Assembly: GCF_011947195.1 (NCBI RefSeq)
Contig: NZ_JAATVY010000040.1
Location: 1 to 43,830 of the forward strand
DNA: 43,830 bases
Direction of reading: 5' to 3'
From: Planosporangium thailandense
GTDB lineage: Bacteria; Actinomycetota; Actinomycetes; Mycobacteriales; Micromonosporaceae
Every line of letters begins with the position of its first letter. The stretch's first letter is position 1. The notes under the pieces are model-generated. The model did not search any database. It was given only the letters and a program-made list of their open reading frames with translations, and had not been told where the DNA came from. Of this stretch, positions 1-43,830 are shown piece by piece. The position numbers and the translations under genes are program-made.

Positions 1-175
1 TCAGATCGGTCGGTCGGGCCGCCTCGGGCTCAACCTCTGTCACCCGCCACCCCACCTCGCCCTGCACGACCGCCCTGTACCTGTCGGCGCCACCGCCGCC
101 CGAAATGTCACGCTCCGCCGTGGGTGCGGCGTCCGCGCGCTGAGCCATCGATGTCGCGTTGGTGGGCTGAATCAT
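1..175 (-). CDS. Partial hypothetical protein running off the left edge
   Basis: A minus-strand frame stays open from an ATG at 173-175 to the window edge (about 58 codons), and third positions are mostly G or C. A second in-frame ATG lies at 146-148. The visible residues begin MIQPTNATSMAQRADAAP and include a Gly run and an acidic segment; no domain is recognisable. It follows the 249-737 gene on the same strand by about 75 bp, so the two may be co-transcribed. An SD-like GGAGGTGA at 217-224 is too far upstream to fix either start. The gene is incomplete and could be a chance open frame. Confidence 0.4.
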   Translation of the reverse strand, partial: MIQPTNATSMAQRADAAPTAERDISGGGGADRYRAVVQGEVGWRVTEVEPEAARPTDL

Positions 176-248
176 GCCGGCGGCCGAGCGGTAGACCACG
201 CCGGGACGAGGTGATGTCACCTCCGTCACCGGTCGGCCCGCCGCTGGA

Positions 249-737
249 TCACCGGCTGGACGCAACGGCGTATCCGGTCGCCGCACCCACGGGCACGGCC
301 GGCTGCGCGGATCCGAGGGGCTCGCTGCGGCGGCGCAGCCAGCCCGCCGCGATGACCCGGCACGACCGCTGTCGCGGCGGGTACGCCACGTCCAGGTCCC
401 CGACCGGGATCCCTGCGGTGACCGGGTGCTCGACGGTGCCGCACACCTCGGACGCCGGGCTCTCCGCCGATGCCGCACGCTCGTCGTCGCGTACGGCCCG
501 CTCGTCGGCCATCAGCTCTTCCTCCGGTCGGCCGCGCTCGGCAAGCACAGTGCGCAGGAGGCCGGTGAGCGCGAGCCCGGCCAACTCGTCAGCCACGTCG
601 GGGGTGAGACCATCGACGAACGATCGCCGGCCCTTCTCGGTGCCCAGCTCGCCGCCCGCGGCCTCCCAGACGTCCATGGCGCTGAGCACGTTGCGTAGCT
701 CGGCCACATCCGCCAGTAGTGTGGGCTTCTTGGTCAT
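249..737 (-). CDS. Hypothetical protein, 162 aa
   Basis: The start is the ATG at 735-737, preceded by a near-perfect Shine-Dalgarno (GTCAGGAGGTGG) at about 4 nt spacing. That is why I take this internal start and not the longer open frame running upstream antisense to the next gene. The protein begins MTKKPTLLADVAELRNVLSA. Its first 75 residues look helical (VADELAGLALTGLLRTVLAERG). An acidic/Ala-rich middle and a basic tail with one Cys-Arg-Val segment follow. There is no signal peptide or membrane segment. I do not recognise the family. It may be co-transcribed with the edge gene at 1-175. Confidence 0.6.
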   Translation of the reverse strand: MTKKPTLLADVAELRNVLSAMDVWEAAGGELGTEKGRRSFVDGLTPDVADELAGLALTGLLRTVLAERGRPEEELMADERAVRDDERAASAESPASEVCGTVEHPVTAGIPVGDLDVAYPPRQRSCRVIAAGWLRRRSEPLGSAQPAVPVGAATGYAVASSR

Positions 738-1031
738 TTGTCCACCTCCTGACACGTCTAGCGGTGCCGCTCCCGCAGATGTCACAGCGGGTACCTCGAA
801 CGGGTGAACGGGCGCCGCTGACCAGCGACAACGGCGCGTGCCGGCCCCCGTGCGGGGCGGCAGCGCGCCACGCCGCGCGGCGGTCCGGCACCGGGGTGTC
901 CATGACGGGCCGCGCCGCCGCTCGCAGTGCTGGCGGACACCCCAACCGCAACCGGATCGACATGCCGTGGGCAACCCGGTCGGCCTAGCGTGGTGACGCT
1001 GGCGTTGTGCGGACGTCGACGCCGACGAACG

Positions 1032-2771
1032 ATGCGAGGGGCAGTGGACACGGCTGTGCGGGCAGTGGTGACGGGGGAGACCGGAAACCCGGTCGGCCCC
1101 GCCATCGGCGTGCCCGCGGCCGTCGCCGGCCGCGCGCTGTCGACGCCGTCGCCGACGGTCGAGCCCGCAGCGGTGGCGACCCTGTCGGTGTCGCCGCAGG
1201 ACGTGCTGGCGCTGTCCGTGTCCACACCGCAGGTGGAAGCCGCGCTGGCGGCGGGGTTGGCGGCGATGGAGATGGTCCCTACCGACGAGTTCCGGACGGT
1301 CGCCGAGCCGGCGCGGCACGCCGAGCGGCTCGCCGCCGACCTGGGCCGGACCGACCTGGAGATGCGCGCGCGACTGGTCCAGGCCGACGTGCTCCGCCGC
1401 GAGGGTGACGCGGTCTCGTCGGGCCGTATCGCGCATGAGGTGAACGCCTGGGCGGTCGAGCGAGGCGACGCCTATCTGCAGGCCCGCAGTCACATGCTGT
1501 TGGCGCTGTTCTTCCGGCACGTCGGTGACCTGGCCGACGCGCTCGGGCACGCGGTGCAGGCGGTGGCGCGGACCGGCGACGAGGTCCCCGCGCGCATCCG
1601 CGCCCGGCACCTGTCGGTGCTGGCGATGGTGCTCCACGAGAACGGCTCGTCGGGCGAGGCCCGCCAGCGCGCCGAGGAGGCGCTCGCCGTAGCGACCGCC
1701 GCCGGCGACGACGAGATGATGCTGCAGGTCCTCAACAACCTGGCCTACAGCGCGTACGACGACGGTGACCGCGAGCGGGCGCAGAACTTCATCAGCGAGA
1801 TCCGGGCGATCAGCGCCCGGTGCGGGCTCACGTTGGGCGCCCATGTGCTAGACACCATCGCCCGGGTGGAGATGGCCGAAGGCCGGTACGCGGGGGCGGA
1901 GGAGACCCTGCGGCCCATCCTGGACGGCTCCGCGCGGCACCTGGTCAGCGAGGCCGTGTCGCTGGCCGGCTGCCTGCTGACCGTCGCCGAGGCGCAGCGG
2001 CTGCGTGGCGCGTTCGACGTCGCCCAGGCGACTCTCGACCGGGCGGCTGCGGTGTGCGAGGAGCGCGGGATCGCGTCCTATGCGGCGCAGGTCCGCGAGG
2101 AGCGGGCCGAGCTGTACGCGGCCATCGGACTTTTCCGTGAGGCGTACGAGGAGTACCTGCTCTTCCACGCCGAGTCCCAGGCGTTGCAGTCGGCCGAGCG
2201 CGAGGCCCGGGCGCGGGCGCTGCAGGCGGTGTTCGAGACCGAGGAGGCGCGGCGGGAGAGCACGCGCTTCCGCGAGCTGGCCGAGCGGGATGCGCTGACC
2301 GGTTTGTACAACCGCCGGTACGTCGACGAGCACCTTGGCGCGCTGCTTGAGCGGGCGCCGTTGTCGGTGGCGCTGGTCGATCTCGACCACTTCAAGCGGG
2401 TCAACGACACGCTGTCGCACGCCGCGGGTGACCTTGTGCTCCAGGAGGTGGCCGGTCTGCTGGCCGAAGCGGCGGCAGACACGGCGGCCGGTGGTGCGGT
2501 CGCCGCCCGGCTCGGTGGGGAGGAGTTCCTGCTCATCTTCCCCGAGACGGACGCCGTCGAGGCGGCCCGCCGGTGTGAGCGGGTGCGCCGGGCGATCGGT
2601 GAGCATTCGTGGGGGCCGGTGACCGGCGAGCTGCCGGTGACGGCGAGTATCGGGGTCAGTACGGCCATCGACGGGCGGATCACCCCATCGGCGCTGCTGG
2701 CGCAGGCCGACCGGAACCTGTACGCGGCCAAGCGCGCCGGCCGCAACCGGGTCGTCGCCGATCCCGCCTGA
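1032..2771 (+). CDS. TPR-repeat diguanylate cyclase (GGDEF), 579 aa
   Basis: Cytosolic GGDEF enzyme predicted to make cyclic di-GMP from two GTP. About residues 60-390 are helical TPR-like repeats, with recurring Ala/Leu/Tyr helix pairs such as ALAVATAAGDDEMMLQVLNN. The cyclase domain spans about 415-579, with the metal-binding DLDHFKRVND segment and an active-site GGEEF at residues 495-499. The position of the inhibitory I-site (RxxD, five residues before GGEEF) reads AGGA, so product feedback is probably absent. There is no signal peptide or membrane helix; the TPR part presumably receives a protein signal. I chose the ATG at 1032 because the 35 upstream codons look non-coding; a GTG at 1044 is possible. 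The protein has the same architecture as the one at 34750-36438 and shares the C-terminal NLYAAKRAGR segment. Confidence 0.88.
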   Translation: MRGAVDTAVRAVVTGETGNPVGPAIGVPAAVAGRALSTPSPTVEPAAVATLSVSPQDVLALSVSTPQVEAALAAGLAAMEMVPTDEFRTVAEPARHAERLAADLGRTDLEMRARLVQADVLRREGDAVSSGRIAHEVNAWAVERGDAYLQARSHMLLALFFRHVGDLADALGHAVQAVARTGDEVPARIRARHLSVLAMVLHENGSSGEARQRAEEALAVATAAGDDEMMLQVLNNLAYSAYDDGDRERAQNFISEIRAISARCGLTLGAHVLDTIARVEMAEGRYAGAEETLRPILDGSARHLVSEAVSLAGCLLTVAEAQRLRGAFDVAQATLDRAAAVCEERGIASYAAQVREERAELYAAIGLFREAYEEYLLFHAESQALQSAEREARARALQAVFETEEARRESTRFRELAERDALTGLYNRRYVDEHLGALLERAPLSVALVDLDHFKRVNDTLSHAAGDLVLQEVAGLLAEAAADTAAGGAVAARLGGEEFLLIFPETDAVEAARRCERVRRAIGEHSWGPVTGELPVTASIGVSTAIDGRITPSALLAQADRNLYAAKRAGRNRVVADPA

Positions 2772-3148
2772 CGGCGCAGCCACCGCCCGATCGGCCCATC
2801 CCGGGTCGGCTTTCCAGGCGTACGAATCGGCTGAGAGCGCGCGGGCACGCGATCGCCGAGCGTCGCACACGTTCGCGGCGGTCGTCCGGTCGGCGGCGGA
2901 GTTGGCCCGTCGGGGTTCGTCGCGGTCGACCTGGACGCAGCCGTACGGCCGGAATACGCCACCAACCGGCCAGCCGCCGGTCAGGTGGGCGGGGTCCACC
3001 TCGTCACCGCCCGGTCGGCCACATGCTGGCCGGTTGCCGACGTCCGCCTGATGACGGTGCCCGAAGATGCGACGACACCCGGGGTCACTCATGGTTACCG
3101 TGGCTGACAGTGACAGAACAGCTGCAATCGGACAGATAGGGGCCGACG
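2772..3148 (+). other. 377-bp gap with a possible frame-broken coding remnant
   Basis: No intact gene fits here. On the plus strand a stretch at about 2812-2922 reads as coding-like sequence (HTFAAVVRSAAELARRG). The reading appears to continue in the next frame (FVAVDLDAAVRPEYATN) to a TGA just before 3110, as if one G were missing from a G run near 2926. Third positions are G/C-rich in both pieces. The antisense strand is also open, so this is suggestive only. The 3' part must hold the promoter of the STAS gene. Confidence 0.25.
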
Positions 3149-3508
3149 ATGACAATCGCGAACAAGGTCGCTCACGCTGGTCCTATTGCCTTCTCCCAGA
3201 GCCGCGACGGTGACGGCACGGTGCGTCTCGCCGTCTCCGGCGAGCTCGACATCTACACCGCGCCCCGGCTCCGCGAGCCGATCGAGGACATCCTGGCGGA
3301 TCCGGACACCACCCGCCTCATGGTGGACTTCGCGCACCTCGACTACATCGACTGCACCGGCATCTCGGTCCTGATCTCCGGCCGGAGGCTGGCGCAGCGG
3401 CTCGGGGCCCGCTTCGGCGTGGTCAACCTGCGTGGCCAGGTCCTGCGCGTGTTCAACGTGCTGTCCCTGGAGCATGTGCTCGCGCCCGACGCGCAGGCCT
3501 GCTCCTGA
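3149..3508 (+). CDS. STAS-domain anti-sigma factor antagonist, 119 aa
   Basis: A single STAS domain of the SpoIIAA/RsbV/BldG family spans about residues 14-110. These proteins bind an anti-sigma kinase and release a sigma factor; phosphorylation at a D-S-[ST]-G motif turns them off. Here the motif reads Y-I-D-C-T-G (about residues 69-74). The first hydroxyl position is Cys and only Thr remains, so phospho-control may differ. The beta strand VRLAVSGELDIYTAPRL and the helix after the motif fit the family. The start ATG is at 3149. No cognate anti-sigma kinase is adjacent, so the partner is encoded elsewhere. The gene is convergent with the pyruvate oxidase gene, with a 36-bp gap. Confidence 0.9.
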   Translation: MTIANKVAHAGPIAFSQSRDGDGTVRLAVSGELDIYTAPRLREPIEDILADPDTTRLMVDFAHLDYIDCTGISVLISGRRLAQRLGARFGVVNLRGQVLRVFNVLSLEHVLAPDAQACS

Positions 3509-3544
3509 GGGGTTCCCGCCACCGGAAGCCCGGGGCCCGTCCGC

Positions 3545-5287
3545 TCAGGGGCGGGGCAGGTTCCTGATGTTGCTGCGGGCCATGTCGAGCGCCGCGTCGA
3601 TGTCCCCGGACAGCACGATCTTGCTGAACGCGAGCCCGAACCCTTTGACCTGGCCGGCCGTGATTCTCGGCGGCATGGACAGCGCGTTCGGGTCGGTGAG
3701 CACGTCGACGAGCGCCGGGCCGGGGATGGCGAGCGCCTCCCGCAGCGCGTCGCGTACGTCGGCCGGGTCCTCCACCCGGATACCGGTCGCGCCGGCGGCC
3801 CGCGCGATCGCGGCGAAGTCGGGGTTCGACAGCCCGGTCTCGTAGGGCTTCAGGCCGGCGACCATCATCTCGAGCTCGACCATGCCCCACGAGCTGTTGT
3901 CGAAGACGACGACCTTCACGGGCAGGTCGTACTGGAGCAGCGTCACGAAGTCGCCCATGAGCATCGTGAAGCCGCCGTCCCCGCTCATGGAGACGACCTG
4001 CCGGTCGCGGTCGGCCACCTGCGCGCCGATCGCCTGGGGCAGGGCGTTCGCCATCGAGCCGTGGTTGAACGAGCCGATGATGCGGCGACCCCGGCGCGGG
4101 TGGAGGTGGCGGGCCGCCCATACGGTGCACATCCCGGTGTCGACGGTGAAGACCGCGTCGTCGGTGGCCAGCTCGTCGAGGGTGGCGGCCACCTGTTCGG
4201 GGTGGATCGGCCGCCGGCCCTCGACGCCGTGGGCGTAGGCGTTGACCCGGTCCATCAGCTGCCGGTGCCGCTGCAGCATCCGGTCGAGGAACGAACGGTC
4301 GGTCTTTTCGGCGACCCGGGGCAGCAGCGCGGCGATCGTCTCCTTGACATCACCCCACACGCCGAGGTCCAGCCGGGAGCGCCGGCCCAGCCGCTCGCGC
4401 GCGATGTCGACCTGGACCACCTTCGGCTTGGTCGGCATGAACTGTACGTACGGGAAGTCGGTGCCGAGCAGCACCAGCAGGTCGCACTCGAACATGGCGT
4501 CGTAGCAGGCGCCGTAGCCGAGCAGCCCGCTCATCCCCACGGCGTACGGGTTGTCCGACTCGATCCACTCCTTGCCGCGCAGGGAGTACCCGATGGGGGC
4601 CTTGAGCCGGTCGGCGAGCGCGAGCACCTCGTCACGGGCGCCGGCCACCCCCCGCCCGCAGAACAGGGTGACGCGGTGCGCCCGGTCGACCAGGTCGACG
4701 AACTCGTCGAGCACCGCCCGGGACGGGCACGCCGTCGGGCGCTGGCCGAGCCGGTACGTATGCTCCAGGTACGCGGCGCTGGCCTCCTTGCCGGCCACGT
4801 CGCCCGGCAGCGCGACGACGGAGACCCCACCCCGGCCGATGCTTTCCTGGACCGCGATCTGGGCGACCCGTGGCAGCTGCTCGGCCCGGGTGACGACGCC
4901 GCAGTAGTAGCTGCAGTCGGCGAACAGCTGGGACGGGTTGGTCTCCTGGAAGTAGCCGGTGCCGAGCTCGGTGCTCGGGATGTGGGCGGCCAGCGCGACG
5001 ACCGGCGCCATGCTCCGGTGCGCGTCGTAAAGGCCGTTGACCAGGTGGACGTGGCCGGGCCCGGCGCTGCCGGCGCAGGCCGCGAGCCGGCCGGTGAGCT
5101 GGGCCTCCGCGCCGGCGGCGAACGCGCCCGTCTCCTCGTGGCGTACCGACACCCAGTTGATGTCGGCGTGGCGGCGCACCGAGTCCACGATCGGGTTGAG
5201 GCTGTCGCCCACCACGCCGTACATGGTGCGGACGCCGGCGGCGAGCAGGATTTCGATGAACTGGTCGGCGACGGTGCGTCTGGCCAT
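3545..5287 (-). CDS. poxB: Pyruvate dehydrogenase (quinone)/pyruvate oxidase, PoxB type, 580 aa
   Basis: Thiamine-diphosphate flavoenzyme predicted to convert pyruvate to acetate and CO2 and pass electrons to the quinone pool. The N-terminal TPP-Pyr domain has the catalytic-Glu region (VSVRHEETGAFAAGAEAQ) and the PoxB-like stretch CAGSAGPGHVHLVNGLYDAH. The FAD-binding middle domain follows. The C-terminal domain has the TPP motif GDG at about 436-438 with the matching Asn (FDNSSWGM) about 27 residues later. Length matches E. coli PoxB (572 aa), and HIPSTELGTGYFQETNP is strongly PoxB-like, favouring it over acetolactate synthase. I chose the ATG at 5285-5287 because it has an AAGGTGG SD; the longer frame upstream lacks one. 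An amphipathic C-terminal lipid-binding tail is plausible but not certain. Confidence 0.9.
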   Translation of the reverse strand: MARRTVADQFIEILLAAGVRTMYGVVGDSLNPIVDSVRRHADINWVSVRHEETGAFAAGAEAQLTGRLAACAGSAGPGHVHLVNGLYDAHRSMAPVVALAAHIPSTELGTGYFQETNPSQLFADCSYYCGVVTRAEQLPRVAQIAVQESIGRGGVSVVALPGDVAGKEASAAYLEHTYRLGQRPTACPSRAVLDEFVDLVDRAHRVTLFCGRGVAGARDEVLALADRLKAPIGYSLRGKEWIESDNPYAVGMSGLLGYGACYDAMFECDLLVLLGTDFPYVQFMPTKPKVVQVDIARERLGRRSRLDLGVWGDVKETIAALLPRVAEKTDRSFLDRMLQRHRQLMDRVNAYAHGVEGRRPIHPEQVAATLDELATDDAVFTVDTGMCTVWAARHLHPRRGRRIIGSFNHGSMANALPQAIGAQVADRDRQVVSMSGDGGFTMLMGDFVTLLQYDLPVKVVVFDNSSWGMVELEMMVAGLKPYETGLSNPDFAAIARAAGATGIRVEDPADVRDALREALAIPGPALVDVLTDPNALSMPPRITAGQVKGFGLAFSKIVLSGDIDAALDMARSNIRNLPRP

Positions 5288-5370
5288 GACGACCACCTTC
5301 AGCAGCGGACGGTGCGGTCGGCGACGCCCGGCGCCGCCGGTACACCCTTCCCGGCGCCGCCGCACCTAAC

Positions 5371-5448
5371 CCGGCCTACCGCACCCCCGGCCTACCGCAC
5401 CCCCGGCCTACCGCACCCCCGGCCTACGGCACCCCCGGTCTACGACGG
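5371..5448. repeat. 16-bp tandem repeat at the stop of the TIGR03086 gene
   Basis: Unit CCGGCCTACCGCACCC begins at 5371, 5387, 5403 and 5419 (one mismatch in the fourth copy). A partial fifth copy at 5435-5448 contains the TAG stop of the minus-strand gene that ends at 5440. Each copy carries CTA (TAG on the minus strand). Confidence 0.95.
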
Positions 5449-6057
5449 GCGCCGACCGAGGAACGCGACCAGCCGGTCCGCCGGGCCGGCCAGCGGCGAC
5501 ACGTCGACGGGTGGGGCGAAGCGGACAGGCCGGTCGTCGTCGGTGACGAAGAGGGGCGACAGCTCCAACAGCTCCTCGGCCAGGGGCGCCGGAATCGGGT
5601 GGTGGCGGCCGCACGCCCGGGCAACGTCCCATCCGTGTACCGCGATCTCGATGGCCCCGGTGGTCGTCACGATGCCGCCCGTGAGCGGGTAGCCGGCGAC
5701 GGAAACGGTGTGGCGGCGGTCCACGGCGGTCCAGGCGCCGAGCAGGTGGCGCGCCCGGTCGCGCAGGACGGCCGTCGGATCGGCGGGGGAGCCGTGGCCG
5801 GCGGCGGCCGCGCCGAGGTCGGTCCGTCCGACCCCGGAAGCCACGTCCACCCGTCCGGCGCCGATCGCCTCCTCCAGCGCCAGGAGCGAGTCGTCCAGGT
5901 GGGCCAGCAGGGTGCGCAGGTCCCAGCGGCGGCAGGGGGTCCGGTACGGCAGGGCCGCCGGCGTGACCCCGTGCAGGCTACCCAGGGTGTAGCTGATCGC
6001 CCGCTCCAGGAGAGTGACGCCCCCGGTCAGCGCCGTCGCCGCCGGTCCGCCGATCAT
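5440..6057 (-). CDS. TIGR03086-type DinB/mycothiol-isomerase-like protein, 205 aa
   Basis: Member of the actinobacterial TIGR03086 / maleylpyruvate-isomerase N-terminal-like (DinB) group: four-helix-bundle proteins with metal-binding His residues, some using mycothiol. Characteristic pieces are WDLRTLLAHLDDSLLALEEAI near residue 45, a central AVDRRHTV segment, and AIEIAVHGWDVARACGR near residue 140. The latter two supply His residues for a metal site. The ATG at 6055-6057 overlaps the stop of the sigma-factor gene as ATGA, so translation is coupled and the protein probably belongs to the regulon or function of that sigma factor. The exact reaction is unknown. Confidence 0.85.
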   Translation of the reverse strand: MIGGPAATALTGGVTLLERAISYTLGSLHGVTPAALPYRTPCRRWDLRTLLAHLDDSLLALEEAIGAGRVDVASGVGRTDLGAAAAGHGSPADPTAVLRDRARHLLGAWTAVDRRHTVSVAGYPLTGGIVTTTGAIEIAVHGWDVARACGRHHPIPAPLAEELLELSPLFVTDDDRPVRFAPPVDVSPLAGPADRLVAFLGRRPS

Positions 6058-7118
6058 CGCTGGTCCGGTGCCGGCGAGCCGGCTGTCGCGGTGGCGGGCC
6101 GGCTGTCCGGCCGGTCGTCGTGCCGGCTCTCCGACCGGTCCGCGGGCAGGCGGTCCGGCAGCCCGAAGGTCGCGAACAGGCGGACGTCGAAGAAGGACGC
6201 CACGTGGGTGACGCCGTCTTTGCCGAGGGTGAGTACCGGCAGGTTGAACGGCAGGTAGGTACCGTCCGGGCCGCGCATGTACAGGCCGAACGCCGGTTGG
6301 CCGTTCGCCCGGGTCGGTACCAGTCGCATGTCTCCGGGGCCCCGGGCCGGGCAGTGCGTGTCGACGAGTCGGGCGATGGCCTCGGCGCCCCGGTACCAGG
6401 AGGTGAAGGGCGGCATCTCCCAGACCGCGTCCTTGGTGAACAGCTCCACGATGCCGGCGATGTCCTTGGCCTCAAAGGCCGCGACGTACCGGTCGAGCAG
6501 TTCGCGCTGCTCCGGCTCGGTGGGCTCGACGATCTCCTCCTCCGTCAGGCCGGCCCGGTCGAGCTGGGCACGGGCGCGCTGGAGGATGCTGTTGACGGCG
6601 GTCGTCGTGGTGTCGAGCAGTTCGGCGACCTCCGCGGCCCGCCACTTCAGCACGTCCCGCAGGAGCAGCACGGCCCGCTGGCGGGGCGGCAGGTACTGCA
6701 GGGCGGCGATCATGGCCAACCGGACGCTCTGCCGGGCGGCGACGACCGCGGCTGGATCGGTCGTCTCGGCGGCGACCAGAGCGTCGGGCAACGGCTCCAG
6801 CCACGGCACCTCCGGCTGGTCGACCAGGGGGTCGCCGGGATCGGCGTTCGGCCCGCCGAGCCCGGTCGGCAGCGGCCTCCTGCCGCGGCTCTCCAGCGCG
6901 GTCAGGCAGGCCCGGGTGGCGATCCGGTACAGCCAGGTACGAAGCGACGACCGGCCCTCGAACCGGTCGTACGCGCGCCACGCCCGCAGATAGGTCTCCT
7001 GGACCAGATCCTCGGCGTCGTGCACCGAGCCGAGCATGCGGTAGCAGTGCGCCAGCAGTTCGCGCCGGTACGGGTCGGCCTGACGCAGGAAGTCCTCGTC
7101 CGCCGGGTTGTCTGCCAT
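6054..7118 (-). CDS. sigG: ECF sigma factor with SnoaL-like C-terminal domain (SigG/TIGR02960 type), 354 aa
   Basis: Sigma-70 region 2 spans about residues 10-85 (RRELLAHCYRMLGSVHDAEDLVQETYLRAWRAYD in part) and region 4 about 125-180 (LQYLPPRQRAVLLLRDVLKW, then a helix-turn-helix). A SnoaL-like domain of about 110 residues follows (RYVAAFEAKDIAGIVELFTKDAVWEMPP). This layout matches the TIGR02960 family that includes mycobacterial SigG; the SnoaL domain is thought to tune activity in place of a separate anti-sigma factor. I chose the ATG at 7116-7118 because AAGGA lies 8 nt upstream; an ATG at 7151 is possible. The tail after about residue 325 is Asp/Arg/Ser-rich and probably disordered. The gene is divergent from the ArsC-like gene. 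Confidence 0.9.
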   Translation of the reverse strand: MADNPADEDFLRQADPYRRELLAHCYRMLGSVHDAEDLVQETYLRAWRAYDRFEGRSSLRTWLYRIATRACLTALESRGRRPLPTGLGGPNADPGDPLVDQPEVPWLEPLPDALVAAETTDPAAVVAARQSVRLAMIAALQYLPPRQRAVLLLRDVLKWRAAEVAELLDTTTTAVNSILQRARAQLDRAGLTEEEIVEPTEPEQRELLDRYVAAFEAKDIAGIVELFTKDAVWEMPPFTSWYRGAEAIARLVDTHCPARGPGDMRLVPTRANGQPAFGLYMRGPDGTYLPFNLPVLTLGKDGVTHVASFFDVRLFATFGLPDRLPADRSESRHDDRPDSRPATATAGSPAPDQR

Positions 7119-7241
7119 AGCCACGATCCTTGTCGCCGGAGATGCTGTCACATCTGTTGACCCGGGAGCGGGTGGGAACTCATCGCCGTCAGCTTTCCAT
7201 CGACATAGTGGACCAGAATCCCGCCTGGGAGGATCCCCGTC

Positions 7242-7613
7242 ATGGAGCTGTGGAACAACCCGTCGTGCTCGAAGTGCGCGGCCGCTCGGACGACGTTGAC
7301 GCAGGCGGGGGTGCCGTTCCGGCTCCGCGCCTACCTGGAGCAGGCGCCGACCGCCGCGGAGTTGACCGAGGTGCTGCGTCGGCTCGGCGCGCGGCCGTGG
7401 GACATCTGCCGGCTGGGCGAGCCCGCGGCGACGGCCCGCGGGATGGCTCAGTGGCCCCGGGAGGAGGCGGACGTCCAGCGGTGGATCGAGGCGATGGTCG
7501 AGGCGCCCGAACTCATCCAGCGCCCGATCCTGCTACTCGACGACGGTTCCGCCGTCGTCGGCCGTACTCCCGAGGCGCTGGCGGAGGTCGTGCGGCGGGC
7601 GCGGCGCGGGTAG
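7242..7613 (+). CDS. ArsC/Spx-family thioredoxin-fold protein, 123 aa
   Basis: Single ArsC/Spx/YffB-type domain starting MELWNNPSCSKC. Both cysteines of a CxxC are at residues 9-12. The conserved RPI segment (LIQRPILLLDDG) near residue 91 has the Arg used for oxyanion or substrate contact. The partial match to arsenate reductase (single catalytic Cys) and the CxxC make either a reductase or an Spx-like redox protein possible. There is no arsenic operon nearby, so an arsenic role is not supported by context. A GGGAGGA-type SD precedes the ATG. The 123-bp spacer to the divergent sigma-factor gene is shared promoter space. Confidence 0.85.
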   Translation: MELWNNPSCSKCAAARTTLTQAGVPFRLRAYLEQAPTAAELTEVLRRLGARPWDICRLGEPAATARGMAQWPREEADVQRWIEAMVEAPELIQRPILLLDDGSAVVGRTPEALAEVVRRARRG

Positions 7614-7656
7614 CCGGCGCCGTGGCCCGGCCGGCGGCGGTCAGTGCTCGTCGCCG

Positions 7657-7959
7657 TCAGTGCTCGTCGTAGTGCTCTTCATGGGCGGCGTGCCGATGGG
7701 CGCCGTGCAGGTAGTCGACGTGGTCGCCGTGCTGGACCCGATCGTGCCCGCAGCCGTCGCCGTGAGTGTGCTCATGCTCCTCGGCCCGTACGTGCTGATC
7801 GAGGTCGCGCTCGTCGTAGTGCCCTTCGTGCGCGTGGTGGACACGGCCGTCGTGCAGGTAGTCGACGTGGTCGCCGTGCGGCACGCTGGCGTGCCCGCAG
7901 TTCTCACCGTGTTCGTGGTCGTGTCCGGCGAGCGGTTGGTGCCCGGATGCGGCCGTCAT
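7657..7959 (-). CDS. Histidine-rich metal-binding protein, 100 aa, internally duplicated
   Basis: About a quarter of the residues are His. Two similar halves each contain a HGDHVDYLH core followed by a HHAHEGHYDE-like segment, and each has one Cys in G-[DE]-[GN]-C-G-H. There is no signal peptide or membrane segment, so this is probably a cytosolic Zn/Ni/Co buffer or chaperone. Small actinobacterial proteins with one copy of this module are known to me; I infer that this is a tandem fusion of two. The ATG at 7957-7959 has a GGGGAG SD; the longer frame upstream adds a basic stretch without an SD. No metal transporter lies next to it. Confidence 0.8.
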   Translation of the reverse strand: MTAASGHQPLAGHDHEHGENCGHASVPHGDHVDYLHDGRVHHAHEGHYDERDLDQHVRAEEHEHTHGDGCGHDRVQHGDHVDYLHGAHRHAAHEEHYDEH

Positions 7960-8436
7960 CGGTCTCCCCTTCCGGTGCTGGTACGTGGTGGTGGTACGTG
8001 GTGGTGCTGTGACCGGTCGGGTACCCGCCCCGGTGACGCCCACACGGGAACGCCGCACGCTTTGCCGGGCCGTACGCGGGACGTCGCCACCCGTTTACAT
8101 CGGGGGCGGTACGTGATGATGTGGTGACGGGCGGAGTTTCGAGCGGCGGCGCCGGGTAGGCGTGACCGGGTTCGGTTCCGCCCGGGCAACGGCGAGCACG
8201 GATGCGCCGGGGCGGGCCGGCATCACCGCGGTGTGCGGGCCGCCCGGGTCGCGCCGGGTTCGGCAAGTGGTCAGCGATACTCGATTAGTTAGTGATGCTA
8301 ATGTCGTGTTATCTGTCCTGCGTGGCGGCGGTGAGCGCGCCGCACCACCGGCGCCGCGAGGTTGTCGTGCCGCGCGGGCGGGGGATGCGCGAGTGGAGCC
8401 GCCGAGGCCGCCCCCGGCGGTGTGCGGGGAGGATTT
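7960..8436. promoter_or_regulatory. 477-bp divergent intergenic region with an AT-rich promoter-like patch
   Basis: No convincing gene. The patch 8280-8315 is far richer in A and T than its surroundings. It holds an inverted repeat ATTAG-N9-CTAAT (8284-8288, 8298-8302), resembling a MarR-type operator, followed by TTATCT at 8309-8314 as a possible -10 for the methyltransferase gene. This would give a leader of more than 100 nt. Confidence 0.45.
7979..8004. repeat. 13-bp direct repeat upstream of the His-rich gene
   Basis: TGGTACGTGGTGG occurs twice in tandem (7979-7991, 7992-8004), just upstream of the SD of the His-rich gene. Confidence 0.85.
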
Positions 8437-9801
8437 GTGGCTACTGACCGGGGAGTCGCCGAACGGCTGGGCCGACTGGTGGAGCGGGTGCTGGGCGCCG
8501 CCCTGCCGCTGCGGTTGCGGGGCTGGGACGGCTCGGAGTGGGGTCCGGAGGGCACCCCCGTGCTGGTGATCCGGGACCGCAAGGCGCTGCGCCGGCTGCT
8601 GTGGCAGCCCAACGAACTCGGTCTCGGCCGGGCGTACGTCGCCGGCGACCTCGAACTCGACGGCGATGTCTACGACGCCCTCGGCCGCCTGGAAGGGGTG
8701 CTGTGGCAGCAGCCGGAGCAGCACGGCAAGCCGGGCGGCCCCTCGCTGCTGGCCGGCATACTCGACCGCGAGGTGGTGCGGGAGGCGGTCGCGCTCGGCG
8801 CGGTCGGCCCGCAGCCGCGCCCACCCGCCGAGGAGGCGTCGCTGCGGGGGATCCGGCACAGCCTGAGCCGCGACCGGCGGGCCATCAGCCACCACTACGA
8901 CGTGGGCAACGACTTCTACCGGCTCGTACTCGGTGAGTCGATGGTCTACTCCTGCGCCTTCTGGCGCTCCGACAACCCCGGCTACGGCCTGGCCGACGCC
9001 CAGCGTGACAAGCTGGACCTGATCTGCCGCAAGCTGGCGCTCGGGCCCGGCATGCGGCTGCTGGACGTGGGCTGCGGCTGGGGTTCGCTCGCGATCCACG
9101 CCGCGCGCGAGTACGGCGCCTCGGTGGTCGGGGTGACCGTTTCCCGGGAGCAGGTCGAGTACGCCCGCAAACGGGTCGCCGAGGCCGGACTGACCGACCG
9201 GGTGCAGATCCGGCTGCAGGACTACCGCGAGGTCGACGACGACCCGTTCGACGCCATCTCCAGCGTCGGGATGGCCGAGCATGTCGGGGTGGAGCGTTAC
9301 GCCGAGTACGCCGCGCTGCTGTACCAGCGGCTGCGCCGGGGCGGCCGGCTGCTCAACCACCAGATCGCCGCGCTACACCCGGTCGAGGAGCCCGACAAGC
9401 CCGGTGGCGTGCTGGGCCGCCTGCGCGGGCGGCCGCGCTCGTTCATCGACGCCTACGTCTTCCCCGACGGGGAGCTGGCTCCGGTCGGGACCACCGTCTC
9501 CCTGATCGAGCAGGCCGGCTTCGAGGTCCGTGACGTGGAGGCGCTGCGCGAGCACTACGGCCGTACGTTGCGCGCCTGGGTGGCCAATCTCGAGGACAAC
9601 TGGGACGAGGTGGTCCGGCTGACCACCCCCGGCCGGGCCAGGGTCTGGCGGCTGTACATGGCAGGGTCGGCGCTGGCGTTCGAGGCCGGCCGGATCGGCG
9701 TCAACCAGATCCTGGCCGTCAAGGCCCAACGGGACGGTCGCAGCGGTATGCCGCCCACGCGGGAGTGGCTGCGCACCGCGTCGACGCCGCCGACGGACTG
9801 A
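8437..9801 (+). CDS. Cyclopropane-fatty-acyl-phospholipid synthase family methyltransferase, 454 aa
   Basis: SAM-dependent enzyme predicted to add a methylene (or methyl) group to unsaturated acyl chains of membrane phospholipids. The family-specific HYDVGNDFYRLVLGESMVYSCA segment lies at about 152-173. SAM motif I LDVGCGWG is at 209-216, followed by VVGVTVSREQ. A GMAEHVG segment in mid-domain and a basic C-terminal helical part complete the match. Length fits the long CFA/UfaA group. The GTG at 8437 follows GGGGAGGA closely and starts a sensible N-terminus; the frame is open further upstream (to 8362), but that part is Gly/Ala/Arg filler. Tandem repeats begin at its stop codon. Confidence 0.88.
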   Translation: MATDRGVAERLGRLVERVLGAALPLRLRGWDGSEWGPEGTPVLVIRDRKALRRLLWQPNELGLGRAYVAGDLELDGDVYDALGRLEGVLWQQPEQHGKPGGPSLLAGILDREVVREAVALGAVGPQPRPPAEEASLRGIRHSLSRDRRAISHHYDVGNDFYRLVLGESMVYSCAFWRSDNPGYGLADAQRDKLDLICRKLALGPGMRLLDVGCGWGSLAIHAAREYGASVVGVTVSREQVEYARKRVAEAGLTDRVQIRLQDYREVDDDPFDAISSVGMAEHVGVERYAEYAALLYQRLRRGGRLLNHQIAALHPVEEPDKPGGVLGRLRGRPRSFIDAYVFPDGELAPVGTTVSLIEQAGFEVRDVEALREHYGRTLRAWVANLEDNWDEVVRLTTPGRARVWRLYMAGSALAFEAGRIGVNQILAVKAQRDGRSGMPPTREWLRTASTPPTD

Positions 9802-9884
9802 CCCGGACCCGACGACCCGGACGCGGACCCGACGACCCCGACCCGGACGCGACGACCCGGCCCATCGATCCGCCCATCGATCCG
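9801..9884. repeat. 20-bp x3 and 12-bp x2 tandem repeats directly after the methyltransferase stop
   Basis: Three 20-bp copies (9801-9820, 9821-9840, 9841-9860) begin on the last base of the TGA stop, with consensus ACCCGGACCCGACGACCCGG. Two exact copies of CCCATCGATCCG follow (9861-9872, 9873-9884). Confidence 0.95.
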
Positions 9885-9935
9885 GATCGTACGTTTCGCT
9901 TTGCCCCGCATCGGGCAATTGCGCATATACGCTTC

Positions 9936-9968
9936 AGGTGCATCGATTCATAGGTGATCGATGCACCT
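9936..9968. promoter_or_regulatory. 12-bp inverted repeat, probable operator of the M20 gene
   Basis: AGGTGCATCGAT (9936-9947) is exactly inverted as ATCGATGCACCT (9957-9968) around a 9-nt centre. It lies about 80 bp before the GTG start of the amidohydrolase, in a locally AT-richer stretch. There is no T tract, so an operator or leader hairpin is more likely than a terminator. Confidence 0.65.
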
Positions 9969-10047
9969 CCGGGTGGGCGCCCTACGGCCGTCGGGTCCTC
10001 GCGGCGCCCCTCCCCGTCGTCCGTCCGTCCGGTCAGAAAGGGGCCGC

Positions 10048-11274
10048 GTGAGTTCGGATCTCCTCCACGTGTACGACCAGTGGCAGCGGGGGCTCGTCGA
10101 GGAGCTGCCGGCGGCGATCAACCTTCGTCACCGCATCCACGCCGAGCCCCGGATCGCCGGTGACGAGTGGGACACCGCGCGGATGGTCGCCGACGCGCTC
10201 GGCGCCGTCGAGTCGCCGAGCATCGGCGGCGCCGGTCGAGTGGTACGCATCGGACCGCGCCACGGACCGGCGATCGCGCTGCGCGGCGAGCTGGACGCGC
10301 TGCCGATGCGGGAGGAGACCAACGTCCCGTGGGGCTCGGTCAACGGCGCGATGCACGCCTGCGGACACGACGTGCACCTCGCGGCTCTGGTCGCGGTCGC
10401 CCGGGCGGCCCGCTCGCTGCCGCTGCCGGGCGGGCTGCTCGCTGTGCTGCAGCCGTCCGAGGAGACCTTCCCCTCGGGAGCGCGCGCGATGCTCGACGCG
10501 GGCGCCTTCGACGTTAACGACGTCCGGGCCTTCCTCGGCGTGCACCTGCAGCCACGCCTCGCCGAAGGCGTCGCGGCGGCGACCCCCGGCCCGGTCAACG
10601 CGTCCAGCGACGAGTTCACGATCGTCGTGGACGGGCGCGGGGGACACGCCGGGTATCCGCACCTCACCCGCGACCCGGTTGTGGCGCTCGCCGCCATCGT
10701 GGTCGCGATCCAGCACATCGTCGCCCGGAACGTCGATCCCACGCGGGCGGCCGTCCTCACCGTCGGCACCCTGGCGGCCGGGTCGGCGGCGAACGTGGTG
10801 CCCGGCCGGGCGGAGGCGCGCGGCTCGCTGCGGGCGCTGCACCCCGACGACCGGGAGTTTCTGCACCGCCGGCTGGTCGAGGTCGCCGAGCAGGTCGCGG
10901 CGGCGCACGGTTGCCGGGCCCAGGTGGAGCTGACGAGCGGCGAGCCGGCGCTGGTCAACGACCGAGGGCTGGCACAGGCCTGCGAGCCGTGGCTGGCGAA
11001 GTCCGGGTTCGTGTTCGGGGAGGCGTTCCGGTCGTGCGGCGCGGACGACTTCGCGCACTACGGGGAGGCCGCACCGACCCTCATGGTCTTCGTCGGCACC
11101 GGAGACGGCACGCACGGCAGCCCCGGCCTGCACCACCCCCGGTTCCTGCCGTCCGATCTCGCCGTGCACCACGTGGCCCAGGCCATGATCGCGGCGGCGG
11201 TCGCCGCCTTCGAGGACCTGCCGGTCCCCCCGTTCGGCGCATCGGCCGGTGTGCACGCGCGGGGCCTCGGCTGA
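10048..11274 (+). CDS. M20-family amidohydrolase, 408 aa
   Basis: Zinc metallo-amidohydrolase of the hippurate / N-acyl-amino-acid / IAA-amino-acid hydrolase group. Metal ligands are in HACGHDVH (103-110). The catalytic Glu lies in LQPSEET near 138, and a further ligand in LHHPRF near the C-terminus. The small dimerisation domain is about 185-300 (EFTIVVDGRGGHAGYPH). There is no signal peptide. I chose the GTG at 10048, preceded by AGAAAGGGG, over the open frame that starts inside the 9936-9968 inverted repeat. The substrate cannot be read from sequence. The gene stands alone; a strong hairpin follows. Confidence 0.88.
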   Translation: MSSDLLHVYDQWQRGLVEELPAAINLRHRIHAEPRIAGDEWDTARMVADALGAVESPSIGGAGRVVRIGPRHGPAIALRGELDALPMREETNVPWGSVNGAMHACGHDVHLAALVAVARAARSLPLPGGLLAVLQPSEETFPSGARAMLDAGAFDVNDVRAFLGVHLQPRLAEGVAAATPGPVNASSDEFTIVVDGRGGHAGYPHLTRDPVVALAAIVVAIQHIVARNVDPTRAAVLTVGTLAAGSAANVVPGRAEARGSLRALHPDDREFLHRRLVEVAEQVAAAHGCRAQVELTSGEPALVNDRGLAQACEPWLAKSGFVFGEAFRSCGADDFAHYGEAAPTLMVFVGTGDGTHGSPGLHHPRFLPSDLAVHHVAQAMIAAAVAAFEDLPVPPFGASAGVHARGLG

Positions 11275-11370
11275 TGACGGCCGACATCATGCCCGATCAG
11301 GTAATTGCAGGGGGTGGCGCGCCGAAGACGTTGCGCTAGGCGTGACGGAGAGATTTAGTAGAGGTAGCCG

Positions 11371-11411
11371 CGGGTCGTCCGTGCGGTAGGGGAAGCTGCA
11401 CGGGCGACCCG
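11371..11411. terminator. Strong hairpin between convergent genes
   Basis: CGGGTCGTCCGTGC (11371-11384) pairs with GCACGGGCGACCCG (11398-11411) with one G-T wobble and a 13-nt loop. It sits between the end of the M20 gene and the end of the opposing oxidoreductase gene, so it can terminate both. No T tract is seen, as is usual in this group. Confidence 0.7.
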
Positions 11412-11430
11412 TGATCGTGTGCGGATCTCC

Positions 11431-11498
11431 CTCGCCCCACAGCCTCACTCGCCCCACAGCCTCATTCGCCCCACAGCCTCACTCACCCCACAGCGCGG
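11431..11498. repeat. 17-bp tandem repeat at the stop of the FAD oxidoreductase gene
   Basis: CTCGCCCCACAGCCTCA begins at 11431, 11448 and 11465 (one change). A fourth, more diverged copy at 11482-11498 encodes the last residues (LWGE) of the minus-strand gene. The TGA stop at 11479-11481 lies at the junction, and each copy ends in TCA, which reads TGA on the gene strand. Confidence 0.95.
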
Positions 11499-12432
11499 CC
11501 GCCCACGCGTCGTACCGGGGGCGCCACTCGTCGCGGTACCGGGTGCGCACCTCGGCCGGTAGCCGGCTGAGCACGTCCGCGCGGGTCACGTCGGCGTCGC
11601 CCGCGTGGATGAAGCGCAGGTGTACGACCGTCTGGCCGCGCAGCGGCTCGGGCAGCTCGGGCAGCGGGGGCAGCCGCAGGATCGCGACCGACGTCGTCGT
11701 CTCGTCGGGCAGCGACGAGGTCCAGGCGCGGTACGCGTGCAGCACGTCGGCCGCCACGGCGCCCGGGTAGAAGATGCCGCCGGCGTACAGGGTGGCCACC
11801 GGTACCAGGTCGATCTCGATGGACGTGACGATGCCGAAGTTGCCCTTGCCGCCGCGTACCGCCCAGAACAGGTCGGGGTGCTCGTCGGCGTCGACGTCGC
11901 GGAGCTGCCCGTCGGCGGTGACGATGCGCAGGCCGCGAACGTGGTCGGCGGCGTAGCCGTAGCGGCGGGCCAGCAGGCCGAGGCCACCGCCGACGGTGTA
12001 CCCGACCGCGCCGACATCCGACGACGAGCCGCTCAGCGGCGCGAGCCCGTACGGGGCGGCGGCTTCGATGACCCGGGCCCACTTCACGCCGGCGCCGACG
12101 CGGGCGGTGCGGGTGGCCGGATCGACGGTCACCTCGTCGAGTCGGGAAGTGTTGACGAGCACGCCGCCGATCGCGGCGGCGACCGCACCGTGGCCGGTCG
12201 CCTGTACGGCCACCGGCAACCCGCGCTCGGCCGCCCAGCCGACGGCGGCGGCCACGTCGGCGGCGTCGGCGGCGCCGACGGCGACGAGGGGGCGGTGCGC
12301 GGTGGCGAGGTTCCAGGCCGCGATCTCGGCGTCGAAGCCGTCGTCTCCGGGTACGTAGACGGGGCCCGACACCTGGCTGGCCAGGTCGGTGACGGCCAGC
12401 ACGGTGGACGGTTCGGATTGGACTGTGGTCAC
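11479..12432 (-). CDS. Short FAD-binding (PCMH/VAO-type) oxidoreductase, 317 aa
   Basis: The FAD-binding PCMH domain spans about residues 45-215: RPLVAVGAADAADVAAAVGWA, a TGHGAVAAAIGGVLVNTSRL loop, and GYTVGGGLGLLARRYGYAADHV for the dinucleotide-binding part. Relatives of the FAD_binding_4/BBE group are about 450 residues and end in a berberine-bridge-like domain. Here the substrate domain stops after about 100 residues and is replaced by a short Arg/Trp-rich tail (RYRDEWRPRYDAWAAALWGE). It may be a truncated or remodelled enzyme; the tandem repeat at its stop suggests the 3' end has been rearranged. The start shown is the ORF's 5' limit, a GTG at 12432, with GAGAG-like purines upstream. Function is unknown beyond flavin-dependent oxidation. 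Confidence 0.8.
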   Translation of the reverse strand: MTTVQSEPSTVLAVTDLASQVSGPVYVPGDDGFDAEIAAWNLATAHRPLVAVGAADAADVAAAVGWAAERGLPVAVQATGHGAVAAAIGGVLVNTSRLDEVTVDPATRTARVGAGVKWARVIEAAAPYGLAPLSGSSSDVGAVGYTVGGGLGLLARRYGYAADHVRGLRIVTADGQLRDVDADEHPDLFWAVRGGKGNFGIVTSIEIDLVPVATLYAGGIFYPGAVAADVLHAYRAWTSSLPDETTTSVAILRLPPLPELPEPLRGQTVVHLRFIHAGDADVTRADVLSRLPAEVRTRYRDEWRPRYDAWAAALWGE

Positions 12433-12579
12433 TGATGCTCTCCTAGCGGTCTCGGACGCCCGGGGTAGGGCGGGGCGCCGTCGACAGACACCGTGGCCGA
12501 TCCGACTTGCCAGGCTCTTGTCACGTGGTTGACGCCGACTTGCAACGGGCGGACGGGGGCTTGTCAGTACGGGGGCCGG

Positions 12580-13251
12580 CTACGTCAGGTCTCCGGGGCG
12601 GACGAGGCCGTGCTCGTACCCGTAGATGACCGCCTGCAGCCGGTCGCGCAGCCCGAGCTTGCGCAGGATGGCGGCGACGTGCGTCTTGACCGTGGTCTCG
12701 GCGAGGCGCAGGCGTCCGGCGATCTCGGCGTTGGAGCGGCCGCGGATCAGTTCGATGAGGACGTCGCGCTCCCGGCCGGTCAGCGCCGCCGTGGCGTCGG
12801 ACGACGCGGGCGCCCGCCGCACGTACGTCTCGATGAGGCGCCGGGTCAGCCCGGGATCGAGGAGGGCGTCGCCGGACGTGGCGGTCCGGATCGCGTGCAG
12901 CAGATGGGCGCGGGGCGACGACTTGAGCAGGAAGCCGCTGGCGCCGGCGGCCATCGCGGCGTACAGGTACTCGTCGAGGTCGAACGTTGTCAGCATGACG
13001 ACCCTGGTGGCGAGCCGCGGGTTGGCGAGGATCTCCCGCGCCGCCGCTATGCCGTCGCCGCCGGGCATCTGGATGTCCAGCAGGGCCACGTCGGGACGCA
13101 GGTGCATCGCCTCGCGTACGGCGGTGCGTCCGTCGCCGACGTCGGCCACGACCTCGATGTCGGGCTGCGCTTCGAGGATCATCCGCAGGCCCGCGCGGAC
13201 GAGTTCCTGGTCGTCGGCGACGAGGACGCGGATCACGGGTACCTGGCTCAT
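12580..13251 (-). CDS. NarL/LuxR-family response regulator, 223 aa
   Basis: The receiver domain at about residues 5-120 has the acidic pair (ADDQ), the phospho-acceptor Asp in VALLDIQMPGGDG, the switch Thr in VVMLTTFDLDEY, and Lys in GFLLKSSP. The LuxR HTH at about 150-215 contains LTGRERDVLIELIRGRSNAEIAGRL. The ATG at 13249-13251 overlaps the stop of the kinase gene (ATGA), so the two are translationally coupled and form one two-component system. The target is unknown; the divergent membrane protein at 14535 is a natural candidate. Confidence 0.92.
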   Translation of the reverse strand: MSQVPVIRVLVADDQELVRAGLRMILEAQPDIEVVADVGDGRTAVREAMHLRPDVALLDIQMPGGDGIAAAREILANPRLATRVVMLTTFDLDEYLYAAMAAGASGFLLKSSPRAHLLHAIRTATSGDALLDPGLTRRLIETYVRRAPASSDATAALTGRERDVLIELIRGRSNAEIAGRLRLAETTVKTHVAAILRKLGLRDRLQAVIYGYEHGLVRPGDLT

Positions 13252-14354
13252 TCGCACACCGGCAGTTGGGCGAGCACCCGGAATCCGTGCGGCGTCAGGT
13301 GCTGGGTGGACAGGGTGCCGCCGAGGACCTGTACGCGCTCGGCCATGCCGGCGAGGCCGCGACCGCTGCCGGCGGCCGGCTGCGGCGTGCCGGCACCGTC
13401 GTCGACGACCTCCAGCGTCACGCCGCCGGCATCGTGGGTGACGGTGACGACGACCTTCGACGCGGCCGCGTGCTTGAGCGTGTTGGTGAGCGCCTCCTGT
13501 ACGACGCGGTACGCCGTGGCCCGCAGCGGGGCCGGGATCGGCTCCCCGGACTCGATCAGCTCCACGGCCAGCCCGGTCGCGCGCACGGGCTCGACGAGCG
13601 CGCCCAGGTCCACCGGTACCGCGTCCTCGTCGGACCGCAGGACGCCGAGCAGCTGGCGCAGGTCGCCGATGGCCCGCCGCCCGGTGTCACCGATCACGTC
13701 GAGCGTCTGGGCGGCCCGGTCCGGGTGGGCGTCGACCACCTCGCGGGCGGCCTCGGCCTGCAGCACCATGAGGCTGACGCTGTGCGAGATGACGTCGTGC
13801 AGTTCACGGGCGATCCGGGCCCGCTCGGTCGCGGCGGCCAGCTCGGCCAGATGGGCCTGTTCACGTTCGAGCGCCTCGGTACGCTCGCGCGCGATCCGGG
13901 CGTAGTTCGCCGTGTGCCGGACCAGTGCGCCGAGTCCGGCGGCCGCCGCGAAGTACACGATCGGGATGATCACGCCGGCCGGGCTGTCCAGGCCGCGGAC
14001 GCTGACGACCACATCCATCACGACCAGCGCCGCCAGCGTCGCGGCGTACCCGGTCAGCATCGTCCGCCGGGTCGCGGCCCGCGCCAGGTGGTACATCGCG
14101 ATCATCGTGGCCAGGAACGTGGCGAACGGAGGGTCGCCGAACGCGACCTGGTAGCCCGCGTCGACGACGAGCAGAGCGCCCAGTCCGGCCAGCGGCGCGG
14201 CCGGCAGCACCGCGACCGCGCCGCCGCCGAGGAGGCACGCGCACAGGGCCACGGCGAGGTGCGTGTCCGCGGGCGAGCCGAGCTGCTGCACGACGCCGAG
14301 GCCGGCGACGAGGATGCCGAGGCCCGGATGGACCCAGGCGTGTCTGGAGCGCAT
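13248..14354 (-). CDS. Sensor histidine kinase, HisKA_3/DesK-NarX type, 368 aa
   Basis: The N-terminal half contains about five or six hydrophobic membrane segments with very short loops, so sensing is probably within the membrane. The HisKA_3 dimerisation segment has the phospho-acceptor His in RARIARELHDVISHSVSLMVLQ. The HATPase domain has the N-box (VVQEALTNTLKHA) and G-boxes (VVDDGAGTPQPAAGSGRGLAGMAERV). I chose the ATG at 14352-14354 for the MRSRHAW start; no strong SD is visible. It is partner to the response regulator downstream. This architecture is common in actinobacterial envelope-stress or drug-response systems. Confidence 0.9.
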   Translation of the reverse strand: MRSRHAWVHPGLGILVAGLGVVQQLGSPADTHLAVALCACLLGGGAVAVLPAAPLAGLGALLVVDAGYQVAFGDPPFATFLATMIAMYHLARAATRRTMLTGYAATLAALVVMDVVVSVRGLDSPAGVIIPIVYFAAAAGLGALVRHTANYARIARERTEALEREQAHLAELAAATERARIARELHDVISHSVSLMVLQAEAAREVVDAHPDRAAQTLDVIGDTGRRAIGDLRQLLGVLRSDEDAVPVDLGALVEPVRATGLAVELIESGEPIPAPLRATAYRVVQEALTNTLKHAAASKVVVTVTHDAGGVTLEVVDDGAGTPQPAAGSGRGLAGMAERVQVLGGTLSTQHLTPHGFRVLAQLPVCE

Positions 14355-14410
14355 TCCGGCACGGTAGCGGCGTGGTGGCGGGCCGCGCTGCACTCGTACG
14401 GACGAGGTTT

Positions 14411-14428
14411 CTCCTCCTCACGGAGGAG
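14411..14428. promoter_or_regulatory. 7-bp inverted repeat in the divergent spacer of the two-component system
   Basis: CTCCTCC (14411-14417) and GGAGGAG (14422-14428) are exact inverted copies around TCAC. The element is centrally placed in the 180-bp spacer between the kinase gene and the divergent membrane-protein gene, so it could be the binding site of the response regulator. The assignment is inference. Confidence 0.45.
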
Positions 14429-14534
14429 CTGGACCGCCTCCGGCGGTGATCCGGTCGGTGCATCGCGGCGGAGGTCCCGGCGTGGGCGGCGAACCTACGG
14501 TTCTCGCCAACCACGCACCCTCAGGGAGATTCCG

Positions 14535-15188
14535 ATGTCGAACGTTCAGACCGCACAGGCCCACTCCGCGACCGACCTCTCCGCGACCGACATCTCCGCC
14601 ACCAACCTCTCCGCCACCGGCGTCGGGGCGCGCCGGCCGGCGCTGCTCCTGGCCGGACCGGTCGCTGTCGTGTCGATCGGGCTCGTTTTCGCCTCCGCCG
14701 CGAGGACCGGCGGCGACGCCGTGACCATGGCGACGAACGGCCTGGGCATCGCGTCCAGCGTCGCCGCGCTGGCCGCGCTCATCGCGATGGTCGTCGGGCT
14801 GGCCGGGCTGCCGGCGCAGGCGCCGGCGCTCCGGCACGGCTTCGGCCGGTTCGCGTGGGTGGTCGCCGAGCTGGGCACCGTTCTGGCGGCGGGCGGGTAC
14901 TGGTCCAGCGTGTTCGTCCAGCCCGGCCTCGCACACGTCGCTCCGGGGGCCGTACGCGACGGCATCACCAGCGTCACCGCCGGCTTCGTCGTCTCGTACA
15001 TGGTGATGGGGCTGGGCTGGGCTCTCGTCGCGATCGCGCTGCTGCGCGCCAGGCTGATCGGCGCCAGCGGCTGGTTCCTGATCCTCGCCTCGCTCGTCGC
15101 GATCTCGCCGGCGCCGTTCCGCTACCTGCCGCTCGCGGTCGCCGTGACCGTCGCCTGCGGTCTGCGGCTCGGCCGTCGCCGGGTCTGA
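14535..15188 (+). CDS. Small integral membrane protein, 217 aa
   Basis: After a soluble N-terminus of about 33 residues built from a 15-nt repeat (SATDL/SATDI/SATNL/SATG), there are about six hydrophobic segments: PALLLAGPVAVVSIGLVFA, IASSVAALAALIAMVVGLA, a GTVLAAGGYWSSVFV region, VVSYMVMGLGWALVAIALL, GWFLILASLVAIS and LPLAVAVTVACGL. No enzymatic motif is recognisable. AGGGAG lies 6 nt before the ATG. The gene is divergent from the two-component system at 12580-14354, so it is a plausible regulated target. The family is not identified. Confidence 0.8.
   Translation: MSNVQTAQAHSATDLSATDISATNLSATGVGARRPALLLAGPVAVVSIGLVFASAARTGGDAVTMATNGLGIASSVAALAALIAMVVGLAGLPAQAPALRHGFGRFAWVVAELGTVLAAGGYWSSVFVQPGLAHVAPGAVRDGITSVTAGFVVSYMVMGLGWALVAIALLRARLIGASGWFLILASLVAISPAPFRYLPLAVAVTVACGLRLGRRRV
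14566..14620 (+). repeat. 15-bp in-frame repeat near the 5' end of the membrane-protein gene
   Basis: About 3.5 copies of a TCCGC(G/C)ACCGACCTC-type unit encode the SAT[DN][LI] series at residues 12-28. The frame is kept. Confidence 0.85.
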
Positions 15189-15255
15189 TGCCGGGCTGCC
15201 GCCGCGCGTCCGATGCCGGGCCGGCGCCGCGTCCGACGCGGCGCCGGTTGCCGCC
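15184..15255. repeat. About 24-bp repeat at the membrane-protein stop
   Basis: Three related segments start at 15184 (TCTGATGCCGGGC), 15209 (TCCGATGCCGGGC) and 15232 (TCCGACGCGGCGC). The first contains the TGA stop at 15186-15188. Confidence 0.75.
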
Positions 15256-15284
15256 CCGGACGTTTGCTGCTTTGGTAGATCACC

Positions 15285-16574
15285 GTGACGGATACGCATC
15301 GGGTGATCGACGCGGTGTGGCGGATCGAGTCGGCGCGGCTGATCGCCGGCCTGGCGCGCTTCGTGCGCGATATCGGCCTGGCCGAGGACCTCGCCCAGGA
15401 TGCGCTCGTCGCCGCCCTTCAGCAGTGGCCCGAGTCGGGCGTGCCGGACAACCCGGGCGCCTGGCTGATGGCTGTCGCGAAGCGGCGGGCGGTCGACGCG
15501 CTCCGCCGGCAGACGGTGCTCGAGCGTACGCACGAGGAGCTCGGCCGGGCGCTCGAGACCCGGCAGGACACGGGCGCCGCGGAGTTCACCGCCGAGGTCG
15601 ACGCCGCGCTCGACGACGAGATCGGCGACGACCTCCTTCGACTGATCTTCACCGCCTGCCATCCGGTCCTGTCGACCGAGGCCCGCGTCGCGCTCACGCT
15701 CCGGCTGCTGGGCGGTCTGACCACCGAGGCGATCGCGCGCGCGTTCCTGGTGCCGGAGTCGACGGTCGCCCAGCGGATCGTACGGGCCAAGCGGACCCTC
15801 GCCGCGGCACACGTGCCCTTCGAGGTGCCCGCCGGGGCCGAGCTGGCCGCGCGCCTGTCATCGGTGCTCGAGGTCGTCTACCTCATCTTCAACGAGGGCT
15901 ACGCGGCGACCGCCGGTGACGACTGGGTCCGACCGGCGCTCAGCGAGGAGGCGCTGCGGCTGGGCCGCATCCTGGCCGCGCTCGCGCCCGCGGAGCCGGA
16001 GGTCCACGGGCTGGTGGCGCTCATGGAGATCCAGGCGTCGCGGATGCGGGCCCGGACGGGCCCGAACGGCGAGCCGGTCCTGCTGCTCGACCAGGACCGC
16101 GCCCGCTGGGACCAGCTGCTCATCCGCCGAGGGCTCGCCGCCCTCGAACGCGCCGAGCGGCTCGGCGGCGCGCGCGGCCGGTACACGTTGCAGGCCGCCA
16201 TCGCCGCCTGCCACGCGCGGGCGCGGACGGCGGAGGAGACCGACTGGCCGCGGATCGTGGCGCTCTACGGGGCGCTGGCCGAGCTGGAGCCGTCGCCGGT
16301 GGTGGAGCTCAACCGCGCGGTGGCGGTGGCGATGGCGTACGGCCCGGCCGCCGGCCTGCGGCTGGTGGACGAGCTCACCGGGCTGCCGGCGCTGCGCGGC
16401 TACCACCTGCTGCCCAGCGTGCGCGGCGACCTGCTGGCCAAGCTTGGCCGGTACGGCGAGGCGCGTGCCGAGCTGGAGCGCGCGGCGGAGCTGACCCGCA
16501 ACAGCCGGGAGCGGGACCTGCTGCTGGAGCGGGCGGCCACGTGCGCCGGGCAGGAGCGGGTGCCGCAGCCGTGA
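15285..16574 (+). CDS. ECF42-type RNA polymerase sigma factor (DUF6596), 429 aa
   Basis: Sigma region 2 is at about residues 5-80 (IESARLIAGLARFVRDIGLAEDLAQDALVAAL) and region 4 at about 120-175 (VALTLRLLGGLTTEAIARAFLVPESTVAQRI). A long helical, TPR-like C-terminal extension of about 240 residues follows (EVVYLIFNEGYAAT onward, LLDQDRARWD, ELNRAVAVAMAYGPAAGL), diagnostic for ECF42. The family is normally encoded beside a DGPF/YCII-domain protein; none is present in either neighbour here. The start is a GTG at 15285 with only a weak SD. The membrane gene upstream is on the same strand, about 100 bp away. Confidence 0.92.
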   Translation: MTDTHRVIDAVWRIESARLIAGLARFVRDIGLAEDLAQDALVAALQQWPESGVPDNPGAWLMAVAKRRAVDALRRQTVLERTHEELGRALETRQDTGAAEFTAEVDAALDDEIGDDLLRLIFTACHPVLSTEARVALTLRLLGGLTTEAIARAFLVPESTVAQRIVRAKRTLAAAHVPFEVPAGAELAARLSSVLEVVYLIFNEGYAATAGDDWVRPALSEEALRLGRILAALAPAEPEVHGLVALMEIQASRMRARTGPNGEPVLLLDQDRARWDQLLIRRGLAALERAERLGGARGRYTLQAAIAACHARARTAEETDWPRIVALYGALAELEPSPVVELNRAVAVAMAYGPAAGLRLVDELTGLPALRGYHLLPSVRGDLLAKLGRYGEARAELERAAELTRNSRERDLLLERAATCAGQERVPQP

Positions 16575-16593
16575 CCTGGCCCGTGGCGGCGCG

Positions 16594-16614
16594 CCCAGCG
16601 CTCAGCGTTCAGCG
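16594..16614. repeat. 7-bp triplet repeat at the phosphatase stop
   Basis: CCCAGCG, CTCAGCG and TTCAGCG lie in tandem; the last copy carries the TGA stop of the minus-strand gene ending at 16609. Confidence 0.7.
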
Positions 16615-17346
16615 GTCGGCCGTGAGGAGATGGGCGCGCATCGCCTCGATGAGGTCGTCGTCCACGCCGAGGTGGTCGACGGCGTAGCCGCGCACGGAGC
16701 CGTACCGCGTCGCCATCTCGTCCAGGAACTGCCGCATCAGCTCCGCGGGGGCCTGCCCGAACCCGGGCCACAGCAGCGTCCGACCGGGATTGTTGGACCG
16801 CCAATCGGCGACGAGCCGCTCGGTGGCCAGGCCGGTCAGCGCGAAGTCGGCGACGATGTCCGCCTCGGACACCCCGAGCAGGGACAGGACGAGCGCCGCC
16901 ACGATCCCGGTCCGGTCTTTGCCCGCCGCGCAGTGGAACACCACGGGCGCGTTGTCGGCTACCGCGATCACGTCCAGCACCTGCCGCAGCTCTTTCACGC
17001 CGTCGGCGACGACCTCGGCGTACCGGTCGGCGAGGAAGCGGGCGGTTTCGACGTCGGCCGCCAGCGCCGCCTGATCGTAGGACCGGTGCTCGATGCTGAG
17101 ATTGTGGTAGGTGAGCCCGTCACCGGCCGGCACCCGGCCCTTCGCCTCGATCTCCCACGGATAACGCAGGTCGATCACCGTGCGCACGCCGAGCGCCCGG
17201 AACCGTTCCCAGTCGTCGCCGCGCAGTTTGCCGAGTGAGTCCGACCGGTACAGCCGGCCCCATCGCACCGTGCGCCCGTCGAGGGTCGGGTAGCCGCCGA
17301 CGTCGCGGAAGTTGTGCAGGCGATCGAAGGTGATGTGTCTCCTCAC
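16609..17346 (-). CDS. Tyrosine/dual-specificity protein phosphatase (PtpB-like), 245 aa
   Basis: The catalytic P-loop HCAAGKDRTG lies at about residues 139-148 (HCxxGxxR signature with the Lys-Asp typical of the Mycobacterium PtpB / DSP-like Y_phosphatase3 group). The N-terminus has FRDVGGYPTLDGRTVRWGRLYRSDSL, diagnostic for this family. No signal peptide is seen. It may act on phosphotyrosine, phosphoserine or phosphoinositide. The start GTG at 17344-17346 is followed immediately by a purine-rich GAGGAGA, so the true start is not certain. It lies on the same strand as, and 18 bp after, the FAD/Fe-S dehydrogenase gene, so co-transcription is likely. Confidence 0.9.
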   Translation of the reverse strand: MRRHITFDRLHNFRDVGGYPTLDGRTVRWGRLYRSDSLGKLRGDDWERFRALGVRTVIDLRYPWEIEAKGRVPAGDGLTYHNLSIEHRSYDQAALAADVETARFLADRYAEVVADGVKELRQVLDVIAVADNAPVVFHCAAGKDRTGIVAALVLSLLGVSEADIVADFALTGLATERLVADWRSNNPGRTLLWPGFGQAPAELMRQFLDEMATRYGSVRGYAVDHLGVDDDLIEAMRAHLLTADR

Positions 17347-17364
17347 CGGCGCGAGCGTACAAGG

Positions 17365-20268
17365 TCACCGGTCGTCATTCAGCCGCCCGTCGAGCACTTC
17401 GGCCAGGTGGGCCGCGCGCCGCCCGGCGAGCTGCTGCAACTGGGTACGGCAGCTGTACCCGTCGGCCATGACGACGGCGTCGGGGGCCGCCCCCTCCACG
17501 GCCGGCAGCAGCAGGCGTTCGGCCGCCGCGCGGGAGACGTCGAAGTGGCCGTCCTCGAAGCCGAAGTTGCCGGCGAGTCCGCAGCAGCTGCGCTGCATTC
17601 CGGCCGGGTCGAGGCCGGCTCGGGCCATCAGGCGCCGGTCCGCGTCGAACCCGAGTACCGACGACTGGTGACAGTGGACCTGGCCGACGGCGGGGCGCGC
17701 GACGGTCGGTGGCTGCCAGTCCGGCGCGTACCGCTCCAGCGCCTCCGCGAGGGTCACCACGTGCTCGCGCAGGTAGGCGGTGAACGGCGTCTCGCCGAGG
17801 ACGGAGCGCGACTCCGACCGCAGCATCGTCGCGCAGCTGGGCTCCAGCACGACGATCGGCAGGCCCGCGCGCTGTGCGGGTGCCAGCGCCCGCGCGGTCC
17901 GCTCGAGGACCCGCCGGGCCGTGCCGAGCTGGCCGGTGGAGAACCAGGTGAGACCGCAGCAGACGCCACCGTCGGGCAGCCGCGGCGCGAGCCCGGCCTT
18001 CGCCAGGACGCTGTCTCCGGCGGTGAGGACCTCGGGCGTCAGGTAGTTGTTGAAGGTGTCCGGCCACAGCAGCACCTGCTGCCCGGTGCGCGGGCGGTCG
18101 GGTCGTCCGCGCCGACGGTACGACGAGACGAAGGACCGGGCGGCGAACGCGGGGATCCGCCGGTTGGCGTCGATGCCGCCGAGCCGCTTGATGAGGCCTT
18201 GCAGCGGCGAGCGGGTGAGCGCGTTGACGGCCGACGGCACGCGGGTGGCCAGCCTGGCCGCGACCGGCAGCCACCCCATCGACAGGTGCGACAGCGGGCG
18301 CATCCGGCCGCGGTAGTGCTGGTGCAGGAACTCCGCCTTGTAGGTGGCCATGTCGACCCCGGTGGGGCAGTCCGACGAGCACCCCTTGCAGGACAGGCAC
18401 AGGTCGAGGGCTTCGAGCGCCTCCTTCGAGCGCCAGCCGTCGGTGACGAACTCGCCGTTGACGATCTCCTGGAGGATGCGCGCCCGGCCGCGGGTCGAGT
18501 GCTTCTCGTCCTTGGTCACCAGCCAGCTCGGGCACATCACGGCGCCCACGTCCGAGCGGCACTTGCCGACCCCGACGCAGCGGCGCACCGCGCGGCCGAG
18601 GTCGCCCTGGTCCTCGGGGTAGTGCAGCACGGGAAGAGCGAGGTCGGCCCGGCGGGTGTACCGGAGATTGCCGTCGAGCGGCGCCGGGTCGACGATGATG
18701 CCGGGGTTCAGCGCGCCCTGCGGGTCCCAGACCCGCTTGAAGTCGGCGAATGAGCCGATCACCTCGGGGGCGTACATGCGCGCCAGCAGCTCCGAGCGGG
18801 CCATGCCGTCGCCGTGCTCGCCGGACAGCGAGCCGCCGTGGGCGGCGACCGTGTCGGCGGCGTCCTCGAGGAACGAGCGGAAGACCTTCACGCCCGGCTC
18901 GCTGACCATGTCGAAGTTGATCCGGACGTGGATGCAGCCCTCGCCGAAGTGCCCGTAGCTCACGCCGCGCAGGTCGTGCTTGCGCAGCAGCGCGCGGAAC
19001 TCCCGCAGGTAGGAGCCGAGCCGCTCGGGCGGCACGGCGGCGTCCTCCCAGCCGGGCCAGGCCTCGCCGCCGGTGGTGTCGCGGGTGGCCAGCCCGGCGC
19101 CGTCGGCGCGCAGGCGCCACAGCGCGGCCTGCTCGGCCGGGCTGGTGACGATTCGGGCGCTGGGGCCGCCGGTACGACCGGCGCCGGTCGCGTCGAGTAG
19201 TGCCTGCGCCCGGGCCGCCGCCTCGTCGGCGTCGTCGGCGCCGAGCTCGACGAACAGCCACGCGGTGCCGTCGGGCAGGTCGGGGGCGGCGCCGCTGCCC
19301 CCGGCGACCGCCAGCAGTTCGGCGTCCCAGCCCTCGACGGCCAGCGGGGCCTGGGTCAGGATCGCCGGCACGTTGTCGGCGGCGGCGATGTCGTCGGGGT
19401 AGCCGAGGATGAGGAGGACGCGGACCTTCGGCAGGGGTACCAGGCGCAGCGTCGCGCCCACGACGATGGCGCAGGTCCCTTCGGTGCCGACGAGCGCCTT
19501 GGCCACCGAGCGGCCGCGCTCGGCGAGCAGCCGCTCCACCCCGTACCCGGAGACCCGACGGCTGTAGTCGGACAGCTCGGTACGCCACGTCTGCCGGTGC
19601 CGGCCCTCCAGCTCGTCCAGAGCGCGGAAGAGCTCACCTTCCCGGCCGGCCAGCGCCAGCTTGTCCTGCCACTCCCGGGCCGTGTAGCTGCCGACCGTCA
19701 GCGGCGTGCCGTCGGCGCAGATGAGGTCGAGCGACTCGACGTTGTCCGCCGTGGTGCCCCAGGCCACCGAGTGGGTTCCGCAGGCGTTGTTGCCGATCAT
19801 TCCGCCGAGCGTGCAGCGGCTGGCCGTCGACGGATCGGGCCCGAACGTCAGGCCGTGCGCGGCGGTGGCGCGGGTCAGGGAGGTCAGCACCAGGCCCGGC
19901 TCGACCCGCGCGGTCCGGCGGTCGGGGTCGATGTCCAGCAACCGGTTCAGGTGCCGGGAGGTGTCGATGACGACGCCCGGGCCGATCGAGTTGCCGGCGA
20001 TGGAGGTGCCGCCGCCGCGCATCGTCACCGGCACGCCCGCGTCGCGGCACAGCCGCAGGGTGGCGGCGACGTCGTCGGCCGTGCGGGGAAAGACGACACC
20101 GAGCGGGATTCGGCGGTAGTTGGACGCGTCGGCCCCGTACATCGCGCGGGCGGTCGACCCGAAGTCCACGTCACCGGCCACGGCGGCGGCGAGGTCGCGC
20201 CGCAGCGCCTCGCGCAGGGGCTGGGAGAGCTGGACCGACTCCGAGCTGAGTAGCATGTTACGTACCAT
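17365..20268 (-). CDS. FAD- and Fe-S-containing D-2-hydroxyacid dehydrogenase (GlcD-GlcF fusion, YdiJ/Dld-type), 967 aa
   Basis: FAD-binding PCMH domain at about residues 45-280 (MRGGGTSIAGNSIG, TLGGMIGNNACGTHS). The FAD-oxidase C-terminal domain runs to about 550 (YGHFGEGCIHVRINFD, SGEHGDGMARS). Ferredoxin-type cysteines follow at about 564-580 (CVGVGKC then C-P) and 620-635 (CLSCKGCSSDCP). Two CCG cysteine-rich domains are near 770 (GVCCGLTWF) and 892 (RSCCGLAGNFG). It is predicted to oxidise a 2-hydroxyacid such as D-lactate, glycolate or 2-hydroxyglutarate and pass electrons to a membrane carrier. It is divergent from a FadR-type GntR gene 87 bp away, the usual arrangement for an acid-induced dehydrogenase. 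ATGs at 20268 and 20256 are both possible; neither has an SD. Confidence 0.9.
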   Translation of the reverse strand: MVRNMLLSSESVQLSQPLREALRRDLAAAVAGDVDFGSTARAMYGADASNYRRIPLGVVFPRTADDVAATLRLCRDAGVPVTMRGGGTSIAGNSIGPGVVIDTSRHLNRLLDIDPDRRTARVEPGLVLTSLTRATAAHGLTFGPDPSTASRCTLGGMIGNNACGTHSVAWGTTADNVESLDLICADGTPLTVGSYTAREWQDKLALAGREGELFRALDELEGRHRQTWRTELSDYSRRVSGYGVERLLAERGRSVAKALVGTEGTCAIVVGATLRLVPLPKVRVLLILGYPDDIAAADNVPAILTQAPLAVEGWDAELLAVAGGSGAAPDLPDGTAWLFVELGADDADEAAARAQALLDATGAGRTGGPSARIVTSPAEQAALWRLRADGAGLATRDTTGGEAWPGWEDAAVPPERLGSYLREFRALLRKHDLRGVSYGHFGEGCIHVRINFDMVSEPGVKVFRSFLEDAADTVAAHGGSLSGEHGDGMARSELLARMYAPEVIGSFADFKRVWDPQGALNPGIIVDPAPLDGNLRYTRRADLALPVLHYPEDQGDLGRAVRRCVGVGKCRSDVGAVMCPSWLVTKDEKHSTRGRARILQEIVNGEFVTDGWRSKEALEALDLCLSCKGCSSDCPTGVDMATYKAEFLHQHYRGRMRPLSHLSMGWLPVAARLATRVPSAVNALTRSPLQGLIKRLGGIDANRRIPAFAARSFVSSYRRRGRPDRPRTGQQVLLWPDTFNNYLTPEVLTAGDSVLAKAGLAPRLPDGGVCCGLTWFSTGQLGTARRVLERTARALAPAQRAGLPIVVLEPSCATMLRSESRSVLGETPFTAYLREHVVTLAEALERYAPDWQPPTVARPAVGQVHCHQSSVLGFDADRRLMARAGLDPAGMQRSCCGLAGNFGFEDGHFDVSRAAAERLLLPAVEGAAPDAVVMADGYSCRTQLQQLAGRRAAHLAEVLDGRLNDDR
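20255..20268. promoter_or_regulatory. Near-palindrome overlapping the dehydrogenase start, candidate GntR operator
   Basis: ATGTTACGTACCAT is a 14-bp palindrome with one mismatched pair. It covers both possible start codons of the dehydrogenase and faces the divergent GntR gene. FadR-type regulators bind short GT-N-AC palindromes, so this is the obvious candidate site. Confidence 0.5.
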
Positions 20269-20355
20269 ACGCCACGCGCCACATGATCTGTCGGGCCGTT
20301 AGGGGCCCCGAGACCACCCGGGTCGCGGCCCGGCGGAGCACGGAAGGTACGCGTC

Positions 20356-21069
20356 GTGAAGAAGGTTCTGGTCGAGGGCACCCTGATGAACAAGGTCGGC
20401 GACGCGCTCCGGTCGGCGATCCTGTCCGGCGAACTGGTCGCCGGACAGCTCTACTCGGTGCAGGACCTGGCCGACGTGCTGGGCGTTTCCCGGACGCCGG
20501 TACGGGAGGCGCTGATCCGGCTGGCCTCCACCGGCATGGTGCGCTTCGAGCGTAACCGCGGGGTGCGGATCCTCCGGAACACGGCCGAGGATCTAGAGGA
20601 GATCTTCGAACTGCGGCTCCTGCTGGAGGTGCCGGCGGCCCGGCAGGCGGTCGCGCGGATGGCCGACGACGACGTCGCCGAGCTGCGGAGATGCCTCGAC
20701 GGCATGAACGACGCGGCGGCGGCCGGCGACGAGGCGCGCCTCATGGAGTCCGACCGGCGCTTCCACACGATCATCCTGGAGGCGGCCGGCAACCGCCGGC
20801 TGGCCGCCTTCGTCGACAGCCTCCGCGACCTCGTGCAGACCAGGGGAGTGTCGACCGCGGGCACCTCCCGTACGCTGCGCGACATCGCCGACGAACACGT
20901 CCCGGTCCTGGAGAGGATCGAGGCGCGGGACGCCGACGGCGCCGCCGGCGCCATGCGCTCGCACGTACTGCAGACGGCTGCGCTGCTGCTCAAGCAGGAG
21001 TTCGGCGCCGGCGCGGACGCCGTCGACGCGTGGTCGGCCGAGGTGGGTGGCGCAGCCGGCCGGGGTTGA
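20356..21069 (+). CDS. GntR-family regulator with FCD effector domain (FadR/LldR type), 237 aa
   Basis: Winged helix at about residues 8-75: VGDALRSAILSGELVAG, then LADVLGVSRTPVREALIRLASTGMVRFERNRGVRI, the GntR signature. The all-helical FCD domain at about 80-220 contains the metal/ligand-binding Asp/His positions (ESDRRFHTIILEAAGN, DEHVPVLERIEARDADGA). It starts with GTG at 20356 with GGAAGGT upstream. Divergent placement next to the FAD/Fe-S dehydrogenase argues that it represses that gene until a hydroxyacid effector binds; it might also act on the downstream amine operon. Confidence 0.92.
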   Translation: MKKVLVEGTLMNKVGDALRSAILSGELVAGQLYSVQDLADVLGVSRTPVREALIRLASTGMVRFERNRGVRILRNTAEDLEEIFELRLLLEVPAARQAVARMADDDVAELRRCLDGMNDAAAAGDEARLMESDRRFHTIILEAAGNRRLAAFVDSLRDLVQTRGVSTAGTSRTLRDIADEHVPVLERIEARDADGAAGAMRSHVLQTAALLLKQEFGAGADAVDAWSAEVGGAAGRG

Positions 21070-21105
21070 ACCCCGGCCGGCGCGATAATCACACGGTCGC
21101 GGCGA

Positions 21106-21525
21106 TCAGACGGTCGCGGCGCCGCCGATCAGGACGTACGTCTTGCGGATCTTCTCCCGTACCACCCAGGTCCCGCGCCATCCGAGGGGCAGCACGAGCA
21201 GCGAGCCGGGTCCGATCTCGGCGCTCACGCCGTCCTCGCCCGTGACGGTGCCCGAGCCGCTGAGGATCTGGCAGACCTCCGTTAGGTCGGGTCTGGCGGC
21301 GGTGAACTCGCCCGGGTCGCACTCCCAGATGCCGGCCGAGGTCGGAGCGGCGGACTGCCAGACGGCCAGCGCCGACTCGACCTGGCCCGTCAGGCTCGTC
21401 GGCTTGGGCTGCGCGGCAGGCAGCGCCGCCGCGTCGGCGGCGACGTGCCGCAGGCTGGCAGGGGCCGTCGCGGTCCCAGGGGCCGTCGCGGTCTCAGGGG
21501 CCGTCGCAGTCTGAGGATTGGTCAC
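21106..21525 (-). CDS. Cupin-domain protein, 139 aa
   Basis: A single small-barrel cupin of the EutQ/DUF861 kind: WECDPGEFTAARPDLTEVCQILSGSGTVTGEDG and GPGSLLVLPLGWRGTWVVREKIRK. These proteins often accompany amine-catabolism oxidoreductases. The first 22 residues are a repeat (ETATAP/GTATAP) encoded by an 18-bp tandem repeat and are probably disordered. The GTG at 21523-21525 has AGGAAG upstream. It is the last gene of the amine-transport operon, 52 bp after the oxidoreductase gene. A metal ligand set is not complete by eye, so a binding or sensor role is as likely as catalysis. Confidence 0.82.
   Translation of the reverse strand: MTNPQTATAPETATAPGTATAPASLRHVAADAAALPAAQPKPTSLTGQVESALAVWQSAAPTSAGIWECDPGEFTAARPDLTEVCQILSGSGTVTGEDGVSAEIGPGSLLVLPLGWRGTWVVREKIRKTYVLIGGAATV
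21459..21512 (-). repeat. 18-bp in-frame repeat at the 5' end of the cupin gene
   Basis: Three copies of CAGGGGCCGTCGCGGTCC (21459, 21477, 21495) differ at two positions and encode the TATAPx series in the N-terminal tail. Confidence 0.95.
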
Positions 21526-21534
21526 GTTGCTTCC

Positions 21535-21564
21535 TTACCTGTCGTTACCTGTCGTTACGTGTCG
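21535..21564. repeat. 10-bp tandem repeat between the cupin and oxidoreductase genes
   Basis: TTACCTGTCG at 21535 and 21545 and TTACGTGTCG at 21555. The tract lies directly upstream of the cupin SD and after the stop of the oxidoreductase gene. Confidence 0.9.
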
Positions 21565-21577
21565 TGCGTTGGGTGGC

Positions 21578-22999
21578 TCAACGGCCGGTGATCATGTTCG
21601 CCACGCGGGCGATCCTGCTGGTCCGGGGCAGATCCCGCTGGTACTCACGGCGGTCTGCGGTGCGGTAGAGGGCGTACATCGCCTGGACGCCGAGCCACCG
21701 CAGCGGCTCCGGCTCCCACTGCCGGACCCGCCGCCCGACCCAGGGAAGCCTGGTCAGCTCGGTGTCCCGGTGCAGCACGAGATCCGCGAGCGTACGACCG
21801 GCCAGGTTGGTCGTGGTCAGTCCACTGCCGACGTAGCCGCCGGCCGTGCCCAGGCCGGTCGAGCGGTCCAGGTCCACGGTGGCGCACCAGTCGCGCGGCA
21901 CGCCGAGGACGCCGCACCACGCCTGCGCGATGGGGACCTCACGAACCGCGGGGAACATGTCGTGCAGGAGTGCGGTCAGCGCCTCGATGGTCCACTGCTG
22001 GGTGGCGCCGCGGTCGTCGGTACGCGAGCCGTACCGGTACGGGATGCCCCGGCCGCCGAGCGCGATGCGGTCGTCGGCGGTGCGCTGGGCGTACATGTAG
22101 GCGTGCGCGTAGTCGCCGAGCAGTTCGGCCCCGTTCCACCCGATCTGCGCCTTCACCGACGCGGGCAGCGGCTCGGTGACGACGATCGAGGAGTTCATCG
22201 GCAGCCAGTTGCGCCGCTGACCCTTGATGCTGGCGGTGAAGCCCTCGAGGCAGCGCAGCACGATCGGCGCCTGTACGGTGCCGCGGTTCGTCCGGGCCGT
22301 CTGCGGGCGGATCTCGGTCACGGTCGTCTGCTCGTAGATGGTGACGCCCATCCGCTCCACGACCGCGGCGATTCCCTGCACGAGCTTGGCGGGCTGGACG
22401 CGCGCGCAGTGCGGGGTGTACATGCCCGCGCGAGCGTCCTCGACGACGATCCGCTCGTCGAGCTCCTCCTTGCTCAGGTACACGAAGTCGTCGGGGCCGG
22501 CACCCCAGGTGCGCTCGAACTCGATGCTCTCGTGCAGCCGGGCCGTCTGGGCGCGGTTGCGCGCGACGTGCACCAGGCCGTCCTTGACGATGTCGGCGTC
22601 GATGTTTTCGGCCCGGGCCACCGCGATGACCTCGTCGACCGCCTCCCGCATGGCCCGCAGGAGGTCGACGACGCCCTGATGGCCGTGGGTCTTGGCGTAG
22701 CCGGGACGGGAGCCGGCCAGCTCCGAAGAGAGCCAGCCACCGTTGCGGCCGGACGCGCCGAAGCCCGCGAACTCCTTCTCCAGGACGACGATCCGCAGGT
22801 CGGGCTGCGCCTTCTTGAGGTAGTAGGCCGTCCACAGCCCGGTCAGCCCGGCACCGACGATGCAGATGTCCGCATCGCGGTCACCGGGCAGCGGCGGACG
22901 GTACTCCGGCAGCCGGGTGCTGGAGTACCAGTACGAGACGCCACCGTTGGGGATGGCGCCGAGGTCCTGTCCGCCGGCCTGCTGTATCGCGTTACTCAT
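21578..22999 (-). CDS. FAD-dependent amine oxidoreductase (PuuB/DadA-like DAO family), 473 aa
   Basis: Rossmann FAD motif ICIVGAGLTGLWTAYYL at about residues 44-60, then the DAO-family GFGASGRNGGWLS segment. The C-terminal FAD part has GLGTAGGYVGSGLTTTNLAGRTLADL. It is most like gamma-glutamylputrescine oxidase and related secondary-amine oxidases. The ATG at 22997-22999 has GGAG 7 nt upstream. The frame is open further upstream through the 23015-23068 repeat (AAPHAN series), but that is not needed. The gene sits in the PotABCD-like operon after the ATPase gene, implying that the imported amine is oxidised here. No gamma-glutamyl synthetase, aldehyde dehydrogenase or hydrolase gene lies beside it. 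Confidence 0.88.
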   Translation of the reverse strand: MSNAIQQAGGQDLGAIPNGGVSYWYSSTRLPEYRPPLPGDRDADICIVGAGLTGLWTAYYLKKAQPDLRIVVLEKEFAGFGASGRNGGWLSSELAGSRPGYAKTHGHQGVVDLLRAMREAVDEVIAVARAENIDADIVKDGLVHVARNRAQTARLHESIEFERTWGAGPDDFVYLSKEELDERIVVEDARAGMYTPHCARVQPAKLVQGIAAVVERMGVTIYEQTTVTEIRPQTARTNRGTVQAPIVLRCLEGFTASIKGQRRNWLPMNSSIVVTEPLPASVKAQIGWNGAELLGDYAHAYMYAQRTADDRIALGGRGIPYRYGSRTDDRGATQQWTIEALTALLHDMFPAVREVPIAQAWCGVLGVPRDWCATVDLDRSTGLGTAGGYVGSGLTTTNLAGRTLADLVLHRDTELTRLPWVGRRVRQWEPEPLRWLGVQAMYALYRTADRREYQRDLPRTSRIARVANMITGR

Positions 23000-23014
23000 A
23001 GCTTTACTCCACAT

Positions 23015-23068
23015 GTTTGCGTGCGGTGCCGCGTTTGCGTGCGGTGCCGCGTTTGCGTACGGTGCCGC
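23015..23068. repeat. 18-bp tandem repeat between the oxidoreductase start and the ATPase stop
   Basis: GTTTGCGTGCGGTGCCGC at 23015 and 23033, with one change at 23051. It ends 2 bp before the TAG stop (23071-23073) of the ABC ATPase gene. Confidence 0.95.
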
Positions 23069-23070
23069 GG

Positions 23071-24267
23071 CTAGTTCGCCGTCCGGGTGGGTGTGTTGTC
23101 GTGCGAGGGCGTAGCGGGCAGCACCGCCGCGTCCTCGGGTCGGAACGTCAGCCACACCTCATCGCCGGGCCGGCTGCCGCTGAGGTCTCCGGCGGACTCG
23201 CGCACCAGGACCTGGGTGCCGTCGGCCACCTCGACAGCGAGCTTGCGGGAGTTGCCGAGGTAGATCTCCTGGCGGACCCGGCCCCGTACCGCGTTGCCGG
23301 CCGGCGCCGACTGATCGACTCCGGCCTGATCGGCCGCTGCGCCGTCGATCGGGTGGACCCGGATCCGTTCCGGCCGTACCACCAGCGCCGCCGGCTCGCC
23401 CGCGCGCGCGTGGCCCCGGCCGGCGCGGAGTGTACGGTCGAGGGCCCGGACGCCGGCGCCGTCGGCGCCCTCGGTCGCCACGCCGTGGAACAGCGAGGAT
23501 TCGCCGAGGAACTGCGCGACGAACAGCGTGCTGGGGCGCTCGTACAGGTCTTCGGCGGTGCCGACCTGTTCGATGCGCCCGTCGTTGAAGACCGCGATGC
23601 GATCGGACAGGACGAGCGCCTCGTCCTGGTCGTGCGTCACGTACACGAAAGTGGTGCCCAGCTCGCCATGGATGCGCTTGATCTCGAGCTGCAGCGAGTC
23701 GCGCAGCTTCTTGTCGAGCGCACCGAGCGGCTCGTCCATGAGGAGGACGCGCGGGCTGTACACCATCGCGCGGGCGAGCGCCACGCGCTGTTGCTGTCCG
23801 CCGGAGAGCTGCTGCGGTCGGCGGTGGCCGAGATGGGCGAGCCCGACCGTCCTGAGCGCTTCGGTCACCAGCGCCTGGCGCTCCGCTTTGGGCACCTTCC
23901 GCTGGCGCAGCGGGTACGCGACGTTCTCGCTGACCGACATGTGTGGGAACAGCGCGTAGTGCTGGAAGACCATGCCGATGTTGCGCTTGTGTGGCGGCAG
24001 CGAGTGGACCGGCCGGTCGTCGATGAGTAGCTCGCCCGAGGTCACGTCGACGAACCCGGCGATCATGTTCAGCGTCGTCGTCTTGCCGGATCCGCTGGGC
24101 CCGAGGAGCGTGAGGAACTCACCGGGGCGCGCCTCGAGGTCGATGGCGTCCACCGCCGTGGCGGTGCCGTAGCGCTTGGTCAGCCCTTTCAGGGTGATCG
24201 ACGCCCCGTGTGCGGACAGGGCTCCCTGCGCGGACGGGCTCCCCGGTGTGGAGACATCAACGGACAC
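23071..24267 (-). CDS. PotA-like ABC transporter ATP-binding protein, 398 aa
   Basis: Cytosolic ATPase of a spermidine/putrescine-type importer. Walker A GPSGSGKTT is near residue 55, Q-loop VFQHYALFPHM, signature LSGGQQQR, Walker B VLLMDEPLGALD and switch His in VYVTHDQDEAL. The C-terminal TOBE_2 regulatory domain spans about 285-385 (ALVVRPERIRVHP, VRQEIYLGNSRKLAVEV). The GTG at 24265-24267 with GGAGGAACC upstream overlaps the end of the permease gene by 11 bp. A short disordered tail precedes the repeat at 23015. Confidence 0.93.
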   Translation of the reverse strand: MSVDVSTPGSPSAQGALSAHGASITLKGLTKRYGTATAVDAIDLEARPGEFLTLLGPSGSGKTTTLNMIAGFVDVTSGELLIDDRPVHSLPPHKRNIGMVFQHYALFPHMSVSENVAYPLRQRKVPKAERQALVTEALRTVGLAHLGHRRPQQLSGGQQQRVALARAMVYSPRVLLMDEPLGALDKKLRDSLQLEIKRIHGELGTTFVYVTHDQDEALVLSDRIAVFNDGRIEQVGTAEDLYERPSTLFVAQFLGESSLFHGVATEGADGAGVRALDRTLRAGRGHARAGEPAALVVRPERIRVHPIDGAAADQAGVDQSAPAGNAVRGRVRQEIYLGNSRKLAVEVADGTQVLVRESAGDLSGSRPGDEVWLTFRPEDAAVLPATPSHDNTPTRTAN

Positions 24268-25057
24268 GGTTCCTCCGAGCGATGTAGAGGGTCGCGGCCA
24301 GCGTGGCCACGGTGGTGAGAGCCAGGATGAGCGTGGCGGCGGCGGCGATCGTCGGGTCGGTGTCCCGGGTCACGGACGCGTACATCTTCACCGGCAGGGT
24401 CTGCAGGTAGGGGCTCTGGATGAACAGCGACATGACGACCTCGTCGAAGCTCGTCACGAACGCGAACAGCGCGCCCGACAGTACGCCCGGAGCCACGAGC
24501 GGAAGGGTGACCTGCCGGAACGTGGCCCACCGGTTCGCGCCGCAGATCGCTGCCGCGTTCTCCAGCCGCCGGTCGAAGCCCTGCAGGCTCGCCGTCACCG
24601 GGATGACGACGAACGGCAGCGCCAGCACGCTGTGCGCGACGACGAAGCCGAACGTGGTCCCCAGCAGCTGTGCCTTCAGGAACAGCGCGTAGAGCCCGAT
24701 CGCCACCACGATGACCGGCACGATCATGGGTGCCAGCAGCACGGCCCGCAGCGCCTGCCGGCCGCGGAACGCCGACCGGGTGAGCGCCACCGCGGCGGCC
24801 GTTCCCGACACCGTCGCGACGACGACGACGAGCAGTCCGACCTTCAGGCTCGCGGTCAACGCGTCGAGCCAGCTGGGGTCGTCGAAGAAGTTGCTGTACC
24901 AGCGCGTCGACCAGCCGGTCGGCGGGAAGGCGAAGGACGGCTTGTCCGACAGGCTGAGCGGGATCACCACCAGCGAGGGGGCGACCAGCCAGAGCGCGAC
25001 GAGGGCGCAGAAGACCGCGAGCAGGGACTGCCATACCCGGGTGGAGGTCTTGTTCAT
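24257..25057 (-). CDS. PotC-like ABC transporter permease, 266 aa
   Basis: Six hydrophobic membrane segments, with the EAA-type coupling loop ENAAAICGANRWATFRQVTLPLVAPG at about 182-207. The N-terminal helix is followed by a periplasmic stretch (KPSFAFPPTGWSTRWYSNFF) typical of PotC-type permeases. It pairs with the permease gene upstream; the start overlaps that gene's stop as ATGA. It is one of two channel subunits of the predicted polyamine-type importer. Confidence 0.93.
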   Translation of the reverse strand: MNKTSTRVWQSLLAVFCALVALWLVAPSLVVIPLSLSDKPSFAFPPTGWSTRWYSNFFDDPSWLDALTASLKVGLLVVVVATVSGTAAAVALTRSAFRGRQALRAVLLAPMIVPVIVVAIGLYALFLKAQLLGTTFGFVVAHSVLALPFVVIPVTASLQGFDRRLENAAAICGANRWATFRQVTLPLVAPGVLSGALFAFVTSFDEVVMSLFIQSPYLQTLPVKMYASVTRDTDPTIAAAATLILALTTVATLAATLYIARRNRVR

Positions 25058-26010
25058 CGCGCCGCACCCTCGATCGACGTGGCCTCAATCGACGTGGCCT
25101 CGATCGACGTGGCCTCGGAGGCCTTGGTGTGCCGCCTGGCCGACTGGCGGATCGAGAGCATGAGAACCGCGAGGATGGCGAAGGTGACGACCAGCAGAAC
25201 AGCACCCATGGCCCCTCCTCGACCCCATTGCAGGAGTACGTTCACCTGCGTGTAGAGCTGTTGGCTGATCAGCGAGTCGCGCGGCGAGCCGAGCAGCGCC
25301 GGCGTGACGTAGAAGCCGAGGCTGCTGATGAACACCATGAGCGAGCCGGCTCCGACTCCCGGCAGCGACAGCGGCAGCCAGACGCGGACGAACGAGGTGA
25401 GGGGGTGCGCCCCCAGGCTCGACGAGGCCAGGATCAGCCGGCGGTCGATGGTGCTCATCACCGCGTATAGCGGCATCACCAGGAACGGCAGCAGGATCTG
25501 ACTCATGCCGATGATGACGCCGAGATTGGTTCTGATCAGCTGCGGGTGCCCGAGGCCGAGCGCGGTCAGGAGATGCTGGACCGGTCCCCGGTCCTGCAAC
25601 AGGATCACCCAGGCGAAGGACCGCACCATCAGGCTCGTCCAGAACGGGACCAGGACCAGCAGGGTGAGCGCGGCCCGCAGCTTCGGGCCGGCGGCCACCA
25701 TCGCGTACGCGTACGGGTAGCCGAGCAGCAGGCACACGACCGTCACCTTGAACGCCGTGGTGAAGGTCCGGAACAGTACCTGTCGCTGGACCCGGTCACC
25801 CACGTACCAGGTCAGGTTGTCCAGCCCGGGATGCGGGTCGGTGAACGCGCGCCACAGCATGATCCCTAGCGGCACGAGGAACACGCCGAGCAGCAGCACG
25901 ATCGAGGGCGCCAGGAGGGCGAGGCGGCCCCACCGCTCGGATGGGGCCGCCCGACGACCGGCTGGTACGCCTGGGCTCGTGGCTTGCGTGAGAGCTTCGA
26001 CGACAGCCAT
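25054..26010 (-). CDS. PotB-like ABC transporter permease, 318 aa
   Basis: Six membrane segments beginning RLALLAPSIVLLLGVFLVPLGI, with a coupling loop in ILASSSLGAHPLTSFVRVWLPLSLPG. The extreme C-terminus carries three EATSI repeats from a 15-bp tandem repeat, unusual for this family, which normally ends shortly after the last helix. It has 9 bp to the binding-protein gene upstream and a 4-bp overlap with the PotC-like gene downstream. It forms the channel with that protein. Confidence 0.93.
   Translation of the reverse strand: MAVVEALTQATSPGVPAGRRAAPSERWGRLALLAPSIVLLLGVFLVPLGIMLWRAFTDPHPGLDNLTWYVGDRVQRQVLFRTFTTAFKVTVVCLLLGYPYAYAMVAAGPKLRAALTLLVLVPFWTSLMVRSFAWVILLQDRGPVQHLLTALGLGHPQLIRTNLGVIIGMSQILLPFLVMPLYAVMSTIDRRLILASSSLGAHPLTSFVRVWLPLSLPGVGAGSLMVFISSLGFYVTPALLGSPRDSLISQQLYTQVNVLLQWGRGGAMGAVLLVVTFAILAVLMLSIRQSARRHTKASEATSIEATSIEATSIEGAAR
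25069..25113 (-). repeat. 15-bp in-frame repeat at the 3' end of the PotB-like gene
   Basis: CTCGATCGACGTGGC at 25069 and 25099 with one variant at 25084, encoding the EATSI series. The frame is preserved. Confidence 0.95.
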
Positions 26011-26019
26011 CGACCGTCC

Positions 26020-27159
26020 TCAGCCGTTCAGCCAGTTGGTGTAGGCGGTCACCATCGCGTCGTGGTTGTTGGCCCACCACGTGTTGTCCACCTTGAACAT
26101 GTCCTTCTGCCGTTCGGGCGTCGTGGTCAGGAAGGACTTCGCCAGGTCGTCCAGGGTGGGCTTGGCGTCGACGTTGACGGGGCTGTAGGAGGTGAGCTCG
26201 GTCAGCTTCGCCTGCTGGTCGGCGCCGAGGTAGTAGTTGAGCAGCGCGAACGCGGCCTTGGGGTTCTTGGCCCCCTTCGGCACCGCGATCGCGTCCGCCT
26301 CGGGCATCCACTGGTCCCAGATCGGCTTGTACGGCGCGCCGTTCTTGACCGCGGAGTAGGCGCGACCGCTCCAGAGCAGCTCCATGTCGACCTGTCCGGA
26401 CTCCAGGAACTGCTGCGACTGCGCGCCGGTGGACCAGAACACCAGGTCCTTGCGGATGGTCGACAGCTTCTTCAGGGCGCGGTTGACGTCGATCGGGTAC
26501 ATGGAGTCGGGTGCGACGCCGTCGGCGAGCAGCGCGCCTTCGAGGATGCCGGGGTCGATCTCACCGGCGCTGCCCTCGAGGCCGCGCTTGCCGGGGAACT
26601 TCTGGGTGTCGAAGAAGTCCGCCCAGCTCGCCGGCGGGTTCGCGCCGTACTTCTTGGTGTTGTACACCAAGATCATGCCGTAGCTCATCGCCGGGATCGA
26701 GCACTTGTCGGTCATGTGCCCATCGGGGATCTTGCTGGTGTCCACGATGGAGGTATCCAGCGGCAGGAAGAGCTTCCCGCACTGCTGCGCGGCGAAGATG
26801 TTCGTGGTGTCGATGACGTCCCAGGTGACGTTGCCCGCGGTCACCTGCGCCTTGACCTTGGCGTTGTCGGTCGGGCCGTCCTGGAGGATCTTCGCGCCGG
26901 ACTCGTTGGCAAACGGGGTGATCGCCGCCTTCGTCTGCCCGTCCTGGTAGATGCCGCCGTAGGACACGAAGGTCAGGGTGGTTCCCTTGAGCGCACCGGC
27001 TTTCACGGTGCCGGCCTTCGCCGGGCCGGAGCCGAGGTCCGGGCCCTTGCCGCTGCCGGCGGAGCCGCCCCCGCCGCACGCGGCGAGCAGTAACGAGGCG
27101 GCGAGCGCGCCTCCGGCCATCATCGCCCGGCAGCCCCGGGCGGACATCAACCTGTGCAT
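26020..27159 (-). CDS. PotD-like substrate-binding lipoprotein, 379 aa
   Basis: A lipoprotein signal peptide ends in LLLAAC with the lipidated Cys at residue 28, followed by a Gly/Ser linker. The mature part is a type 2 periplasmic-binding fold of the spermidine/putrescine (PotD/extracellular family 1) kind: TTLTFVSYGGIYQDGQTKAAI, WDVIDTTNIFAAQQCGKLFLPLD, YGMILVYNTKKYGANPPASW and DAIAVPKGAKNPKAAFALLNYYL. It delivers a substrate, probably a di- or polyamine, to the permease pair. The ATG at 27157-27159 has a clear AAGGAG SD. It is the first structural gene of the operon, about 200 bp after the PuuR-like regulator gene. Confidence 0.92.
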   Translation of the reverse strand: MHRLMSARGCRAMMAGGALAASLLLAACGGGGSAGSGKGPDLGSGPAKAGTVKAGALKGTTLTFVSYGGIYQDGQTKAAITPFANESGAKILQDGPTDNAKVKAQVTAGNVTWDVIDTTNIFAAQQCGKLFLPLDTSIVDTSKIPDGHMTDKCSIPAMSYGMILVYNTKKYGANPPASWADFFDTQKFPGKRGLEGSAGEIDPGILEGALLADGVAPDSMYPIDVNRALKKLSTIRKDLVFWSTGAQSQQFLESGQVDMELLWSGRAYSAVKNGAPYKPIWDQWMPEADAIAVPKGAKNPKAAFALLNYYLGADQQAKLTELTSYSPVNVDAKPTLDDLAKSFLTTTPERQKDMFKVDNTWWANNHDAMVTAYTNWLNG

Positions 27160-27358
27160 GACGGTCTCCTTTTCGAATATGGGTACGTTCGACCGCGGCC
27201 GGTGCGGGGACCGGGCCGTACGGCGATTCGGGTGTGAGGGGTCGGTCGGGCGATGGCTCGGCCGTGCGATGGTCCGGCGCGGGAAGGCCGGTGTGTGGTG
27301 CCCGGTGTCCGGTGTCGTCAGTGCGCGGTGACGCGTGGATGCGGGCGGGGCGCCGGCG

Positions 27359-27958
27359 TCAAGGAGCGCCGTCCGGGGTGGGCGGACTGATGATCCACAG
27401 CACCGCGGCCGGGTGCTCGCCGGTGTTGCGGATGGCGTGCGGCGTCGAGGTGCGGTATTCGGCGCTGTCGCCGACGTCGAGGGGGTACTCGACACCGGCG
27501 AGCGTCAGGATCACGGTGCCGGCGGTGACGACGAGCATCTCCTGGCTGTCGCCGTGGGTGAACGGGTCGCCGGTGTCGCCGCCGGGGAGGAACTCTCCGG
27601 CGTAGACCTCGAGGTCGCGAAGGGGTTTCTGGGACAACAGGTACTTGGATGTCAGCGTGCTGGCGTGTATCTCGGGCCGCTCCGCGCGCCTCAGCACCCG
27701 GGGCCGGCTCGTGTCGACGTCGGTGAAGAGGTCGGGCAGGGTGATGCCGAGCCCTTCGGCGAGCTTGCGAAGGGTGCCGATGCTCGCGTTGACCTGACCG
27801 CGTTCGAGTTGGCTCAGAAAGCCGGGGGAGGTCTGCGCCTGCGTGGCCAGGGCGCGCAGACTCATCCGGCGGGTCAAGCGGAACTCGCGGATGCGCGCGC
27901 CCAGGGACTCCTCCGGCGTCGGCCCGCCCTTGCCAGGCAGGGCACCATCAAGGTCCAT
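27359..27958 (-). CDS. XRE-cupin transcriptional regulator (PuuR-like), 199 aa
   Basis: The XRE helix-turn-helix lies at about residues 20-78 (IREFRLTRRMSLRALATQAQTSPGFLSQLERGQVNASIGTL in part). The C-terminal cupin_2 effector domain is at about 110-190 (VYAGEFLPGGDTGDPFTHGDSQEMLVV, STPHAIRNTGEHPAAVLW). This is the architecture of PuuR, the repressor of putrescine degradation. It lies immediately upstream of the amine-transport operon on the same strand. A perfect 19-bp palindrome upstream suggests autoregulation. The ATG at 27956-27958 is the only good start. Confidence 0.9.
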   Translation of the reverse strand: MDLDGALPGKGGPTPEESLGARIREFRLTRRMSLRALATQAQTSPGFLSQLERGQVNASIGTLRKLAEGLGITLPDLFTDVDTSRPRVLRRAERPEIHASTLTSKYLLSQKPLRDLEVYAGEFLPGGDTGDPFTHGDSQEMLVVTAGTVILTLAGVEYPLDVGDSAEYRTSTPHAIRNTGEHPAAVLWIISPPTPDGAP

Positions 27959-27960
27959 GC

Positions 27961-28018
27961 GAACACCCGTTCCGCTACAGGCACGATACGTTCTACATCA
28001 ACGAACACCGTGTTCGTT
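27961..28018. promoter_or_regulatory. Perfect 19-bp palindrome plus a weaker related site upstream of the PuuR-like gene
   Basis: AACGAACACCGTGTTCGTT at 28000-28018 is a perfect inverted repeat around one base. A related GAACACCCGTTC lies at 27961-27972, just before the start codon. Two spaced sites are expected for an autoregulated XRE repressor. Confidence 0.7.
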
Positions 28019-28108
28019 AGGTCACAAGGTAGGCAGCCGTCGACGGATGCACAAGACCCCAATGCGATGAATCCTCCCGTGTCCGGTCAGCGGTTATCCC
28101 GATAGGCC

Positions 28109-28156
28109 GATCTTGGACACCTGGCGGTGCCATGGGCCCGCTACGTGTCCAAGATC
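28109..28156. repeat. Perfect 12-bp inverted repeat with 24-nt loop
   Basis: GATCTTGGACAC (28109-28120) and GTGTCCAAGATC (28145-28156) are exact inverted copies in the spacer between the divergent regulator and peptidase genes. The loop is itself GC-rich and contains GGGCCC. It could be a transcription-blocking hairpin or a small mobile intergenic element; no transposase is nearby. Confidence 0.75.
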
Positions 28157-28327
28157 TGCGAGGTTGAATCTTTCCGAGTCCGCTACGTTGACTGAAGTTA
28201 TCTTTAGATGTCTATATGCCCTGCTCTGACCGTGGCACCGTGACCTTCACGCCGGCCTGCCACGCGGGCCGCGTCGGGTGATGGCCGAGGGCGGACGACG
28301 CGCCGCCAGAAAGCGGAGGGCAGGCAG

Positions 28328-29587
28328 ATGGAACTCAGGTTCGGCCGGCACCGTCGCCGCTTGCGGCGCCATGAGGCTCTGCTCGGCGGCCTGAGCGCGG
28401 CCGCGGTCGTCGCGACGGTTGTGTTGATGGGCAGCGCCAACGCCGCGACGACCGCAGGCACGGCCACATCCGGCACGGCGACAGCCACCGGTGAGATTCG
28501 CGGGGCCGGCGCGCCCGACGCGGTCCGCGGCAGCTACATCGTGGTGTTCAAGGACGACATGGTGCCGTCCACCGCCGTCGACACGATGGCGCGGAGCATG
28601 GTTGCCAGGCGCGGTGGTGCGGTCCGGCAGACGTGGGCCGCCGCGGTGCACGGCTTCGAACTTCGCGCGGGCGCGCAGACGGCCCGGCAGATCGCTGCCG
28701 ACCCGCGGGTGGCCTACGTGGAGCAGAACCGCATCCTGCGGATCTCCGCCACCCAGAACAACCCGCCCGCGTTCGGGCTGGATCGGGTGGATCAACGCAA
28801 CCTCCCGCTGGACGGGAAGTTCACCGCACCAACCACCGCGTCCAACGTCAACGCCTACATCATCGACAGCGGAATCCGCGTCTCGCACGTCGACTTCGGC
28901 GGCCGGGCCTCGTTCGTCTTCAACGCCGTCGGGGACGGCATCAACACCGACTGCAACGGCCACGGTACGCACGTCGCAGGTACCGTTGGCGGATCGACGT
29001 TCGGCCTGGCCAAGCAGGTACGGCTGTTCGCGGTGAAGGTGGTCGACTGCAACGGTGCCGGTGACGTGGCGAGCATCGTCAACGGGGTCAACTTCGTCAC
29101 CCGCAACGCCGTCAAGCCGGCGGTCGCCAACATGAGCCTCGGCGGCGGCGCCAGCGCCACGATCGACCGGGCCGTCAACGCGTCCATCGCCTCCGGCGTC
29201 ACCTACGCCATCGCCGCCGGCAACGAGAACCAGAACGCGTGCAACGACAGCCCCGCACGGGTGCCCGCCGCGATCACCGTCGGCGCGACCGATCAGAACG
29301 ACGCCCGCGCCAACTTCTCCAACTTCGGCGCCTGCGTCGACATCTTCGCACCGGGCGTGAACATCAGGTCGGACTTCGCCAGCGCCGACAACGCCACCCA
29401 GGTGCTGAGCGGCACGTCGATGGCCACCCCGCACGTGACCGGTGCGGCCGCGCTGGTGCTCGGGCTGCACCCCAACTTCGCCCCGCAGCAGGTACGCGAC
29501 ACCCTCGTCACCAACGCGACCCAGAACGCGGTCGCCAACGCCGGCCCCGGCTCGCCGACGGGGCTGCTGTTCGTCGCGCAGAAGTGA
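28328..29587 (+). CDS. Secreted subtilisin-like serine protease (S8, with I9 propeptide), 419 aa
   Basis: The signal peptide (basic start, LLGGLSAAAVVATVVLMGSANAA in part) ends near residue 38. The inhibitor I9 prodomain spans about 65-140 (GSYIVVFKDDM, ADPRVAYVEQNRIL). The S8 catalytic domain has triad Asp180 (AYIIDSGI), His212 (GHGTHVAG) and Ser364 (GTSMATPH), with the oxyanion Asn in AIAAGNEN. It is an aqualysin/proteinase K-like extracellular protease without C-terminal extras. GGAGG lies 8 nt before the ATG. An AT-rich patch at about 28195-28215 is the likely promoter. A strong hairpin follows the stop. Confidence 0.94.
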   Translation: MELRFGRHRRRLRRHEALLGGLSAAAVVATVVLMGSANAATTAGTATSGTATATGEIRGAGAPDAVRGSYIVVFKDDMVPSTAVDTMARSMVARRGGAVRQTWAAAVHGFELRAGAQTARQIAADPRVAYVEQNRILRISATQNNPPAFGLDRVDQRNLPLDGKFTAPTTASNVNAYIIDSGIRVSHVDFGGRASFVFNAVGDGINTDCNGHGTHVAGTVGGSTFGLAKQVRLFAVKVVDCNGAGDVASIVNGVNFVTRNAVKPAVANMSLGGGASATIDRAVNASIASGVTYAIAAGNENQNACNDSPARVPAAITVGATDQNDARANFSNFGACVDIFAPGVNIRSDFASADNATQVLSGTSMATPHVTGAAALVLGLHPNFAPQQVRDTLVTNATQNAVANAGPGSPTGLLFVAQK

Positions 29588-29594
29588 CGGCCGA

Positions 29595-29636
29595 GGCTGT
29601 CACCGCGGTGCGGTCCGGGACTCCGCGGTGACAGCC
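29595..29636 (+). terminator. Stem-loop terminator after the protease gene
   Basis: GGCTGTCACCGCGG (29595-29608) pairs perfectly with CCGCGGTGACAGCC (29623-29636), with a 14-nt loop. It begins 8 bp past the stop. No T tract. Confidence 0.8.
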
Positions 29637-29646
29637 CATCGGCGTG

Positions 29647-29688
29647 TCACACCCCGTCGAGAGGGCATCACACCTCGTCGAGAGGGAC
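29647..29688. repeat. 21-bp tandem duplication at the flavoprotein stop
   Basis: Two copies (29647-29667 and 29668-29688), sharing TCACACC and CGTCGAGAGGG with a few changes. The second copy contains the TGA stop (29668-29670) and the last codons of the minus-strand gene. Confidence 0.9.
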
Positions 29689-30900
29689 GTCCGGGTCGGC
29701 CAGGCGAACCGGGTCGACCGGCCGCGCGGAGCGGATCAGCCGTCGGACCGGGTCGGTGACATCCCAGACGTTGACGTTCATGCCGGCGAGCACCCGACCA
29801 GCTCCGGTCCAGAAGGCGATGTACTCGCGCCCGGCGAGGTCGCCGCGGATCACCACCCGGTCGACCTCGTCGGGCGCGGCGTACCCCGTGTACTCCATGC
29901 CCAGGTCGTACTGGTCGGTGTAGAAGTAGGGCAGCTCGTCGTAGCTGACCGGCCGGCCGAGCATGGCGCGGGCCGCCGCGGGGCCGCCGGTCAGGGCGTT
30001 GGCCCAGTGCTCGACGCGGATCCGGCGGGCCAGGAGCGGATGGTAGGCGTTGGCGACGTCACCGGCGGCGTAGATGTCGGGGTCGCTGGTACGCAGTGAC
30101 TCGTCGACGAGTACGCCGTTGTCGACGGCGAGCCCGGCCTCTTCGGCGAGCCGGGTGTTCGGGCGCACGCCGACGCCGACGACGGCCACGTCGGCGGGCA
30201 GTTCGGTGCCGTCGGCCAGCAGGACCGAGGAGACGCGGCCGGTGCCGGGAAGCTCGCGGATCTCACGGATCTCCGTACCGAAATGGAAGGTGACGCCGTG
30301 GGCGCGGTGCAGGTCTGCGAAGGTGCGCGCGATCATGTCGCCGAGCACCCGTTGGAGCGGGAGCGAAGCGGTCTCGACCACGTCCACGGCAGCGCCCCGC
30401 CGGCGCGCCGCGGCCGCCACCTCCAACCCGATCCAGCCGGCCCCGGCGATGACGATCCGAGCGTCGGTGACCGCTGCCGCGGCGATGCGGCGGCTGTCGG
30501 CGAGGGTGCGCAGCGTCAGCACCCCGTCCAGCTCGGCGCCGGGCACCGGTAGCGTGCGGGGAGCGCTGCCGGTAGCCAGCAACAGCGCTGCGTACGCGAT
30601 GCGCTCGCCGTCGGCGAGGTGAACCTTCCGGCCGGCGCGGTCGATGCCGCTGACCCGGGTGCCGGTGCGCAGGTCGACGTCGTGGGTGGTGTACCAGTCG
30701 GCGTCGTGGACGAACACGCTGTCCGGCTTCTCGGTGCCCAATAGCAGGCCCTTGGACAGCGGTGGCCGCTCGTACGGTGGCTCGGGCTCGTCTCCGATGA
30801 GGACGACCGGGCCGTCAAAGCCCTCGTCGCGCAGGGTCTCGGCGGCCTTCGCCCCGGCGAGCCCCGCTCCAACGATCACGAATGCGCCGTCTGCTGGCAT
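29668..30900 (-). CDS. NAD(P)/FAD ferredoxin-reductase-type flavoprotein, 410 aa
   Basis: FAD Rossmann motif VIVGAGLAGAKAAETL at about residues 8-23, the family signature YERPPLSKGLL, and NAD(P)-binding IVIAGAGWIGLEVAAAARRRG near 148. The FAD-contact GDVAN motif (DIYAAGDVANAYHP) is near 290, and a Reductase_C dimerisation domain at about 325-400. These enzymes transfer electrons from NAD(P)H to ferredoxin or rubredoxin, often for a P450 or dioxygenase; no ferredoxin or oxygenase gene is adjacent. The ATG at 30898-30900 has GGAGG 6 nt upstream. It lies downstream of folE on the same strand. Confidence 0.9.
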   Translation of the reverse strand: MPADGAFVIVGAGLAGAKAAETLRDEGFDGPVVLIGDEPEPPYERPPLSKGLLLGTEKPDSVFVHDADWYTTHDVDLRTGTRVSGIDRAGRKVHLADGERIAYAALLLATGSAPRTLPVPGAELDGVLTLRTLADSRRIAAAAVTDARIVIAGAGWIGLEVAAAARRRGAAVDVVETASLPLQRVLGDMIARTFADLHRAHGVTFHFGTEIREIRELPGTGRVSSVLLADGTELPADVAVVGVGVRPNTRLAEEAGLAVDNGVLVDESLRTSDPDIYAAGDVANAYHPLLARRIRVEHWANALTGGPAAARAMLGRPVSYDELPYFYTDQYDLGMEYTGYAAPDEVDRVVIRGDLAGREYIAFWTGAGRVLAGMNVNVWDVTDPVRRLIRSARPVDPVRLADPDVPLDEV

Positions 30901-30912
30901 TGCGTGCCTCCG

Positions 30913-30976
30913 TTTCCATGGTCCGTCATTGCCATGGTCCGTCGTTGCCATGGTCCGCCGTTTCCACGGTCCGTGT
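30913..30976. repeat. 16-bp tandem repeat between folE and the flavoprotein gene
   Basis: Four copies start at 30913, 30929, 30945 and 30961; the core CCATGGTCCGTC changes slightly in the last. The core includes the palindrome CCATGG. The tract begins just upstream of the flavoprotein SD and ends 8 bp before the folE stop. Confidence 0.95.
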
Positions 30977-30984
30977 GCGTCCCG

Positions 30985-31581
30985 TCAGCGGGGTCCGATC
31001 CCGGCGAGGGTGAAGAACTCCGCGCGGGAGCGGGCGTCGTCGCGGAGGGTGCCCAGCAGGGTGGAGGTGATGGTGGTGGTGCCGACCGCCTGGACGCCGC
31101 GGAGGGTCATGCACAGATGCTCGGCCTCGATGACCACGCCGACGCCGCGCGGGTGCAGGTGCGTGGTCAGCCAGTCGGCAACCTGTTTGGTCAGGCGTTC
31201 CTGAACCTGGGGGCCGTGGGCGAACAGTTCGACCACGCGGGCCAGCTTGGACAGGCCCAGGATCCGCTCGCCGGGCAGGTATCCGACGTGCGCCACGCCG
31301 ATGAACGGCAGCAGGTGGTGTTCGCAGACCGACCGGATCGGGATGGCCCGGGCGAGGACGAGCTCGTCGTAGCCCTCGTCGTTGTCGAAGGTGGTCAGCT
31401 GGAATTCGCGCGGGGTGAGCAGCTCCGCGTAGGCCCGCGCCATTCTGGCCGGAGTGTCGGCGAGCCCGTCCGCGTCGAGGTCCACGCCGAGCGCGGTCAG
31501 GAATGCGGCGGCGGCGTGCTCGGCGGCGGCCGGGTCGCGGCGGGGACGGTGGTGGGTGACGTGCAGCGCGGTGATGCTCAT
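30985..31581 (-). CDS. folE: GTP cyclohydrolase I (FolE), 198 aa
   Basis: Converts GTP to 7,8-dihydroneopterin triphosphate for folate or pterin synthesis. Zinc and active-site residues are in IRSVCEHHLLPFIGVAHVGYLPG (first Cys, paired His) and in EAEHLCMTLRGV (second Cys), near residues 80 and 155. ILGLSKLARVVELFA is the usual conserved helix. The N-terminus is a little shorter than in housekeeping FolE. The ATG at 31579-31581 is preceded by GGCGGAG. There is no other folate gene nearby; its neighbours are a divergent regulator and a ferredoxin reductase, so it may be a second, condition-specific copy. Confidence 0.93.
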   Translation of the reverse strand: MSITALHVTHHRPRRDPAAAEHAAAAFLTALGVDLDADGLADTPARMARAYAELLTPREFQLTTFDNDEGYDELVLARAIPIRSVCEHHLLPFIGVAHVGYLPGERILGLSKLARVVELFAHGPQVQERLTKQVADWLTTHLHPRGVGVVIEAEHLCMTLRGVQAVGTTTITSTLLGTLRDDARSRAEFFTLAGIGPR

Positions 31582-31639
31582 GTGCTCCGCCTTCCCTGCG
31601 CTGGGTTGAGCCCTCATGGTGCATCGGACGGCGCCGAAT

Positions 31640-31666
31640 TTCAACAGCAGATGTTGGTGATAATCT
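31640..31666 (+). promoter_or_regulatory. Promoter of the regulator gene with overlapping operator; probable leaderless start
   Basis: TAATCT at 31661-31666 fits a -10 box 7 nt before the GTG at 31674, so the transcript would begin at or next to the start codon; no SD is present. CAACA-N5-TGTTG (31642-31656) forms an inverted repeat overlapping the -35 region and could control both this gene and folE. Confidence 0.5.
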
Positions 31667-31673
31667 GTCCGGT

Positions 31674-32375
31674 GTGAGCGTGGGGAAGAGCTGGAGCACC
31701 GGCCGCTGGGGTACCGGCCGATGGAGCACGGTGGCGGCGCTCGTCGACCGTTCCCGACGGGCGCTGTACGAGTACGTGCGGCGCGCCGGTCACCCGGTCA
31801 CCCGCGAGGAGGCTGCCGAGGCGCACGGCATGTCACGAAACCTGACCGCCTTCCACCTCGACAAGCTCGTGGACGCCGGGCTGCTGTGTGCGCGCTACGA
31901 GGCGCCGGCCGACCAGCCCCGCGGGCGCGGACGGGCGCCCAAGGTGTACGAGCCGGTCGGTGACGAGGTGGCGATCACCATCCCGGAACGCCGTTACGAG
32001 CTCATCGCCGAGATCCTCGCCGACGCCGTCGTCGAAGACAGCGCCGACGCCGTACGTACGGCGCACCGGCACGCCAGGGAACGCGGGCGGGACCTCGGCA
32101 CCCGGGTGCGAGCCGCGGCGGGCGACGGCAACAGCGGTGGCGCCGATGACATCGCCGCAGCCCTTGCCGCGCTCGGTTTCGAACCTCAGGTCGAACCGGG
32201 CCGGGTCCTGCTGACCAACTGCCCGTTCCATGCCCTGGCCGGCCGGCACCCCGGCCTGGTCTGCGGCCTCAACCATGCTTTTGTCGCCGGCCTCGTGGAA
32301 GGTGGCGCAGTCACCGGCGCGCAGGCCCGGCTCGATCCCCGGCCGGGAATCTGCTGCGTCCACATCGTCTGGTGA
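31674..32375 (+). CDS. Winged-helix regulator with cysteine-rich C-terminus (SufR-like), 233 aa
   Basis: The winged-helix domain at about residues 20-95 reads AALVDRSRRALYEYVRRAGHPVTREEAAEAHGMSRNLTAFHLDKLVDAGLL, then a basic wing. The C-terminal domain holds four Cys: one in LLTNCPFHALA, one in GLVCGLNHAFVAGL, and a pair in GICCVHIVW at the end. This pattern matches the ArsR/SufR-like group whose cysteines bind an Fe-S cluster or metal. The N-terminal WSTGRWGTGRWST segment is a 15-bp repeat product. The start is GTG 31674 with a leaderless-type promoter. It is divergent from folE, its most likely target. Confidence 0.82.
   Translation: MSVGKSWSTGRWGTGRWSTVAALVDRSRRALYEYVRRAGHPVTREEAAEAHGMSRNLTAFHLDKLVDAGLLCARYEAPADQPRGRGRAPKVYEPVGDEVAITIPERRYELIAEILADAVVEDSADAVRTAHRHARERGRDLGTRVRAAAGDGNSGGADDIAAALAALGFEPQVEPGRVLLTNCPFHALAGRHPGLVCGLNHAFVAGLVEGGAVTGAQARLDPRPGICCVHIVW
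31692..31736 (+). repeat. 15-bp in-frame repeat at the 5' end of the regulator gene
   Basis: TGGAGCACCGGCCGC (31692), TGGGGTACCGGCCGA (31707) and a diverged third copy at 31722 encode the repeated W-[SG]-T-G-R. Confidence 0.8.
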
Positions 32376-32468
32376 CACCCGGCGCTCACCGGAGTGTCCA
32401 TGAGCGGACCGGCGTACCCGAGCCAGCGCGGTGTCCGGTCCGGCGCCAGCATCATCGGCACGCCGACC

Positions 32469-32561
32469 GCGACCGCGATCGTGATGGCGATCGCGATTGC
32501 GATCGAGCAGGGCCAGGGTTTCAGATCCAGGGGTTCAGATTCAGGGCTTCAGATCCAGGGC
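32469..32561. repeat. 12-bp and 14-bp tandem repeats at the M23 peptidase stop
   Basis: Three 12-bp units at 32469, 32481 and 32493 share the core GCGATC. Three 14-bp units at 32520, 32534 and 32548 follow (TTCAGATCCAGGGG-type). The last 14-bp unit encodes the final Pro-Trp-Ile and the TGA stop (32549-32551) of the minus-strand gene. Confidence 0.92.
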
Positions 32562-33787
32562 ATCGGGTCGACGGGGCGGCCGCCCAGGCGTACCTCGAAG
32601 TGCAGGTGCGGTCCGGTGGCGGCGCCCGTCGACCCGACCAGTCCGATGACCTGTCCGGCGCTCACCTGCTGCCCCGACGAGACAAGGATCTTCTGCTGGT
32701 GTCCGTAGCAGGTGGTCAGCCGCTGACCGTCCGCCTGGCCGTGTTCGATACACGTGTAGTTGCCGTACCCGCCGTTCCAGCCGGCCTGGACCACGCGGCC
32801 GGCCGCGGCGGCGACGATCTGCGCGCCCGCCGGTGCGCCGATGTCGACGCCGGCGTGCAGCTGCCAGACGTGGTAGTACGGGTCGAACCGCATGCCGAAC
32901 GGGCTGGTGATCGGGCCGGGCGCCGGCCGGCGCAGCTTCCCGCCCCCGTACCCGGCCGTCGTACCCGTACCCGCAGCCGCAGCCGCGCCCGGCGCTGGCG
33001 CGGCCATCGCCTGTTGCGCCTGGCTGTTGACCTGCCGCTGCAGGTCCAGCGCCTCGGTCTGCCGGCGCGCGAGCTCGGCGCGGCCGGCATCGACCGCCGC
33101 GGTGAGGGCGAGTACCCGGCCTTCGGGGGTACCGACGGCGCCCTGCGCGGCAGCGGCGCCCGGCCCGGTGGGCCCGGCCCCGTCGGTGAGCAGCGCGACG
33201 AGCGGCGGGACCGAACCGACCTGGCGCTGCGCCGCCGCGAGATCTGCACGGGTCCGGATGAGGACGTTCTGGAGATACTGCTCGCGGTGCTGCACGTCGC
33301 TCAGCTGGGCGACGAGGCGGGCCTGCGGCGTGGTGGCCGGGTCGACCGGCGGCTGCGGGTACAGGTCGGCGCCCGGATCGGCGGCGATGATGCCGGCAGC
33401 GTCACCGGGCGGCACGATGGCGCCGGGCGTGGACGCCGTGGGGGCTGGTACACCCGGCTGCGGCGCCGGCTGCCCAGCGGCCGGCCGCGTCCCCGGCGAA
33501 CCGCCGGCCGGCGCAGCCGGGCTGCCCGGTGCGGCGGGTACGGGCTGGACGGGCGTCGGCGCCGGGGTCTTGACACGCGGTGGCGGCAGCAGTGACGGCA
33601 GCGGTGGCAGCGGGGCGGTGCTCGGCGTCGGCAGGGGCAGTGGCAGCGGGGCGGTGGGCAGCGGCAGCGGTACCGGTAGCGGGACCGGCGGCACGCCGGC
33701 GTGCGCGGGCACGCTCGATGACACGACGAGCGTCGCGGTGACAGCCGCCGACAGCGCGCCACCCACGTACCATCTCACGTTCCTCAT
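32549..33787 (-). CDS. Secreted M23-family peptidoglycan peptidase, 412 aa
   Basis: Signal peptide (MRNVRWYVGGALSAAVTATL, then SSSVPAHA). A Pro-rich, wall-spanning segment covers about residues 30-140, followed by a helical, probably coiled-coil segment at about 155-260 (LSDVQHREQYLQNVLIRTRADLAAAQ). The LytM/M23 domain at about 295-410 has zinc ligands in HAGVDIGAP and in the final GPHLHFEVRLGG, with the intermediate YGHQQ. It is predicted to cut cross-bridges in the cell wall. The start is ambiguous because three in-frame ATGs (33787, 33802, 33817) each sit in a copy of a 15-bp repeat; I give the innermost, which leaves a normal signal peptide. Confidence 0.92.
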   Translation of the reverse strand: MRNVRWYVGGALSAAVTATLVVSSSVPAHAGVPPVPLPVPLPLPTAPLPLPLPTPSTAPLPPLPSLLPPPRVKTPAPTPVQPVPAAPGSPAAPAGGSPGTRPAAGQPAPQPGVPAPTASTPGAIVPPGDAAGIIAADPGADLYPQPPVDPATTPQARLVAQLSDVQHREQYLQNVLIRTRADLAAAQRQVGSVPPLVALLTDGAGPTGPGAAAAQGAVGTPEGRVLALTAAVDAGRAELARRQTEALDLQRQVNSQAQQAMAAPAPGAAAAAGTGTTAGYGGGKLRRPAPGPITSPFGMRFDPYYHVWQLHAGVDIGAPAGAQIVAAAAGRVVQAGWNGGYGNYTCIEHGQADGQRLTTCYGHQQKILVSSGQQVSAGQVIGLVGSTGAATGPHLHFEVRLGGRPVDPMPWI

Positions 33788-33828
33788 AGCCGCCGCCCTC
33801 ATCGCCGCCGCCCTCATAGCCGCCGCCT
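33784..33828 (-). repeat. 15-bp repeat that multiplies the M23 start codon
   Basis: TCATAGCCGCCGCCC (33784), TCATCGCCGCCGCCC (33799) and TCATAGCCGCCGCCT (33814). On the gene strand each copy reads G-rich purine-containing sequence followed by ATG, giving three in-frame possible starts (MRAAAMRAAAMRN). Confidence 0.95.
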
Positions 33829-33884
33829 CGCCGGTCCCGTCGTTACGGTCTTCCCTTTATCTATCTGCCCAGGTCACCGAAGTG

Positions 33885-34616
33885 TCACACGCCACGCGCG
33901 CCACCGTCGTCGCCATCCGCCGGCGAGGGGCGCCGCCGGCGCCGAAGGACGATGACGAGCGCGGCCACCACCAGTACGGCGAGCACGCTCAGCGCGACGA
34001 CCACGACCGGGCTCATCCCGTGCGCCGGTGCCCTGCTCGCCGCCGGCTCGGCCAGCGGCCGCCCGCTCGACGGCGCGAGGGGCGCCGTGCTGCCTCCGGG
34101 GACGAGGTACGCGTTGCTCGTGACGTTGTTGGTCGGGTCGGCGTCGGCCGCGCCGGCGGTGATGTTGACGAGGTTCTGCACCAGTGCGCCGCCGGCGGTG
34201 CCGGAATGGACGGTCCCCGTGATCGTCACCTGTGGGCTCGACGGGCCGGCCGGGCCAGTGCTGTTTGTACCCGCGAAGTCCAGGTTGCCCAGATCGCACA
34301 CGACCGTGAGGGGCGTGACGATCGGGCAGCTCCCGGCGCTCGCGTTCGCCGCGACACCGTCCAGGGCCACCGTCGTCGTGAACGTCACCCGCACGGCCGG
34401 CAGGCTGCCGGTGCCAGTCGCCGACAGCGTGATCGTGTGGGTGACCCGTTGGCCGGGTGGGGCGCCGAACGGCGTCGAGCTGAGCGTCGGCGTGACATCC
34501 ACGCCGGTCCCCGCCGCCGCTGCCGGAGTCGACCGGGCCAGCGCCGGCGCCACGAGCGCCGATCCGGCCACGGCCGCCGCGACGGCCGCGACGTGAGCTG
34601 CACGAACGAGCCACAT
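33885..34616 (-). CDS. Secreted, membrane-anchored surface protein with DUF11/CARDB-like domain, 243 aa
   Basis: Signal peptide of about 28 residues (AAHVAAVAAAVAGSALVAPALA). An Ig-like, Thr/Val-rich domain spans about 35-165 with a single Cys pair (GSCPIVTPLTVVCDLG). The closing NITAGAADADPTNNVTSNAYL is typical of DUF11-type repeats. A Pro/Ala linker follows, then a C-terminal transmembrane helix (SPVVVVALSVLAVLVVAALVIVL) and a basic cytosolic tail. There is no sortase motif. It is probably anchored in the membrane facing outward; adhesion or structure is the likely role. It is downstream of, and divergent from, the second TPR-GGDEF gene. Confidence 0.8.
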   Translation of the reverse strand: MWLVRAAHVAAVAAAVAGSALVAPALARSTPAAAAGTGVDVTPTLSSTPFGAPPGQRVTHTITLSATGTGSLPAVRVTFTTTVALDGVAANASAGSCPIVTPLTVVCDLGNLDFAGTNSTGPAGPSSPQVTITGTVHSGTAGGALVQNLVNITAGAADADPTNNVTSNAYLVPGGSTAPLAPSSGRPLAEPAASRAPAHGMSPVVVVALSVLAVLVVAALVIVLRRRRRPSPADGDDGGARGV

Positions 34617-34645
34617 GCGGGTACCTTAACCAGCTTTCTGCCACA

Positions 34646-34691
34646 AGATCGTCGGTACTGAGATCGTCGGTACTGAGATCGACCGTCGCTG
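34646..34691. repeat. 15-bp tandem repeat in the divergent spacer
   Basis: AGATCGTCGGTACTG at 34646 and 34661, with a decayed third copy from 34676. It lies 30 bp upstream of the surface-protein start and about 60 bp upstream of the GGDEF start. Each copy contains GGTAC and TGAGATC and could bind a regulator. Confidence 0.9.
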
Positions 34692-34749
34692 AGGTACCCG
34701 ATCGCCCGACATCGCTAAACCGGCGAGCCGGATAGCCGATCCTGAGAGG

Positions 34750-36438
34750 GTGAACACGCCACGGCCCGCGCAACGGGTACCCGTCACGGGGGCCGACGCC
34801 GCGCTGGACGAGGCCGCCGAGCGTGCCCGGCTCACGGCCGCGCTCGATGACGCGGTCGCGTCGCAGCTGGGGTTCGACCCCGGCGCCGCCTTCGCGCTCG
34901 CGACCGAGGTCGAGCGCGCCGCCGAGCGACTCGCTGACGACGCGCTACGGATGCGGGCCCGGTTGCTGCGCGCGTACGCGATGGATCGCAGCGGTGACGC
35001 CGGCTCCTGCGGTCGGCTCGCATGGGAGGTCAACCGCTGGGCGGCCGAGCACGGACACCGACCCCTGCTCTCGCTGAGCCACCGGCGGCTGTCGACCGTG
35101 TACCTCCAGCTCGGTGACCTGGCCTCCTGCCTGGACCACGCCGTTCAGTGCGTGGAAATGCTCGACGACACCACCAGGCCGCACGAGCGGGCCAACTGCC
35201 TCATCGTTCTCGGCGACGCGCTCGGCCTGACCGGAAGCCTCGACGAGGCCCGCCGGCGCTACCGGGCCGCGGAGGAGATTCTGGCCGGTATCGGAGACGT
35301 CGAGCGCCAGCTCGTGGTGCTCAACAACCTGGCGGCGACCGAGTACGACGCGGGGGAGTGGGACCGGGCGTGGTGGGCCGCCGAGCGGATGGTCGCGCTG
35401 GCCGACGCCAACGAGCTGCCGCTGGACGCCAACTACCTGGACACCGTGGCGCGCGCCCAGATGGGGTTGGGCCGGTACGGCGACGCCGCCCGGACCTTGG
35501 AGAGCTGGCTGGTGCCCACGGGCGTGGAGGACCTGGCGCCGGACGTCTCGGCCGAGATCGGGCTCACCCTGGCCGAGGTGCAGCGCCTACAGGGCGACCT
35601 TCGGCAGGCGCAGACCACCCTGGACCGTTGCCGTCAGCTGTGCGATGAGCGGGGGCTGGCCGGCCTGCGGGTACGGGTCCTCGCCGAGCAGGCTGAGCTG
35701 TACGCCGCGGCTGGGGAGTTCCAGCGGGCATTCGAGACCCACAAGAGCTTCCACGCCGCCCACGAGGAGCTGCGCTCGCAGGAGCGGGAGGCGCAGGCCC
35801 GGATCCGGCAGGCGATGTTCGAGACCGAGGAGGCCCGTCAGGAGGCGGCGCGGTTCCGCGACCAGGCCCGGCGGGATCCCCTGACCGGGCTGCGCAATCG
35901 ACGTTTCGTCGACGAGAACCTGCCGGCGCTGCTCGCGCGGGCGCGCGACAGCGGGGCTCCGCTCACCGCGGCGCTCGTCGACCTCGACCACTTCAAGCGG
36001 ATCAACGACACCCTCTCGCACGACGTCGGCGACCAGGTGCTGGTCACCGTGGCCGGCCTGCTCGCGTCCGCCGTCGAGGGGCTCCTCGACGGGCACGTCG
36101 AAGGGCACGTCGAAGGGCACGTCGAGGAGCGCCCGGAGCGGTCGGCGGGTGGCGCCGCCGAGGCCGGCGCGGGCGGATTCGCGGCCCGGCTGGGCGGCGA
36201 GGAGTTCGTCCTCGTGTTCACCGACACCGGCGCCGAGGACGCGGTGCGCCGCCTCGAGGACGTACGGCTCGCGGTCAGCTCGTACCCGTGGTCGCCGATC
36301 ACCGGGGACCTCGCGGTGACGGTGAGCATCGGGGTCGCCACGGCCGGGCCGGACAGTACCCAGCGGAGCCTGCTCCAGCAGGCCGACCAGAACCTGTACG
36401 CGGCCAAGCGCGCCGGCCGCGACCGCGTCGTCAACTGA
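34750..36438 (+). CDS. TPR-repeat diguanylate cyclase (GGDEF), 562 aa
   Basis: Paralogue of the 1032-2771 protein with the same order: helical TPR region at about residues 25-370 (WEVNRWAAEHGHRPLLSLSHRRL, VLNNLAATEYDAGEWDRAWWAAERM), a short linker helix, and a GGDEF domain from about 385. DLDHFKRIND binds metal and GGEEF is at 482-486. The I-site position reads GAGG, so there is no RxxD. Between the first half of the GGDEF domain and GGEEF there is an insertion of about 30 residues including three GHVE copies from a 12-bp repeat; it probably forms a surface loop. The GTG at 34750 follows GAGAGG closely. No membrane segment. Confidence 0.88.
   Translation: MNTPRPAQRVPVTGADAALDEAAERARLTAALDDAVASQLGFDPGAAFALATEVERAAERLADDALRMRARLLRAYAMDRSGDAGSCGRLAWEVNRWAAEHGHRPLLSLSHRRLSTVYLQLGDLASCLDHAVQCVEMLDDTTRPHERANCLIVLGDALGLTGSLDEARRRYRAAEEILAGIGDVERQLVVLNNLAATEYDAGEWDRAWWAAERMVALADANELPLDANYLDTVARAQMGLGRYGDAARTLESWLVPTGVEDLAPDVSAEIGLTLAEVQRLQGDLRQAQTTLDRCRQLCDERGLAGLRVRVLAEQAELYAAAGEFQRAFETHKSFHAAHEELRSQEREAQARIRQAMFETEEARQEAARFRDQARRDPLTGLRNRRFVDENLPALLARARDSGAPLTAALVDLDHFKRINDTLSHDVGDQVLVTVAGLLASAVEGLLDGHVEGHVEGHVEERPERSAGGAAEAGAGGFAARLGGEEFVLVFTDTGAEDAVRRLEDVRLAVSSYPWSPITGDLAVTVSIGVATAGPDSTQRSLLQQADQNLYAAKRAGRDRVVN
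36091..36126 (+). repeat. 12-bp in-frame repeat inside the GGDEF domain
   Basis: GGGCACGTCGAA at 36091 and 36103, and GGGCACGTCGAG at 36115, encoding GHVE three times. Confidence 0.95.
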
Positions 36439-36487
36439 GTCGTTCACTGGGATCGTTCGTCGGGTCATTCGCTGAGTCGTTCACTGA
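36427..36487. repeat. 12-13-bp tandem repeat starting in the last codons of the GGDEF gene
   Basis: GTCGTCAACTGA (36427-36438, the final Val-Val-Asn-stop) is followed by GTCGTTCACTGG, GATCGTTCGTCGG, GTCATTCGCTGA and GTCGTTCACTGA, ending at 36487. Copies 1, 4 and 5 retain TGA. Confidence 0.9.
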
Positions 36488-36509
36488 ACAGGTCCGGCGC
36501 CACCGCCGG

Positions 36510-37676
36510 TCAGGCGAGGACGGGGACCAGGCAGGCGGCGAAGACGAGGTAGAACACGGCCGCGAACGACAGGGCCTTGGCGGTGAACCTCCGTACGCGC
36601 AGCAGGGTCAGCAGGTACCCGATCGCGGCCATGGTCACGATTCCGGAGATCACCAGTGCCGGGGTGAAGTGCCACGGGGTGAACAGCAGGCCCAGTCCGC
36701 TCGGAACGGTGGCCTGGATCATCATGGCGCCCGAGATGTTGGCCAGGGCCAGCCTGGTCTTGCCCTGGCGGACCCAGATGATCGCGTTCATGATCTCGGG
36801 CAGCTCGGTCGCGATCGGAGACAGCAACAGCGCGGTCACGGCGGCCGGCAGCCCGAGCATCGGCCCGATGGCGTCGAGCTGATGGACGAAAAGCTGCGAC
36901 GCGCCGAAGATGACGGCCAGTGTGGCCAGGGTCTGTACCGCGATCGCCCACGTCGCCGGAGTAGCCCGCCGGCGCTGAAGCAGCAGCGGCTCCAGTTCCT
37001 CGCCCTCGCCGTGCTCGCCGCCGCCGCGGATCTCGCGCCAGAAGTACACCGCGTAGGCGGCGAAGAACAGCAGCCCCAGCCACGGTTTGATCGCGAACGC
37101 CACCAGGCCGAGGGCCACCTTCACGACGAAGATGGCGAGGAACCAGCGCTGGTCACGGGCCAGCTTGGGCAGGTCCCCGGCGTCGATGTCCCCGGTGTTG
37201 ACGTCCCCGGTGTTGACGTCCCCGGCGTTGACGTCCCCGGCGTTGACGTCCCCGGTGTTGACGGCCCTGGCATTGACGTCCCTGGTGTCGCTGTCGCCGG
37301 GGTCGACGCCGCCGCTGGCGGGTCGGTCGCCGGCCGGTACGGGCGCCTTCGTGGTGGACCCGGTGGCTCGGGCACGGCGGCGGCGGGCCAGCAACATCCA
37401 GCCGGTCACGCCGTACGCGACCGTGGCGAGCGCCAGCGGGCCGCCCATGGCGGCGCCGACCCCGATGTCCTTCTGGGTGCTGCCGGTGCCGAACACGACG
37501 GCCACGAACGTGACGACGCTCTCGGGCAGGGCGGTGCCGAACGCCGCGAGGATGGTGCCGACGGCGAGCGGGCCGACCTTTAGCCGTTGACCCAGCCACT
37601 CCACGGCGTTGATGAACCATTCACACGCCAGGTAGATCACCGCGGCGCACGCGATCAGCAGTACGAAGTGAATCAC
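36510..37676 (-). CDS. CaCA-family cation exchanger (sodium/calcium antiporter type), 388 aa
   Basis: Two inverted Na_Ca_ex halves, each with about five membrane segments. Alpha-repeat motifs are GTILAAFGTALPESVVTF near residue 40 and LLLSPIATELPEIMNAIIW near residue 270; the acidic Glu in each (ALPES, ELPEI) coordinates the cation. The central cytosolic loop holds an Asp-rich repeat (NTGDV/NAGDV) encoded by a 15-bp tandem repeat. The start is a GTG at 37674-37676 (VIHFVLL) with no close SD. A Mn2+-type yybP-ykoY riboswitch in the leader points to Mn2+ (or Mn2+/Ca2+) efflux rather than plain calcium exchange. No partner gene is in the operon. Confidence 0.9.
   Translation of the reverse strand: MIHFVLLIACAAVIYLACEWFINAVEWLGQRLKVGPLAVGTILAAFGTALPESVVTFVAVVFGTGSTQKDIGVGAAMGGPLALATVAYGVTGWMLLARRRRARATGSTTKAPVPAGDRPASGGVDPGDSDTRDVNARAVNTGDVNAGDVNAGDVNTGDVNTGDIDAGDLPKLARDQRWFLAIFVVKVALGLVAFAIKPWLGLLFFAAYAVYFWREIRGGGEHGEGEELEPLLLQRRRATPATWAIAVQTLATLAVIFGASQLFVHQLDAIGPMLGLPAAVTALLLSPIATELPEIMNAIIWVRQGKTRLALANISGAMMIQATVPSGLGLLFTPWHFTPALVISGIVTMAAIGYLLTLLRVRRFTAKALSFAAVFYLVFAACLVPVLA
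37171..37305 (-). repeat. 15-bp in-frame repeat, about nine copies, in the exchanger loop
   Basis: Units of the ACGTCCCCGGTGTTG type from 37171 to 37305: four near-identical copies at 37201-37260, flanked by copies that decay outward on both sides. They encode [ND]-[TA]-G-D-V. Confidence 0.95.
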
Positions 37677-37696
37677 TGCGGAGCCCGGTATTCCTT

Positions 37697-37713
37697 CCCG
37701 CGTCGCGCGCGGG
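37697..37713 (-). promoter_or_regulatory. Short GC hairpin next to the exchanger ribosome-binding region
   Basis: CCCGCG and CGCGGG pair around a 5-nt loop, directly upstream of a GGAAGGAA purine stretch and about 20 nt before the GTG. It could be part of the riboswitch expression platform. Confidence 0.45.
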
Positions 37714-37761
37714 TTCGAGCTCTTATGCGCAGACCTCGACCACGCGGCGACGCATACGTCA

Positions 37762-37872
37762 CCAATCGGCCGAAGGTCTCGTCCACCACTGTCGGGTGGC
37801 CCGGCCACCGGGAGCCGGTAGGGCTCCAGCATGTCGACGACCGGCGAAAGGACTACTCCCCTTCAAGGGCTC
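37762..37872 (-). ncRNA. yybP-ykoY (manganese) riboswitch
   Basis: On the minus strand the leader contains the family hallmarks in order. GAAGGGGAGTAGTC sits at the 5' side. TCGTCGACATGCTGG follows about 10 nt later (compare the conserved GTCAACATACT segment). Next are two GC stems, CCGGCTCCCGG and GGCCGGGCCACCCG. The 3' segment is GACGAGACCTTCGGCC (compare GGCAAGACC). GAAGG and CCTTC form the closing P1 stem. These RNAs bind Mn2+ and turn on export genes. It sits about 85 nt upstream of the exchanger start. Confidence 0.85.
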
Positions 37873-37946
37873 CGATTCTAGCCGGTAATCGCGTGGTTCC
37901 GAAGGAGTTTCAGGTCACACTCGATGCCTCGCCCGTCGGGCGCTGC

Positions 37947-37990
37947 ACTACTTGACGGGACTACTTGACGGGCGCGCCTACTTGGAGGGC
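37947..37990. repeat. 13-17-bp repeat at the YcnI-like gene stop
   Basis: ACTACTTGACGGG at 37947 and 37960 and CTACTTGGAGGGC at 37978. The last contains the TAG stop and the final Pro-Ser-Lys codons of the minus-strand gene. Each copy reads AAGTAG on the gene strand. Confidence 0.9.
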
Positions 37991-38742
37991 GCGGGACCGG
38001 CCGGGGAGGCGCGGCGAACCGCTCGCAGGATGATCCAGGCGTCGAGGCCGAGCCCGGCGACCAGGCCGACGAGTAGGCCGGCGCCGAGGATGCCGTACGT
38101 GCCGCCGCCGTCGCCGGACCCGCCGTTCGGCGCGGCCGCCGCACCGTTGTCGGACTGGCCCCCGGATTGACCGCCGTCGCCGTGCACGTGGCTGCCGTTC
38201 GGGTCGCCGTTGCCGGCCGCTCCCTGGTTGACCAGCGTCACCGTCGGTGCGGGGTTGGCCGACTGGTCGGCCCACCGTACGACGAGGCCGTCGGAGTAGG
38301 TCTGCACGACCGTGAACGTGGTCCGGCTGGTGTCCGGCATCGGTCCGAGGGAGACGGAGAGGTCGATCGGGCTGGTCGGGCTCGACGGCGGGGTGCCGAT
38401 CCGGATCCAGGTGACCTCCGACGGCACCTCGGTCGTGGTCGTGCCGTGGATGAGCTGAGCCGGGTGGTCCAGCTTGCGCATGGTGGTGTTCGGGGCCCAG
38501 TCGTTGACCGACATCGGGTAGATCTCGGCGATCGGCGTGGCCTCCGGCGGTATGAGCTCGACTCTCGTCGTGTACGCGCCGGGGCGGTCGTCGGAGATGT
38601 GGAAGGTCAGCTCGGCCGGGCCACCCCGAGGCGCTTCGGACGGGCTGACGGTGACGTCGGCGGCCGCGGGTCCGGCGAACCCCAACACCGCCACCAGGGC
38701 GGCGCCGAGCGTGACCAGCCAGGTGCGCCAGTTGCGAATCAT
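37978..38742 (-). CDS. YcnI-like (DUF1775) secreted, membrane-anchored protein, 254 aa
   Basis: Signal peptide (WLVTLGAALVAVLGFAGPAAA) followed by DVTVSPSEAPRGGPAELTFHISDD and VELIPPEATPIAEIYP, the YcnI_N pattern. The domain runs to about residue 165. A Gly/Ser/Asp linker with HVHGDGG and a C-terminal membrane helix (ILGAGLLVGLVAGLGLDAWIIL) follow. In copper-binding YcnI the mature protein starts with His (HVTV); here that residue is Asp. The ATG at 38740-38742 has a GGAGGAGCAGG SD. The frame continues upstream through a 15-bp repeat carrying further ATGs, so a longer form is possible. The DUF neighbour upstream is on the same strand. Confidence 0.82.
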   Translation of the reverse strand: MIRNWRTWLVTLGAALVAVLGFAGPAAADVTVSPSEAPRGGPAELTFHISDDRPGAYTTRVELIPPEATPIAEIYPMSVNDWAPNTTMRKLDHPAQLIHGTTTTEVPSEVTWIRIGTPPSSPTSPIDLSVSLGPMPDTSRTTFTVVQTYSDGLVVRWADQSANPAPTVTLVNQGAAGNGDPNGSHVHGDGGQSGGQSDNGAAAAPNGGSGDGGGTYGILGAGLLVGLVAGLGLDAWIILRAVRRASPAGPAPSK

Positions 38743-38765
38743 GGACCTGCTCCTCCTGCGGACGC

Positions 38766-38840
38766 TGCTGCCGACGGCTCTGCTCATGACGGCGCTGCTC
38801 ATGACGGCGCTCCTCATGACGGCGCTCCTCATGACGGTGT
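38766..38840 (-). repeat. 15-bp repeat carrying multiple ATGs upstream of the YcnI-like gene
   Basis: Copies TGCTCATGACGGCGC at 38781 and 38796, TCCTCATGACGGCGC at 38811 and a variant at 38826; a decayed copy at 38766. On the gene strand each good copy carries ATG in the same frame as the YcnI-like CDS (MRSAV/MSSAV series). Confidence 0.95.
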
Positions 38841-38888
38841 GGTGGGGGCACGGACCGGCCGGCCCGTGCCCCCACCACCTGGCTGTCA

Positions 38889-40148
38889 TCAGTTGACGGT
38901 GATGCGTACCGCGTCGAAGGCGGGGATCTCGTTGGCGCGCTGCATCATCGGGATCCGGTGGCTACCGTCGCCGGCCCACGAGGCGCACTGCGCGACGCCC
39001 CGCTGTGGAAGGCCGGGCACGTTGATGACGATCTGGTCGGGCTGGGCGCTACCACCGTTGTCCTCGGTGGCGACGAAGAACGCGGGCGGCGGCGACGGGT
39101 CCGGCGCGGCCTGGGTGTTGTCGAGCATCCGGCAGGCGGTGTGGAAGTGACCGCGCGTCAGGCCCTGGGCGTCCAGCAGCGACATCTCCACGTAGTACCC
39201 GCCCTTTGCGGCGGCGAGGAACCGGTCGCGGATGAGGTTGCGGGTGCTGACCCGGATCTGGAACGGCTGACCGGCCTGTACCTGCTGGGGCGCCTGGGTG
39301 ATCAGCAGCGACGGGTTCTTCGCGGCGTCGCCGACCTCGCCCATGTTGGTCGCCACGCACCGGTTGCCGTTCTGGAAACCGTCGTGCGGCTGCAGCTTGC
39401 TGCTGCCCTGGCACTGCTGGGCGAGGATGCCGAGGTTGTTCGGGTCGTTGACGTTGGGGTTCTTGCCGCCGTTGTTGTTCTGGCCACCGTTGTTCTGACC
39501 ACCATTGTTGCCGCCGTTGTTCTGACCGCCGTTGTTCTGACCGCCGCCGTTGTTGTTGGCGACGTTCACCGTGCAGGCGGCCAGCCCGCCCAGGTTGTTG
39601 GCCTGGGCTCCGGTGCGGTTGAGCGCCGTGGTGATCCGGTTCAGCGTGGTGGCGCGTGCGTTCTTCAGCGGAGCCAGGATCTGGTTGTTGATGAACGTCT
39701 GGTTGGCCCGCTGGTTGGCCGCCAGCTTGTTGTTGGCGTTGGCGATCTGGGAGTCCAACTGGGCCAGATCCTGGTCCACTGCGGACTTGGCCGCCGGCGG
39801 CACATTCGGCAACTTGTCGGCGACGCTCGGGCAGTTCACCGTCTTCGTCTGGGCCGCGGCCTGGGTGGCCTGCGGGCAGCCGGCGTTGGGCTGCTGGCCG
39901 TCACCCCAGTGGCTGCGGACCTGCCGGCCGTTCTGCACGGTGACGGTGTCTTGCTGGCCGTTGGGTGCGGCCGCGCCGGGAGCCACCGGGCCGCACTTGG
40001 CCGAGGCCACAGGGCGCAGCGTCTTCGCGGACGACACCCGTTGCACGGTCAGGAGGGCGCCGAACACCACGAGGACGGTAGCTACCGCGGCGATCCGTTT
40101 GTTTCTGCTGGCGCGTAAGCGTCCGCGCCGTTGAGCCGACCGGTCCAT
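38889..40148 (-). CDS. Secreted or membrane-tethered Asn/Gln-rich protein of unknown function, 419 aa
   Basis: A basic N-terminus and one hydrophobic segment (IAAVATVLVVFGALLTV, residues 19-35) indicate a signal anchor. Residues about 45-200 form a Cys-containing region with a helical stretch rich in Asn and Gln (LAQLDSQIANANNKLAANQRANQTFINNQIL). A low-complexity NNGGQNNGG run follows at about 205-235. The C-terminal domain, about 240-419, includes GHFHTACRMLDN, FFVATEDNGG and PGLPQRGVAQCASWAGDGSHRIPMM. About six Cys suggest disulfides outside the cell. I do not recognise the family. The ATG at 40146-40148 has GAAGG upstream. It may be co-transcribed with the YcnI-like gene. Confidence 0.75.
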   Translation of the reverse strand: MDRSAQRRGRLRASRNKRIAAVATVLVVFGALLTVQRVSSAKTLRPVASAKCGPVAPGAAAPNGQQDTVTVQNGRQVRSHWGDGQQPNAGCPQATQAAAQTKTVNCPSVADKLPNVPPAAKSAVDQDLAQLDSQIANANNKLAANQRANQTFINNQILAPLKNARATTLNRITTALNRTGAQANNLGGLAACTVNVANNNGGGQNNGGQNNGGNNGGQNNGGQNNNGGKNPNVNDPNNLGILAQQCQGSSKLQPHDGFQNGNRCVATNMGEVGDAAKNPSLLITQAPQQVQAGQPFQIRVSTRNLIRDRFLAAAKGGYYVEMSLLDAQGLTRGHFHTACRMLDNTQAAPDPSPPPAFFVATEDNGGSAQPDQIVINVPGLPQRGVAQCASWAGDGSHRIPMMQRANEIPAFDAVRITVN

Positions 40149-40602
40149 CTGCGGCTACCTTCTCCTTCGCGTCCGTAGGCGGCGCGGTGGGCAGGCGTCG
40201 TCCGAGGGTCTGTGGGGCACCGGCATGTTCTCCGGGTTACGGGATGTGCCCACTCTCATCTGCGACGAGTCCACGCCGTAGCTTCCGGGAATGGACACTA
40301 AAAGCGGTCCGGATAAGGCGTCAAGTGACGCCGTGAGAATTAAAGTTCCAAAGCAACATTTAATCGAGACTTATGCTTTTTCGTTGAACCGAACCGGCTC
40401 TTCGATTTCGCCGGTCGCGCCGCGTGGCGGGCCACGTCGCCGGGAAGACGGCGAGGTCAGGGCGCACGTACGCGGAGTACGTGATTCGAGGGCGTTTATG
40501 TCTGCCAGGAAATGACAGGTCCTCGTCACGCAATTTGATTCAATTCCAGCGAGCGGCGCGTCAGTCGCCAGTATTGCAATTTACGGCACGTCGGGAAAGG
40601 GG
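40149..40602. promoter_or_regulatory. AT-richer 454-bp gap with two palindromes
   Basis: No convincing gene. Stretches 40300-40400 and 40530-40590 are notably AT-richer than the rest of the window. GGCGTCA-AG-TGACGCC (40317-40332) and CACGTAC-N5-GTACGTG (40465-40483) are perfect inverted repeats and candidate regulator sites. Local small ORFs show no coding signature. Confidence 0.5.
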
Positions 40603-40805
40603 TTGGTCCGGTTGTTTCTAGTCGCCGGTGAACGGCTGCGGATTCGTCGCCGGTTCGGCTCAGCCGCGCCGGTCCGCGGTCGAGAGGGCATGCCTTCCGC
40701 GCCACCGGCACGGGTCGACCCCGGTCGCGCACCGAAGCGCGGCGGTCCCGCCGGGCTCGACGTGCTTGCCGAAATAGGCCGGGGAGCAGCCGGGTCGCCA
40801 AGGGC

Positions 40806-41960
<1,155 letters not shown>

Positions 41961-41972
41961 TGTCGGCGCCTC

Positions 41973-42057
41973 TGGATTGTCAGCACCCCTGGATTGTCAG
42001 CACCCCTGGATTGTCAGCACCCCTGGATTGTCAGCACCCCTGGATTGTCAGCGCAGC
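41973..42057. repeat. 17-bp tandem repeat at the HAD gene stop
   Basis: TGGATTGTCAGCACCCC is exact at 41973, 41990, 42007 and 42024; the fifth copy (42041) diverges into coding sequence. The TGA stop of the minus-strand HAD gene (42031-42033) lies inside the fourth copy, and every copy carries TCA (TGA on the gene strand). Confidence 0.97.
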
Positions 42058-42684
42058 AACTGCGGCGGTGACATCGTCGACGATCGCGTCCGGTGCGTGG
42101 ATGATCGAATCCCAGGTGCGACCACGGCGCATCCAGATCGTGCGTAGCCCGACGTCCCGACCGCCCGCCACGTCACGCACCGGGCAGTCGCCGACCATCC
42201 AGCCACCGTCTTCGAGCCGAGCTTCACAGCGCTGCGCCGCGACCTGGAACATCCGAGGATCCGGCTTGGCGACGCCGACCTCCTCCGAGATGGCGAGGGC
42301 GTCGATGTGCGACTCCAGACCCGTACGTCGAATCTTGGCCGATTGCTGCGCGGTATTACCGTTCGTCGCAATGGCCACCCGCCAGCCCTCCCGACGCAGC
42401 CGGTCCAGGGCGAGAGGCACCTGCGGATCCAACTCGACCAGCGCGACGATCTGCTCGCGAAAGCTGGTCACGAGCACATCCAACGGCTCGTCCAGGCCGT
42501 ACCGCTCGCGAACCGCGGTGAGAAACCGCGGGCGCGGAACGAAGCCGTCACCGTCGGCGTTGACCAGCCACTGAACCTCTCCCGGCGCAAGCCCGTGCTC
42601 GGCTACGAACTGTGTGGCCCAACGCCGGAACGGCACTTCACGGTCGAGAAGAGTGTTGTCCAGGTCGAAGATCACCAGCGGCAC
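42031..42684 (-). CDS. HAD-superfamily hydrolase, 217 aa
   Basis: Motif I DLDNTLLD with the nucleophile Asp at residue 7 and acid/base Asp two later; a helical cap at about 15-85; motif II Thr/Ser in VAIATNGN near 107; motif III Lys in GVAKPDPRMF; and motif IV Asp in MVGDCPVRDVAGG. It is a subfamily IA phosphatase of the phosphoglycolate-phosphatase / YjjG-like kind; the substrate is unknown. The GTG at 42682-42684 is the start. The last residues (TIQGC) are encoded by the tandem repeat at 41973-42057, so the C-terminus has been reshaped by it. Confidence 0.9.
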   Translation of the reverse strand: MPLVIFDLDNTLLDREVPFRRWATQFVAEHGLAPGEVQWLVNADGDGFVPRPRFLTAVRERYGLDEPLDVLVTSFREQIVALVELDPQVPLALDRLRREGWRVAIATNGNTAQQSAKIRRTGLESHIDALAISEEVGVAKPDPRMFQVAAQRCEARLEDGGWMVGDCPVRDVAGGRDVGLRTIWMRRGRTWDSIIHAPDAIVDDVTAAVAALTIQGC

Positions 42685-42733
42685 GCCACGACCCTATCCC
42701 GCGCCGTCGGCACGGGTGAGTTCGTACATGCGT

Positions 42734-42771
42734 TTAGAGGGGTAGCAGCTTCAGAGGGGTGGCACTAGAGA
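42734..42771. repeat. 16-bp repeat at the TIGR03089 gene stop
   Basis: TTAGAGGGGTAGCAGC (42734) and TTCAGAGGGGTGGCAC (42750), then a partial TAGAGA. The TAG stop of the minus-strand gene is at 42765-42767. Confidence 0.75.
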
Positions 42772-43538
42772 ACGCGGGTGACGCGTTCGGCGGACGCCCG
42801 AGCGGCGACCGCTTCGGGGGCGAGGTTGGCACACAGCACCACCGAGGCGCCGACGGCCAGCGGAGCCAGCAACCACTTCACCGGATGCTCAGTTTCGGCC
42901 GCGTTGATCAGCAACCGGTCGCCGGCGCGCAGGTCAAGCGATTCGGCAACCTCTCTTGCGAGGGAGCCCCATTCCCGGTAGCTGGTGCCGTCGACGCTCG
43001 CCGGGTCTGTCCGCCGGACCAGCGCATACGTCGGGAGGTTAGCCGGGTACCGGCGGACCTCGGCGATGTAGTCCCGGTACCCGACAGGAACCCCGCTCAA
43101 TGGGGCCGCAGCCGGGGCGAGGCCGAGAGCGAACCGGTGGTGCGCCTCGGGCACGTCCTCCAGCCAGTTGTCCAGCCGATCGCGCGCGACGAAGGTGACG
43201 TCCAGCGGCTCGTCCGCGCCTGGCTCGAGCACCGGCAGGCCGGCGGTCGCAGCCAATCGGAAGGAAACCGCGACCCCGACCGACCAGGCGCCGAGCAGTA
43301 CGGCAGCAGTCTGCCAGTGCGGCGGCAGCAGCACGGCAGCCCGACTGCCGACACCTAACCCGCAGCCCTCACGTAGCAGACCGGCGGTCCGCGCCGCCCA
43401 GCCGCCGAGGGCCGACGCGGAGAGCTCGGTGCGCTCGCCGGTCGCATCATCGCAGAAGGTCAGCAGCGCCTGATCGGCTTCGGCTGGCACGCCCGCGCCG
43501 AGCAGAGTAGGTACGTCAACGGCGGCAGGTACGTCCAT
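42765..43538 (-). CDS. TIGR03089-family protein (AMP-binding-enzyme-like), 257 aa
   Basis: Actinobacteria-specific family resembling the N-terminal part of acyl-CoA synthetases but lacking the adenylation core. Visible pieces are LLTFCDDATGERTELSASALGGWAARTAGLL, GSRAAVLLPPHWQTAAVLLGAWSVG, a central DVTFVARDR and the closing WLLAPLAVGASVVLCANL. Length (about 250) fits the family. There is no P-loop-like TSGTTGxPK, so adenylation is unlikely. Function is not established. The ATG at 43538 is the start. Confidence 0.85.
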   Translation of the reverse strand: MDVPAAVDVPTLLGAGVPAEADQALLTFCDDATGERTELSASALGGWAARTAGLLREGCGLGVGSRAAVLLPPHWQTAAVLLGAWSVGVAVSFRLAATAGLPVLEPGADEPLDVTFVARDRLDNWLEDVPEAHHRFALGLAPAAAPLSGVPVGYRDYIAEVRRYPANLPTYALVRRTDPASVDGTSYREWGSLAREVAESLDLRAGDRLLINAAETEHPVKWLLAPLAVGASVVLCANLAPEAVAARASAERVTRVL

Positions 43539-43632
43539 CGGGCACTCCCGGAAGCGGCACGCACGGTCCGAGCGACCCTATCAAGGGCGGCGGCACAGAG
43601 GCCCGTATCAACGAAAACACCATCGAACATGC

Positions 43633-43664
43633 GTACGAGAAACGTCGTACCGCATCGGTAGTGT
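43633..43664 (+). promoter_or_regulatory. Candidate promoter of the HNH gene with inverted repeat; leaderless start
   Basis: TAGTGT (43659-43664) lies 7 nt before the GTG at 43672, a leaderless arrangement without an SD. GTACGA-N6-TCGTAC (43633-43650) is a perfect inverted repeat around the -35 position. Confidence 0.4.
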
Positions 43665-43671
43665 CTGGTTC

Positions 43672-43830
43672 GTGGATGAGGCGTTGGCGGTGCTCGACCG
43701 GGCTGTGGTGCGGTGCCGGTCGGCGTCGGTGTGGGCGTGGTCCGACGCCGAGCTGGTCGACTCGTTGGACTACATGCACACGCTTATCCAGCAGCTGACC
43801 GCGTTCCAGCTTCGGCTGGTCCGCGAGGTT
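43672..43830 (+). CDS. DUF222/13E12-type HNH endonuclease family protein, N-terminal part
   Basis: The 53 visible residues (VDEALAVLDRAVVRCRSASV, then WSDAELVDSLDYMHTLIQQLTAFQLRLVREV) match the N-terminal helical region of DUF222 proteins. Full-length members usually end in an HNH nuclease domain and occur in many copies in actinobacterial genomes. The gene runs off the right edge, so the HNH part cannot be checked. The GTG at 43672 lacks an SD. Confidence 0.75.
   Translation, partial: MDEALAVLDRAVVRCRSASVWAWSDAELVDSLDYMHTLIQQLTAFQLRLVREV

What the first reader, a model, noticed from the sequence alone, without database searches (positions are those of the whole stretch)
5371..42771. Tandem repeats anchored at stop codons throughout the window
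At least a dozen genes have short tandem repeats that begin in their last codons or at the stop and spread into the spacer: 5371-5448, 9801-9860, 11431-11498, 15184-15255, 16594-16614, 29647-29688, 32520-32561, 36427-36487, 37947-37990, 41973-42057 and 42734-42771, with 23015-23068 ending 2 bp from a stop. Unit sequences are unrelated, so this is not one mobile repeat. In most tracts each copy reproduces the stop triplet (TGA or TAG), giving a ladder of stops. Unit lengths here (7, 12-14, 16, 17, 20, 21, about 24) are mostly not multiples of 3. Genes on both strands and of unrelated function are affected. This suggests a duplication process, or a selective effect, targeted to the 3' ends of genes, such as variable-length 3' UTRs or back-up stops.
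Basis: seen in the sequence. Interest (0 to 1): 0.8.

Follow-up and report, generated by a model that had tools for sequence, protein, structure and literature searches.

The report
Stop-codon tandem duplications in an actinomycete
Many genes of this GC-rich bacterium end in short head-to-tail copies of their own last codons; most of this fits harmless copying errors that survive only where they do no damage, but in this genome the copies sit more tightly on the stop codon than that explains.

Summary
The repeats are real. In 1.58 Mb of the same genome outside the window, arrays cover 7.1% of the 60 bp after stops and 1.4% of the 60 bp before starts.

The bias is not special to this genome: GC-rich loci of other bacteria show it. 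Coding units are mostly multiples of 3; units across stops mostly are not. Orthologues seldom share arrays. Array regions are less folded than other 3' ends and show no C-over-G skew and no clear excess of second in-frame stops. This fits frequent short tandem duplication filtered by selection: a duplication across a stop leaves the protein unchanged.

Something remains. In this genome, less surely in two others of its genus, and not in the non-genus sequences sampled, duplication junctions crowd just behind the stop, most in the youngest arrays. Selection alone does not explain that, and the bin was chosen after seeing data. The window is also about six times denser than the rest, unexplained.

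The parts
5370..5443 (-). 16-mer x4.6 at the TAG of gene 5440-6057 (MDMPI_N); G002 orthologue has a different 15-mer at +15..50
9800..9860 (+). 20-mer x3.0 at the TGA of gene 8437-9801 (CMAS); none found in three orthologues; a 12-mer x2.1 follows at 9860-9884
11427..11494 (-). 17-mer x4.0; first copy is the last codons plus TGA of gene 11479-12432 (FAD_binding_4)
15171..15247 (.). Array in a spacer between two starts; not at a supported stop
16591..16614 (.). Weak 7-mer tract between two convergent stops (TRF 34; resampled regions reach 36 in 21-33 of 897)
21088..21121 (-).
23015..23069 (-). 18-mer x3.1 starting 1 nt after the TAG of gene 23071-24267 (ABC_tran); none found in two orthologues
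29647..29686 (-). 21-mer x1.9; copy of the last codons plus TGA of gene 29668-30951 (Pyr_redox_2); none found in G001 and G003
30911..30974 (-).
32513..32561 (-). 14-mer x3.5 made of the conserved end PWI-stop of the M23 peptidase gene 32549-33817; G002 has a 15-mer x7.1 of the same end with other boundaries; G003 none
36434..36487 (+). 12-mer x4.4 at the TGA of gene 34750-36438
37947..37993 (-). 13/17-mer tract across the TAG of gene 37978-38889 (DUF1775); none in G001 and G002, a weak unlike one (score 48) in G003
41957..42052 (-). 17-mer x5.6 across the TGA of gene 42031-42684 (HAD hydrolase)
42734..42771 (-). Two imperfect copies near the TAG at 42765; not found by TRF at score 30 or more

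Best explanation
Short tandem duplications (units about 10-30 nt) arise often in GC-rich DNA. How they arise (slippage, or fill-in of staggered breaks and end joining) is inferred. Selection then sorts them. Inside genes most survivors are multiples of 3; near starts few survive; across a stop or in the spacer behind it any length survives, because the first copy keeps the reading frame and the stop and all further copies fall outside the protein. The ladder of stops is a by-product. Arrays turn over fast and have no shown function. In this genome, and perhaps its genus, a second, unexplained component adds duplications whose junction lies right behind the stop.
For: Frame filter in G000: coding units multiples of 3 in 148 of 167, stop-spanning 5 of 25, start-spanning 4 of 4; among arrays of 95% match or more, coding 39 multiples of 3 and 1 not. 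Non-3n stop-spanning arrays enter the CDS by no more than one unit plus 3 nt in 19 of 20. Stop side 0.071 against start side 0.014. Same bias in GC-rich loci of other bacteria. Roughly flat over 0-60 bp in pooled convergent spacers. Turnover: unrelated arrays at the folE stop in three species. Array regions less folded than controls and no C-over-G skew.
Against: The filter should act in all genomes, yet a 0-7 nt junction excess is seen in G000 (31 v 45, ratio 3.3, p 1.9e-6) and not in non-genus sequences (4 v 46, ratio 0.43); Fisher between the two ranges from 3.8e-5 to 0.021 over the eight cut-off settings tried. It is strongest in arrays of 95% or more (12 at 0-7 v 13 at 8-59), so slower decay of the coding copy does not explain it. 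A higher duplication rate in coding DNA of this genome is not seen (ratio 0.77 v 0.72). In convergent spacers density falls beyond 60-90 bp, which a pure filter does not predict. G001+G002 stop-spanning units are multiples of 3 in 6 of 13. The window's density is not explained.
Confidence: 0.6

Rival explanations
1. Targeted process: in this genus something linked to translation stop or to the DNA just behind it (for example an R-loop or a nick at the edge of translated RNA; speculation) starts duplications there, so the last codons and the stop are copied right behind the stop.
For: Junction excess at -3..+7 in G000 (36 arrays) and 8 arrays at -3..+3 in G001+G002 (3.7-4.9 per kb), not outside the genus; strongest in fresh arrays; two duplications with different boundaries end at the same M23 stop in two species; no excess of stop-like triplets near junctions of arrays away from stops, so not such a DNA motif; more often at convergent stops (27 of 44 v 403 of 1078, window included).
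Against: No difference in codon bias (p 0.87) and no clear one in stop type (TAA 0 of 44 v 73 of 1078). G001+G002 alone show no significant excess at 0-7 (4 v 14). The bin was chosen after seeing the data, and only 23% of the genome was sampled.
Confidence: 0.25
2. Functional 3' elements: back-up stops, terminators or variable 3' UTRs kept by selection.
For: Placement at 3' ends; copies of a spanning array often carry the stop triplet; stops in all three frames in 5 of 61 array regions v 20 of 599 controls.
Against: Second in-frame stop 22 of 61 v 167 of 599; array regions less folded (z -0.25 v -1.54, p 0.012) than controls; no C-over-G skew (p 0.21); seldom shared between orthologues.
Confidence: 0.06
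3. One dispersed repeat family inserted at stops, like MIRUs.
For: MIRUs are known repeats of mycobacteria (PMC2734929, passages); 16 related unit pairs is somewhat above the shuffles.
Against: Only 16 related pairs among 137 units, shuffles 2 to 9; in spanning arrays the first copy is the gene's own codons.
Confidence: 0.03
4. Assembly or gene-calling artefact.
For: Draft genome of 114 contigs; my caller missed 6 of 29 stops in a control.
Against: The window's stop tracts are all under 100 bp; the same 3' bias appears in other assemblies, single-contig G030 among them; Pfam supports 8 of 9 genes.
Confidence: 0.03

Closest known systems
Bacterial minisatellites / VNTRs
   Same: Head-to-tail units of about 8-40 nt, few copies, in spacers and, as multiples of 3, in genes; arrays differ between species
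   Different: Here the duplicated unit is often the end of a gene with its stop, with a junction excess right behind the stop in this genome; strain polymorphism not tested
Tandem repeats of Borg elements (PMC9879509, abstract and passages seen)
   Same: Unrelated units, independent and fast origin, coding units all multiples of 3, intergenic ones mostly not (14-38% divisible by three)
   Different: Borg repeats are perfect, A-enriched and on archaeal elements; here imperfect, GC-rich and in a bacterial genome; no stop anchoring in the passages seen
Mycobacterial MIRU-VNTR, e.g. the rnc-fpg spacer (PMC2734929, passages seen)
   Same: Repeats in a spacer behind a stop, present in some species only, variable between isolates
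   Different: MIRUs are 40-100 bp repeats at 41 places in one genome (that they are one related family is recalled); here mostly unrelated short units

Membership tests
Bacterial minisatellite / VNTR | Head-to-tail copies beyond chance | tested here: met
   71 of 897 regions v 4-10 in five resamplings
Bacterial minisatellite / VNTR | Copy number varies between strains | not testable with these tools
   one genome per species held; arrays differ between species
MIRU | One related family of 40-100 bp units (relatedness recalled) | tested here: not met
   16 related pairs of 137 units, shuffles 2-9; strong stop-tract units 12-21 nt
Intrinsic terminator | More stable fold than expected | tested here: not met
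   z -0.25 in 61 array regions v -1.54 in 150 of 599 controls, 60 letter shuffles each
Rho utilisation site | C-rich, G-poor RNA strand | tested here: not met
   crude test only: C-G skew 0.037 v 0.015, p 0.21
Back-up (tandem) stop codons | Extra in-frame stops beyond controls | tested here: not met
   22 of 61 v 167 of 599; all three frames 5 of 61 v 20 of 599, not tested for significance
Borg-type tandem repeats | Perfect units with A enrichment | tested here: not met
   match 64-100% in 55 stop-spanning cases of all genomes; array regions 73% GC

The most novel reading that the evidence does not exclude
In this genus a process tied to real stop codons copies the last 10-30 nt of genes, stop included, directly behind the stop, again and again and independently in different species, leaving junctions within about -3 to +7 nt of the stop: a mutation process that respects gene ends.
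Probability: 0.22. Interest if true: 0.8.

Novelty: new variant of a known kind. Interest (0 to 1): 0.45.

Why it matters
That GC-rich bacterial genomes collect short tandem duplications at gene ends, with a strong frame filter, gives a ready reading of where such duplications are tolerated and how stop-side spacers grow. If the junction peak at the stop holds in whole genomes of this genus, it would be evidence for a duplication process coupled to the place where translation ends, testable with mutation-accumulation lines.

Tried and rejected
Stop-like DNA motif at the junction: not enriched near junctions of arrays away from stops. Slower decay of the coding copy as cause of the peak: rejected, fresh arrays show it most (12 v 13 arrays). 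More duplication in coding DNA of this genome: not seen. Expression: no codon-bias difference. Microhomology in fresh two-copy arrays: mixed, -1 to 11 nt, no clear answer. Recurrence at orthologous stops: 3 both, 8 own only, 2 relative only, 30 none of 43 pairs, p 0.10, too few. Regional effect: the four G002 pieces that hold the orthologous region have 10 stop hits in 74 genes, other G002 pieces 8 in 142 (sums); suggestive only.

Paper searches for this pattern listed no report of stop-anchored arrays, but the lists were capped: 20 of 111, 20 of 80 (15), 15 of 200 (45), 15 of 116 (46), 12 of 711 (48), 12 of 19 (50), 10 of 23 (66), 1 of 1 (67). Beyond listings I saw passages of four papers only.

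Weak points: several bins and cut-offs were looked at before the 0-7 nt bin was fixed; arrays between close convergent stops were counted for both genes and once, with the smaller |J|, which favours small J in every set alike; pieces of 20 kb cut some genes at their ends; start positions from my caller are less sure than stops (14 of 23 exact); TRF chance hits also rise with GC.
Full report
What is there. The window is a whole contig (G000:C50, 43,830 bp, 71.6% GC) of a 7.01 Mb draft genome of 114 contigs. In stop-spanning arrays the first copy is the gene's own end, stop included: the window genes ending ...LWGE...PLDEV...AATV...PWI and ...VVN show it.

Is it more than chance and wider than the window? 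Yes. Of 897 own 3' regions 71 hold an array at TRF 50 or more, against 4 to 10 in five Markov resamplings. Outside the window (1,583,288 bp, 1452 genes) arrays cover 2626 of 37,224 bases in the first 60 after stops and 741 of 52,458 in the 60 before starts. Contigs differ: on C44 it is the reverse, 0 of 1682 against 71 of 1922. The window is a dense patch: 14 of 37 genes against 91 of 1452 at stops (p 5e-8) and 9 of 37 against 27 of 1452 at starts. Stop hits elsewhere are mildly clustered (chi-square per df 1.65 over 80 pieces). I have no explanation for the patch.

Is it special to this genome? The 3' bias is not. G001 and G002 (same genus) show it at score 50, though G001 loses it at score 70 (0.0027 v 0.0020). 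Of eight other genomes of the family or order, G004, G006, G007, G017 and G030 lean to the stop side, G013 and G016 had none on either side, and G022 went slightly the other way. Loci from named species at GC 0.66 or more (34 loci) show 3.7-6.2% after stops and 0.8-1.0% before starts; the bin 0.62-0.66 (16 loci) shows next to none. Actinomycetota show it in both upper bins; Proteobacteria at GC 0.69 and above (104 of 1757 v 0 of 2529 bases, three loci) and hardly at 0.66-0.69 (26 of 1936 v 26 of 2674) (taxa assigned by me from record titles). Array density rises with GC: score 70 or more per 100 kb is 0.7 below GC 0.62 (30 loci) and 11.0 above 0.715 (12 loci); part of such a rise can be chance matching.

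How it most likely works. Shown: in G000 coding units are multiples of 3 in 148 of 167 and stop-spanning ones in 5 of 25; in G001+G002 58 of 65 and 6 of 13. Non-3n stop-spanning arrays enter the gene by at most one unit plus 3 nt in 19 of 20. Junctions are rare within 20 nt of starts in G000 (6 of the arrays outside the window). In convergent spacers pooled over genomes density is roughly flat over the first 60 bp, 1.0 to 3.3 per kb, and falls beyond. Inferred: duplications fall widely and selection keeps the harmless ones. A duplication across a stop is harmless because its first copy keeps frame and stop. Actinomycete mismatch repair by NucS is reported not to correct short indels (PMC8228993, abstract and passages), which may help but was not tested here.

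Function. Array regions are less folded than other 3' regions (z -0.25 in 61 against -1.54 in 150 of 599 controls, p 0.012), have no C-over-G skew (p 0.21) and no clear excess of in-frame second stops (22 of 61 against 167 of 599); stops in all three frames are in 5 of 61 against 20 of 599, which I did not test. Orthologues seldom share arrays. At the folE stop three species have unrelated arrays. At the M23 stop two species have arrays of the same conserved gene end with different boundaries, and a third has none. The genes ending at 9801, 21069, 21106, 21578, 23071 and 29668 have arrays in the window and none in the orthologues whose stop could be read. The genes at 5440, 29587 and 33885 have an unlike array in G002, and 37978 a weak unlike one in G003. 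This fits turnover, not a conserved element.

What remains. If only selection shaped the pattern, the junction between first and second copy should lie evenly over 0-60 nt behind the stop. In G000 it does not: 31 arrays at 0-7 nt (3.72 per kb) and 45 at 8-59 nt (1.14 per kb), p 1.9e-6; restricted to spacers of 40 nt or more and well-scored genes, 14 and 28. Counted per gene without merging it is 34 and 62 (p 1.9e-5, one-sided). G001+G002 have 4 and 14 in these bins, no excess, but 8 arrays at -3..+3. Non-genus sequences (8 genomes and 34 loci) have 4 and 46. Fisher tests of G000 against them range from 3.8e-5 to 0.021 over eight settings. The excess is strongest in arrays of 95% or more, is not due to a stop-like motif, codon bias or more coding duplication, shows no clear link to stop type, and favours convergent stops (27 of 44 v 403 of 1078). 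I cannot tell a targeted process from an unknown selective effect or from a post-hoc choice of bin; hence 0.22 for the bold reading.

Prior work. Borg repeats show the same frame rule and independent origin (PMC9879509, abstract and passages); prokaryote satellites have been surveyed (PMC6749651, passages); a repeat-filled spacer behind rnc is known in the M. tuberculosis complex (PMC2734929, passages). Searches, with capped lists, named no paper on arrays anchored at stops; the library lacks most subscription journals.

Noticed in passing
window 34798-34890 (+): ARAGORN predicts a tRNA-Val(cac) inside the 5' part of the called gene 34750-36438; the gene start or the tRNA call needs checking.
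   Followed up: no
window 37173-37288, 38749-38837, 39452-39546, 41060-41149: Arrays with 15-nt or other 3n units inside called genes (38749-38837 only inside the longest ORF of its gene), among them a pentapeptide-repeat stretch in a sodium/calcium exchanger homologue.
   Followed up: no
L266, gene 2058-2858: 17-mer x10 array just behind a TAG stop, the highest-scoring array listed.
   Followed up: no
L265-L266 (G000:C93:160001-200000): Second dense patch in the own genome: 10 of 32 genes with an array at the stop.
   Followed up: no
window 5372-5447 and L146: G002 has about 960 bp with a further called gene where the window has only the 16-mer array between two syntenic genes.
   Followed up: partly
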